DNA of 64,000 nucleotides from contig JAULBX010011100.1 in assembly GCA_032358255.1 (NCBI GenBank), positions 270,294-334,293 on the forward strand, read 5' to 3'. This DNA comes from Heterotrichella gracilis (taxonomy: Eukaryota; Sar; Xanthophyceae; Tribonematales; Xanthonemataceae). Both the position numbers and the translations under genes were made by a program. Below the pieces are notes generated by a model that ran no database searches, was not told the DNA's origin, and saw only the letters and a program-made list of their open reading frames with translations. Below are positions 1-64,000 of the stretch, piece by piece. Position 1 is the first letter of the stretch, and each line of letters begins with the position of its first letter.

Positions 1-262
1 AAATGAAATTGGACACATATTTTATTTAACCCATAATTGGACCAAGAACCCCCTGCAAAACACTGTTGGGTGGGTTTTGGAGTGGAAACTAGCTGAAGTA
101 CCGCAGGGAAGCACCATTAACAAATACATTATAATATGTACGATTGGGACTCATGCAGCGCGATGGCCACCGCGATTTGGACCAACCTGTCGGGCCATCT
201 CACTCTGCATGATTCTTCTGAACTATCTACATCGTCCTTGGCGCAATTTTGTCAACATAACG

Positions 263-2142
263 TCACGAGAACGGGAATGCAACGTTGGTGTAATGTAGCA
301 AATAGAGGTAGGAGGCCAGCACGTACAAAAATGAACCAAAACCATAGCCAATGCTTTCCTGGAGCAAGTATGCATGTGCAGGCACAATGTCTTGAAGGAA
401 AAGAAACATGCCACTCATCGTAAAGCCGATGCTGCCCCAAAAATAGCACAGGGCACCCCAGAAAGCCAGACTTCTCCTTTGCATAGCAGTCAGGGGCACC
501 AAACCTGCACAGGGTGGGGGTTTTATTATCTGCTCTGGTCTCTGCTGCTTCGCCAGACCAACAGGCATGCGCTTTGAAGGCAATTCGACAAATGATCATG
601 CACTGACCACCTGCAGGACATAGAGTTGAATGTGCAATGCAAATGCATCAATAATGCACAGGTCAATCGCCGCACCTCTCCAGTAGCTGCCGGTGCCATC
701 CACAATGTACAGATAGAACCCTAGAAGGAACCCTACACCACACCACAGGTACTGCGCCCACACCATCCATCTGGTGAGGGCTCCAGAGGCGCTGTCAGCA
801 ATGCTCAACACCACCTGGGTGGTTTGCCCAACCAACAAGGCCACCGCACCCGAGAAGCAGCACAGCGCACCCCACCAAGGCAGCTTGCGAGGATGGACAC
901 CAAACCACTGGTACCTGCAAAAGCCGATGCTTGTGTGAACAGTGTGCAGATGCCAGCAACCACACAGTGATGAGGACGACAACAGAAAAGAGAGGAATCG
1001 AAGACAAAGGCCAAAGGCGTACACAGGGCAGCATAGCACAACAATATTTCACTTGCCGTGGAGTACTGTGCGGGCAAATTTCATGCGTTATTTACAGCCT
1101 TGTTTATACACTATTACGCCCGTAACACAGCAATTATTCATACACTTTTCACGGTAAAAGCCATTACTTCGCACTGCGACTGCTTCATGTGCATGATGAA
1201 AAGGCTTGCCTGGGTTTCTGCCCCATCCGCCCATTTTGATGCCACATCTTCAAAAGTGCATTGTAATCTGAGTTGACTGCCTCTGGTATCATGAGGCCGC
1301 AGGAAGGTATAAAGAACACCAGTGTGGCAAGCAAGGAGGGATACACTACCAGGAGATTGTATCTGCAGAACCACCCCCTGGAATCTTGGTATACCTGCCA
1401 CAGTCCACACACATTGAGACAAATAGTGAATGGACGCATGGTGATAAGACAGATAGTGAATCGGAAACAGAGCACCAGACTTGCTGAGCATTAAGCAATC
1501 AACAGCTCACCAGCCAAATTAGCTTCATGATACGCTGCATGCAACATGTGCTGCATACAAAGCTGTTTAACAATACACTCCAAGTGACGTCATGCCAAAC
1601 CTACCCATGGGAGCACTTCTACGATCCCCGCGTACAAGTAGATTGTGGATCCCAACAAGAAAGCGTAAACGATCCAAAACGAGATGGCATGATGGACCTC
1701 AGTGTAGCACCTGCAAACAAATCAGACTACAATTGGCAATGAAGCATGGGGGGCATCAGGAGGACTGTAATATATCACTGGGTAATATATTACAGTCTTC
1801 CTGGTGGTATCTTCACAAATCAGTGATTTTGGACGATCGGTAATAACATTTCATGGCCTGTCAACATCGACGCTGGCTGCATCACACATGGGAAACTGGT
1901 AGCAATGAAAAGAAGCAAAAGCACCATCACCATATAAGCAAAGGGCGATGATACCCAATTACTCCTAGAATCTCAGCTTGCGTGCATGCTTGCAATGAAG
2001 GGTACCTGCTGGGTTGCAGCCACATCCACCAGTCAAAATCGCGAAAGGAGGGCTTGGGTAGTGCAACCTCCAGGCTTGATCGAGGCCCGTGGTGAAGAGG
2101 TTCAAAGGATCGGGCTGAGTCCAGTGTGCGCTCAAAGGGCAT
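263..2142 (-). CDS. six-span membrane protein, possibly YrhK-like
   Basis: Five exons join in phase: 2142-2006, 1710-1605, 1394-1246, 914-676 and 504-263, giving about 290 aa. About six hydrophobic stretches are visible, including ISFWIVYAFLLGSTIYLYAG, LLVVYPSLLATLVFFI, a segment around WWGALCCFSGAVALLVG, one around YLWCGVGFLLGFYLYIV, and a final pair around FWGALCYFWGSIGFTMSG and GSFLYVLASYLYLLHY. The repeated 'WGALC-F-G' helix suggests an internally duplicated hairpin. The GS-LF/LY helix style resembles YrhK-domain membrane proteins, but that is an impression, not an assignment. It probably lies in a membrane; the function is unknown. The donor of the third exon (GTGGCA) is weak. A hydrophobic frame at about 1880-1945 (-), with an in-phase acceptor but no good donor, may be an alternative exon. 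The start Met at 2142 is the first in the frame. Confidence 0.5.
1754..1806. repeat. intronic near-perfect hairpin
   Basis: Arms 1754-1775 and 1785-1806 are reverse complements with two G-T positions, around a 9-nt loop. The 13-bp core (1763-1775 with 1785-1797) is perfect. It lies in the first intron of the six-span membrane protein gene. It could be a foldback element or a small-RNA hairpin; nothing else marks its function. Confidence 0.7.
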
Positions 2143-3585
2143 ACAACAGGCATGGCCATCTTGTGCTACACCTGCCGTCCAAAGGAAGCCATTGTGCTAT
2201 ATTTGAATATTGTTATCGCCTTATTTAGATCGCTACTTGTCAGCACGATGCAACAGTCCTACGCATACCGTTCTTTTCTGAGTGTTCCACGTCCCCTGAT
2301 GAGCTCCATTGTTTTTGAGACCGTGTGAGCTTGGCAGCAGAGCCCGGTTCATTGCCCCGCAAACTGCGTCTTGCTCCCACCGCTTTTGAGGATGCATAGC
2401 GCAGTTTAGGGTGAACCCTGGATGAAGTATCTCGAGTAAAAACTCTTATCTAGCAAGCAAATACCACGAAGATTGGGCTATTACAGCTGCAACAGGAGGA
2501 TATCGTACACAACGGACAGTTACCAAAGTTGCTAGCTACTTACCTGAGCAAGGACTGCCGCTCGCCGTGGAAAGCTGAAGGCAAATTACTCTGCAGTTGG
2601 ATGGCAACATTCAGTGACATGATCATTCCTAGGTATCAGCACATCTATACCTGACGGGCAACTTGTCTACGCATACCAGGACAGGCGTTTGTTGGCCAGG
2701 TGTACACCCATGGCATGCCAACACATGCCCTGTTGACCCAGATCAACGCCTTGGCACAGTCATGAACCTCAATACGCTCCTAACAATTCACCTGCGTCTG
2801 GAGTTCTATATCGCCTGGCTCGCTGTCTGTGCTGTCTTCTGAACTGCCTGACATTGCTCCTGGTATAACTTTGGCTACCGCATCTTGAAAAACAATGCCC
2901 TTGCGCCCAGGATGAACTTGCTGGCAAAATTAAGACTTCAGGAGATGCAGATGGTTCTGTACAACCTTCATACACGGCCTGGAAGGTCTCAACCGCATTT
3001 GTAGACTTTTGCATGCATGCATTCAGCACAATGCATGCATATTCGTTTGCCGAACAGACGTGAATGCACCTCAGACTAACAGTGTGGCGCTATATCAGAA
3101 TTCGAAAATGCGAGAAAATTGAAAGGTTGAGACGTGCATGCTCTCGTAACACAGATACCACGACCAAAATCTGCAGACCGTTTGAAACGGCTTAAACGCA
3201 GAAGTGGGTGCCCACAATAACGTTATTGTGGCGTGGCACGACTAAGTGTAGTCGCTGGACGTGTTGTCGGTGTTTTTTGAACTTCAAGTTGAAGCCTTTG
3301 CAAATTGGCTGGCGAATTTCCAGTGAACTTTGCAGGACCTGACCAACACCTGGGCTTTGTGGGCACTGGGAGTTTTGGGCAGCTATCGGGAACCCAGTTG
3401 GTTTGGACGAAACTTGCTCGCAACTCTCCACAGGTCTTAGCTTATACCACAAGCAACATCGGCCAGACATCGTGGCTGAAGTTTGTCAATAACTCCCCAT
3501 CGCGTGCTGTTCTGTGTTGCCGGTGCAGTCATCGCCCTGTAGACCATAGACCTTCACTCCAGAAGCTGCACACCAGCACGACACC
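2143..3585. other. intergenic stretch, no supported gene
   Basis: This separates two divergent genes and so must hold both promoters. No open frame in it looks like protein. The one structured site is a perfect 20-bp palindrome at 3212-3231. Confidence 0.5.
3212..3231. repeat. perfect 20-bp palindrome
   Basis: CCACAATAAC is followed directly by its reverse complement, about 355 bp upstream of the BAP31-like start codon. Partial symmetry continues outward (GTGCC on the left, GGCAC on the right after a 4-bp offset). It could be a dimeric factor site or a cruciform-prone sequence; the role is unknown. Confidence 0.7.
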
Positions 3586-5544
3586 ATGTCTGCCTGGAAA
3601 GTGATCGTGCAGGCATGTTTTCCTCCGCCTGTTATCTTTCTGGGCCTGCTGTTGCTACCACTTCCAAGGTAAACCTCCGGGAATATGTATGCATGTGTAC
3701 TGAAGTGGCCAATCCAGGAAGCTGGTAGGCTGGGACTGCAGCTGCTAAGTGCCCACACCTTTTTTCACAGACCCCCTTCCTTGCCTTTGAACCATGGCAC
3801 TCTGTGTTGTGGCTCGGTGCTACTGGGCTCGTGGTATGCACGAGAGCTTACTGGTGAAAGTGCGCCTGCAGGAAGATGGAGCATGGGGTGATGAAGATGG
3901 TGAACACCGGCCTTGAACTCAGAATATGTGAGCACTCTGACACTACTTACTGTGCTGTGTCAAGTTGCTGGATTCCATTTCAGTCTGAGCGTTGATTGGC
4001 ACGCCCTGCACTGAGGCTGGTTGTCTTTTGCAGTGGGCCAGTTCAAGCTTCTCTACGTGATGCTGGCGCTCACGGGATACGCGTTTCTGGGTAGGTTTAC
4101 TTGCTTTGTTCTGTTTGTGTCTAGGCAAACGGAGATTGCTTTTCACTGCATCTGCACTGTGCGGCAAGGGTGGCTGTTCAGTGTGCCCACCTGGCCAGCA
4201 TGCCCACCTGCAAATATGCACGCTGTTTCTTAGCTGACCAGTGTGGCTCCATCTGCAGCAAGCGCAAGGCAAACTGCAATTTTGGGCGCCAAGTCGCTGG
4301 ACATCATTGAGGCAAGCCCCAATGTCCACATCGGGGTCTTGGCCAAGAAGTGGCGTGCGGAGAGGAATTTCTGGATTTCTGGCTTTTGCTTCGCAATGTG
4401 GATGTAAGTCAGGGATTTGAAATGGAGGCTGCACCATAATGGGAATTAAGACTTTGGCAGACCATGTCTTAGTTATTTGAGGATTCGTGATTAGGAGATT
4501 ATATGGACATCAGCGTTCTTTGTATGCATTGCTGGTGTCAACAGAATGGGCTTTTATAGATTTTGTACATGTTTGCGCCACCGCAGAATGCATGCATTCT
4601 TCATTCATGAATATTGTGCATGTGGCGCAAAGACGTACGGCATGTATAAGTGTCTTGGGGGTGCAGCTGGAGATGGTTCCAAATGCCAACATTGTAACCT
4701 GATCTTGCTGGCCGTGTAACGGGTGAACAAATAAAACCTACGTAATGGTTTATACGCAGAAGGTGGGTCGGTCTGACGGTGTTGTCCACATTTGCACAGG
4801 ATTCTGGCTGGGGTGTACAACATCGTGAAGAAGAAGATGGAGCTGGAGGACCGAGTGGGCATGCTGGAACACGTACGTGGCAGATACACTTGCTCGACTG
4901 TGCAGTGCGGCGCATGGATGCGTAAACGTTGCATGCACAGACACGGCATCGTGCACTTGCACTCTGGGGCATGCAACTGAGAGTGCAATGCTATTCTTGT
5001 TTCTTGCACCTTACTTGGTTTACTTGCAATCTGGGGCATGCACAGATGGCAGTGCTATTTTGGTGTCTTGTAAATTACTTGTCTGTAGCAGCAATGGCGT
5101 CACCCATGTGCTAGGGGAAATGATTGCATTGCAGTTGTCTTCATATGAATTATGGCATGATGCATGGCAATCTGTGATGCCATGATGCATTGGAACCTGT
5201 TACACCCAGGGTGGTCATGATGCTGCTTGTCCTCCTCCATGTGTATGGTGAAGCAACAGCATGTGGCATCCATGCAGGTGGTGCGCGGCGGCGAAGCCCC
5301 CACGCGGCCTGCCGCATCTGAAGGCAAGGCGCAGAAAGGCAAAGCCACAGGGGAGGGATTCCTGTCAAAGCTGACTTCAAGGAAGCCCGGTGTGTCCAAG
5401 CTGTCTGACACCGCCCACGAGGCAGACGCCGCTCCATCGGCGCCTCCGCTGCCGGTTGATGAGTCGCTGACTGGTGCGGAGAAGCAGGCGCTGCAGGAGG
5501 CGCTGGGCCAGCCGCTGGAAGGGACGATGAAGAAGGAGCCGTGA
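3586..5544 (+). CDS. BAP31-like ER membrane protein with KKXX tail
   Basis: Six exons (3586-3668, 3872-3927, 4034-4090, 4259-4403, 4800-4872, 5278-5544) join in phase to 226 aa. BAP29/31 family proteins are ER chaperone/sorting factors with three N-terminal membrane spans and a cytosolic tail. Visible here: span 1 around VIFLGLLLLPLPR, span 2 around QFKLLYVMLALTGYAFLG, then KKWRAERNFWISGF. The last matches the family's RNFWI/RNLYI segment and leads into span 3 and KKKMELEDRVGMLEH. The tail (from about residue 139) is charged and Ala/Pro-rich and shorter than the coiled coil of animal BAP31. It ends KKEP-stop, a classical KKXX ER-retrieval signal. The ATG at 3586 is chosen because it starts directly before span 1. 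The family call rests on architecture and the RNFWI segment. Confidence 0.75.
4955..5070. repeat. two-copy direct repeat in BAP31-like intron
   Basis: A block beginning ACTTGCA-TCTGGGGCATGCA at 4955 recurs at 5022 (period 67 bp, about 50 bp each, diverged). It lies inside the last intron and has no coding content. Confidence 0.65.
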
Positions 5545-7908
5545 ATGATTTTGGTGGATTGAAAGGGGGGATTGCCGCCTTTGCATCGGAACGATGCAGG
5601 TTGGTCAAGCATGCAAGGGATGTGATGAGGTGTAACCTTTGCCTAGGGCTGAACGATTACATTGTGCAGGTTGTCATTGCACAGCCATTTGATGATCTGT
5701 GAATCATGATCATTCATTGATGGTGGTGGCGGCATTTAGGTTTGTATGTTGTTTTGAAACGATTTGTTTAGATACCTTTGCTGCAGCTGATTTCGATGTA
5801 TTTAGCGCTTGTTTAGTCGGTAATTGCTGGAGCAAGTTCTTTGTAGTGCTTTGGAATGAGCTGTGACTGTCTGCCCCATGTGCCTTCTGCCGACACCACT
5901 GGGCGCTGGCACAGTGCACACGGCGCACACACTGAATTGTTGTGACGTGCGTTACGCTGCTGGCATCACTCTTGGTGGGACTCATTGGCAAGTACAGTCG
6001 GTTTAAATGTGTGTCACTATGATACTTGAGCTGTTACACTGGGCTGTAATAAACCCCAATTCGAGTTCAAAAATGGAACGCAGTTGCTCTGGCATGTGTC
6101 GCATCAGTTGCTGTTAAATGCTTTGCACAGCAGATCATGTATATACTCTGGACACTTCTGCAACTGAGATTTGGGGCCTTTGTATGAAGCTATCTTTCAG
6201 TAAGCACTGTCTTCCAACTTGAGTTTATTCCTGTTCATCCTGCAACTCCTTTTGGAAGAGATCGCATAAGGGCGGGCGCTTATGTGGAGTTGCTTGGTGC
6301 AACTCCAGTCCTTTTGGCAAAGATATTGTAGGAGGTGACTCATACACTTGGGCATATGGGCTGACGCAGATTGAAGGTGATGTGTGTAACCCATGTCCTG
6401 TGTGCACAGCTGCTCCTCAGCTGGTGACACGTGGCCTGCTTATGGGCATGACCCGGCCCAGCTAACGATAGTTGAGGCTTTGCAGGCCAATAAAGTTGTT
6501 TCGCAAGACGCATACTCGCGACTAGCGCTAAACCTGCAAGAGATCTACACGGGAGAAGCTCGGCTTCAACCTCAAATACCGCACCAGTGACTTGATTCAT
6601 ACTGCAAGCTGGTATCATGTGTCAATCCAAGGTATGGGCAGAGTAGCACGCTGCATTCCTATCCTTTCCGGGACGTGTATTGGGCTCACAAAATCAATAA
6701 CACTGGCTGCAATGGTTATACATGCGCGAGCCGTTTGTCCAGGTTGCACCGAATCACGGCATTGCGGCATGACAGTTTGGGCCACGAGCACCCCCACGTG
6801 CTTCAAGTTCATTGTTTTTACTGCTCGAGCAATGCTCGTTCAAGCAAAGCTTTTGACCCCAACTAGTTCTTCTGTCGATATGTCATATACGTTCAGTCAG
6901 GCACCTACCTCACAGTGGGCGGATAACAGGCGAGTGGCAAGGACCGGATAAGGTCCAAACCCGCATAGCCATACAACGCGTTGAGGTGTGCTCAGAATAA
7001 ATTGCCATCGCTGCTTGGTGGCTGATATTCCTTTTCTTCGGGTTATTAAAGCCCACAAAGCAATATACATGCCCTTTTCTCGGCCATTTTTGCATGCTTG
7101 CGTGGTGGCCTGACGGCGCTGGATCACAGCGATCTGGTTCGGGGTAACAGGGAGTTCACTTGCCACTGTGGTGAGTTGTAGCTAAGCTGCCAATTTTTGT
7201 GTCTTTTTAGCATTACTATAGTGTTTGGGCTGCCTCGTTGCTTTGCCACAACACCAGAATCTATTGGTGCCAACATTCAAACCCATGGGATCTGCTTGTG
7301 CGGATTGAACGTTGTGGACAGAGTTAAGCCTGGTGTCCCAAGAACATTAGCCTTCGAAAAAACCCAACCCAAACTCTAACCATGGTCGCCTGCAAACTTG
7401 GCGCCTAGCGAGCAGCAGCTGCCCTGGCGCTGCCCAGTAGAGCCACGTGATTGCACTCCACATTGCCTGCACAGCGAACACATGCCAGCTTGAACCGCCC
7501 CCACGAGAAGTGCTTAGCCGCAATAACTTTAGTTGCTGGTATCGTCGCTGCTATTCGCACCACTCCGCCTGGGTACGCACAGGCTCGAAGGAAAAATCGT
7601 GTAGTGAACTCATTGACAGCTCTGGGTATGGCACCCTGGTAGCGCCTATGTTAGTCTCGTGTGTGATGTTTGTTGTTTGTCTTATAGGAAACGGAGTTTT
7701 TTGGGTTTAAGCGAGCTGTTATGGATTTAAGCGAGCTGTCTTTTGTGCTGCCAGTGCCTACCACAAAAACGGCTGCACCCACCACCTAGGCACTCATGGC
7801 TGGCCCTGTGCAAATGCATGCTTAGCTGGCAGGTAACCTTGTCCAATTCATGGAGTGGGTACCCACCTTCACTCCCTCCTCAAGGTTTTTTGCTCCTCTC
7901 TGCAGACA
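5545..7908 (+). other. long intergenic stretch, no supported gene
   Basis: About 2.4 kb between two genes transcribed rightward. It would contain the 3' end of the BAP31-like transcript (a TGTAA, the usual green-algal poly(A) signal, lies at about 5631) and the promoter/5' leader of the amidohydrolase. An 89-codon minus-strand open frame (6897-7166) resembles nothing I know and lacks exon partners. Confidence 0.45.
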
Positions 7909-10900
7909 ATGAAGCGTGCCGGGGAGACCCGCGCTGTTCCATCCCACAAGCTACTGTTTGTGGATATCCTGCGCCTAGCCACCTTCAGTGCGGAGCATGG
8001 GGAGATAAACGAGGCAGCCTTGTATGTGGAGGGCAATGTCATCTCCTGGGTGGGGAAGACATCCGAGGTCCCGGAGGGTGAGGCCTGACTGCCTGCTTGA
8101 CACCCTGGCATGCCCTCCCATGCCACGCCCCCTGCTCTGCCCCCAGCCCTGGCTGCTATGCCCTAAAGCCTAGACCCTGCCACCTCGCGGGGTGTAGGTG
8201 CGGTACTCAGCTGCTTAGGCGGGTGCAGGGGCTACTCTTGCCTTGCCTTGTGGGCCACTCAGCCAACTCTAGACACAGCCAGCCCTAGTCACGGCCAAAG
8301 CTATTCATCACACGTGTGGCAAGCAACAGGTGTCATCGGGGTCCTTGATCAATGCCTTTCTTTAAACCCCCTAACTTCTGAAACCTGTCTCCTTGCTGCA
8401 GAGTACCGGGCGGCTGCAGACGAGGTGGTTTCCCTCAAGGGCAGGGTGGTGACGCCCGGGCTGGTCAACACGCACCACCACATGTTCCAGAGCCTCACCC
8501 GCTGCGTGGCACAGGTGACCCTCTCACAAGCATAACCTCCACAGTAATGCTGAAGCACCGTGTGTTGGTGTACATGACCAGTGTGTGCAAACCGTATGGA
8601 TTTGCTTGTTGCCGCGTCAGCATTTCGAGCACTTTCCTGCTTGACTTTGCATGACAAATTCAGATGGCGGCTGATGCTCGCTGCTGCCGCTGCAGGACTC
8701 GGAGCTGTTTGGATGGTTGACCACGCTTTACCCCGCGTGGGAGCAGTTGTCGGTGCGTGCTGAATGGCTCGACCCTACTGCTTGGATGTGACATGCAGAG
8801 GCATCACGATCTCCGCAGACAAAAGACAGCACGCTCATGCAGCAGGCCATTGGGGGATAATCATATGCCATCATGTGCCTTGTGCTGTTACCCCCCCACA
8901 ACGCCCCCACATGATTGCTCACTTGTTGCACCACCTTCTTTCGTCTAAAATTTCATTCATTATAAATTCCCGCACGCTCGCAGCGCAAAAAATCGTGTGG
9001 CGAGAGTAGAATGCATTGCTCGATTTTATGTAATTTTTTTCTAATTTATCACATCCATGCCAGGGCGAGGACGTGTATACTTCCTCCAAGCTGGCCATGG
9101 CTGAGCTCATCCTGTCGGGCTGCACATGCACCAGCGACCACCTGTACCTGTACCCAAACGACGTCACGCTGGACGACACGATACGCGCCGCACGCGACAT
9201 CGGCATGCGCTTCCACCCAACGCGCGGTGCGATGAGCCTGGGCCAGAGCAAAGGTGCGGGGCAGGAGCGGGGCACTGCTTAGGGTTTTTGGTTAAGGGTT
9301 CTGGGTTTAGGCTTCGGGGTTGAGCCTGGGCCAGAGCAACAGTGCGGGGCAGGGCACTGCTTAGGGTTTAGGTGCAAAGGTGCGGCGCGACCCCCACGTT
9401 GATGTAATGTTGATCACATGGAGGCTTTGATCATTTGCAATGGGGCAATCCTGTCGGCATTTAACGGGCTGATACATGCCGCAATCTCCAGGGGCACGTG
9501 AACATGAATATAATGTCACTGAGTGCCCCCCCTCCTGTCCAGAATTCAATTGCAAGTGCGTGCACAATCACGTGCAGCAAATGCCGCCATCTCTCCCCAC
9601 TTATTTCACTCACCTGCCGTCCCCCTCCATCAGGCGGCCTGCCCCCCAACAGCATCTGCAAGGACGAGCCCTCACCTTTGAACACCCCAAATCCCAAACC
9701 CTAAACCCTACATCATTTACAGGCGGCCTGCCCCCCAACAGCATCTGCGAGGAGGAGCCTCAACCCTAGAAAACCCTAACTCAAAACCCTGCACCTCAAA
9801 CCCTAAACCCTACTTCATTCCCATTGCAGGCGGCCTGCCCCCTGACAGCATCTGCGAGGAGGAGCCCGAGTGCCTGGAGGACATGCGCCGCTGCATCGAG
9901 GAGTTCCACGACCCCAAGCCCTTCTCGATGCTGCGCATGTCGCTGGCGCCCTGCGCGCCATTCTGCGTTACAGATGACCTCATGCGGGCCGCGGCCAAGC
10001 TGGCTCGCGAGTACCCCGGCGTGCGGCTGCACACGCACCTTGCTGAGAACCAAGAGGACATTGTGTATTCCAAGGAGTACTACGGCTGCCGGCCAGGGGA
10101 GTACATCAAGTGAGTGACATGGGGAGGGGGAGGGGTGTTGGGTTTCATGAAATAAGACGCGGGGGTTTGATATGTGTTTACCGGCATTGACACGTTGCCC
10201 TGGTGAGGATTGCGGGGATTGATGAAAAGGGGATGGGGGAGGAGGACCTTGAAAGATCCCACAACATGAGCTCAACAACAGGAATTGGGGGATGTCTGGA
10301 GGTTCTGGGGGGCGTGGTTGATACATTGGCAGGTTGAATTGGGTGGGGTTGGATATGGGTATCGCTGTGGGATACCGTTGGTAAGCACCGCGCTGGTGTG
10401 GTACATGCTGTTCTCCTGTTGCTTGTTGCTGATGAGAGCATGTGTTGTGCGCCAGGGGCGTGGGCTGGGACAAGGACGACTGCTGGTTTGCGCACTGCGT
10501 GATGCTGGACCACAAGGAGATGAAGGAGTTTGCAGCCAACGGCATCGGCATCGCGCACTGCCCCTCTTCCAACCTGCGGCTGGCGTCAGGTGCGCAGCAG
10601 CACAGATTCTTAATCCTAAAATCCTAGATGTGTACATGGCACCAGGTGTGCAGCCCAGACAGTGCTGTCACCCAGAATCATGTGCATGTTGCCTCCTGAC
10701 CCACGCTTTGCCCCTGTCCTGCCAGTCGAATGTGCATGCGCATTGCACCTGTTGCTGTGGCATCAAATCGCGTGTGCCCTACCGTGATCGGGCACTGCAA
10801 GGACGGTCAGCGTCCCCAAGTGACAAGCTAGTCATGACCTGCTAACATGCAACACTTGTGCTGATTGCCACCTGGCCCCGCAGGCATCTGCCCTGTGCGA

Positions 10901-11799
10901 AACATGCTTGACAACGGCATGAACGTGGGTCTGGGGGTGGATGGCAGCGCATCGTCGGACGCAGGCCACCTACTCATGGAGGCGCGCATGTCCATGCTGC
11001 TGCAGCGCGCGGCAGGTGAGCAAGGGAAAACCCTACACCCTGCATCCACAATCCCAAATCCTGCTTTCCTTTGTCCATGCTGCGGCAGCATGGGGCAGGT
11101 GGTAGGTAGGCGCCTGGCAACCGCATGTAGTTTGAATGCACTAGGCCTCATCACCAGCTATCTGGGCAAAGTACTGCCTCCCAGGTGCTGCTGCCTGTCA
11201 TGACCCGCGCTTTTTACTGCAGGAAACCCTAAGGGTTTGAGTGCCAGGGAGGCGCTGCGGATCGCCATCAAAGGGGGCGCCAAGAACCTGGGCCGCACCG
11301 ACATCGGCGAGATTGCGCCCGGCTTCGCCGCCGACTTTGTCGCGTGGCGCACCGACACCGTCAACTTTGCGGGTGGCCTGTACGACCCAGTGGCTGCGCT
11401 GGTACTGTGCACTGCGGGTGCTGACTCAGCAGACTGGGTGCTCATCAATGGCGATGTGGTGGTGAAGAATGGCAAGTTCACGACCATCGATGTGGAGGTA
11501 TGGCCAGCGCCTGGATGTGTTTTGGAGTGGTGTGTTGTTGGGCATTGGCTATTCTGGGGCATGGCGCTGTCGTAGGGTTCAGGGTTCTTCTGGACCGATG
11601 CATTGTTCAGGGTTATGGGGTCTCTGCACTGCCTGGTCTTGCTTATTTGCTAATGAAGATTGAAGTATTACCAAACAACCAAATTACTCGTATTTGCTCC
11701 TTGGTTGTGCAGGAGCTGGTGACTGAGCACAACAAGCGGTCTGCCCGCATCTGCTCATACATCCCAGACTACGTCATCCCAACCGATCAGTTGTCCTGA
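7909..11799 (+). CDS. 8-oxoguanine deaminase-family amidohydrolase
   Basis: Nine exons (7909-8077, 8402-8514, 8696-8752, 9064-9253, 9830-10109, 10456-10589, 10884-11015, 11223-11497, 11713-11799) join in phase to 478 aa, a normal length for the family. It belongs to the TRZ/ATZ amidohydrolases, TIM-barrel metal enzymes that hydrolytically deaminate ring heterocycles. Metal and catalytic residues are present: H81-x-H83 in NTHHHMFQ, H246 in [11 protein letters not shown]283 in WFAHCVMLD and D334 in [11 protein letters not shown]. The run [10 protein letters not shown], then [18 protein letters not shown], is typical of bacterial 8-oxoguanine deaminases; hydroxydechloroatrazine ethylaminohydrolase is the close alternative. 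Likely role: clearing oxidised guanine in the cytosol. Introns 4 and 7 carry telomere-like tracts, and intron 4 also holds copies of exon borders. The first Met fits the family N-terminus, but a 5' non-coding exon is possible. Confidence 0.85.
9233..9372 (+). repeat. duplicated exon-4/donor border with TTTAGGG-like tract
   Basis: The last coding bases of exon 4 plus the donor (9233-9288, from TGAGCCTGGGCCAGAGCAA) recur at 9321-9371, now with CAACAG in place of CAAAGG, which removes the donor. Between and after the copies lie degenerate TTTAGGG units. Confidence 0.8.
9631..9873 (+). repeat. triplicated exon-5/acceptor border with CCCTAAA tracts
   Basis: Three copies of a unit starting CAGGCGGCCTGCCCCC and running through AGCATCTGC-AGGA-GAGCC begin at about 9631, 9719 and 9828. 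Only the third continues into the open reading frame of exon 5. Runs of CCCTAAA-like repeats and a CCCTACWTCATT spacer separate the copies. The first two are decoy acceptors followed by out-of-context sequence. Confidence 0.85.
11224..11238 (+). repeat. telomere-like inverted unit inside coding exon
   Basis: AAACCC-TAA-GGGTTT at the very start of amidohydrolase exon 8 encodes part of GNPKGL, at a spot where related enzymes have a variable loop before the conserved REAL helix. It joins one CCCTAAA-type and one TTTAGGG-type half. Confidence 0.6.
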
Positions 11800-13295
11800 G
11801 CTCATCGGGCTCATTGACTGGCAAGTAATGTTCACCGGGGCACAGCCGTGGGTGCCAGAAGGGTCTGTGCGCCGACGACCATGCACACTTTTGACAACAC
11901 ATCAATACGCGCTACCTATCTATGCTTTGCACGGCCTTTTGGACGCTTGTAGTTTGGCCTTTTGGTCTGTTGTTACCCTGAAGTTGATCTGGGCTCTAGT
12001 GGCCACAGCTGTTGCAATGCACCTGTGTCCTCACCAAGCCCACCCACATTGCATTAGGCTGTGTCGGTGGTAGTTTTCCCGCCATGTTTTGGGCTCTGCC
12101 TCTTTCTCTGAATTCTGCTATATTTGTGTCTTGAGGACAAAATTTGTGGGATGAGGGGAGGTGTGGGGTGCTTTCTTTGGCGCACAGTTTTGTTGTTTAT
12201 TTGTTCCTGCCGTGACTGTTCCTTTGCAAGTTGGGTGCTGATCCCATGACTGCGGCTGTGGCGTGTTTTCAGTGCGCTCAAGTTGAGCATTTAAACACAA
12301 GTACTTTGTTTACTTTGATGCACGCCCTGTTGTTTTGGATCCTAAACGATTAGGATGACAGTTGGTGGCCCAGGGACCAGCAAGGGTTTAGCGTTACGGT
12401 TTAGGGTACTACAATACCAGCTCAAGGCGTTGCATGCACATACAGGTGTCGGCAAGCTGGGCACGTTCAAAGCTTGTAATTTTTGCCCTCGACTCTTCTC
12501 ACTCAAGATAAACACAAATTGATTTTCAAAGCAGCTCAGAGCTCTTGACTCACAACTCACAGCTTTCAAACCAAGCCTATATTGGCCTGCCGTAATCATG
12601 CTCACCAGCAGGTTTAGCTTGAAAAGCTAGCTAGCTACAGAACCCTGCCTAGGCTGGAGCTCCAGTCCAAGAGGTGGCATGCCCTGCGACCAATCCTACA
12701 GCCTTGAAGGGCATTTGCGAAACCCTACTCCAAGGGCCCATATCAAACCCTAGCAAGTGAACTTCCAAACCAGAGCCAGGGTTACGTAGCCAGTGGGTAC
12801 GCTAAAGGATTATGCGCACACCCTAAACCCAAACCGGTTGTGACGTCCGTACCTTCTTTCTTTGTGGACAATCGCGGTGTTGTGTTGTGAGATCACGTCT
12901 AGTTGTGGAGTCGCTGGCTCCGTATGCATGCATGCATGCAGCAAACATTTTTCCTTGTACCTACTCTGTACAACACGCAAACAGCTGTCTTCCAATTGGC
13001 AACTATAAACAGCCTTTGAACTACCGGAACCAAGCCAATGATTGGGCAAGGAGTGGGCACTGTAATATGCAGTTCAGGGGTCCCTCCACTGCTATCGCCC
13101 ACTGCACCCAGCAAACGCCGGGGTCACAGGTTTGCCACGAAGCACATACCCCAGCACATCACGCCACCGTTGGTGTGCCATGTGGCCGCCCGCGAACCCA
13201 CACAGGTATGCCACCCTTCGCGGTTGCAGACCACATTGCTGCAAACATGTGTACACCACCCCTTGGCGAGGTAAGCAACACCTCCTGCACTGTAG
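11800..13295 (+). other. spacer between amidohydrolase and Rieske gene
   Basis: Contains the amidohydrolase 3' flank, scattered CCCTAAA/TTTAGGG-like units (for example near 12385, 12720 and 12820) and a CATGCATGCATGCATG run at about 12924. The 5'-most exon or exons of the Rieske gene probably lie in 13038-13274 (open frames ending at donors GTATGC 13205 and GTAAGC 13271), but I could not choose among them. Confidence 0.45.
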
Positions 13296-16200
13296 GCCAC
13301 GCAGCAGCCTTTGCGGTGCGAAGACTGGCCCAGTGCAGGTCTTTCAATTGAAGAGGTAACTAAATATCCAGCGTGGTTAAATGATTACGCTTGGGTAGCA
13401 AAGCCTCTGTCTGACAGCCACCAGATAAATGAGTAGGGTAGGGTTGGAAGAGCAGGCACTTGTATTTTCATTTCCCCTCCTATCTGCCTGCGTAGGCTCA
13501 CACAATTCCGCGGTCCTGGTATGTGAGCCCTTCAATGCAAGACATCGAGGAGGAGCTGGTGTTCAAAAGAAACTGGCAGGTATCCATGAAGCCAAGCAGT
13601 CCCTTGCTGCCCGAGACGGCAAGGTTATTGACTTACGTGAACAGCAACCGACAGCAAACCACAAAGAACAGCAAGCACAAACGAAGACAGTTGTCATTGA
13701 ATTTGTGCTTTCTGTTGTTGGTAGTCTGCTGTCGTGTGCTGTTGTCTTCAGTCAATAATACTGCAGTTACTGCATGGGTTTGCCTGCAAGTGAACCGCAA
13801 ACCCTAAACCCTGAACCCTAATCGGGGGGTTGCTGACGCGTGGCTGTCTGGGTTGGCTGCAGGCGGTGGGCACCTCTATTGGATTGCAAGAAGCAGGGGA
13901 CTACTTCACGGGGCTATTCATGGAGGTGCCCTACGTGGTGTGCAGGGACGGCAGCGGGGCCTTGCAAGCCTTCTACAATGTGCGTCAAACTCACAGCAAT
14001 TCTCTTGCTCTTGCATACCATTTCAGCGGTTTTTTAAAGGCTGTAGCCAGGCTACAGCCAGGTGTCTGCGCATGCTGCTCAAGCAGCAAATGCTAAAATG
14101 TAGCGGTTTTCTTTTGTTTTGCTAATACCAGTGGGGGGGCGTTGGCACTGCGCCACCGTTCAATAAGTTGTCAGCGTGTGGTAATATGTTGGGTGCTTGC
14201 AGGTTTGTCCACACCATGCGGGGCAGGTTGCCTTTGGTGAAGGGCGCAAGTCGCAATTCACCTGCTGCTACCATGGGTGGACTTTTGGTGAGCCCAGATA
14301 TTCCACAGATTACACAGATTTGCACAAATTATGCATTGAATGTTGGCATTCTGCTTCACTCTAGGCAGGCAAGGTTGCAAGCGGGGCTTTGTGGTACTGG
14401 ATTGACCCGGGGGTTTGTTGCTTTGTGCAGGTTTGCAGGGGGATTTGCGCCGCGCCCCAGGGATTGAGGGTATCAAGCATTTCGACCCCTCGAAATTCTG
14501 CCTCACCCCCATCCCCCTCCAAAGTTTTGGCCCCTTCATCTTCCTGTGGTTTGGCAGGTGTGATGTGAATTTTCTTTGCCTTCAGAGCGCGATTTGCACT
14601 TTGCATGCCTCCCCGGGACCGGGAAATCGCCCCGCCCGGGAGTTGTCTATGGCGCTTCGGCGTTGCGGCAGGCTTTCATCATTATTCTGTTATTGTGTGA
14701 TGTGTGCATGACACTGGCACACCCACACACATCGAGGCATGAAACATACCACGTGCGGCTCACCACCACAATCAGAACAGCTATCGGATAGATATGGATA
14801 TGTAATATGGACACATATATACCAGTCACAAATTGAGCATATTGCCGTTTTGTGTATGGTGCTATCTGTGCCCTAATGGCCCATTGTGATTTGCAGCACC
14901 CCTCCAACGCATGATATTGAGAGCTGGCTTGGGGAAGGTGGCGCCGCGGTTGCTGCGGCGGGCATCAATGAGCCCTCGCTGGTGTCAGTGACAAGGGTGG
15001 AGTATGATGTGAACTGCAATTGGAAGGTCTACCTGGACAACTATTTGGTGCGCAATTTGCATTTGGTGCTCTGGAAAATTTGCCATGGTTGTTTGCCATG
15101 TATGGATGCCCTATAAGGCCAATACCAGCAAATGCATGGAGAAATGCAGCATAATCATGGAGAGGACCGCAGCAATGGAAATCATCAGAGGTTTCATCTA
15201 CGGATGGCATTCTCTGGAATGTTCACTAGTGTGCATTTGTGCCTAACGGTTCCTGGGTTTTTATTCGACTTATCTGGTGTGACCTGTGCCTTGCCTTGTC
15301 CCACAGGATGGCGGCTACCACGTGGCGGTTGTGCACCCCGCCCTCACCAACGCGCTTGACATGGACACCTACCACAGCAAGGTGTATGAGGTGGTCAATG
15401 TGCAGACAAGCGAGGCAGCCAAGGCAGATGCGGTGCCAAATGACTTTGACATGCGCACGGCAGGCAAGTGTTCGCTCGCATGCATGCATGTCCGCATCAG
15501 TGCTATTGGCAGGTGGAGAATGCCTACCTTTTAGACACCTAGGCGCAGCACTCTCAAAGCAGGAACTTGGTTTCAATTGCACCCTTGCATGAGAAGGCAC
15601 CAGGGCAGTGCATTCAACACATGCCGGCATGCCAGCCGCTGTGACCTGATATGGGTATTACGCTGCGGCAATCTGCATTATACAAGCTGTGATTAATGCT
15701 GGCGCTTTTTATATCTGATGCCACACATGGGCCCATGGATCTAGTCTCATGGGCATGCGATGAAAATGAGCATCAATCCTCATGCAGCACAACGCTGTTT
15801 ACTTGCTATGCCCCGCACCTGCAGGCAAGCCGCCCTTCTACGCCTGGCTCTACCCAAATTTCATGGTCAACATCTACGGGGAAGGACTCATGGAGATTAA
15901 CATCGTGCTGCCGTTGGCCGCCAACCGCTGCCGGGTGGTCTACGATTTCTTCGCCCCCCTTGCCATGGTGGAAGGCAACACTGACTACATACAGGAGAGC
16001 TTAAACTGCAGCGATGTGGTCCAGCGGGAGGATATGGCCATTTGCGATGTGGTGCAGCGCAACCTGGCCTGCGGGGTGTATCAAGCGGGCAGGTAGGGAG
16101 CTGGTGTGGCTGCTGCAAAGTCATTCCTGCTGTGCCGGTCTTGAATTCTGCTTCACAATTGCAGATAGGGCATGCATTGCGTGCATGCATTGCGTGCATG

Positions 16201-16722
16201 CGTTAAGAATCCCACGTGCATGCATGCATTGCTTGCGTGCATTAATCCCACGTGCATGTTCGATCTTTTGTACCAAGGCGAACCATAAACCCTAAAACCC
16301 CTTGCATGCCATATGGTGTACGGTAGCTTCAAGCTTGTGCACTGATGCTATGCCACATACATCACATCGCATCATACACATCTGCTGCATTCAAGGACCC
16401 TGGGCATCCATATGCACATAGGTAGTGCATTCCAGCAACACGGCGAGATAAGCAGTCGGCCTTGAGCATGCTGCGCCGAGCAGTTTGGCATGCACTCTTA
16501 TGATGTGCACTTGATAGCACATCATCACAACCATCATCCGCCACGATGCATCGGCATCCTGGTTCTTGAGGCTGTGTGCAGGTACTTAAGATGAGAATCG
16601 TAGTAATTTATTCATTTCAATAATTATTCGTGCGCAGGTATGCCCCACGCTGGGAGACACCCATGTTCCACTTCCACCAGCTGCTGCACAGGGACCTGTG
16701 CCAGCGCAGCGCAGACCGCTAG
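13296..16722 (+). CDS. choline monooxygenase-like Rieske oxygenase (N-terminus open)
   Basis: Nine exons (13296-13355, 13496-13579, 13863-13979, 14203-14287, 14431-14557, 14897-15047, 15307-15463, 15825-16092, 16638-16722) give 377 codons. The first begins after an acceptor, so a 5' exon, possibly with a transit peptide, is missing. Order: IPRSWYVSP and WQAVG entry segments, then the Rieske [2Fe-2S] site (C89-P-H91 and C108-C-Y-H111, counted from 13296). Next comes the mononuclear iron site NWKVYLDNYL-DGGYHVAVVH (H213, H218), then LYPNFMVNIYG and RCRVVYDFF. The DNYLDGGYH and LYPNFM signatures are those of plant choline monooxygenase, which oxidises choline to betaine aldehyde in plastids on the way to glycine betaine. 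Related Rieske oxygenases act on other quaternary amines, so the substrate is inferred. The intron after 15463 appears to be GC-AG (GCAAGT donor). Confidence 0.82.
13796..13822 (+). repeat. CCCTAAA-like tract before Rieske exon 3
   Basis: Three degenerate CCCTAAA units lie 40-65 bp upstream of the acceptor at 13861. No flanking exon-border copy is visible here. Confidence 0.6.
16170..16260. repeat. CATGCATG-rich short repeat block
   Basis: GCATTGCGTGCAT occurs twice in a row (from about 16174 and 16186), and AATCCCACGTGCATG twice (16208 and 16244), in the last intron of the Rieske gene. The block is built around self-complementary TGCATGCA cores. Confidence 0.65.
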
Positions 16723-18652
16723 GTGCTGCCAGCCTGCGGCGTGGCAGACAGAATCAAAACCAAGCAAATCTGAGGGCAGCGTGCGTTCAGCACTGAGAGC
16801 AGGGTGCGTTCAGCGCTAACGCGGGTAAGGCACACAGTTTATTAATGTATGCAAAATTCATACGTGGCAATATTGGCAATAACTGCAGGGTGCAGTGGTG
16901 CGAGTGCGTGGGGTTGCACTGGTATTTTTCTATAATATCTTACATTTACAATCATCAGAAAGGCTTTATTCAAGCACCAGTTTCTCTTTTGAGTTCTTCA
17001 TCATGGTTTCAGGGCGTGTGGGCTTGTGCCGCGTAGCATGTGTACAGCATGCCACGTTTGTGAAATATTGACATCAAGCATATGTATGCATGCATTTGTT
17101 TTATCTATTTCTTCCCTTTCACTTGGGTAGTTTTTGCCTCCTGGCGTGTGACTTGTGACGTTGCGGATGCAGTTGGCCGACAGTTGCACCTCAGTCTGGC
17201 CCCACGCTTCTTGCGTTTGTAAACAAGTTTGCCTGTAGATGTACTAGTGGGATTTGGATCATATCAGGTTGTGGTGGATACCAACATGGACAGATGGACT
17301 CTTGATGTTCCTGTATGAAAGGCGTTAGGATCCTTCATGATCTGAGGTGTGGCGCCATTTCAAATGCGCCATCCCAATGTGCCATCGTAATGCCCAGCGG
17401 CGGCGCCAGGTTGAGATGCCATATCCTGAGGCAAGAAAACTTCTCCACTGAAGAGCTCAACCTGGTCGTACTGAAGCTTTGCTCCTTGTAGCTGACTGAG
17501 TAGCAATTTTCCCCTTTTAACGCCACAAAATCTGCCGGGAAGTTCTACAATCGACGCCTCCCCGGGATTCGAACTGTACCTGTGACAGTCAAGGAATAAA
17601 AATCCCACGCACTTTCGGGCGTACCAGACCGAAGCGGCCTTATCGGCAACCCTGTTTTGCTTCGTTCTTTGCGCTTTGCACGAAGCCCAAGAACGTTCTG
17701 TGGCACCTCCATATGCCTTTAGTGTAGTAAACCCAGCTTTAGTGGCGATAAATAGGAAGGCACGGCGTCCACCCGCTGCACCCTCTAGACTTACCCCGGC
17801 GGGGCTGCTGCCTCCAACCCAGCTGGCTCGTCACCCCTTGAAAAGGTACAGTGACGCATTGTGAGTTGCTGCCGTAGGAACGCAGGCTGCCAGTAAGTAT
17901 CAGGATATGTGGAAGTGTATAGAACCTACCTGCACGTGGGCCTGCAAGCGGACTTTGGCTGGTTCCCTCGTTGGGTGAGATGGGGCCATATGGCATGCAC
18001 CTGTTCAGCGTGGGGCAGTGGGGTCCCAGAGTGTTTTGCGCAACAACTATGCTACGAGCATAACGTGTAGCCCACCTGTGCAGGCTTTTAGCTTATCATC
18101 AAGCGGCAAGCCCGGAGCATCGCAACTGCCCAAGGTCGCTGGCAGCCTGGCATGAGCGAATCGGGCTGGATATGTCCCACCATGCCTTTATGATACACTA
18201 TTGGCACGGCTCCCTAGACAGAAGCAGCCACCCAGAATAAGGGCGCCATAAACGCCTAGGAGCGGCGTCTAAGGTCACAGTCTTGCATAGATACAGACTA
18301 CCCAGACCCGGCGACGATCGCACCTCCTCTGATTGGCAACAACCACCAACCTTCTCGAACGCCAAGGCACACACACACCTCTTCACCATGTACATCAGCG
18401 GCAAAGCCTCGGAGATCTTGACCCTGACCTTGCTGCCGGCTGGCGTCACGCAAGTGCGCTTCAGCCTGATGACACCAGGTGCGCGCATGTGGGCAGATGT
18501 GGGACCCCGGTCCACCCTGATCGCGAAGTTTCGCGAGACAGCATCGCCGCATTGCACGACGCACGCACCCTTCCGTTGATGCAGCCCTGCGCTTCTACTT
18601 AATTAAACGCCTTGGACAACTGCAACCGCATATACATGACTAACTTCCGGTC
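16723..18652 (+). other. intergenic stretch, no supported gene
   Basis: About 1.9 kb. It holds a tRNA-like remnant on the minus strand (about 17540-17645, with a GTTCGAATCCC box but no cloverleaf). A 98-codon plus-strand open frame at 18283-18579 has no start context, exon partners or family resemblance. The promoter of the RWP-RK gene should lie at the right end. Confidence 0.4.
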
Positions 18653-21600
18653 ATGATTATACAATCCCCTCGCTTGTTTGCTGCCTACCAAATGGGACAT
18701 GTTTTTGCTTGCCTAGGGCTACTGAGCGAGCGCCCACTGAAGCCAGTGCCCCAGCTCAAGATGGTCTTCTCCAGCGCCCCAGCAGCCCCTTTGGAGGCCC
18801 ACTCTGGCGCACCAGCAGCTCCCCAGAGGGCCTCCGCCTGCAGTTGTGCCAGCCAGAGCCCACCTCTCCACCACGTGCGCAGCGCTGTGATCATGGCCCC
18901 AACACCCTGCAGCTCTGGCAGCCCCAGCCTCGCCACCGACTGCCTGACCACCCTCCCACGGGCGAGATCCCAGCAGGCAGTCTCGGGCTTGAGCTTCAGC
19001 ACTGCAGCAGCTCCACACAGCCCCCGCTCCCCCGAAGCCTTCACAGCCATAGTCACCAAGGCCTCAAACAGGGCCACCCCAAGGGTACCAAGCGACTTTT
19101 CTCCCTACTTGAGCCCGCTTGTGAACATGCCGTTCCTGAACGAGGCCTCCCCGCGCATCACCAAGGCGATGGTGACTGACCATGGTCTGCCAGCCTGTGT
19201 GGTGGACCTTCCTGACGCGCAGGCAGCTGCCAAGCTCCTGGAGAACATCTGCCTTGACGTCACCAAGCCCGCGTTTGCTGACGAGGTAACTTGGATATAC
19301 AGCGACAACACTGGCCTTGGGCATGTGTGGCATCTTGCCTCCTTGGCAATGTTAACTGTGCACTGAAGTCATGTCTCACAGTGGCCCTATCATGCTTGTT
19401 TGATTAATATCAACCTTGAGCCTTATTGTAACCACCCACTCTGCGTGCAGCCCTTCATCTTCGATGAGAGCAAGTGGCACCATTATGGCGACATGGGCGG
19501 CCAAGGCCACCCCTATTCCCTCAGCCCCGTGCTGCCAATCCCCACCCTCAACATCGCCAACCAGCCCCAAGCCGCTCCCCAGAAACCCTTCACCAGCACC
19601 GGGTCCCAGAACAGCTGCATGAAAGAGGTCAGCGCCACAGGCGCAGGGTCCCAGTCCACCCCCGCAGCGTCTGAGCCCAGCCTCTACCTGCCCGCCACAC
19701 AGCGGAAGGGCACAGGCACCAAGCCAGGGAGGCACGCCAGGAGCTGCAGCGGGGATGAAATCAGCTCCGCCGTCACCGCCACCCACAGGCGCAGCGCCAT
19801 CACGTACACCCATCCCAGGGGCCGCAAGAGGAAGGCGACAGCCGCAACTCCAAGTGGTGCGCACCCTAAACCCTACACCATTGCCAACCCTAAACCCTAA
19901 CCCTCTCATAGCTGCAACTCTGCCACTGCGTGCTTTCTGTGCTCAATTGAGCCCCGTGTTTACCAACCTGTGCACGTTGTCAGCGCTTTCTTTATTAGGG
20001 AATTAGGGGTTAGGGTTTAGGGATTTCCACCCTCCATGCATATCTTGCTCCCACAGCCTGTAGATGCGCATCATCAGCAAGCTTCCATCCACGCCATCCC
20101 ACCCATTGTTATCTTCCCCAACCAACGGTTCCCGCACATTTGTGTGCAGGCAGCATCCCCAAGCGCCAGACGCGCGCCAAGCCCCGCGTCAAGTACCACG
20201 ATAGCGATTACGATGATGAGGACTACATGGAAGATGAAGAGGATGACTCGGACAGCAACGAGGACTGCGTGGCCAAGCATGTGGCTGACACCATCGCTCG
20301 GGAGTCGGTCAGGGATGAGCAGGAGGTGGACATGCGCTGCACGGTGACTGCTGTCCCGGGGCTTGGTGAGGGTGAGACGCACATCTCCTCCTACAGCAAG
20401 GTCATCAAGGGGGCAAGCACCATGAGCGCCAAGGTGGGGAGGGCATGTGGGCGGTAGGCGGTGTGCTGGGGTGCATGCAAAGCTGGCGGGTGGCTGCCTT
20501 TTGATTGGAGGCCTTGCACAATTCTTTCTTGGGTCCCCACATGCCAAACCTTAAACCCTACACCCTAACCCTCACTCCTGCTGTCCCAACTCCAAGATAT
20601 GCATGTCTCCCATCCACAACCCACAATAGTGGCCATGCAATAGACCAACCTTTCCCTCTTTGCTGCAGTCTTTGGCCATCTACGCTGCCAGCATCGGCGC
20701 CTCTGGTGTGCCATCGGATCTCGAGGAGGTGCTGACCATGCGCCTGGGCCAGGAGCCTGATGACATCATCGTGGAGGGTGACACCTGGCAGCCGGAGTCG
20801 CCAGACTCGCCCATGGCAATGTGCCTCCCGTGAGTGCCGCCCACCCATGTCCATGCGATCACATGGACCATGTGAATGATGATATGACATGACATGACCA
20901 TGCAAGTGTGATCATGCTATTCGTTTTCCAAGGGCCTTGAAAACTGCAAACGCGCCATTGCATGCACTAACTGCTCACCAGCCCCTGTGACAGTCCCCCC
21001 CAATGTGCCACTCAATCACCCCATCTTAATCCCCCTCTGCAGCTTGAAGGACGGAGCCCTCCACAAGGCCCTAGGCAGCCACGTCACCCCCACCAAGGGT
21101 GCGCAGCCCGGCAGTGCCCTGGGGCTGTCAGCCATTGGCCGCAACGGCTCAGCCGCAGACCTCGACCCCCGCAGCGTGACCCCCGGCAGTCGTGGGCGGC
21201 GCATGGTACGCCCCGCACATAGCAATTTGTTCACTGCTGGCGATGAGCTGAGCGAGGATGAGGACTTTGACGATCAGGATGACGAGGATGACGAAGGTAT
21301 GCTCCTAGTTCATCTGATAATGTCTATATACCATCAGATTATGTTTTTAACTGCCCACTGCCATGTCATGTGCGTTTCTCAGGTGGAGTGCATTCCTCAA
21401 TGGCCGCTTCTACCCAGTTTGCACCCCTGTACAGTTGTGAAGCGGTTGCCATGTTTTAGCTCTCCGTAAACCTGTTTACAATGCTGCGCCTGGCCATGCT
21501 CAGTAGCCGTGCATGTGGCTGTTGTACAACATAGCTGGCTTGGTACGCATGTGTAGTAATGTGGCGTGATTGGCGCGCTGGTGGTCAGACCATTCACCAT

Positions 21601-23076
21601 TAGTATTTCTTACCCAGGGCAGTGGGGTGTGGCATGTTCCAGCTTACACAATATGTGACATGGCGTCATGTGGGTGCACCCTAGATTCTAAACCCTGATT
21701 CTTACACCCTGTGACGTGGCACATGTGGGTGCAGATGATGACCGTGATGCAGGCGAGGGTGGTGAGGTGTGCAGCAACGGCGCCAGGGTCAAGCGCCGCA
21801 AGAACACCAAGCACATCACCCTGGCATTCCTGGAGGAAGGGGGGTACTTTGACCTGCCAATCCAGGTGAGCCAGCCGGTGAACCCTAAACCCTAAAACTG
21901 ACTAGTCCTGGTGTGTTGCGACATGTGGCTGACAGCACTTAGCAGTGGCAGTTGCAATTGTGCCTTTGCAGTAGCCGTGACCCAGGAGGATATATTTTCA
22001 ACCCTGTTTTCAATGCTGTCATCGTACCGATGCTATCATTGTGCAGCAATTGCCAACCATCCCTGCGCTGTGTCTCCAACGCACTGCATTGCCATTACAC
22101 ATCTCGGCAATCGATTAGCAAATGATGAAATGCTCCCTCCTGCAGGATGCCGCCATCCGCCTCTCGGTGGGTGTGACCACGTTAAAGAAGATCTGCAGGT
22201 CCCAGGGAGTTGGCCGCTGGCCCTTCAGGAAGCGCAACAGCTTGGACAAGCTGATTGAGAAGACCAAGCAGTTCATGCCCGGCACGGACACCTCCAACAC
22301 CGTGCACCGCGAGATGTGCCTGCAGACGCTGGAGCAGGAGAGGAACATCCTCAAGGTGAGGCCGCTGTCAAAGGGTTTAAGCGTTTAGGGTTTAAGGTTT
22401 GGATTGTGGCACTGTGCCTGCAGACGCTGGAGCAGGAGAGGAACATCCTCAAGGTGAAGCCACTGCCGGGGCTGGCTTGTGTTACCACCTGGTGTTACTG
22501 TGATGCCACCGCCAGCAATTTAGTATCAGTCATTTGAGGGGGACCAACGGTTGATGGTTCAATAAGAAGGAAATTGTGGGGGAAACCGCTTTTGTTGCCC
22601 AGTCTACAAAATCCAGTGAAAATGCGTTCCTAATGTCTCAATACTGCCTCTGTATGCTTGCATGCACAAGACCCACAGCACTACCCACCACCTACCACTC
22701 ATGATGCGCCCACCACTGGATACACAACATGATACATCACCAACCATTACCGTCACTTGGATGCATCACTTGCAAGTCCATGGACGCCGCACAGCAATCT
22801 ACTGCCTCTCAGGTGAGGAAGGACAAGGACATCGATCCCGACATAAAAAAGTACCGCCAGCTTGTGTTCAAGATGAACTACAAGATCAAAAAGGTGCCCA
22901 AGAGCAAGAGGCCCAGGATGGGCGAGAACATCTCCAAATTCTCCCCCACAGGCTCGCAAACAGGCGCCACCGTTGCGTCAGTGCCAAAGCTAGGCGGCCC
23001 CTACCCTCAGCTTGCAAGCGCCAGCAGGCCAATACCCACACGCGTATCTTCACGCCGCATCCATGCCAACGCGTAG
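18653..23076 (+). CDS. RWP-RK domain transcription factor
   Basis: Eight exons (18653-19285, 19451-19856, 20150-20433, 20669-20829, 21043-21296, 21735-21865, 22146-22355, 22813-23076) join in phase to 780 aa. The RWP-RK domain (about residues 605-660) starts HITLAFLEEGGYFDLPI. It continues with DAAIRLSVGVTTLKKICR and the signature GRWPFRKRNSLDKL, where F replaces the usual Y. RWP-RK proteins are DNA-binding regulators of nitrogen responses and sexual differentiation in green plants and algae. Upstream are low-complexity Ser/Ala/Pro regions, basic RGRKRKAT, an acidic Asp/Glu run (about 360-385) and DELSEDEDFDDQDDEDDE. After the domain comes a short coiled coil (TLEQERNILK) and a basic tail. 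No GAF or PB1 domain is seen, so it is closer to the RKD/MID-type than to full NIN-like proteins. Several introns hold telomere-like tracts. The start could be a later Met. Confidence 0.85.
19842..20025. repeat. telomere-like tracts of both orientations in RWP-RK intron 2
   Basis: CCCTAAA units begin directly after the donor (19861-19905), followed by a weak copy of the exon end (AGCTGCAACTC at about 19910 against AGCCGCAACTC at 19840). At 19998-20025 the same intron carries the opposite orientation (GGGGTTAGGGTTTAGGG). Confidence 0.65.
20548..20580 (+). repeat. CCCTAAA-like tract in RWP-RK intron 3
   Basis: Four degenerate units (CCTTAAACCCTACACCCTAACCCTC) lie about 90 bp before the acceptor at 20668. 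No border copy is evident. Confidence 0.6.
21655..21734 (+). repeat. duplicated acceptor border around CCCTAAA tract
   Basis: GTGACATGGCGTCATGTGGG and the following TGCA (21655-21678) recur as GTGACGTGGCACATGTGGG plus TGCAG at 21711-21734, where the second copy is the working acceptor of exon 6. Between them is a degenerate CCCTAAA tract (21676-21710). Confidence 0.75.
22312..22466 (+). repeat. duplicated exon-7/donor border with TTTAGGG tract; cryptic exon
   Basis: The last about 40 coding bases of exon 7 plus donor (22314-22366) are repeated nearly exactly at 22418-22468, separated by GGGTTTAAGCGTTTAGGG. The second copy has a usable CTGCAG acceptor and GTGAAG donor bracketing exactly 30 nt. 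It would add a second TLEQERNILK in frame if spliced in. Confidence 0.85.
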
Positions 23077-24335
23077 ATCTAGAGTGGTGGCGTGGCGTGG
23101 CTACCCACAGGCTCCAGCTGGGTGTATCTGTCGATGAGCACCTGTTGGACTGATGTACCCGGGATAGCAGCACTGCGGCAGTGACTCCACATTGGCTTCA
23201 AAACTCAAATAAATTCAATTGACCTGATGCCAGAAGTGCTGGTGTGATGGTACCTGATTGACCATATTTTTTTATCCTGTCCATGATTCCAGCTGGAGCA
23301 CTGCAATGACTTACAATGACACACCCATGATTACGCATGCTTTCCGTGACATAGCAACGTTTATATAATTTTTGCATGTATTTTACTGATTTTCTTATCT
23401 CTTATGTGGTTTATTTGTGTTTTCAAATAAATGTGCGATATCGTGCCCAAGCCTTGGGAAAGGGAGTCGTCCGCCAGTGGCGTTCATTCAAGGGGCTTGC
23501 ATGGTACTACAGCTTACGTTATAACTGTTAGACTAAGACTTTGGTACTTAGTATCCGTGAAGGGATTTTGTGAAAATTCTTGACAAATGGGTTCCACGCA
23601 CGTGGCAATGACAATTTACAGTTGACGACACAAATCGTTCAAATTTTTGTACTTACAAATGCATCATGCAATGACCCGCATGCATGCATAAATCCATTTG
23701 AATTTGTCACTTTTACTGCTGCCCTATTTTCTGGTGCATTGCTGTGCCTGCAGATTTTTATCGTATACTAGCTGATGTATTAGCCTAGGCATAACGCTAG
23801 CTAATGCTTAGTACAGCAGACATTTTCATTTCCAAGACCTCTAGCCACAGCCTAGTTCTAGCCAAATCGTTTCTAGCCTAGTTTTAGTCTCAACAATAGA
23901 AGGAACATCAGGCTGAGATTTCATACAGTTCAACATGTGGTTGCTCCAAAGGGGCCTGAAAAAGACACGTGTACTATATAGGCTATATCTGTTTGCGTGC
24001 ATTTGGCGTTGCAAAATGCAAATTATGGGCATCTAGTCATGGGCCTCGATCACGATGCACGATGACCGCTTGTAGTAGGATACCGTATGGTGTAAACGTA
24101 TATATGAATACATGGCATGGTTTGACTAGTACCAGGCCCGCCATATGGCACGTCAGCAATTAATTCTCGGGATCAACAGCATTGGTCCATTGCAATGGCG
24201 AGCTGTGCGCAGTGTAGGGTCTGATTGAATTGCATATATGTACACCGTCACGGTCTGATTGAATTGCATATGTATGCCGTCGGCGACAGGGTGCTTGTCA
24301 AAGAGCACAGACAACTCTTTGGATCTGATTATGTG
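23077..24335. other. convergent intergenic stretch
   Basis: Holds the 3' flanks of the RWP-RK (+) and asparaginase (-) genes. A two-copy direct repeat (GGTCTGATTGAATTGCATAT, 24218 and 24252) lies near the right end. No gene is seen. Confidence 0.5.
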
Positions 24336-27047
24336 TCACTGAAATATCAAGTTGAACCCCACAGGGTCAATGGCATTCCCAATGAGTGGGTCATCCGATG
24401 GTATCCTCACCATGCTGTCGGGCTTGGATTTTGGAAGAGACATTCTGAAAATGAGGAGATTCCTGGCTTGTATAGCACTCAAGTTCTCATACCCGCTCAA
24501 AGTGAAGCCCTTGGACTCGTACTTGTCTTTGCTGCCTTTGTACAGGAAGTCGTCGTAGTTTGATCCTGTGGCGCATCGTGTAACCAGGACAATCGGCAGC
24601 TGGGAGGTCCACTTGGGCGACAAGAGATCGACAAGTTGATGTGGGATGCTCCCCGTTCCTGCACCTGCAGCCACAAGTCAGTCCAATTAAATTGATCTTG
24701 GATATTTGACAGCTGCGACGGCAGCGCTGATGATCGCTATTGATACTGTCCATTTACAAATTGCAAGTGGTGGCGTGGTGCGGTGAAAATACTTCCGACA
24801 GTCTGCATGACGCCAGGGACTTGTGCTGCCAAGCAGCTGAACATACCTGAACTGTCCCTGTGGGGAGCACAGTGGGGATTGAGACACTGACAGTGGGGAT
24901 TGAGACACAGAGTCTGGTCAGCCATAGATGAGTCCCAACGACTATGATGTACACCGTATACGCTTTCCAGATCGAATCAATGCACTGCTTCATGTATCAA
25001 GATTCTTCTGATCAAATGCGTGTTTCTTATACCTCATGTGCGCTACCTGTACTCACCTGCAATCACGAGTCCATCAATGGCATGTAGCAGCTCCTCGGGA
25101 AGGAAAGTAGACACAGTCACTGTCCAGATGCAGACCCTGCTGCGCAAATCAGCCAGTAGCAGTGACGAGAAATCTTCAAAACGGCTGACAGGCGCTTGGT
25201 AATAGAACATTGGCACTCCCACCCTCATCTGCCCTGCATGAAAGGATAATCCGCATTCATCAACACACCTCGTGCAGGTGAACAATTATACATGGAATAT
25301 CAATACTTGGCGTGTCATTAATTGAGATTACTGATAGTATGATACAACAAAAAATCATCACACAGGTTGACCACCAGGTACAAGATAAATGGCGGGATTA
25401 CACATCAGTACAGAATTGGGACTTTTTGCCCAGTGATTTCGGGGCCTGCCATTGTGCCCCTGGCATGCTTGCAGACACCAGATGGCAGTGCGCGGTTCCA
25501 AGGCAGCTGCAGCTGACAACAAATCCTACCGATGGGTCCAGGGTGCGATTGGAAAGCGCCCATCAACTGGCTGTCTGCTTTGCGCACATATGTGGCGAGG
25601 TGGATGTCATCATTGATAACAACCAGGGTCCCTGATTGACTTGCTTCAACCGATGCAGCAACCTGCACAAACAAGCGGCGGGGGTAGTGGGAAAGATAAT
25701 CCGATTTGATGTACCATGGTGGCAAACCAACAGACAGCGTGTATGGCATCACATTTTTCACTGGCGTCATGGTGTTTACCCATGCGCAAGGTCCATCATC
25801 GTGCGTGATCCTGAGGAAGATTCATGCACGCACCATGCTGATATAATAAAGTGCTTGTGCATTGTGCGGGTGCAACAAAGGCTGGCACGGTACCTTGAAG
25901 CTGTCTTCAACGTTTGCAACCCCGTCATAGCCTGTGATGTCTTGAGGCTTCATGGCGCCCGTCACCACCAGCGACTTTTGGTGCTGCAGCAGTGCAGCAT
26001 TGAGCAGCAGGCTCAGGCAGATGGCCAGTTCCTCCAGAGTGTCTGTGCCGGTGATGACCACAAAGCCATCAAAGTCTGCGGAAAGGTTGACAGTGCATCA
26101 AACATTTTTGCAATTGTAAGCAAAAAAGAGGTATAATTCTGTGGAGTACTGCTATAACCACACGCAACAGAGGTTGTTGCTACTTAGAAGTTCTAAACCC
26201 TAAAATATCAAACCTCAGGTTTGGAAGCACTAGGGTACTTCATTGACAGCTGTGGAAGCTAAGTCAAGGAGGAGACAAAGTGGATCCTGGCAGGCGTTGG
26301 AGTCAAACTATGTGCGGATGGCATGCCACGCGTTTGTGTTCATGTGTGTGCACCATCAATAGCACGTTGGCATGTGTTTAGTACTAACCGCAAGCGACTA
26401 TACGCGCTCCACTAGTGCAGTACACGTATTGCACCAATAATAACACAATGAAGTGTCTGACAAGAAGCACTGCGCAGCCACTGCGACCTGCTTTTGTGCA
26501 GACGTACACCGCTGATGAATGCAGTAGGGTAAACACAGGCTTGGCACAGCAAATTAATCTCTGGCACTACACAGCAGGGCCAATATTAAAGGCAGCAGGT
26601 CAAGCTAGGCTGCAAGCAGGGTGTTGCTTTACTGTTACCAACTGCATGCCAGTCACCTGCCAACTGCTCTGTCACAATGTCCTTGATGGCAAAAATTGTA
26701 TCGAAGACAAGTTCAGCCCCTGACCTCACAGCAAGCTCGACAACCTCTACAGGCCTGCGGGTCACTAGTCTCGGGTTAGTCTTGGCTATTCAAGGTACAC
26801 CTGGTGACAAGCATCCTGATATCACCACCCTAAAGCAAGTGAGCGGATAGGTGCTTTCATAGCCTTGTGATAAGCAAGCTGCGACACCACCCCATCCAAC
26901 GTTCCTGTGTATGTGAGCAGGTAGCCTGATTTCCACGGTTTTTAGCCAGGTGGAAGGTTCGGAAGTCAGCTCCATGCGTTGAGAGGCTGGCACATGGCCT
27001 TGGAATATGGTGCCACCGGTTGTGATTGCCAGCAAACGAGAAGTCAT
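24336..27047 (-). CDS. L-asparaginase (bacterial-type, Thr-dependent)
   Basis: In transcript order: first exon from 27047 (3' border unresolved), then 26754-26657, 26075-25894, 25662-25530, 25233-25057 and 24664-24336, the last five joined in phase. Bacterial-type asparaginases hydrolyse asparagine to aspartate and ammonia through two Thr nucleophiles. Visible: AITTGGTI near the start (first Thr), FVVITGTDTLEELA (Thr-Asp pair), SLVVTGAMKPQD, then LVVINDDIHLATYVRKADS with the expected Lys. Near the C-terminus come GTGSIPHQLVDLL and LSAIQARNLLIF. The segment after TGGTI is unusual, and between 26990 and 26760 I cannot place the splice sites, so residues there are uncertain. No signal peptide is obvious, so it is probably cytosolic. 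Intron 5 contains a 22-bp tandem pair (24869-24912). Confidence 0.8.
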
Positions 27048-27539
27048 TGTGAACGGTTTGTGTTGTCACAGTCAGACTGGTCTTGTGGCTTTTTGTGGCA
27101 TTTAGGCTGCAGGATACCTGGCAAATGCACATGCATGCATGCATCGAAGTACATGTGGCATTCCGGCCGTCAAAGAGCGTGCAGCACTAGCTCCTGTTTG
27201 CTGGTGCGACCTAGTGTGCATTTCAATCACCATCAGTAGGGGTGCATTTGCTCAAAACACCCCAATATACCGTTTCTTATGTCCAGATCTGCTCACCAAG
27301 GGTTTGACCCCGTTAGGTTTCGCCTATGATACCTCCTTGACAGCTCCCTCGCTGTTTAAAATTCGACAGCGTTTCTGGCCTTCCTTCAAGAGCCTTTCTT
27401 GGAACGAGGTGGTTTCCATTGCTCACAAGCTACGTGCAAAGGCTACGAAAGCTTACTCCTCTGCTTCGTGGGTTTCGTGACTCCACTGACCACCAACTGG
27501 TGGTTGACCTTGAGTCGCTCACCGCACCAGCAAGCAAAC
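27048..27539. promoter_or_regulatory. shared region between divergent asparaginase and centrin
   Basis: The 492 bp between the two start codons must hold both promoters and 5' leaders. A CATGCATGCATGCATC run lies at 27130-27145. An open frame crosses the region but does not resemble protein. Role inferred from position only. Confidence 0.4.
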
Positions 27540-28330
<791 letters not shown>

Positions 28331-28924
28331 AGCAGCTACATGCCAAACCAGCAGGTTTTGTGTTTCCACACCACCTCGCAGTCAGTAGCACCAAATTAGG
28401 CCTCTGCAGCTACTGCCCACATCTGTGTCTTGTACAAATCTGATGCGGCCAAGTGTGGGGCTTCACTTGGTCAAGTGCCTGTGCTGCAATATCGTGCAGA
28501 GCAGCGGACGGAGGGTGTGGTCACCGGCACCCTCCTTACCACTTGTATTCGGCTTGCAATACCAAGCTTGGAACTGACTGTTCCTATTTCATTGCTGTTA
28601 CACTTCTGAACGAACACTCTGTTTTTTTGCTGTTTAATTGCTGCCAACAAGAAGGTGGCTGCCAACGTGGGGTTTTGCAAGCCAAGTGCACTTTTGATAG
28701 GCAGTGTATATTCAGCGACATGTTACTGAGCCTGGGTGCGCCATGCTCAACCCAAGAGGCTTTCCTGGACAAGGGCTGTCCTTGTATATTCCGATTTTAC
28801 AAAATCACTTGTAACAATGACCAAAGCTGCATGTCAATACTGCATCGGGTATGGCAATAGTCAAATGCACCGCCAACCTTTCCACGAGGAGAAGCAGTGC
28901 AGGAGGGAAAGCTCAGTTGATTAG
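28331..28924. other. convergent 3' flanks of centrin and HOS1-like genes
   Basis: No gene seen. The 3' untranslated regions of both neighbours must end here. Confidence 0.5.
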
Positions 28925-31900
28925 TTAGTCCCAATCAATCTTCTTTTTCCCAACGCTGTGCACCCTTGCTCTTTTGTTCAGCCGTGCTGCTGACTTGGAG
29001 GCAGACGCCGAGACACCCAAAATTGACTCCAGTCCCTCAAACACTGGTGTGTTCAAGGGGGCAGCCTCCTGTGCAGCTGCTGCTGTCTCTCCTGTTTGCA
29101 AGACCCCACCCTCCGAAAACAATAGCGACCGCCCTGCAGCTGTGGCTTCGCCAAACAGGGTGTTTGGTCTCAAAGGTGTAGTAATTTGTTGAGCGCTGCC
29201 AGTGTTATTGGCAAAGGTAGGTGCTTCTTCCCTGTGGGCTGCGGACGCAGCGCTAGCCGCCCCTCTATGCAGTGCCTCCAGGGCTGTCTGTTGAAGTGGT
29301 TGAACTGGCTGTGGCAGAAGAGGTATGCTGGCCGCATCTGTGGCTGAGGCTACTAGGACAGGGAAGTCGATGCTGCTGGCAATACTAATGCTTGACAGGA
29401 TGGGCACACCGAGACTATCCACCTGCAGCAATGCACCAACAATCACACCTAAGTCAACAAATAATATCAACACAGCACTCTATCGGGACTTCACATTTGA
29501 AGCATGGTACAATCTGGATTAGCTACCGCAACATTACGACCCCCTCTGTCACCGGCAATGGCCATCCAATAGTGCTAGCAGCAAAGCGAGTACCATGCCA
29601 TCCACGGCATTATCGCACCTGCCCACTGCCAGCAGCAGCACCAGCAAGTTGCAATGTCGGGACACCAGTTGCAAGCTCATTCAGGCGCAAAGCTCTTTGT
29701 GGTGCTGGCAGAACGCTTGCAGCAGCCTGCAGGACCTCCAGTCTCTGTGATCCCAGCCTGTCATCGCCATTCTCAGCACCTGCACACACAATGATCATAT
29801 ATCAGAAATCAATTGTCACGATGATCTCCTGCTCATCGTCCTCGCCCAGCCAGACATTGACCCAAAATGCGCAAAACTAACCAGAGCAGCTCACAAACCC
29901 CCAAGGTTGCCATGTGCATATGCTAGCCACGCCTCGGTGGCTCTTATCCGTGTACAACATGCATACCTGAGGACCCACTGATGCTGGCATTTGCGTACAG
30001 CGCCTCAGGAATCCGGCCACGGTGCAGGTAATACAACGGCAGCAATGCTGATGCTCCGCCTTGCCCCTCATTTTTGAGCAAATTGACAATGATGTCTTCC
30101 TCCTCTACTGACAGAGGGAGCTCAATGATGCTGTGCAGGACGCTATTCTGGGCGGCCCATTCAAACAGCTGCATAAACAGATCCTGTAGTTGCACCCCCT
30201 GCTGGCCATCACCGACTTTGGAGCAGTACTGCTTCATCTGCATAATGGAGTGCGTTCTCGCTCATTGTTGGTTGAAGATATCCTCAACTGGCGAATCACC
30301 CAGCCCGTTTCAAGCAAAACCATGTTTAACTCAGTCACCGTGCATGCTGTGAAGCCAAATGAGATGCCATGCAAATGCTGATCCCACCTCCAGATATGCT
30401 TCTGCCAGCAGCCCACATTCAAGCTTGATTGTCATGCCCGACTTAGCCTCCTGCAGGTTGCTTGCAAACGCGCCATTCGCTGACCGTGCTCGCAGCATGA
30501 CGAGGGCGGTGTCAGTTCCTCCTCTCAAAGACACAACCTCAATGAGCTTGAATGGCAGGTCCGTGGCAGCTATGCCTGCAGCAATGGTGCAGGTTTAGCT
30601 GAGTGCTGTGGGAAATGCAATGGAATGCAATGCAATGATCGCATGTAGCAGATCAGTGTCCCTGGCCGTGCATGGAGGGATGGATGCATGGATTCCAAGT
30701 CTGGGTGATCCTTGTGGCCACCAGCTGCAGTCACATTAGCACTGGCTACTTACCTGGCAGAATTGCACAGGCCTGCTCCAGCGCAGCATATGCGGATGCG
30801 CCCAGAGCCGCTTCGTCCAACAAGAACCGTGCATGCCATCTCCTGACGGTGTCTTCTTGCAGAGCAAAGAAGTCCCTGGGCGGCAGGGTCAGTAAAATAA
30901 GGCGAAGACATGCCTTCCAGCAATACAGCCAGGTTGACCAATGAGGTGCGTGCCCCCCCAATTGTGCAAAGGTGATATTGGTTTTAGTTTTCCTGGTAAT
31001 TTCACCAGCAAAAACTTGCTGCACCAACCTGAAGTCATTGACGTCAAAGGTAATTCCACAGTCCAGCAGGTAATACATGAAGAAAGACAGTTTTGTGTCC
31101 AAGCTGTCAGCAGCTGTTGGGCCACCAAGGAACACTTCGAGCGCTTTCTCGATGGACCGCGGTGGGTACTGCATCGGCTCGCTCCCCTGCATGACATGGC
31201 GGGACCGTGAGCAAGGCAATCAAAGATAGGTTGGCATGGGGAGCTACAATGCCAATGAGGAGCAACCACTAGCCAACCTGTTGGGCCTGCAGCAAGGCGA
31301 GTGTGTCCTGGATGAAGAGTGTGACCGGCTGTGAGGCGGCCTTCCGCTTGTTGACCAACGCCCTCCACGCCTGCTCAGAGCTGTGCTTCCCAACCCCACT
31401 GTCGTTGTGCACCTTGCTCAGCACAAGCCACTGCAGGGCCTGCGCCACACCAGGTCGGGTATGAATCATGTGGCCAGCCAGCCCGCACAAGCAACAGTGA
31501 ACAAACCACACAGAGACACCCGCGGTCATGCCCTGTTGTTCCACTCACCTTGAGGTACTGCTGCAGCTGTTGGGCAACCATCAACAAGTCTGCCACGTTA
31601 GATCTACAAGAACGCACCCCACCAGTGAGAAAAGTTGACTTCACAGAGGCATGAGCTGCTGCGCAAAGCCATCTAACCGGTGCACCAGGGTTGCTGACCT
31701 TGAGGTTGCCAGGTTGGAGCCGGTGGCTTGTTGGCCCAGGGCCTGGAGCACCACAGCCACACTGCTGACTTGGCTCAGCTCCTGCCCCACCGCTGCGCTG
31801 TGCCTTGCAAACGCCAGGCCCTTGCTGTTGAGCTGCAGTGCGCGCTGCCTGCTCCTCTGCAGGAACTTCTCACACCACTTCCTGACACACTCCCCGTCCA

Positions 31901-32192
31901 TCAGATAGGCCTCCACGGGGTCGTTGGATGTGAACAGCGGGTCTGCACACACGCTGAAGACATAGTCCACGATGAGCGTGTCCAGGCCACTGGTGAGAGC
32001 CACGTCAAACACAGCGTGCAGCTTGTCCACGTCGTTGGAGACGGGCACCGAGGTGAGCCCAGCCCTCACGCAGTGGTTGCACAGTTGGGTCAGCAGTGTC
32101 TCCCCTTGATCCACAGAAAAGTAGTCCCGGGGGCTGCACGTTGCCAACCCCAACAACCCTGGTGCAATCATGGGGAATATTGCGTGCACCAC
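28925..32192 (-). CDS. HOS1: HOS1/ELYS-like nuclear-pore-associated protein, RING not seen
   Basis: Nine exons (32192-31699, 31603-31549, 31439-31278, 31186-31029, 30875-30754, 30575-30388, 30237-29967, 29779-29619, 29422-28925) join in phase to 702 aa. Plant HOS1 is a RING E3 ligase and nuclear-pore-associated factor with an ELYS-like helical region. Collinear matches from memory of that family: CVRAGLTS and DVDKLHAVFDVALTSGLDTL, SNDPVEAYLMD, VTLFIQDTLALLQ, LSFFMYYLLDCGITF and ALEQACAILPG. They continue with DTALVMLRARSANG, IKLECGLLAEAY, SIIELPLSVEEEDI and LLPLYYLHRGRIPEAL. The C-terminus (from about 538) is Ala/Ser/Pro-rich and ends in basic KKKIDWD. The region corresponding to the RING finger is missing: the frame starts just before the CVRAGL segment. 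An undetected upstream exon within 32193-33332 cannot be excluded. Confidence 0.78.
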
Positions 32193-33332
32193 TAGTGAAT
32201 ACGTGCCTGCAGGTGCGTATGCGCCTAAAGTGCGCGCTGCCTATGCCCAGTCTGATGAAGTGGAACCGGATTTGCAGTTGTTTGGAGCTGACCGCACCCA
32301 GCAAAGGAAGGTTTCGCCCAAATCACCTTCCAGTCTTGCACAAAGTAAAGGCAGCTGTGGTGCCTACCCTTGAGTGCTCGTAGTGAACCGTGCTTGCAAC
32401 TTTAAGCAAAACAGTCAATGCACAATGCATGCATATGCAGGTAATAGATGCAAATTATCAAAGACGGGGAGGATCCCTTGACTTATTTTTTTGTGTTTAT
32501 TACATACTCTGGTTATTCCAAGCATTTTGTTTGTGCAATGGATCAAGCACAGTTTGCTTGGATACCTAGCAGTGTTAGGGATTCCGAAGATACCAATGAC
32601 GCGTCACTGCTCTGGCATAACGGCTGTCGCAGTAAGCTTTAGTGCCAAGCAGCACTGTGGCTGCGGCAGAAAGGAACACTTTGAACAAGTGCATAGCATT
32701 ATAGATTGGGTTGCAGCTACAGGCAACTTCTGATAAGGCATAAAAGTAGTGGGCTTGGTGTAGCACCCTACTGCGACTATGCAAACTGTGTTAAGCTGTC
32801 TCATCTTCAAGCACGTTTCTTTCTAAATCCATACTGGCTCATGTTATCTCCTGATACTTGCATCTAGAACCGAGTTTATGAGACTATTCCAAGTGCACAC
32901 AGTGCTTTCTACGTACAAGCAGACGACCTGGCGCAATCAACAAGATATGTAGCTTAGAGAAATGGAAAAGCGTTGCTAGGTAACTGACCAAATACCAGGG
33001 TCACGCAACAAAAAGAGAATTGATAGCCTGTAAAGTACTTGAAAATTCTACAGGCCGTCCACATGACTGCCCAACTCTCTGCTGTAATTCTAGAGGTTTC
33101 ATCGCCACATACCAACGTATAATATACTTGACAGCCAGTGCAGCCAAAAGCAAGATTGCGCTGTCAAAGTCAAAACATGTATCAGATGATCGTCAAATAA
33201 AAATCAGCATCACAGGCGCAACGGGATAATATCACGGGTCACAAAACAGTCATAAAAAGATCACAGAAAGAATGTAGCCATGTCGCTGGGCATCAGAAGT
33301 TGTCATTTGCACGAGCGCACAGTACTGGGAGC
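32193..33332. other. intergenic stretch, no supported gene
   Basis: Lies upstream of the HOS1-like gene and downstream of the coiled-coil gene. I searched the minus strand for a Cys/His RING pattern and found none in any longer open frame. Confidence 0.45.
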
Positions 33333-34810
33333 TCATGCCAAGCCACTAGCGGCCCATGAAAATGGTTGCAGCACCCAACCCCTGAGGCCAGGCTCACTGG
33401 TGCTAGAGCCCCGCACAGTGGCAGGCCCACCTAGACTCGGTGCATCACTGCCACCCCCACTCTGCAGCCGGGCTACCAGCCTTTCCAGTTGGCCTGCGCG
33501 CATGGCAAGTGCCGCACAGCTCCCCATGGAAGCCTGCAGCCGTTCCTCGGCGACGAACGCGGCAGCCTGCTTGGTAGCACATGCATCATTTGCCAATGCC
33601 AGCTTCTGCTGAAGGGTCACCACCTCCCTCTGGCTGCTGCCAAGCTGCTCCCGCAGGTGGTTCTCCTGTGCAGCAGCCTGTCCTAGCTGCAGCTGCAGTT
33701 GTGCAACAAGCTCATGTGCCTCGAGCAGCTGCGCTTGTAGCTCCTCATATGGCAAGTTGGCAGGCGCTGCAGCCACGGCCCTACCAGCTGGGGACTCCAA
33801 GCCTGGCGCAACCGAGTGCGTGGGTGAAGCACAGCTGCAATCCGAGCGGGACTGGCCGTACTTTGTAGATGAAGGAGTGTTAGGACCTGCACAGGTGACA
33901 GATTGTAAGCATGGCTGCACCTTGCGCTTCTCTCTGAGGTACTCTGAGGTATAATGTGCACCTGGCACAGGAGAGGAGGCCAGTGTGGACGCACAGACTG
34001 GAAGCAGGCTGGGAGACGCACCTGTGAGGTCCTTGGTCAGGTCTTGATGCAGCAGGCCAAAGCCTTGCTCGGCTGTACTGGTCGTATCCTGGGCTGACTG
34101 GATCTTGTGCTGTGTCAGCTCATCACCGCACTCTGCTTCACTCCAGGAACCTGACGAACTGCACTCCCTTGCCAAGCGCCGTGGACTGCCTGGGTTGCTG
34201 CGGGGGCTGAACGCACTGTCATGAGCAGAGTGCTGCCCACTGAGTCTGCCCTGGATATCACGCACTTCAGCTGCTGCTGACTCTGCTTTGCTGAGCGCTT
34301 CAAAAAGGGCCGCAGTCAGCGACAGGGCCTCGAAAGTGGCTGCTCGGGCAGAGTAGACAGTACCAGTGTTTTCCAGTTGCTGCAGCTCGGCTAGCCTGGT
34401 TTGGATGTTTGAAGCTCGAAGCTCGTATTCTGCACCAGGTTGGCATCTTGTTGGTTGGCAGGTAAAGACATAGGACTGGGAGGGGTTCACACCGAGCAGC
34501 AAGCATAGGAACAATAGGGCATGTCTAGCAGCCAGGACTCCTGGCAAGAGTAAGCAGTTGCAAGACCCATACCTGTCAACCTCTCCTGGCACTGGGTTAG
34601 ATTCAGCTGCAGTGCAGCGGTCTCCGGGAAAGTGTGAGCTGCCCCTCCAAGTAGCACTCTCTTCTTGTTGGCTACTGCGATTTGTCTGGTATGACAGTGC
34701 CCTCCTTCCAGCTGCTGGGCTAGCAGCTTCACAGACTTCGCCTTCTCTGGCACCACATCGGTCGTCTCGTACAACTCCATATCTACCAGCGGCCGGGCCA
34801 ACGCTTCCAC
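33333..34810 (-). CDS. coiled-coil protein of unknown function
   Basis: Three exons (34810-34573, 34429-34022, 33886-33333) join in phase to 399 aa. I do not recognise a family. Visible: two helical segments near the N-terminus (around QLNLTQCQERLT and RLAELQQLENTG), then a Ser-rich, probably disordered centre (SPRSNPGSPRRLARECSSSG). A heptad-rich coiled coil follows from about residue 270 to 370, containing ELVAQLQLQLGQAAAQENHL and EVVTLQQKLALAND. The tail is Gly/Ser/Pro-rich. A scaffold or cytoskeletal adaptor would fit, but this is inference. The start Met at 34810 opens the frame. The second intron may instead use the acceptor near 33964, which keeps frame and would add about 26 residues. 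Confidence 0.6.
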
Positions 34811-36403
34811 TGAGAGTGCGGGTCTAACCCTCGAATAGACAGATGTTGAAGAGGTTGATTGGCCTGGCTAGTGCTTCGCAGACGTTAACTACATATCTCC
34901 TTAGTTCAAAAAGGCTAGAGTAAAGTTTGTGTCTACAAGCGGTGCTCAGAGCCCGACGTCTTGTGCCGAGAATAGATACTGTAAACAACTTGTTGGGTGG
35001 CGGGTGTGATGACCTGATCTGTTTGTGACTCCCCAAGCCATGGATAGCTGTAGCAAGGCCTGACGGCTGGCGGAACACACCCCAAGCTTCCTCTGTGCCC
35101 GTTATCCTAGCAATTGCGTTGCGACTGCTGTCACTGTTGCTGTGGTTGGTGCTTTGATTCAAAGCTTTCAAAACAGTACGGTTAAAATCCCAACTGTCAA
35201 CGTCCTCGTTTCAATTATTCACTATATCCATGCATATCACTCCCCTTGCATTGCCGAGTTATTATTAATTCGGGGGGCCCCAGGTGACTGCATTGTGGGT
35301 TACCTTGGGAAACAGCTTGTAAGCTCTGCTATCTGGTGTGATGGCCCACATATCAGCGCAACGCCGGTAACTGGCATGATGTTCCACACAGGAGGGAAAC
35401 TTGCGGGGCGGGGATGCGCGGACGCAACTGCCAGTAGGTATGCTGTGAGCAAGCGTTTGACGTAATTAAGAACCATGGCAGCTCTTACCCAGAGTTATGA
35501 AGAGCAGCAGCCCTTGTTTGGGTTAGTTTACACCTTCACATGCTTTGGATTGATCTCAGCGCACCTCTGGTGTCCCTTGCGGAAGCAATAGCAGTAGAGG
35601 TAAACAAGTAGATAGACAGATCCATACACTTGTTCAGTTTAATCCTTGGGGAGGCAACTGCAGGCCAAATGCCACAGCATGGGTGCACCGCCGCAGCTAT
35701 GGCATGGCTAGACATGCCATGGCATGCCAATGGCTTGGCTTTGGGCTCCTAAGCCAGAAGTGGACAGGGCAGCTGTATACGCTTTATGCCAGACCTGATG
35801 AGCTTTGTGAAGGTTGCAAACATTGTCCCTGACTACCTAGGTAGTGATCTAAGCTTTTCCCCGCTTCCCGGTCCATGGAGCACAGTGCCATGCAGTTCAT
35901 GGCCATGCATGGATGGCTGCAGGGTTGCCTGCAGGGTTCTTGAAGCAACCCTGCAAAATGGTAAGGGAGTTGAAGAACCATTTTTGAGGGGCCCAATTCG
36001 AGGACTTCGAACCCTGGCGAGGGGTTCTATTACTTGTGTGCAACAGGGATTGAATGCACCTGCTGTGCAGCTTCCATGCAGCAGGCTGAGCACTCTGCTT
36101 CTGTGCAGAGTTCCGCTAGCCCACCATCTTGCGACCGTGCGAGGTTCGAGAGTCTAAAGGCTTAAAAAGACTCTGCAACGCCTGCCTCATGTTTCTCAGC
36201 GCTAGCGTGCACGTTGCTTGCAGGTTAATACAAGCTTTCAGTGAAATCACGATTTGCAAAGACGTGCGCTGAATCCTGGTAGCGATATTTGGCTTCTGAT
36301 AGTCATTGGTCTTACCAGGCAGGTCGGGAAGTTGCTCTAGCGCGTTCTAGTAACGCACTTAGCCACTCCCCAGTGCAGCATTGCAGGGCTGTGGCCGTTG
36401 CAG
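34811..36403. other. divergent intergenic stretch before septin
   Basis: About 1.6 kb between the coiled-coil gene (-) and the first septin exon I can support (+). The septin start may lie in an undetected exon here. The plus-strand frame at 35786-36157 looks like chance coding. Confidence 0.4.
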
Positions 36404-39400
36404 GGTTCTCGCTCCTCCTCCATCGACAGGGGGTTGTCTGTGCGTAGCTCTCACAGTGCTAGGTCAGGCTCCATACACGCTACCTTCTCACTACCTGCAT
36501 ACGGTTCCGGGAGTATTAGTGACTTCGACCATCCACAAGGGGCTTCAAGAGTCCTTTCGGATCAAGCTGTGCATACCACAATGGAGGACAACAACCAGAT
36601 TGACTCCCACCCCACCGACATCAGTCCAGGTCTGGCAAGGATTCTGGACTCCTGTTGAACAGGCTTGTGGGGCTGGACTAGGAGACTCTGTTATCGACAG
36701 GATCCACGTGTGCTGCATCCAACTAGCATTTGCTTGGCTCATTTCCTTGAGCAGTGCAGTCTGCATGATGCGCATGGCGCTGCAGTCTGCACAGCGCTTA
36801 GTACTGGCCATCAGGACTTGCGCCAACATGCAGTATGTTTTGTGCCCTCATTAGTGGCCAGCCCTTTATCCTCTACTGAGAGGGGTAAAAAGCAATGTGC
36901 TTGCAGAATGATATTTTGGGTGAAATCTTGCTAGTCCAATCGACTGCCTGGATCACATGATGTAATTTTGGGGGTTGCTTCAGTTTGTGACACGTAAAAC
37001 ATGCCTGCGAGCTACATGTAATTTCATGATCTGCTCCACAGGCTGTGCCATGATAGCACCCGCCGTTGCACTGCATGTGGGAAGCTGCTTTGCCATGACA
37101 TGACTGCGAGGCCCAGGGCCAGCATGTGCATCCGATGCCACATGCTGCCACAGCATGCGCATGCTATACTAAGTACTGGCGCCATTCAATTGTATAGTAA
37201 GCAGTCATGTGCTTTTTTCCAGGCGACTCCCTCCCAGTTGGCAACACGCCATTCAAGGGCTTTGACCCCACCATGGGGGGTGATGACAAGAAAGCAGGAG
37301 AGAGGATGGGAGACAGCGCATTCTCATCACCTTCCGTGCGCCGCTCAGGGAAGAGTGCCAACGGTCTTGCAAAGTGCGTGTTGAAATCGAGTGCACATGC
37401 CATGGCTTGGGTGAAGGATGCTTAGTGGGACGCCACGGGCTCATGATTGTATATATTTGGTGGTGGGGGTCACACTGAGAATTTAAGGAAACGGCTTGCC
37501 TTCGAAATTTCTTCTGCTTACTCTTAAGATTACTGACTTACCATTCAATGTCCGTGACAGTAATTCCTGTGCAGCCTGTCGTTGAGGCTTACTTGGTGAG
37601 CTATTCCTACAAGCTTTGAGGACCGGTCGTGCATTTTTTTCTTAGTTGCTAATATGTTTTAAACAGTTGTAACAGTGAAATTTGCTCTTGACGTGAAAAT
37701 GCTCCTGGCCCTGTTCACGCTTAGTTATCTCGAACCAACTGACATGTATCGCATCAATCATTGCAGGGGACCGGCTATTGGAAGCATCACAGAGAACCCA
37801 CCTAGCGCCGTGCCAACCTCCCCAGTGACTATCGTGCTGCAGCAGCAGCCAGCAGCTCCCGCCCCTGCCCCCGCCCCCGCCCCCGCCCCGGCACCGGCAC
37901 CGGCTCCCGTGGCTCAGCCCCAGCAGGTGGCGCTCCCCCAGATGATGCCGCAGCAGATGGTGTATGTGAGCAGCCCTCCCCAGGCCTCCCAGCAGCAGCC
38001 AGGTAGCTAGATAGATTAGCTTCGCTGGTCTTGCATGGCCTTGCGGTATTGCGCATGTGTGCTACTCTTGCTACTCAGCAATTACATATCAGTTGTTAAT
38101 GTCCCTGGCTTAATGTTTTGAGAAGGTTGAAACATGTGTGTTTCATACATCTTCTTACAAGATATTCACTGCTCCACAGCTGTGACGGTGGACCTCCAGC
38201 CCGCAGCAGCTGCTGTTGGGTCAGCCGGAGCCCCCATCGACCAGTCATACCCTCTGCCGACCGCATCCCCTGCGCCAATGCAAGCCCCTCAGCAGGCAGC
38301 CCCTGTCATGATGGCCCCCCAGCAGGCACCGATGGTGTCCATGCAGCAGATGGCGCCACAGTCGTACGCCGCTCCCACAGTCATGATGGCGCCACAGCAG
38401 CCATCGCCAGTGGTCTCCATGCAGCCCGTGGCGCCAGTCATGCTTGCCCCTCAGCCCCTCCAGGCCACGCCAGTGATGTCCCCGCAGCCAATGGCGCAGC
38501 AGTACTACACCTCCCCTGCGCACGCTGCGGGCGGAGAGTATGGGCGGGACATCCTGTCTGCATTTGCTGGGGTGCCTCACGTGAAGCCCCAGTGGGCCAA
38601 CAGGTAAGCCTGCCAGTGATCAGGTGCAGGGTTGTAACTGAGGCCAGGATACCTGGATGTACATTTTTAAGTTACTTGCGTAGTTTTACAGAGGGCTATA
38701 TCAATATATGTCTATTAATAGCACAGCGTGTGATGATATAGCTGCTAATCTGTAGTGCAACTTAACCACCGCTGGGCGTTTATGTGGGTAGACCATACGA
38801 TTAAATAGAAAGGTATTTCCAACCGTATTGGCTTAGTATAAGAACTGACAAGAGTCAAACGCCCTTTTAACTTTAGCACTCCACGGTATAGGAGTCTCTC
38901 GTGCGACTGCGGCACGTGCTTGTTGCAATATATGCATTATTATATACAGGCTAAAACTTTTGGCCCTTTTAACACTTAGCAGGTGTTAACCTGTCAGTTG
39001 AGGCACACATTGTTGCGGCGCGCTGGCTGTCAGAGGTTGAGCATTTTATAAGATGGATGGTATAAGTGGAACACTACCAACCTCCTTGTTGATCAGTGAT
39101 AAGTGGCAGTACTAAACTGTTTGTATCAATTCGCCAAGCTTGACTGTGACACCATAGATCATTAATGGCAAATAACATTTTTTGTGTATGTCCAGGTGGA
39201 TGAAGATCATGGTGGTTGGGGAGTCAGGCCTGGGCAAGACAACATTCATCAAGAACCTATTTGCCTCCTACACCAATGATTCGAACATGTCGGTCAACGA
39301 TGCCTCAGGTGAGGCACAGGATGGGGGCGGGGGAGGTGCATTGCAATGACACATTGCAATAGTGAGTTGTGAAACACTTGTGCGCAGTCATCGTGAACAC

Positions 39401-42400
39401 TCTACGAGCTGCGTGCAAAATTTGGTGAGGAGCAGTGCGAAGCGAGTCACTCACTGTGATTGAACATTGTAATTATTGACGCTGGTGATTTCAGTCACTC
39501 ACTTTGCCGTGCTGCTTAGGAAAACCTGAAAAGCTGCAGGTAGAACACAACTACTGAACGCACCTCTGTCAGCAGTTGTTCTGTGCGTCTGGCTATTTAT
39601 AACGTGCATATTCTTGCCTCGTACTTAGAACGAAAGCACATGAAACTGACTATATGCTAGGTGACTTGAATTTGCTCATTAGTTGCATCCTGCCCTCTTA
39701 AACCCTCCTTTATGCCTTGGCCCTGCAGAACCCATCAGCTGCAATATGAATGCGCCAGGCCCTGTCTCATAAGCGCCTGGGCATCAAATTTTAATGATTG
39801 CACTTCCTCTACCTGACTCACCCCTTGCACTTGGCCTCTTCCTTTATCTTCTTAATTCAGCATGCCTGTTAAAGTTCAAGGACAGGCAGTGTAGCATCTT
39901 CCAAATTGGCCCCCTCTCACATTTGTCCCCCTGCCCACCTTGCAGGCCCCACCAGCCGCGAAGTGTTTGCACGCTCCCCCGAGCGCCTGTGCACCCAGAT
40001 CAGCGTGGCCAACCAGGACCAGTGCGTGCAGTTCCACTACCTGGTGCAAGACACACCCGGTCACGGGGACAAGGGCAGGCTGGAGGACCACATGGATGCA
40101 GTGCTGGGATACGTCCACACCTGCAGCAGGTGACGCAGATGACTGTGGCGCACCTTCTTGTTTTGAACCATCAGTTCGTGCTCTGTAGGCATGCTATAGG
40201 AGATGTGCACTGGTTTGTGTACAAGATTGAGTGTCCTGGCACATGATAGGCCTGGCATATAGCTGCTGCACTGGACTCAGTTCTATGCCAGGCCTATCAT
40301 GCGCCAAGACCAGTGGTCGCCAGCAATGAAAGCAATCATTCCTACATGATAGGGAGGTGCCTACGCAGTGGTTGCTTGCTCCATCCCACATTCAAGTTGT
40401 CTTGTTAATGTGGGTGTGCTATTGTTCCTGCAAGATGTGGCAGTTGGCTGACAAATTCCTGTCTGGGTATGCAGGAAGTACATGGAGCTTGAGCAGGGTC
40501 ACGACCGCAGCATCCCCATGTCCAAGATCCCCGATCCCCGCGTGGACGTTGTCCTCTTCTTCCTGCCCCCGCATCGCCTCAAGGACTCTGACGTGGCCTA
40601 CATGCGCCAGCTGGCGGAGCTTGTGCCTGTGGTGCCTGTGCTGTCCAAGGCTGACAGCATGACAAGTGCTGAGCTGGAGGCGTTCAGGGTGAAAGTGAGG
40701 GAGGCGCTCAAGGGGACAGGTGAGGATGTACTGCCTGTATGCTGCCCTGCTTGCCACTGTAATGGTCAATGTCATGCCCCATTATGACCATTTGGGACCC
40801 AGTATTCATACATAATATCTGACTGGGCACTCCCGTGTGTGGAAATATCTGAAGTACATGGCACACTCACAAAATTTCTTATTGTGAAGGAACAGTGTGC
40901 AATCAATTACTCATTATTACGCTGCACAACATGAATCACTTACAGCACAAATTCCTCACGCACTGAATGAGTCAGCTTCACTTTGTGCAGAGAAGCGCGT
41001 GATGCACGAGTTCAGCCAGGAGGGCATGCGCGAGGCCGGCGCCAAGCACGACCCCCCCTTTGCAATCATCTGCTCAACCATCATGGACCTCAACGTGGGC
41101 AGGTGAGTGTGATGCCATGATGTACAGAAACACACTCCTTTCTCTGAGTAATGTTGCTGGAATCATATTGAGACATTATGGGATGTTTTGCACAAGGTTT
41201 TGAGGTGTGGGATATATCCCTTTCTTACCCACCCCACACCCCAGGTTGAACGCCATGTGTATGTATGTTATTGGTGTTTATTTATTCCATCTTACATGTC
41301 CAGGTTCTGGCCGGTGCGCACCTACCCCTGGGGCACCTGCCAGGCGCTGCTGTCTGGACACTCTGACCTGGCCGCGCTGCGCCGCCTGCTGTTCGAGTTT
41401 GGTTATGAGGAGCTGAAGTCAGGGACAGAGGAGAGGTACTACGAGTACCGCAGGTGAGGGGTACAGGGGGTGATGATCCCCAGGGATCTGGGTGGATGCT
41501 GGCGTGGGGCAGCAGGTATTGCGTGGCTGGAAGAGTTTTGTGTTGAACATTGTAAGTGCTGTGGGGGCCAGGTGTGGTTGTATGTGACATGAGTGCATGT
41601 GGTTGGGGTAGTCTCATTAAAGGTGGGCCGGACCCCTGAGGGGTTGAAAATGCACTGCCTGGTGGGAGGAGGTGGTTGTGTGACAGCATTTGATGTGGAA
41701 ATTAATTACATACCTATCGTATCCTGCCTGTTATTTAGCACGTCGACTCTTTGCCTGCTATTGGTTATAGCAAATATGCGCCATTCTCATAATAAACCCT
41801 CCACTGACATATGTGTTGTGTTGCTCCCCTCAGGACACACGGCCAGTCGGCTGCAGCGCGCAAAGAGAACCGCCATGGCCTGATTCACAACAGCCTGACT
41901 GGTCTGGGTGGTGCCGCCATGAGGGTGGTCAAGACTGTTGCAGTGGCGGGGCTGGTGGTGGGTGCGTCGGCACTGGCGCTCAATGCAATGCCCTCAGTAA
42001 AGGTAAGGGTTTAGGGTGTAGAGGGTTTAGGGTTTACGCCTGGTGGTGGGCGCGTAGGCACTGGCGCTCAATGCTATACCGCAGTGAAGAAGGGGGGTGG
42101 TCTCTGAGGTTGGAGGAAATTGCAGAAGATTTAGATGATGTCAGAAATTACGCGGTTGAGCTGGCATGGCAAGCCTTTTGGACAGTTTGCACTGTGTGTG
42201 TAAGAGTTAGCAGGCTATGTGTCCAAGGAATGTATTGTTTGGGTGTTATGCCGGTTGGCATATAGGTGGGATGTTCCGTTATGTTGGCGTGTAATGCATG
42301 TACAGGTGGGTGCTACAATCAAATATCTAGCATTGCCTTCGCTCAATCTGTTCATAGAGTGTGGCAAGCTTGCCTGCAGCGCGCTGTCAACATTGCCAGT

Positions 42401-42757
42401 CCTGGTCAAGAGACGCTCAACCAGAGTATTCAATAGAAATTTGTTTTTATTTCATGAGGCATGGTCCATTGTTTCTTACTTTTCTAGCGTGACAGTTATC
42501 TGAAAAGAACGTCGCTTCTGTTTGCGCAGGCCGAGGTGCGCAAGCACGTGATTGTGAGCAAGGTTGTGGGCCATATCGACGAGGCTGTCAGCAACACCAG
42601 GAATGGCATCGAGGAGGCCACAGAGAGCGTCAAGAACACCGTCAGCAACATGACCAGGGGGGCGCAGGACAATGTGGAGGAGGTTATTGAGCCTGTGGTG
42701 GATCAGAAGGCTCGCAAGCGCCGCCAGTGGTACCAGATTTTCAATGCCCAGGAGTAA
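36404..42757 (+). CDS. septin GTPase with Pro/Gln/Met-rich N-terminus and C-terminal hydrophobic segment
   Basis: Eleven exons (36404-36629, 37223-37373, 37767-38002, 38180-38603, 39196-39308, 39946-40129, 40475-40719, 40991-41102, 41304-41453, 41834-42002, 42530-42757) join in phase. From the in-frame ATG at 36581 the product is 686 aa; the first exon stays open upstream, so it may be longer. Septins are filament-forming GTPases at membranes and division sites. The G domain has the P-loop GESGLGKTT, DTPG (switch II) and SKAD (G4), then FWPVRTYPWG in the position of the septin unique element. Before it lie about 230 low-complexity residues with an (AP)n run and many Q/M/P. After it a hydrophobic stretch (VAVAGLVVGASALALNAM) looks membrane-inserting, followed by a charged amphipathic helix (NGIEEATESVKNTVSNMT). 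Land plants lack septins; chlorophytes have them. Confidence 0.88.
37851..37912 (+). repeat. CCCCCG-type microsatellite coding (Ala-Pro)n
   Basis: CCCGCC/CCGGCA hexamer-like units encode about nine Ala-Pro pairs in the septin N-terminal extension. Likely length-variable between strains (inference). Confidence 0.75.
40233..40310. repeat. 78-nt foldback hairpin in septin intron
   Basis: Two 27-nt arms (40233-40259 and 40284-40310) are reverse complements except at two positions, with a 24-nt loop. Both exceptions are A-C on the plus strand and therefore G-U on a minus-strand RNA, which would form an unbroken 27-bp duplex. A short outer pairing (CACTGGT near 40209 with ACCAGTG at 40309) extends it. 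Confidence 0.8.
41952..42090 (+). repeat. duplicated septin exon-10 border with TTTAGGG tract
   Basis: The exon end from CTGGTGGTGGGTGCGTCGGC (41952-42002) is copied at 42039-42090 with substitutions. GGGTTTAGGGTGTAGAGGG and GTTTAGGGTTT (42006-42036) lie between, right after the donor GTAAGG. Confidence 0.82.
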
Positions 42758-44588
42758 GGTGGTACAGCGCTGTCCACAGTGTGTCACTGTTGGAGTTTGA
42801 TGAGTGTGTGTAGCTAGGAGGTTGTTGGCTGTTGGAACAAGCATTGCAGGTACCCGTTGATTTTGTAGGACGATTTTGGGATAGGGAGGGGTACTGTTGT
42901 GTGTGTTGTAGAAGTCCACTTTTTGCAGGAAGGATTGCTGTAGTTTCTCAGATAGTCTTGTTCAGCACAGTAACTGGAACCGTTCCACTGTGTGGATGCT
43001 GTCAGGTACACATTTTTTCATGAACTGGTGAGATACATGTAGGGATGGTGGAACAGATTGAAGGTAGTTTTTTGCCTATCAGTAACGCTGTTAAGCAAAA
43101 TTCAGGCGAATGATATAGATGTGGTCCTGAGTGTGGAATACAGGTCTGAATGGTGCTGTAACAAATTTATCCTTTTACCCCGGGTAAGCATCGGGGTTGT
43201 CATTGTTGGTGACTGCACCATATGCTCCGCACCGTGTTACGTTACTTTGTGAAGTAACAACATAAGCAGCTGTGTGAACAATTGAACCATGGCTGTTACC
43301 ATACATACATATGTATATATACCCACTGTGTGCAATATGGAAGGGTGGTGATGCATGGGCCATGGCTTCTGGACATGCTGCATGCTTCTGGAAAAGTACA
43401 CATCGACAGTTCTGCAGGGCTTGGTGTGAAGAATGCAAAGCTGCTAGTGGGTTACAACTGTTTCATTGCCCTGCTGGAGTACACCCCAAGGGTTTATTGG
43501 TGCTGGTCCTAAACAGATGCACCAGTTCTTCCTCCCCCTTGCTGGCCCATACCACCCCCACCCATCTGTAACCTCGTGCACAGCCATGCACTTGGTACTG
43601 CTTGACTGCCTCATCTCCTCCCCGTCCCCATTCTACGACCACCTTTGGCCACGCCCACAGCCGCGTGTTGAGCATCGCATTGACTGGCTCACCCCCCACC
43701 TCCCGCCCCACCACACACATTGTTTTAAACTAGACCCAAGGTAGAAGGTGTACCCTTGCTCAGAGGGTGTTACCCAGGACGCACCCACCTTTCACACCGT
43801 GCTTCCATATATATGTGCAGCCCCGTATTGCTGCTTTAGCCAACACTGTGCCATGCTACCTAGGAGGGCTGCACACATATACTAGGCGCACCCAATGGTT
43901 GCTGCACCCTGGGGAGAACATTGTGCAAGGCAGGCAGGGGGTGACAGGTACGCCGGGAGGTTGTTAGCAACTGTGATCAGAGCTGCCTGTCCACCCACCC
44001 AGATGTATTTGCTCTCGGCGCTTGCGAGTGTGCGTTTGCCAGCGCAGTGAGGGTTGCAAGGTGGCCAGCCTTAGGGGTTCTAATATGTATGCGCGCCTGG
44101 ATGCCTAATCCCAGCCCACACACTCCTCCGCTTTGTATTTTGACTGTACAAAGAACTCTGGTACAAACAACAGTGCATATATGCATGCATGTCGCATGCA
44201 TGCCAGCGTGACATGCAGGGTGCACCCTGCCAATCAAACACAAAAGGAGAGGAGTTGCAACAGAGTTACTCCCATACATACGAAGGCGTTGCATAGGAAG
44301 TCTCTGTAGTACTCAATAGCGTAGGCAGTTGCATAACTGCATGTAATAAACCCTCGGGGCGCAAGCTGTAAACGATCAGGAAGTGCCCGGAAACATTTCT
44401 GCTGCCCGGAAAGGCAGGCGCGACAGTAGCGCTGTGGCGTAGTGTGTGTATATATATATATACAAGCAGCTGCAAGCGTGTATGTCTCAGTTGACATACG
44501 TACACACAGAGTTGGCGGTGTGAGGTAGGAAGTTTGGCGAACATAGCAGATGCAAATTACCATTTCAGGAAGATGCATCTGTCGCCGT
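42758..44588. other. intergenic stretch, no supported gene
   Basis: About 1.8 kb after the septin stop. It contains CATGCATG runs (for example 44177-44202) and short AT dinucleotide tracts (44449-44461). No convincing coding sequence on either strand. Confidence 0.5.
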
Positions 44589-44669
44589 GCAAATTTGGCG
44601 GAGTGGTTAACGCGGTGCCCTGCTAAGGCATTTCCTTCGGGAGCGCAGGTTCGAATCCTGCAGTTTGCG
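44589..44669 (+). tRNA. tRNA-Ser(GCU)
   Basis: The acceptor stem GCAAATT pairs with AGTTTGC (one G-T), followed by discriminator G44669, typical of Ser tRNAs. The D-arm contains TGGCGGAGTGGTTAACGC. The anticodon stem GTGCC/GGCAT closes loop CTGCTAA, anticodon GCT. A long variable arm (TTTCCTTCGGGAG, type II) and T-arm GCAGG-TTCGAAT-CCTGC follow. There is no intron. CCA is not encoded, as expected for a nuclear gene. A TTTTG-TTTT run just downstream would end Pol III transcription. Confidence 0.96.
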
Positions 44670-45482
44670 ATCTCTTTTGTTTTGCTCGTTTTTCGTGCAT
44701 TTTGCCCCACAATCAGGGACCACTGAATGCACCAGCTGTTGCTCTGGTCGGTAAAGGACTTCAGGAACAGGGCTTTACAAGATCTTTTTGGAGGAAGGAC
44801 AGCTACCCTGCTTTGAGAGGTGTTGTTACAAGGGTTGCATGGTGAATGCCCGCCCGGGGGCGCCGGACCCGAGGTGCACAAGCATCAATAGATCCAGAAA
44901 TATTGACTAGAACCCTCAATTACCCTCCCTTAGGCCTGGGCTGCAGCTGCACCTGAACGTTGTGGGGTTCCACCCCGATGCCATAAGGCCTACCTCCCTT
45001 GGGCCAACCTAGCCATGTGCAATGCCTATGTCAGATACTCCCAGAGGTAGTCCCTTCTCTGCGGCAGGTCACTGAGTCATGCCCACCGTCATATTGAAGT
45101 TCATGTGTGGCTTTAAAGAAAGAAAGGATTTTTCAAGCACCCCCAACAGTCTTGTGAGCCCGGGTTGGCTCCCTGAATATGACTGTCAAATAAATTTTGT
45201 AAAGCTTGATGAAAGGGAAATTCCACGCATATAAGCAGGTTAGGCGAATGTTAGCTAAACCCTAGCATTTTCCTATTCTACCGGACTTACATCCGGCGCA
45301 CCGCCACATCATCAAAGATAAATAAATAAATAACTACGCTCCTCATCTCAAGAACGAGGGCGTTGGTTGAGGAAGAGACAGAATGGGAGAGAGCCAGCCT
45401 CGGAGGCTGGTCATTCCCTCAGATGTCCCTACCATAATGGCCGAAGCCAGTTTGGCCCAGGGGCCTGACTCGGGTACGGGTC
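44670..45482. other. flank of tRNA and 3' side of retroelement remnant
   Basis: May include the 3' untranslated region of the minus-strand retroelement. An (AAAT)n-like run at 45320-45332 could mark its 3' tail, in which case the element ends there. No target-site duplication recognised. Confidence 0.4.
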
Positions 45483-46816
45483 CTAGCCCTCCCCTCGTCG
45501 AGTGTGGCGTTGTACGTTGTGGGATTGTTCCAGGTGGGCCTTGGTGCAGTAGATTTTGTGGAGCCATTTAATTGATTCAATGTGAACTTTGGTCATTGTG
45601 GTTCTAGCGGATGATTTTGATACACCGAGTTTAATGAGAGATGCCATGGTTTTCTCAAAGACGGTGCCGCTCACTCCCAAGAGAATAGTGTGGAAAATAA
45701 TATTTTCAGGTTTATAGCCAACGAGGGTCAGCTCGGCTATCAGACCTGTGTGTTGGTTGTCTGCCCTGCTTTGTTGGTGTTGCTGGAAGCAGTCATTAGT
45801 GTATTTAAATTCAATTATGTTGACAATGCCGTCTGCAATGGCGCCTCGTGCGTGTTGAATCAGTAGTCCATCCGGGCAAAGGCGACGTCGTGCGCTGAGT
45901 GTAAGATGTGGGAGAACCCATTCGGGGATGGTGCTAGCATAGATTTCAGTAAATCCATCTTGCTCCATTCTTTCTTGCCTGCCAACATTGGTCATTATGA
46001 GAGATGCACCATGCTGTCCATTGGAGATTGCTTGTAATATAAATCTGCCTGCCATGTTGTGTCTTTCTGTCACTAAACCTGATTGCTGGGCATCCGCTGA
46101 CACTGTGGTGGCCGCCATCCATTTGCCCGCATAGGAGACAGTTAGGTGTGGGGGCATGACCATATCTGTATGCTAGCTTGCGAGTGTAGAGTCCACCATA
46201 TCGGTATTGGAGGGCGTGTTTGCGTTCAGAGAAGGTAATGCTGGGGCTTGTCATGAGTTTTTGGCTAAGTGACACATCTGCAAGAGGTACAGTATTTTGC
46301 CAGGCAGTGTAGTAGACGCTGTCTGTGTTGGATGCACCCAGTGTATGTGTCCTTTCCATGTGCTGTTTCAGTGGGCTATACAGGGTTTCAAACAAGGTGC
46401 TACCAGGCATGGTGGATGTAGAGCCAGCCTGTTCTTCTGCATGGGCTGCTGCAGGTGCTGGATCAGTGTCACATGCAGGCCAATGCATATGTGCATTCGG
46501 AGGGGTGGTGAAACTGAGTAGATTATGTTGGTTTTCTTCCGGTTGCTGGGCTGAGATGCCGGCACTTTTGTCAGCGTTCCCAATTACCAACAATCCCAGA
46601 GTGAGCCTTGACCTTCACTATTGTGATGGGTGCTGGGCTATTTTGAATTTCTATAACAATTTCTTGCAATAGCTCTTTATGCTTGTGGTACTTCATGTTC
46701 CGAGGATGATTCAGCATTTTGTTTATTTGATCCATGCTGCTTGCGCTATCGGTTGCAACGACTGTTCCTGTGCCGAGTTTAATCGCGTAGTACAGAGCCG
46801 CCACATCATCATCCAT
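45483..46816 (-). mobile_element. decayed non-LTR retrotransposon: RNase H, CCHC, PD-(D/E)XK nuclease
   Basis: Three overlapping minus-strand frames form one broken ORF, with frameshifts near 46590 and between about 46090 and 46150. In order: a partial RNase H domain (VVATDSASSMDQ and VKVKAHSGIVGN), then a hydrophilic linker. Next comes a zinc knuckle CLLCGQMDGGHHSVSGC (C-x2-C-x7-H-x4-C) of the kind found C-terminal in LINEs. The last part is a region with PDGLLIQ...IIEFKY, i.e. PD-x17-EFK, matching a restriction-like endonuclease core. The reverse transcriptase and everything upstream are missing, so the copy is 5'-truncated, as usual for failed target-primed insertions. RNase H with a restriction-like nuclease recalls the Dualen/RandI-type elements of green algae (from family knowledge, unchecked). 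Non-functional as it stands. Confidence 0.72.
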
Positions 46817-47412
46817 TACAATATTGCGCTACAACTGACGCACAATCATTAAGCCACAAGCATTTTTTGGTTTTTGTGATTGTCGCAGAACTCAAATTGC
46901 AAATTGGCTGCGCACAGGAAGAATATATTCTTGAATGTGCAAAAAGTAACTTATTTTTGCCACCTTCTAACGGTGTTGCACACGTGCTGATGGTGATGTT
47001 CCGCGGTTAACCCTTTCGCTACGAAGATGCAGATCTGCACGCACTCGTGGAAACACAGTATAATAAACACCCTAAGGGCCTTGTAAGCAGCCACAGTGCC
47101 TGGCGACGGCGGTTAGGGTATATGTCAGCGTTTGGGACCATCGGGCTCCAATTACATCGCCGATCGCAGCGGTTTTGGTGTTGTGCAGTGCAGAGAATCT
47201 ATCAGCCTAATCAGATCCATTTGCATATGGGCAAGAAATACACATAATGCAGCTACGTACGGTGTACAACAGTCTTGGGGATGGTTGTAGGTCACAAATC
47301 ATTAGCAGCGTTGAACTATTAACACTGCACATACGCTCTGTAATTTGGAATGATACACCGTCTCGTGCAATTTACCCAGCCTAGTCAGATCAGGTTGTCT
47401 TATGGAGCGGTA
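46817..47412. other. intergenic stretch, no supported gene
   Basis: AT-richer sequence upstream of the retroelement fragment and 3' of the F-box gene. Nothing recognised. Confidence 0.5.
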
Positions 47413-48741
47413 TCACTCCCAGATGAATTTTGTTGCGCGGCAGTTGATGGGGTGGTCGCATGACACAAGCCGCAGGTTAGGCAGGCTGGGTAGCCTGACG
47501 TTGTAGGTCTTGGAACGCCACACACGCCCACTGTGGCGCACCAGGTCATCGTCCAATTCCCCTCGATGTTGAATCCCCAGCCCTGTATCCAGCTTCAGCT
47601 TCACCAAGGACACCAACCCACTCAAAGCCTCCTTCAAATCCGTCTTGGAGTCGATGGTCAGCTTGAGGTGAGTGAGCTGGGTGAGCGGGTGGAGGCCTGG
47701 CAGTGTTGGCACCGAGTATTCGTCAGTATTCCAGCAGCGGAAATTCAGCTTCATGAGCGCGGTTGAAAAGCTGATAATTGGTGGCTCGAACCCTAGGAAA
47801 CCCTCCATCTTCAAGCACGTCAGTGCTATCAGCTGCAACAGGTCCCAGTCATCAAAATACTCGCATTCACCCTGGAGCTGCAGCTTCATGGAGACCAGGC
47901 TGACCATGGGGACCAGTGCCTCCACCCACCCGTCACAGTAGTCACTGTCGCTTGCTTGGACGTCCAGGTCCCGCAGGCTGGGCATGGGTGGCAGCTCAGG
48001 GATGATGGCTATGGCAAGCCTGATGCGAGCAGAGCACTCCGCCTGGATGGACGCCAGACCAGCCAAGGCGCTGGGAGGCCAGTCCCCTATCAACTCCAAG
48101 TTGAGCGTCTGGAGACACATTAGCTGCCCTAGGCCTGCGAGTGCGCTGGAGATATCCGCGTTCCTCCCCTCCTCTGACCACGGCCCCTCCCAGGTACACT
48201 TGAGCGCGAGGGTGTGCAGGCCAGTCAGGGCACATAGTGCTGCCATTGCTGAGACAAAGCCTTGCGTCGTTGACTCACATGTACACACCACCAGGTCGGC
48301 CAGGTGGCGCATGTGGGCGGCGCTGGCGGCCTGTAGGAACGGCACATTCAGCATCTCCTCCCTCCTCCGGCCAAGGCAGAGGGTGTGGGTGTGAGCCAGC
48401 CTGGGAAGATGGCTGGTGGAGGTGGTGGAGGTGGCAGGGAGGGTGGCTGCTGCTGCGAGATGGTTATGGGAAGGCGCCTGCCCGTGGGGGGTGGCTGGGA
48501 CACTACATACACGCGTCAGGAATTGCATACAAGACATAGGTTTCCCTTTGTATTCTGGGCTCCATTTGTCAGGATGTCCTCTGAGCTGTATGTCACCCCA
48601 TGCTGCGCTGGGCCCCTACAGTGCTGCCCACCAGCGCAGGCACACAGCCTGGGCGCGCACGCGCTCGCCCAAATCTAGCCGCCCAATCACCTCCTGCAGG
48701 ATGGGGTCCGGCAGCTGGTGGATGCTGGTACCATGGGGCAT
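47413..48741 (-). CDS. F-box/leucine-rich repeat protein
   Basis: Two exons (48741-48620, 48502-47413) join in phase to 403 aa. The N-terminal IHQLPDPILQEVIGRLDLGE followed by RVRAQAVCLRWWAAL has the spacing of an F-box (LPDELL-x-R-L-x-VC-x-W), the part that docks on SKP1 in SCF ubiquitin ligases. The rest contains irregular leucine-rich units: LTGLHTLALKC, LMCLQTLNLEL, MPSLRDLDVQ, LTQLTHLKLTI, LVSLVKLKL and LPNLRLVSC. These would form the substrate-binding arc. The ATG at 48741 directly precedes the F-box. The frame is open further upstream (Met at 48888), and another open frame at 48869-49084 (ERIFQDAMEHPG...) looks protein-like, so a longer N-terminus is possible. Target unknown. Confidence 0.7.
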
Positions 48742-50759
48742 TGTCACAGTGGCGTTGAGGTATGACACCTGTGGCCATGGAAAACAGCCGTCAAACGCAA
48801 CCTTCATAGCCAAACCACCAGCACTGTGCAGTATGGTGCAGAGGCGGTGGGCAGTGCGTGAGAGTGCGCTAGCGTGCCTCTGAGGCAATCAATGCGAGAT
48901 ACAAGCACGCTGCTGATGGGTGAAAGTCGGCGAATGTATCAAAAGTGAATGCTTTGCGGAGGGTTTGCAGGAAATACGTGGGAGCCCCCTGCAACCCGGG
49001 GTGCTCCATGGCATCTTGAAATATTCTTTCAAGTTTTATAGATAAACAACCATGGTACAAGGCCTTGGTGGATCTGGGTGGCATAAAGCGGTAAATCGGA
49101 ATTGCCTAAAAGTGTTTAGTGCTCATCCGTCGCCAATCTGCAAATGTTTGATGCAACTTTGGATGCACATGCATGCATATGGAACCCATCTAGTTCCGAC
49201 CCGTGGGTCGGTACTTCTACCGCGGAAAAAGGAAGTTGGATAGTGAGACGGCCAATACGAAACGCAGCATACCCACCTCCTACAGTGGTGAATGGTTTGT
49301 GAAAGGGGTGCTGCGGGGACAGGGCGAGATGTAATGGATAGGGTGCAGCTGCATGCAAGAGAAGGAGCGCAAGGACACACGGCAGGCATGCTGGATACAA
49401 TTTACGCAATGGGTATTTCATACCAAGGAGAGCTGCTGTGTATTATGCAATATGGGTCACCAATTGGTTGGAACGTGCTGCATGCATGCATGTGAGGAGG
49501 ACTGAACCCCGGCTTCGTCAAGCGCGCCGTGAAGCACGACTCCATTCTAGAAAGAATTGGCAAGCAAAATTGGCAAGCATCGAACCAGCATCAATACTAC
49601 TCACTTCCGCCTACTATGCCTACCTGGTATGAAACCAACCCACACCTCGTCGGGTGAGCAGCCACGACCACAGTGTCACACCCAGCAGATCTGGAGTGAG
49701 GACCGGTGCTGAAGAGCTACAAGACCTTGGCGGATGCTGGTCGAGAGAAGACGTGCACTGGTAGCCAATGCAACATGACCAATGGATGCAACGACAGGAG
49801 TTCCAATTCACAGCACTGGCAATGTTTGCGAGGGATATAAAGCACCAGTACTGGACTACCGTATGTACCTCCCCCCAAACGTAGAGGCAAAGCCCAGTTG
49901 CAGCACAGTGCTGCAGCTCTGCGAGTTACAGTTGGACTTCTTGTAAACTGGTGCCTGGTTGGTGCCTGACCAGTCTGTACTGCAGTTGGGTTAGCTAAAC
50001 CCTAGGGTTCTGTGATATTAAAAAAAAAGTGAAAGCCTGAGGCGAGACGCGTAGTTTTGGAGACTCTCATGATCACCTGATATCCCGAGGAGGCATCAGC
50101 TAGGGTTCTGTTCCAAAAATCAGAAAGAAATGGCAACCTAAGTCTTGGTATAGAATTGGTCTAGAAACCAGAGTTTCAATCTGTGGCAACCCTACCAGCC
50201 TCAAAAGTCAGTGCTGGCTCAAGACTTGTTGTTACAGGTTGCATGGCACCCACTGCAAGTGACAACAGTTGAGTTACTCGGGGGCGGGACCCAAGCTTGC
50301 CTGCCACACTGCTGGACCAGGTGACCCTTACTTGCAAAGGCGCAGGTCACCAAAGGCCTCCATTTCTTCAAAAAAAAATTATGCAAACTTTCCCTGGTCC
50401 AAGGTCCACCGTGGTCCCAGAGCAGCTGAACAATAATCAAGTCACTCAATGCGCAGGATTATCCCAAATGTGAGGCACGTTCACAGCTGTGCAGCAAAAA
50501 AACACAAAGTGGCAAAACAGCGGGGGGAATTGGGCTGAGCACACAATTGTGCAGTGCTGGTGGCTGGCAACAGATGGAAAAAACGTAGATCTCGACCAAG
50601 GAGAAAGGTTTAGCGTGCGTCAGGAGCCAATGAAAAACCTAACGAGAGCAGCAAAGCCTTCCGGGAGTGTTCAGTGCGTTCATTGTTTCATTCAAGTGTT
50701 CAAGGAGCGGGGGAAGCGAGCGCAGCAGATGAAAATGCCTGCGTTGGTTCATTTTGCAA
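48742..50759. other. intergenic stretch, no firmly supported gene
   Basis: About 2 kb between two minus-strand genes. The right end of the F-box transcript may extend to about 49090. Beyond that only short, unlikely frames are seen. A CCCTAGGGTT unit occurs near 50000. Confidence 0.4.
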
Positions 50760-53700
50760 TCAAGCGGTGCCAGTCGGGTTGACAATCGCAATGGTGCTAG
50801 TAGGGTTCCCTGGATTGTCCGTCTTATTTTGGCTTATGACAGGAGCGGATCCAACCCCGTCCTGGATCACTGCTGCGAGTTTTTTGAAGGCATCTGAGAG
50901 CGCCTTGACAGTGCCGCTGCCTGGCTGCCCCGCCAAAGTGGTGGTTTTCTGGGGAGCAGGGCTGCCTTTGGAATTCACAGTGATCGTTGGCGTCAGACCG
51001 TTCACCTGCAGCGGGACATGCAAGAGGTAATTGGGCGCCTGTTCTTGCCACACAGAAATGGCTGCTGCTTTACTGCACGTTTCCCCCTATGATCCACATT
51101 CAATGTATGGATTACATGGTTACTTGGTCGCATTATATCATGTAATTATTTGCGATTTACATGTTGATAATATATCATTATGCGCGGCATTCTGAGCCTC
51201 ATTGAATCACGCCAGAGTGGCAGCACCACCTGCCTGGACTGGCCTTGCATGCATTTCGAGCTGTGCTATGCACCAATGGATCCCAAAGTGCGATGCAGGG
51301 CAACATGTGAAGAGTACAGCCATGTTGGAACCGCCAATGCCAGCTCTTCAAATCTGGGTCAAGTAGGTTGCACCTCACCTTTGCAAGTGTTTGGTTGAAG
51401 AACGAGTACTGGTTCACGACCCCGTTGCTGGACATGGATGACGCGTAAAAGGTGGCAGCAACCTGGTTGTTGAAGGACAGCGAGTTGCTGGAGTTTTGCG
51501 TGGTGAAAAATGACGTCTGCTGGTTGATCTTTACGAAATCCGCTGTCTTGACGTTCTTGGGGATTTTGATTGTGAACATGTTGATGATTGTGAACACGTT
51601 GGTGCTGCTCTGTGTCAGCCCAACTGTAGAAGAAGCGTTGTCTGCACAGTACACAGGTCCCTGGTTCATTGCGCAACCCCGCGGACGTAAAATGGGTGCT
51701 CTGGGCCATGCAGAAATATGGATATCACTGCTATCATGCTGAACAATAGTTTGCAGTATGCCAACAAGTAGGCCTGATAGCAGCGGCCAATCAAGGTGTC
51801 ATTGCATCATCAAGCATGTGCATAACTCACCATATTTCTTGTTGACTGGTGTCGCCTGCTGCAGCGACATGACATACAATGCCCTGTCCGTCTCCAAGCC
51901 CTCAGGCACAGCCTCCAGTCCCAGCCCATACTTGATGGCGCTGATGGACTCCTGGATCTGCTGTGAAGCTGTGGACGAATCGGTGCTGCTGGTGACCCCA
52001 TCAGCAAACACGTTCACCACACCCGCCTTGCCCCCCACTGGGATGGATTGCGTGGATTTTGTGGCTGGGTTGGTGACCTTAGTTTGGCTGAGCACAGCTG
52101 TGTAGTCGCTGGCGTTGAGCACTTGCACGCCCACCACAAAGTTCTTCTGCGTGATGACAGTGGGGAGCCTCTGGGTGAAGGTCACTGCCGCGTTGGCGTT
52201 GATGGTCAGGGCGTTGATGATGTGCTGGGCGTTGTTGTTGCGCTGGTGCACGTTGGCAATGTCCACCACCACCGAATTGGGGCACGCTGCATCCACAGAA
52301 AGTCACTCAGTCAGCTCCAGGCTCCAAGCATCGATGAAAAAGGATATTAAATAGAAAATGCAATATATTGTTTATATTCCTGGAGAAAGTATTGACTGTG
52401 TTGTTTATTTTTTGTTTCTTACATATACCAAATATTGTCAGGACATTCCATTGCACATCCATATATTATTCGGCAATCTATAAATCCAATGGACCAGCCT
52501 GCTGGTGTATTAAGGTGGTATAGATCCGCACGCGGTTTGAATGGTCCTTACCTAGAGCTGACAGCCTTCTTCCATATCGGTTGTACAACAATGGAGTCTT
52601 GTATGAGGCAGTCATTTCCATACTAGCTGTCACAGGCTTATCTGGTGTTGACTGCTGACCATGGAGGGGCGTGAACTCCTTCATTGAGCCCAGATCATCA
52701 GCTATGCTTTGCAGCAGCCTGCGACGTGATAGCGGTATACACTTAGCCACGGACAGGTGTTTTAGTGAGAGTGCTGCAAATCCTCGCTGCAAAACACATC
52801 ACTGTGTAGAAATCTGGTTGCTTGCAAAGATGGCTATCAACTGTGTGTCACACTAACTGATAATGCACGTACTTGTAATCCAAGCTTCCAGCTCTGCTGT
52901 CAATGTTTGAGTAAACCTGTGAATTAGTCCCAGAAATGCTCATGGTCTTCAACCGGGAGGGCTTTGCAATCTGATTGGCGTTTATCTCATTCCCCTGGCT
53001 GACCACCACTCCAAAAGTCTGGGATATTTTGATTGGCTTTGTGGCGGTGAGTGTGAGTTGGTTGATCACATCCTGGGTGTTGGTGTCCGACTGGAAAACA
53101 TTGCCAATGTTGGTTGAATCACCTGCAGGAAGGTACAGGGACCACTGTAGGCATAGGACATAACAAGGGCAGCCCTGGATGGCTGCCTGGTAAAACAGGC
53201 GCATGATGCGGAGTGGATAGCGTACAAGGCGGTGGTGCCAAGCAGCATCTGCTGCAGAAACGGCACCGTCACAATGTCGACATTAGGATTGAAAGGCATA
53301 CACTGCCCCGTGCTTTGTGACAGCAGCTTACCCTTTGCTGGTGGTGGAGGGGAGGAACTCTTGGCTTTTGCAGCTGTAGTCCACAGAAATGGATATCAGG
53401 CCATCAGCCAGCATACATGCATTCTCAAAACCATTCAACACACAACCAAACGCATGACTCATGCACCATGATGCTGTATAGCACGAATCATACTGTCCAT
53501 CGACAATGCGGTGCTGCATGATCAGTGGTGAGCCTGCACAACCTGCTGGACGACCAGTGTGCATTTCCTGTCCCTCCCTAAGGCTAATGCATGCTGCGCG
53601 CATGTGCACACCTGAGAGGAGGATGTTTTGCTCCACGCCCTCTGGACCAGCCTGGCTGTCACCCAGCGACTGCGTGGATTTCTGCTGCTGGTTGCCCTTC

Positions 53701-54481
53701 AGCTTGGCAGCAACGTTATCCAGGGCCTTGGAGAGCGCGGCCAGTGTCTTTTTACTGGTCACTGTGTTGGCCACAACCGTCATAGGCTGGCTCCCATCCC
53801 ATGACCTGATATTTATCTTCTGCCCGTTGAGGGTTATGCTGACCTTGGAGTTGCCCTTTGACCCCACGTTGGCGGAGCCTTGGGTGACGGCCACTGCGGG
53901 TTTGCTGGGGGGGGTCTGCGAGCTGGATGACATGACAGCCACAAAGCTGAGCGCCCCATTCAGCTTGACATGGTACTGGTTAGTGGTCACCTGGTTGGTC
54001 TGAGTGATGTATGTTTGAATGATCTGGTCTAGGTTCACGGGCGCGTTGGCGTTGATGGTGACTGAGTTGACGTAGGTCACGCTGTTTTTGGACAGCTGGT
54101 TGACGTTCAGGGCGTTGATGTTGCCGGGGCAGGGGGCGGGGGGTGGCGGAGCTTTCTTGCTTGCTCCTGCAGCATGGGAATTTGGGGTTTAGGGTTTGGG
54201 GAAGGGTTTAGGGTTTAGGGTTGGGGTACAGGGTTGCTCCTGCAGCATTGGAATTGTCTGTTACCAGTCCTACAGCCAGCCCCACTAGTGAGGAACAGCA
54301 GTACAACCTACCATGCATGTGTACGTATTGATGACACCAGACAAGGACATAAATGCTCACCTGCTGAAACAACACTGCAACCCGCTGCTACCAAGAGAAT
54401 GCATAGGGCGTGCTTTGCTGCGCTGTTGCGGTGCCGCAGGTATCTGTTGCCATTTTGCCGAGGTATCCCGTGCCACGCCAT
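50760..54481 (-). CDS. secreted protein with four two-part repeats, unknown family
   Basis: Eight exons (54481-54361, 54166-53612, 53373-53332, 53122-52873, 52718-52552, 52286-51831, 51641-51379, 51005-50760) join in phase to 699 aa. Residues 1-41 form a signal peptide (ALCILLVAAGCSVVSA after a basic start). Then comes a Pro-rich stretch KKAPPPPAPCPGN; another, KSSSPPPPAKG, precedes repeat 2. Four diverged modules follow. Each has a beta-type motif, roughly N-x-Q-x-V-I-N-x-L-T-I-x-A-x3-V, and then an amphipathic helix. Motifs: VTYVNSVTINANAPV, QDVINQLTLTATKPI, QHIINALTINANAAV, FTIINMFTIKIPKNV. Helices: TLAALSKALDNVAAKL, LLQSIADDLGSM, ASQQIQESISAIKYGL, TVKALSDAFKKLAAVI. Few cysteines and no further membrane span. 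Secretion and the Pro linkers suggest a cell-wall or matrix protein (inference). I know no family with this pattern; it is not pherophorin-like. Confidence 0.68.
54161..54255. repeat. duplicated acceptor border around telomere-like tract, secreted-protein intron 1
   Basis: TTGCTCCTGCAGCATGGGAA (54161-54180) recurs as TTGCTCCTGCAGCATTGGAA at 54234-54253, with about five TTTAGGG-like units (54181-54233) between. On the transcribed minus strand this is a CCCTAAA tract between two CTGCAG-GAGCAA acceptors. The one at 54167 gives the correct phase; the copy at 54240 is a second candidate. Confidence 0.82.
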
Positions 54482-56009
54482 GGCTGCTGCGGTTGGCCAC
54501 CGATAGGCGCAGGTGCTTCACTCAACCACTATCGCAGGAAGCGCCGCATCCTGAGCTGTTGTGGTGCACCTGCGCCAATAGGTAGAGAAATGAGCAAGTA
54601 TGCCACTTAAAGCTAAACCTGGTTATTAAGTATGATAGCTTGACCTTAGAGAGGGCACGGCCACCTGTAGCTACCTAGGTAAGTAGCCTATCCTGACCCC
54701 TTGCACCCCTCCCCCTTGGGCAGTCCCAGTGGTGGCAGTGAAGACCGAAGCACAAGGGGTGGCACGGTGCTTTGAGACAATAAGAGCTGACAGGGACAGC
54801 AGTAGGTGGGCAGTTGCAACCTAGCTACAACCTGCACTTTGTAAACTGTGTGGCGTGCACACATGCATGCATGCAACTTGCGCCTAGTCAGGCACAGTAC
54901 TACAGCACGCTTGCCAGTACACTTGCACAACCGTGCCTTGCACGAGGACTATAAAATGCACCTAAACAAAGTATCAATAAAGTGATAACTCTATCCCACA
55001 GCCCACGTTATTTCGCTGTTGTCGCAGTGCACTGTGGCATGCCAGCTGGCCGATGGGACTAGGAGAAAGCAAGAGGGAAACATCTACACACTCTGCAACG
55101 GAAGACACCTGTAATACTCTGCAAACCCCGCTGACCGTTTACAAAGCCATACTTGACGAGCACTAGCGGCCAACCGTGCAACAGGGGCACAAGGCCAACT
55201 GTGTGCCCCCCTAACTCTGACCACCCTTCCAGCACCTCTCAGAAAAGGGACAACACTGGGGGAGAGTACACTAGCTTACCGTAAGGAGACCCTGTTACCT
55301 ACGTAAGTCGAGAACTGGCGCAACGGCGCGTGGCATCTGCGTGCACACGAGTTGCATAGGTTTGTCGCAGGTGAGGGGGAAGCACTCAGGGGCAAGACGG
55401 ATGTCTATTCAAGCTCTGCCCTGTTGAAACTGATCGTGCTTCACAAGCAGTAGGTGATGTGCAACGAAGCTGAATGCAATAGCATTGCATGCGAAGGAAT
55501 ACTGAAGAGTTTAAAATACGTTGCTGTTTGGAGGGAGTTCGCATTGGAGAGTGCCTGGGGTTGTGCCGGGCGGGCCGTGGGCGGCCCGGCAAACACCGGT
55601 AACAGCGCGGGCGGAGCTTGAAGGAAGGCAAGGTTTTTCAAAAAACACCAACAGATGCATTGAAACACTTGTGCAAGGAGGAGGTTGCTACATATCCTGG
55701 AAAGCAAGCCTTGGCCTTCTAACACTCGCCTTGGCACGCCTGTACCTGTACATGCGATGGGCATGTGTAGGTCACAGTACATGGCATGGTGACAACGACC
55801 AGTTGTAGCAAAAAATACCTTGGCAAGTCTTAGGTTGAGAAGCTGGAAGGGAGCAATTTGAGCTTCAATTAATCATGATATACAGGGTTTGGGCACGCTA
55901 CAGTATGTGGCTTGGCCACCACACAAGTAGATCAACTCACAACCGACCCCATGCCCTCCACAGACCAACCTTCAACGCACCACAATCTCCCTCATTCCCA
56001 ACCCCATTA
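54482..56009. other. intergenic stretch, no supported gene
   Basis: About 1.5 kb with a CATGCATGCATGCA run at 54861-54874. The promoter of the secreted-protein gene lies at its left end. No coding sequence recognised. Confidence 0.45.
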
Positions 56010-56384
56010 ACGCTCAGCAGTCTCCGCGACACATCACCACCATACACACACGCATCCCAGCACGATGCCCCCATGGTTCAAAGATACATCATCACACCGA
56101 CCGCCCTCCGTGGGTCACTGCAGCAGCCCATGCGCGCGCGCTGCACTGCTTCATGCCGTTCAGCTCCTGGCGGTAGGGCACCAGCCCCATCAACGCTCAG
56201 CAGTATCCACATCACCCCACCACTTCACACACACCCACTCCCAGCAGGCTATTCCCCTGCCCATAGCGATGTGACATCACACCGACCGCCCTCCGATCCG
56301 TACATCACTGAAGTAGCCCCTGCAGCGCGCGCATGCACTGCTTCATGCCGTTCAGCTCCTGGCGGTAGGGCACCAGCCCCATGA
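56010..56384. repeat. tandem duplication covering sphingomyelinase 3' end
   Basis: Two copies of about 185 bp: 56010-56193 and 56194-56384. Both start ACGCTCAGCAGT and share ATCACACCGACCGCCCTCCG and CACTGCTTCATGCCGTTCAG. The right copy contains the last about 80 coding bases and the stop of the sphingomyelinase gene. The left copy is a non-coding relic. Confidence 0.8.
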
Positions 56385-59300
56385 AGAAGAAAAAGGGGCC
56401 CGGCAGGCAGAACAGCGCCACCATGCAGATCAGGGTCACCACGCCTGCCCGGGAGTACTGCCACCAGGGGTAGGAGATGCTGAAGGCCAGTGCGATGAGA
56501 CCGGTTGCCACTGCCAACAGGGAGCATGAGATGACTAGGCGCTGGCGCGCCTTCAAGCGCAGGTGGCCTGTGGGTGGGGGATGGGGTGTGTGGGCGTGTG
56601 TGGTAAGGATACGCCCACACAATGGTGTGTGGTGGGTTTCAGTCAGTAAGGAGGGTGTGGTGGGTTTCACAGCCCAAGGGTGCCAGAGGCAGGGTTGCAA
56701 CCGGCAATGCAAACCACAGATTACATGCAAAGCATCATTCCTTGCCCACTGCATTTGCAAGTAGACTAAAGGGTGCAATAAAGTGATTTCGACCCCACTC
56801 CATGTGATGCATGCAACGACACACTAGGCATGCGTTCCCAAGAGGCTCCAGCCGCACGCCTCAATTCTCCATTGTTTCTGGACACATTGGTCACACACAA
56901 CAAAAGAGGGAGTTTGCAGCTATGCGCCACCCTGCACCTGCCCAACTGCGCTCATGAGCCCCAAAACCACCTCAAACATGCCGAATACATATAGCTGCAA
57001 CTTTTGTATTTTGCAAGATATAATATTGTAGCAGCCCATCGACCACCTCACAAGTGGCTACAGCCACAGGGCTCCCTTTTTGCCACCACCCACCTGCGCT
57101 CATGAGCCCCAGTACAACCTCGAACATCTCCCGGTGGGTGGCCACCTGATACCGGATGAGGCCCCGCCGGTGGGACGCACCCGCGCCGCTCAAGTCTGGA
57201 CCGCCTACCCGTCGAGGAGATATTGGTCCAAGCTGCGCGGGTTCCGGGCGCATGCAGGTGGCCTGAGGGTAGCGGGGCGTGGTGGCATGTGGGGGAGCAG
57301 GCAGTGTGACCGGGATGCGCAATGCGGATCAGCAGTGTTTTGCATAGGGTATGTAGTGGGTCCTGACCACGTGGGCAAATCATTATAATGACCACTTAAC
57401 AAAAAGGCACTGTAATGTGGGTGAAATGGGTAACACAGATGAAAGCCCTCCTGATCTGGCCCCGTTGAATGCATATGTAGCGCCCCCCTCCCCATGTGTT
57501 CTCGGGTGGCGTCAGCTGGTCAACCGCACATGAAGCTACCGCCGCACCACCACCCTTCCAGGTCCACCATCAAACAGCCACATGCAAACGCAGGGCGCCG
57601 CACCCACCATGGTGCTGATTGAGGAGCACCCACACCCACCTGCACCGCCAAGTGGTCCGAATAGGACATGCCCTTGTGTGCGTGCGCCATGCACAGCTTG
57701 GCGTCTATGGGCATGCCCGTGGTCCACACATAGTCGATGCGCATGGGCTTCTTGCCGGTCCCCACAGCTGCAAAGGATAAACGTCCTTGTATGCTACGAC
57801 AAAGGTGCAGGCATTTGGAAACCATGATAAGAAACAACCAGCAATCAATATTTTACACATGTATACATTTTCTTGTAATTATTCTAGATTGGCATTGCTT
57901 ACAATTCCATTGGTATCTGTTACTATCTGCATTTTTGTGCCTTGCCACACTCGCAGATTAGGCTGCATGGGTCTGACACGCCAGCAGTGCCACGCCATGC
58001 ACCAGTCACACAAGATGTGCACCGCAAACAGCTGGGCGTACTTGCAAACGAGTTGTCGTGGGAGTTGGCTGTGGCACCCTGCTCGCCTGGGTGCAGCAGC
58101 TGCCAGCTGTCCTTCATCTCAGGCAGCAGCGCCTGCAGCACCTCTATCTCGAGGCTGTTGGGCGGGCAGTTGAGGTCGCCAGCGAGGATGACAAATCCAT
58201 CGCCCTGAAACACATCCTCATGTTGATTTTCTTGAGATTATGCTCGCGTTTATTTATTCAACTATTTGCTTCTTATAGTATGTTACATTCACACCAGCCG
58301 GTGCTCAATTTGGTGGCTTTTGTTGTGATCTCCTGATGCCGAATCCCATGTTGTGCAACCCGCGCCCTAGGTGATGAGCCACCAGTTTTTGTGCAACATA
58401 CTGCTCGCCATTGGGGTTGCAACGCACCCCATTGCATATTCAATCAAGTGCCATCTTGCAAATGTTGTGGTGAACATGTAGTAGTGTGTTTAATGCACCG
58501 CCCACCTGCTGATTGATGCTCCTGATGAGGCTGCACAGGTGCACAATTTGCGCCACCCTCACTGATGCATACCGATCCTGGGGGATGGGGCATGTAAGGG
58601 GCTTGGCACTGCCTGCAAAGCAAGAGAATGCAAACCGCTCATGTAACAGACTGCCCACTGGAATGTGCAGGTTACTCATTTGCGTGTATAATAAGTTTTT
58701 TTTTGGGTGCATCTGATGTTAAAATTAGATGGGCATGCAACTGCAAATGAAAATGCGTCAGTAAATTTTCAATGTGTGTGTGGGAAGGGAGAGGTTGCAT
58801 TCTGTCGAACAGCTGCTGACACTTCCATGCCTAGGAAGTGCGGCGCACCTGTCCAGTTGTTCCCATAGCTGGCAGACAGGTGCGTGTTGAACAAATCCAC
58901 GTGGCCTGCGGGTGTCATGATGCGTGCCCACCCCACTCCCTTCCCGGAGTAGAAATCCCCATCCATGAACATGATTGGCTCGCCTAGCACAGGGAATTGC
59001 GAATACCTGGCCTGCACGGCAGGTACAAGCAGATACAATTTTTGCTGAGGACAAAAAATGAACTGGACGAGGAAAATTCAGTGAACTTTGTGAGATAAAT
59101 ACACCATAAAATGATCCATTAATAGAATAAACCGAAAAAGCATGAAGATATAGTACGAGTACAGGTTACAAAATTGAAAGAACCAACGGTGATATACCTC
59201 CAGGATTGGGAAGCACGACAAGACCATCAGCCCCCCACCAATCACGCCTGACGCGTAGTGGTGCCAGTAGCACAGTCGGCCCATTGTTGCAGACTGCACC

Positions 59301-59607
59301 ACTGTCTGCCGGTCTTCTTCAACCCACATCTCTTGCAGGAACACCACATCCTGAGGAACAAAATGGGGTCAAGGGTGGCCTCAACCTCAGCACAACTTGA
59401 TACCCCAACAGAGTGAAGCACTCACCGCCTCAGTTTGCCTCAAATGCTCGGCAATGCACCTGCATGACAACGGTGTCAGCAACAAGGGAATGCAGTGCCT
59501 TCTCTCTTGCATTCCTGTTTAAATACTTACTTTATCCTCCGTTTCCGCCGCTTTGAAAAGAGGTATAAGTCCCAGCAATTGAGGGTCAGGCAATTCAGCA
59601 CGTTCAT
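56305..59607 (-). CDS. neutral sphingomyelinase-type phospholipase C
   Basis: Nine exons (59607-59531, 59459-59426, 59350-59198, 59011-58849, 58612-58506, 58204-58042, 57767-57640, 57232-57094, 56567-56305) join in phase to 408 aa, close to animal neutral sphingomyelinase 1. The fold is the endonuclease/exonuclease/phosphatase type. Active-site residues: N10 in LTLNCWDL, E44 in VVFLQEMW, D188 and N190 in ILAGDLN, and D270-H271 in YSDHLAV. FYSGKGVG and FNTHLSASY match the family's GDWFSGK and THLHAEY segments. Two C-terminal membrane spans (around LLAVATGLIALAFSISY and VTLICMVALFCLPGPFFFF) anchor it, as in neutral sphingomyelinases. In algae and plants the likely substrates are inositol phosphosphingolipids or ceramide phosphates rather than sphingomyelin (inference). 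Start: ATG at 59607, directly before the first strand. Confidence 0.85.
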
Positions 59608-60190
59608 GTGCTGCCCGTGCATCATACTTGGAAGTCAGAGGTGGACGCCTCAGATACAAGTCAACAGGTCAGGTATCTTGTGAGGTATGCGACGCCATGG
59701 CTGGCACTGGGCTGACAAAGGGTTGCAGGCTTTTGCGACTGGGCGATCTAGTACCCATATACATTTACAACTGCGCGTCTGGCTGGCATTGTCAGTGATA
59801 AGAGTCGAAGATTGAAAGAGACGATATTCTTGCAGACGCGCGACTACCTTCTTTGCCGGAGTGCCGTACATAAGAAACCCCTGATCATGGGGTATATATG
59901 CATGCATTGCAAGGTGGAGTATTGAATGGGTTGGAGGGCGACGGGGTAGAAGACTATATAACACGATGCGTGCCCATCGTGCCCATCGACCACTTGAAAG
60001 TCAATTGCTGCAACTGATACTAGTACGTACATCGTAACCATTTGGATTCTCACCCAAAGAGCCCCTCTTCCGCTGTTGTCTCACCCAATACTTAACGTTG
60101 GTGTCCTGTATACCACCACTCGGGCTACGTGGTGGCACGGCAGCATGAACCCATGCCGTTCTGGCGCCAGCAAAATTGCCCACCACCGAC
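59608..60190. other. divergent intergenic region
   Basis: 583 bp between the divergent sphingomyelinase and cyclin-fold start codons. It should hold both promoters; no other gene seen. Confidence 0.5.
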
Positions 60191-61307
60191 ATGGCTGCCT
60201 ATAGCAGGAAGCAAGCGATCCAGCTCCTTCTATGTTTGGCTCATAAGCTGGAGCTCCCACGTTGCACCATTTTCTCGGCACTGTCATTGTTCGTCGACCA
60301 GTTCTTGCCGTCGGTGTGCTTGACTCAAGGCGTGGACAGCGAAGCACTCTCAGAGCACGTACCCTTGCTAATCGTGGCCCCTGCCTGTCTGGTGGTAGCC
60401 TGCAAAGAGGATGCAAAGAAGGGAGTACAAATGGGACCGCATCACCCAGCTGGTTGCAGATGGGTTACCAGAGTATGTAACAGTTTACACACTGCATATT
60501 CAAAGTACCGTAGCAGTTGTACCTATTTGCACTCCTGGCAAGCGCTGCGCTGCTCCTTTACTGGCCTTTACTGGTCTAAGCACAGAGTGCCATGGAATTA
60601 GTTGCCTATGCTACCACCACTAGCCCATTGTTTTTCCACCTGTGTGCAGTATTAGGTACCACGTTGGATTAAATATAATCAGGTTGTAACTTTAAAACCA
60701 CTTGGCAAGGCTTGCTCAGCATTGCTAGTAGCAGGCTTGAGGACTAATAAATCCTTGGCCATTGAGGTCCTTGAGAATCTAACTATGCATGGCAACTTGT
60801 GTTTGTGGCATGCAGATCTAAAAAGTGCCCTTACTGTAACAGGTGTACAAGGCTGTCAGCGCAATGCTGGGCTCCACCTTTGCCACCGTGTACAGTTCAA
60901 GAGACCTCATCGAGGCAGAGGAGGCTGTGCGGCGTGACTGCAGACCATTGCAGTTCGAGACGGTCTCTGGGATGGTGGAGAACTACTTCACCCAGATCAA
61001 GCAGACAGGGCTACCTGCATTCAGCGACGTCAGCCTCGCCTGCTGTGATGCAATAATGGAGCTTCTTTACGAGAGCGAGAGCTTCAAGGGCTCGCTGGTA
61101 CAAGGCGGATCGCTGTTTGCTGCTGCAGTACTGGCAGCCTGCTATGCAATGTCATTGACGGTGCAGGCCTCCAACATCTCAACATTGCCCTTCCTTACAT
61201 GGCTAGCTGACCTTGCAGGCCATCCCAAGGCGGTCATTCGTGCCCAAACTGAATCAATCTTGCTGTACGTCATGGCGCCAGCAAGCACATCAGATGTTGC
61301 ACCGTAA
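60191..61307 (+). CDS. cyclin-fold protein (possible frameshift)
   Basis: Exons 60191-60472 and 60843-61307 join in phase (donor GTATGT) to 248 aa. The first half, AAYSRKQAIQLLLCLAHKLE to SALSLFVDQFLPSV and PLLIVAPACLVVACKEDAKK, reads like a cyclin box (conserved DRFL-like FVDQFL and CL-x-ACK). The second half, ENYFTQIKQTG to LVQGGSLFAAAVLAACYAM and PFLTWLADLAGHPKAVI, resembles a second cyclin fold. After ACKEDAKK the kept frame turns unlikely (GVQMGPHHPAGCRWVTR). The +1 frame there reads REYKWDRITQLVADGLPEY and can also splice in phase to exon 2 through a GTAACA donor at 60477. So a one-base indel around 60405-60420 is possible. It would be a regulatory subunit of a kinase or a transcription-related cyclin; the class is unknown. 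Confidence 0.55.
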
Positions 61308-61994
61308 CATTCCCTCAAGCTAATAGCCCAGACACTGCCCCATGACGGGGTTGCAACATATGGTTGGCAAACAATGTGCACTCCTGCAAACGATGATACT
61401 ATTGGGGATAACCACTTCTTTACAGCAGTTATTGACTACCTGGCAGCTAATAGTATGCACTTCAAAATTGGTGCCATCAACCTTGAGTTGCTCTTAAGAC
61501 TTCATCATCATGGCAATCACACTAAAAAGCTGCTGCTACTTAATATCTTGTTCCTGGCTGGCACCAGCACAACTACTCCTGTGGAATCACGTGTCACCCT
61601 GACAGAAATCATGGCCTCCTGGTAGCCTACCCAGTCATTGTTCAGCCAGTCCTACATCCTAAACTTGCCTCAAACCATGCGATGTGTACTGCAATCTGCC
61701 ACCTGCAACTCGAGGGCATGCATTCAGGTGTGTGGGCGTGTACACTAAGAGAGTGATGATGTACAGATGCACTTGAAGCAGTAATAATATACAGTAGAAC
61801 CACCTAGGTTGTCAACGTGTGGATATATCACCATAAGAACACATGAACCATGTAAAACATCGGTAAAATCCCATTCCCCCCCAAGAAAAACAGCATGCAT
61901 TGCTGTCTGCTGCTCCACAACATAGCACTGCTATTATTTGACCGAAGAAATCGCACACTGCATCCCAGCAGCTCCCACACAGCAGCCCCCGCAG
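61308..61994. other. convergent intergenic stretch
   Basis: 3' flanks of the cyclin-fold (+) and JmjC (-) genes. An 83-codon plus-strand open frame (61374-61625) is most likely 3' untranslated sequence. Confidence 0.45.
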
Positions 61995-64000
61995 TCACGC
62001 ACCCCCATCCTTCTTCCGCTTGCCAACCCCAGCAGCAGCGCGTGCTGCCACTGCTTCTGTGGCTTCCTTGCCTGCCCTAACAGGCTTGCCCGCCCTCTGT
62101 TTCTGGGCTGGCGCCTGCTTGCGCTTGCCCTGAGCGCCCTGCCGCAGCAGGGCAGGCTGGCGTTCCGTGTGGTGCGCCATCTGCCCCTTGCCTGCCACAG
62201 CCCTCATGGCCTGCACCGCGCCATGCAGGAGCATCGCCTTGCCCTGCAGCACAAGCCAAACCGTTGATGTGTGCCCCGCATCCCGCATTCAGCTGACTCT
62301 GAATATAATGCGCCATGCGTGTCAACAGCAAGCACCCCACTCCCCACACAACCAATCATGGGTTTCCACAAGCAACCCATGCAAGTAAGCAACGATCACC
62401 ATTACCCTGCACAGCTACAACGCCGGTGCTATATCTTGACAATGTTAGCGGCCACGGCTTTTATTTATATTCATCCTAAGCATCGAATCAAATATATAAT
62501 TTGCGACACATCAAAAATTTAACAGTATGAAGAAAATTTTCAACTGTAAAATTTTCCTTTGCGCACAGCTGTCACTCCATGCGCCCTCACCTGCAGCTTG
62601 TCCAGGTGTGTGGGGGCAGACGATGCAGCCTCCACATCGCCCTGCCTCCGCTGGATCTCCCGCTCACGCAGCACTGCCTCAGCCAACTCGCGGTTAAGCT
62701 GGTACACCTCAGCAGCACACTCGGGGCTCACAAAGTCCACAGCCACCTGCACCACAGAGGCAATAACAGTTTTTACGTATGCGTTCCAGCGATACAGCCA
62801 GATTCGCAGTCTGTCCTATATGCCTTGTGCCCATCAGCCCTGTCCTGGCAATGCTTACACCATCTCTACACTGGCGGTGACAACGCAGCTAAATGGCGTA
62901 ACGTCAGGCAACTGCAGTGGAGTGACGACAGCTTGCATACACAGCGACAGCATGGAGGGCGTGCTGCCCAGCCTGTCCTGGCTGCTATGTACTCCCTGGA
63001 ACGCAGCATTTGTTAGGCAGGAGCGATGAGAATGATGAATGCTACATGATTCCCATGTTTTCCTCCTCCCTTTCGTGGATGTGATTCCCTGGCAGTAGCA
63101 GGGATGGAGGGCATGTGTGCTGCAATAGTTGATGCAAGTACAGATTACGCACGGCTCAGATGCTGTTCACTCATGCACTGCGCAAAATGCCGAGCGCTGC
63201 TATAGCTCGTTGCCCCACAGGGCTCGCATGCCACCCTCCTGCGCCCCCACCCCCACCGCACCCACCTTGATGCAGCTGCGCAGGTTGCGCACAGCATGCG
63301 CGCACCCCCCCGGTATGAACACCGCCTCGTCCACGTGCTGCTCAAAGTGCCACATGTGCACGCCGTACTGCGACCGCAGGATGGCGCGGTGGCGCTCTGT
63401 CAGCATGAAGTTCTGCAACACAACACAGAAGTGAGCGGCGCCGCCACGCACACACGCGCACAAGAATTGCTGGTGGGCGCCTTCAGCAACACGCTGTAAC
63501 CCCTCACGACAAGCAAGAACAAGCCTACAGCTGGCGTGCAGCTGCTTAGGAAAAGCAGGGAGAAATCCGATGTTACTTCACTGTCTCCCTGCCATTGGTG
63601 CAATCAAGCGTTGGCCCGGCAGCACAATGCGGCAAAGGGTGTGGTGCACCCCGCACCTGGTCATGGATGGGGTCGCTGAGCTTGTTCAGGTCAACCGGCT
63701 TGCCCAGGTGCACAAAATCCCTCTGGTGGTCCCGCAGGAACTGGCGCAGCTGGGGCATGTCCCTGCTCCGCCAGATGTCCCACACAGCACCCGCCTCCCC
63801 GTACCTGAGAGAGTCAGGGGGGGAATAGCACTTCAAATCCATGCCCGTTTCATTAAACCAGGCCCATACCATGGCCCATATCCCATATCATGTCCCCACT
63901 AGCTAGTCAGGCCCGTTTCATTAATCCCTCCAACGGTCGACCCAGCCGTTGGCTCAGCACCTGAGTTTGAGTTGAGTCTTGAGTTCAACTAAGCAAGGGG
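61995..64000 (-). CDS. KDM3/JMJ25-type JmjC histone demethylase, C-terminal part
   Basis: The gene runs in from beyond the right edge. Four exons are visible (63804-63657, 63412-63266, 62746-62591, 62243-61995), joining in phase to about 211 residues with the stop at 61995. Matches to the KDM3/JMJ25 JmjC C-terminal half: GAVWDIWRSRDMPQLRQFLR, KLSDPIHDQ-NFMLTERHR, WHFEQHVDEAVFIPGG, CAHAVRNLRSCIKVAVDFVS and HLDKLQ. The His in GGCAHAV is the expected third iron ligand; the first two lie outside the window. Such enzymes remove methyl groups from H3K9 using Fe(II) and 2-oxoglutarate. The tail after HLDKLQ is Lys/Arg/Ala-rich (KRKQAPAQKQRAGK, then GKRKKDGGA), probably a nuclear-localising or DNA-contacting segment. 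An upstream exon should end in phase 2 before 63804. Confidence 0.88.

Follow-up and report, generated by a model that had tools for sequence, protein, structure and literature searches.

Mammalian short interstitial telomeric sequences (short-ITSs) are short telomeric-like repeats at internal sites, and their insertion at double-strand breaks has been ascribed to break repair, possibly involving telomerase; direct target duplication is among the outcomes reported, occurring alone at 3 of 66 loci in the horse, and 31% of human ITSs lie in introns, which fits random placement (PMC7215372). The tracts described here resemble them as short internal telomeric repeats with direct target duplication. 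However, unlike in horse and human ITSs, strong flanking copies accompany 39 of 93 tracts and are centred on exon borders, and 84 of 93 tracts lie in introns.

In Daphnia pulex, neointrons are described as formed and enlarged by staggered-break repair, with direct repeats as its footprints; these 4-12 bp repeats are common to the adjacent exon end, repeated events are proposed to lengthen introns, and the article text contains no word beginning with "telomer-" (PMC4202315). Direct repeats shared with the adjacent exon end also occur here, although the copies are mostly 30-85 bp rather than 4-12 bp, the spacer is often telomeric, and, in contrast to the new introns of Daphnia pulex, the one intron checked probably pre-existed. 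Rogers and Bendich (2025) likewise proposed that break repair leaves direct repeats around intron ends; across 213 introns of various types, their repeats measured 4-30 bp (mean 11.4) and lay at the two opposite intron ends (PMC11782384). In our case, by contrast, long copies lie at the same intron end with the tract between them.

Introner elements of algae and other protists are intron-restricted insertions in unicellular eukaryotes that come with target duplications, and they form sequence families with their own splice sites, making new introns. Among the present inserts that were inspected by eye, only the telomeric heptamer appeared to be common. In plants, tandem duplication after paired nicks or patch-mediated break repair produces copies of tens of bp around filler DNA; to our knowledge, these duplications are neither telomeric nor tied to splice sites. 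Among open-access PMC articles, judged mostly by title, no title on telomeric introns was found.

Tracts and border copies in the 64-kb window

Flanking copies were scored in the whole stretch of DNA analysed (64 kb, hereafter the window) and over 264 kb of its contig (C112), and those with a score of at least 20 were called strong. The features of the window are as follows.

9234-9265, plus strand: functional copy, exon end and donor (exon 9064-9253, donor 9254; 8-oxoguanine-deaminase-like gene)
9279-9321, plus strand: telomere-like tract, gene-sense TTTAGGG
9322-9353, plus strand: intronic pseudo-copy of the donor border, 94% identical to 9234-9265, then a short tract at 9361-9372
9631-9670, plus strand: first intronic pseudo-copy of the acceptor border (CAG and exon start), 95% identical to 9720-9759
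9684-9710, minus strand: telomere-like tract, gene-sense CCCTAAA
9717-9759, plus strand: second intronic pseudo-copy of the acceptor border, 93% identical to 9824-9866
9771-9812, minus strand: telomere-like tract, gene-sense CCCTAAA, ending 17 nt upstream of the functional exon start
9824-9866, plus strand: functional copy, acceptor and exon start (exon 9830-10109, 8-oxoguanine-deaminase-like gene)
19863-19904, minus strand: telomere-like tract without supported flanking copy, 6 nt past a predicted exon end
21657-21678 / 21713-21733, plus strand: weak site, intron-end copies of about 22 bp around a degenerate CCCTAAA-sense stretch, immediately upstream of the predicted exon at 21735
22315-22367, plus strand: functional copy, exon end and donor (predicted exon 22146-22355, RWP-RK gene), 96% identical to 22413-22465
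22372-22400, plus strand: telomere-like tract, gene-sense TTTAGGG, RWP-RK gene
22413-22465, plus strand: second copy of the donor border, RWP-RK gene, 30 nt of it predicted by the gene finder as an in-frame mini-exon
41952-42002, plus strand: functional copy, exon end (predicted exon 41834-42002, septin gene), 86% identical to 42040-42089
42006-42036, plus strand: telomere-like tract, gene-sense TTTAGGG, beginning 3 nt past the predicted exon end, septin gene
42040-42089, plus strand: intronic pseudo-copy of the exon end, septin gene
54163-54180, minus strand: functional copy, 18 bp, predicted acceptor (minus-strand gene, exon 53612-54166, ab initio, no Pfam match)
54181-54235, plus strand: telomere-like tract, gene-sense CCCTAAA
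54236-54253, minus strand: intronic pseudo-copy, moderately supported, 94% identical to 54163-54180; both copies abut the tract

Homology confirms a single border pair: the deaminase of PDB 7ww2 aligns without gaps over the junction 9253|9830, and the copies and tracts in between are therefore intronic. All other borders are those of an ab initio gene model. The copy at 22413-22465 may be either intronic or retained.

Twelve tracts of the window exceed the threshold, five with strong copies, one with copies scoring 15.5 and six without copies. The earlier note had described a tract between border copies at seven places, and four of these are clear (9233, 9631, 22312 and 41952). Support is moderate at 54161, where the pair at 54163 scores 15.5 (a score of 14 is attained by 4.6% of random positions and 1.1% of swapped flanks, a score of 16 by 3.6% and 0.7%), and weak at 21655-21734, where the copies score 13 against a window null with a 95th percentile of 11 and a 99th of 20, and the tract is below threshold. 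At 19842-19935 the tract is real, and its flanking match (8.5 against a null median of 8) leaves the place unsupported.

Abundance, placement and orientation of the tracts

The pattern is genome-wide rather than limited to the six or more places listed in the earlier note. A genome-wide search for tracts, which it had proposed, returned 5629 exact matches to the 14-mer TTTAGGGTTTAGGG in 68.5 Mb (counting overlaps), whereas the reversed control had 5. At the threshold, tracts numbered 0-1 per sequence with four control heptamers and 6-42 with the telomeric one. Matches to (TTTAGGG)8 occur on 11 contigs, five of which have a match no more than 7 bases from the contig start, and the TERT RNA-binding domain has two matches on contig C626; the tracts are internal occurrences of the telomeric repeat of this species. 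In the comparison of flanks for direct repeats, proposed likewise, strong direct copies, a target-site modification of the kind left by break repair, flank 39 of the 93 tracts in the 264 kb and are absent from the other 54. The corresponding rates were 1.8% at 3612 random positions and 0.6% with 1831 swapped flanks, and in inverted orientation none of the 93 tracts had such copies. Tract-free introns yielded strong copies in just 4.0% of 3000 draws, which speaks against copies being a property of any intronic position. A chance origin of the tracts is ruled out by the control heptamers together with the flank controls.

Random placement, as in human ITSs, was not observed. Only 4 of the 93 tracts are intergenic, although intergenic sequence makes up 33% of the 264 kb (p 2e-11), 84 lie in predicted introns, and on contig C2 (20 loci) all 43 are intronic. 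A predicted exon border falls inside a copy in 33 of the 39 strong-copy cases, versus 25% (any position) or 36% (within genes) under shifted placement, although the gene models are mostly ab initio and borders predicted within copies are partly self-fulfilling. The arrangement of copy, tract and copy is tied to predicted splice sites. Introns with tracts showed no significant 5'-3' bias in position within genes (p 0.28). In the isoamylase gene, the predicted repeat is absent from the homologue.

Orientation depends on the splice site. Acceptor-proximal tracts read CCCTAAA in gene sense in 39 of 42 cases (15 of 22 on contig C2), while both senses occur near donors; among telomeric spacers, acceptors have eight C-sense and no G-sense cases, and donors eight G-sense and three C-sense (Fisher p 0.003). 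In predicted introns of at least 120 bp, tracts within 30 nt of the acceptor are C-sense in 15 of 16 cases, and these fill the region where 267 tract-free introns show enriched C runs, CTGAC and CTAAC. Genome-wide counts, which are motif matches and not verified splice sites, point the same way, with 154 G-sense and 92 C-sense tracts after a donor motif, and 82 C-sense and 38 G-sense tracts before an acceptor motif. Exceptions to the rule are a G-sense tract at the acceptor site C112 13722 and 7 of the 22 acceptor-side tracts on C2.

Competing explanations and the age of the copies

We tentatively favor, as nearly an even call, interstitial telomeric insertions with target-site duplication, arising from staggered-break or paired-nick repair at exon borders and filtered by splicing. 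Telomeric fill-in of a staggered break would leave two copies around a tract and no telomeric sequence beyond them. Of 19 telomeric-spacer sites, 6 have no such sequence outside the pseudo-copy, including 22315 in the window (of the six, 154781 is a three-copy array and 83562 is borderline), and by reading none is seen at 41952 and 54163 either. The other 13 of 19 have telomeric sequence outside as well, and copy and tract are repeated together in several arrays (C112 93300-93538, 138507-138931 and 174935-175253); part of the structure is therefore ordinary tandem duplication. Thus, the staggered-break fill-in suggested in the earlier note gains from copies far above chance and from the six sites, but loses ground to the 13 sites and the arrays. 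Duplications with at least 93% identity (37 sites) include 20 at borders and 9 in intronic or intergenic sequence; the latter number is lower than expected from random breakage, which counts against the favored explanation, as does the order within arrays, which gave no support to stepwise accretion at the border (22 pairs for, 17 against).

Compatible with it, and a possible if somewhat doubtful account in its own right, is a general duplication of exon borders into introns by a border-linked process with any spacer, telomeric repeats being just one of the fillers used, or the one used in a recent burst. Exon-border copies also occur where there is no tract: of 47 border sites, 26 lack one and 20 have one between the copies. 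The no-tract spacers appear to be unrelated unique sequence, a few of them repeating the outer flank, and the per-gene rates of both kinds are correlated (44 genes, rho 0.38, p 0.011). However, six of the 26 are mainly exonic and some are repetitive, and telomeric spacers occur in 12 of the 13 youngest border duplications (control units 2/13) but in 4 of the 21 oldest (control units 1/21). Old spacers may be eroded tracts; examined by eye, their telomeric-repeat score was no higher than that of control units.

The copies at border sites differ by 0-28%. With 6 of the 47 border sites left out of the tally as ambiguous, differences fall at the third codon position in 71 of 128 cases in no-tract sites and 23 of 47 in tract sites, and single-base indels number 22 in no-tract sites, whereas tract sites have one indel in all, of 2 bases. 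The third-position bias fits synonymous drift of the functional copy and neutral decay of the other. Bias and indels disfavor retention of the copies as alternative exons (22413-22465 excepted).

Rather unlikely, in our judgement, is the reverse order, in which tracts, tolerated or useful as splice signals, first build up in introns close to borders and afterwards trigger the local tandem duplication of border and tract, by replication slippage, stalling of forks at the G-rich strand or unequal exchange. The arrays with copy and tract as their unit, the 13 sites with outer telomeric sequence and the 54 tracts without strong copies agree with it, as does the resemblance of spacer and outer flank at 7 of the 13 youngest sites, which is expected of plain tandem duplication. 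Yet if a unit of border and tract were duplicated in tandem, tracts should lie on both sides, so the one-sided sites (the six, 41952 and 54163) count against it, and it leaves the source of thousands of telomeric tracts unaccounted for.

Tract-bearing introns are longer than tract-free ones (355 versus 261 bp), which size bias can explain because longer introns are likelier to contain a tract; at the gene level, border duplications are not accompanied by greater intron length (mean 284 versus 299 bp). Gene-level GC3 was 0.776 versus 0.746 (p 0.037), too weak a difference to be read in terms of expression. The best-checked intron, 9254-9829, had separate events at its two ends and therefore probably predates them; the proposed route to new introns by border duplication, raised in the earlier note, gains no support from it. 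A septin paralogue, considered as an empty site, did not clearly share the intron that carries the duplication.

Remains of a mobile element or introner-like family with telomeric ends, making target-site duplications, would match the flanks and the restriction to introns, and a single small dispersed repeat has telomeric units in its interior; we nevertheless consider this very improbable, since the inserts inspected by eye appeared to have just the heptamer in common and up to 85 bp is long for target-site duplications. Tandem structures are open to misassembly, but an assembly or sequencing artefact is hardly credible given the third-position-biased differences of 0-28%, the many single-base indels in no-tract sites and the recurrence over genes and two contigs.

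Proposed mechanism and meaning

Under the favored break-repair explanation, a staggered break or paired nicks would leave two ends straddling the exon-intron border, and fill-in of the overhangs would duplicate the exon edge with its splice site, about 18-85 bp in all, with telomeric DNA added or captured between the copies. The copy attached to the remaining exon would stay functional, while the other would turn intronic and decay, as the codon-position differences and indels support; per event, the intron would gain one copy and one tract, and later tandem amplification of copy and tract would give arrays. Splicing selection would keep acceptor-side insertions mostly as sense CCCTAAA for the following reasons: (i) sense CCCTAAA would provide a C-rich, CTAA-containing stretch right upstream of the AG, and (ii) TTTAGGG at acceptors would present early AGs. 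On the donor side, insertions of either sense would survive. Transcription-linked breakage is offered only as a suggestion for the border preference and its limitation to some genes. A bolder version, which we regard as unlikely, makes telomerase or telomeric-DNA capture a genome-wide mutator of gene structure that repeatedly inserts the repeat at the exon edges of some genes, with the CCCTAAA strand working as branch-point and pyrimidine region and telomere sequence spreading as splicing-compatible intron filler without a mobile element.

Where intron sequence and the filler DNA within introns come from is a long-standing question, for which few legible young footprints exist. This genome seems to hold thousands of intronic telomeric tracts, many with an internal clock in the form of two exon-edge copies, a filler that can be recognised and a selection that splicing apparently exerts. 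Together, they suggest that breaks at exon edges are repaired with the addition of telomere DNA, in a manner that splicing can tolerate. Should telomerase be the maker of this filler, the enzyme would have a mutagenic role inside genes on a large scale.

Sequence examined and gene models

From the 68.5-Mb genome (903 contigs), we read the 64-kb window (C112:270294-334293), a further 200 kb of the same contig, C112 (264 kb in all), and 30 loci of 3014 bp each on a second contig, C2. The C2 loci were the first-listed matches to the exact 14-mer of the repeat, and 20 of the 30 were retained after removal of those less than 400 bp from another. Annotation being otherwise absent, genes were modeled with a small gene-finding hidden Markov model self-trained on C112 with telomeric bases neutralized, yielding 51 genes and 376 introns in the 264 kb. 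Genes recognized in the window include those for an 8-oxoguanine-deaminase-like protein, a septin, an RWP-RK protein, a ring-hydroxylating enzyme, and an EF-hand protein, the last of which we take to resemble centrin. Combined with the TTTAGGG telomere, these genes would point to a green alga. The deaminase model agrees with homology, its alignment to PDB 7ww2 being gapless over 9253|9830. In the isoamylase model, a predicted repeat (query residues 260-289) lies between two aligned blocks only 5 residues apart in the homologue; therefore, the second copy lies outside the conserved protein and was wrongly included by the model. In the NADH dehydrogenase model, the alignment goes no further than the predicted repeat, at most a hint of a wrongly included copy. 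Two further observations concern individual genes:

Window 36581-42757 and C112 151078-155433: a pair of septin-like genes on the same contig, both containing a border duplication that bears telomeric sequence; of the 10 intron positions in the window gene, 2 match one of the other gene, which was called septin-like through its alignment to the window gene.
Window 50481-54318, minus strand: predicted protein of 548 aa, rich in Asn, Thr, and Ser by eye, with no Pfam match at E 0.001.

Telomeric tracts and their flanking exon-border copies

Tracts (short degenerate TTTAGGG/CCCTAAA stretches) were located by cyclic local alignment to TTTAGGG at a score of at least 14, giving 95 in the 264 kb (93 once neighbors were merged); four control heptamers gave 0-1 tracts per sequence in the same search. 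Genome-wide, the exact 14-mer matched 2845 + 2784 times with overlaps counted, and the pattern read backward 2 + 3 times. Perfect 8-unit TTTAGGG matches occurred on 11 contigs, lying no more than 7 bases from the start of the contig on C70, C140, C609, C717, and C770, and we therefore treat TTTAGGG as the telomeric repeat. C626 encodes a telomerase RNA-binding domain, with two matches. One pair of C112 loci appears to belong to a repeat family and not to be a border duplication:

C112 2240-2395 (L031) and 107558-107713 (L041): a small dispersed repeat, present here as two inverted copies that contain TTTAGGG-like units internally and have a 15-bp end sequence in common.

The earlier note had described tracts between copies of an exon border at six or more places in the window. 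When the two 200-bp flanks of each tract were aligned with telomeric bases masked, strong direct copies (score of at least 20; 32-84 bp long) flanked 39 of the 93 tracts and were lacking at 54, compared with 1.8% of 3612 random positions, 0.6% of 1831 swapped flanks, 4.0% of 3000 draws from tract-free introns, and none of 93 inverted comparisons. The copy-tract-copy pattern is thus real and non-random and extends beyond the window, recurring in the rest of the 264 kb and on C2 (of 43 scored tracts, 17 with strong copies, 11 with weak ones, and 15 with none).

The proposed link of tracts and copies to exon borders was also supported for predicted borders. By predicted location, 84 of the 93 tracts were intronic, 5 exonic, and 4 intergenic, intergenic DNA making up 33% of the sequence (p = 2e-11); at least two of the exonic tracts (25620 and 87719) seem to sit in mini-exons falsely predicted within arrays. 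On C2, all 43 scored tracts (20 loci) were intronic. A predicted exon border fell inside a copy in 33 of the 39 strong cases versus 25% of shifted placements anywhere and 36% within genes, counts that are not fully independent because borders were predicted partly from the copies themselves. Tract-bearing introns clustered in 25 of the 51 genes (0 of 2000 permutations were equally clustered). Our guess is that transcription or co-transcriptional splicing is connected with both the intergenic rarity of tracts and the repeated hits in some genes. Tract-bearing introns had a median length of 355 bp versus 261 bp, which is unclean evidence for lengthening because long introns are likelier to contain a tract and because mean intron lengths by gene were 284 bp with border duplications and 299 bp without.

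Orientation relative to splice sites

Read in gene sense and assigned to the nearer splice site, the 84 intronic tracts comprised 39 C-sense (CCCTAAA) and 3 G-sense (TTTAGGG) at acceptors, and 23 G-sense and 19 C-sense at donors (Fisher p = 3e-6, tracts within arrays not being independent). Counting telomeric spacers per site gave 8 C-sense and 0 G-sense at acceptors, and 8 G-sense and 3 C-sense at donors (p = 0.003); with weaker copies added and arrays unmerged, these became 14 and 1, and 16 and 8, respectively. The bias was weaker on C2 (C-sense acceptor 15, G-sense donor 11, C-sense donor 10, G-sense acceptor 7). Genome-wide motif counts agreed in direction with the intron tally (p about 1e-4 each): within 30 nt after the candidate donor AGGTGAG, 154 tracts were G-sense and 92 C-sense, and before the candidate acceptor TTGCAGG, 82 were C-sense and 38 G-sense.

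The simplest reading is that acceptors can tolerate CCCTAAA but less so TTTAGGG. In 267 tract-free introns, the region from 50 to 10 nt upstream of the acceptor was enriched in C runs (CCCCC 5.5-fold), CTGAC (3.6-fold), and CTAAC (2.7-fold); of 16 introns whose tract lies at most 30 nt from the acceptor, 15 have a C-sense repeat in this region. CCCTAAA would be tolerated because it is similar to the branch-point and pyrimidine region, and TTTAGGG disfavored because it offers early AGs.

Duplications with and without tracts, and their probable origin

A listing of local direct duplications that did not start from tracts (264 kb, score of at least 22, spacing up to 350 bp) contained 63 sites; at 47 of them a copy included an exon border. 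A tract lay between the copies at 20 of the 47, nearby at 1, and was lacking at 26 (six mainly exonic), so that exon-edge duplication into introns is a general feature and the telomeric tract one kind of spacer. Window site 41952 was absent from the border sites analyzed, probably because its predicted border coincides with the limit of the copy as aligned, and 54163 did not reach the score threshold. Per-gene rates of duplications with and without tracts correlate (44 genes, rho = 0.38, p = 0.011). Side observations on duplications were:

Window 56090-56385 and 56941-57127: two border duplications without telomeric spacer in a predicted minus-strand gene.
C112 79877-80136 (L038-L039): intergenic minisatellite, unit of ~103 bp.

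A functional copy, the one joined to the exon, was identifiable at 44 of the 47 border sites. Spacers were telomeric at 12 of 13 sites with copies at least 93% identical, 3 of 10 at 87-93%, and 4 of 21 below (Fisher p = 5e-5, highest versus lowest class), and the corresponding counts for control units were 2 of 13, 1 of 10, and 1 of 21. This may reflect erosion of old tracts until they can no longer be recognized, or a recent phase of telomeric spacers, with no weak telomeric resemblance apparent in the old spacers. Pairs at least 97% identical comprised 5 border, 3 intron, 1 intergenic, and 1 mixed, and those at 93-97% comprised 15 border, 4 intron, 1 intergenic, 2 exon, and 5 mixed; border is thus the largest near-identical class (20 of 37 at 93% or more), with intronic sites also present, and older classes are inflated because decay is slower in a functional copy than in two intronic copies. 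The intronic pseudo-copy decays about neutrally; differences by codon position were 15/214, 9/215, and 23/218 at tract sites, and 31/361, 26/360, and 71/359 at other border sites, the latter also having 22 single-base indels.

The observed structure is two exon-edge copies, the exon-joined one taken as functional, with a telomeric tract between. The earlier note attributed it to staggered-break repair with capture or synthesis of telomeric DNA, a plausible rather than proven mechanism. The first event may have been the repair of a staggered break, or of paired nicks, at an exon border, with fill-in and telomeric DNA added or captured between the copies. Outer telomeric sequence is lacking at 6 of the 19 telomeric-spacer sites (window 22315; C112 27341, 27746, 61786, 83562, and 154781, of which 83562 is borderline and 154781 a three-copy array) and, by reading, at 41952 and 54163; these fit break repair and are hard to derive from tandem duplication alone. 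However, telomeric sequence also lies beyond the pseudo-copy at 13 of the 19, and arrays repeating copy and tract jointly (C112 93300-93538, 138507-138931, and 174935-175253) need tandem amplification. Intron creation by these events is not shown, nor is net intron lengthening.

Break repair is known to have left short telomeric insertions in horse and human, with a random intron share and direct target duplication alone at 3 of 66 horse loci (PMC7215372); new introns of Daphnia share repeats of 4-12 bp with the end of the exon, and these are ascribed to staggered breaks (PMC4202315); and a 2025 survey reports repeats of 4-30 bp at intron ends (PMC11782384). Searches of open-access PMC titles gave no description of telomeric tracts between long exon-border copies, nor do the passages cited here contain one, which is weak evidence of absence. 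We file the phenomenon as an interstitial telomeric insertion of a new form; the abundance of border copies without a tract and the orientation bias of the tracts are additions to the original observation.
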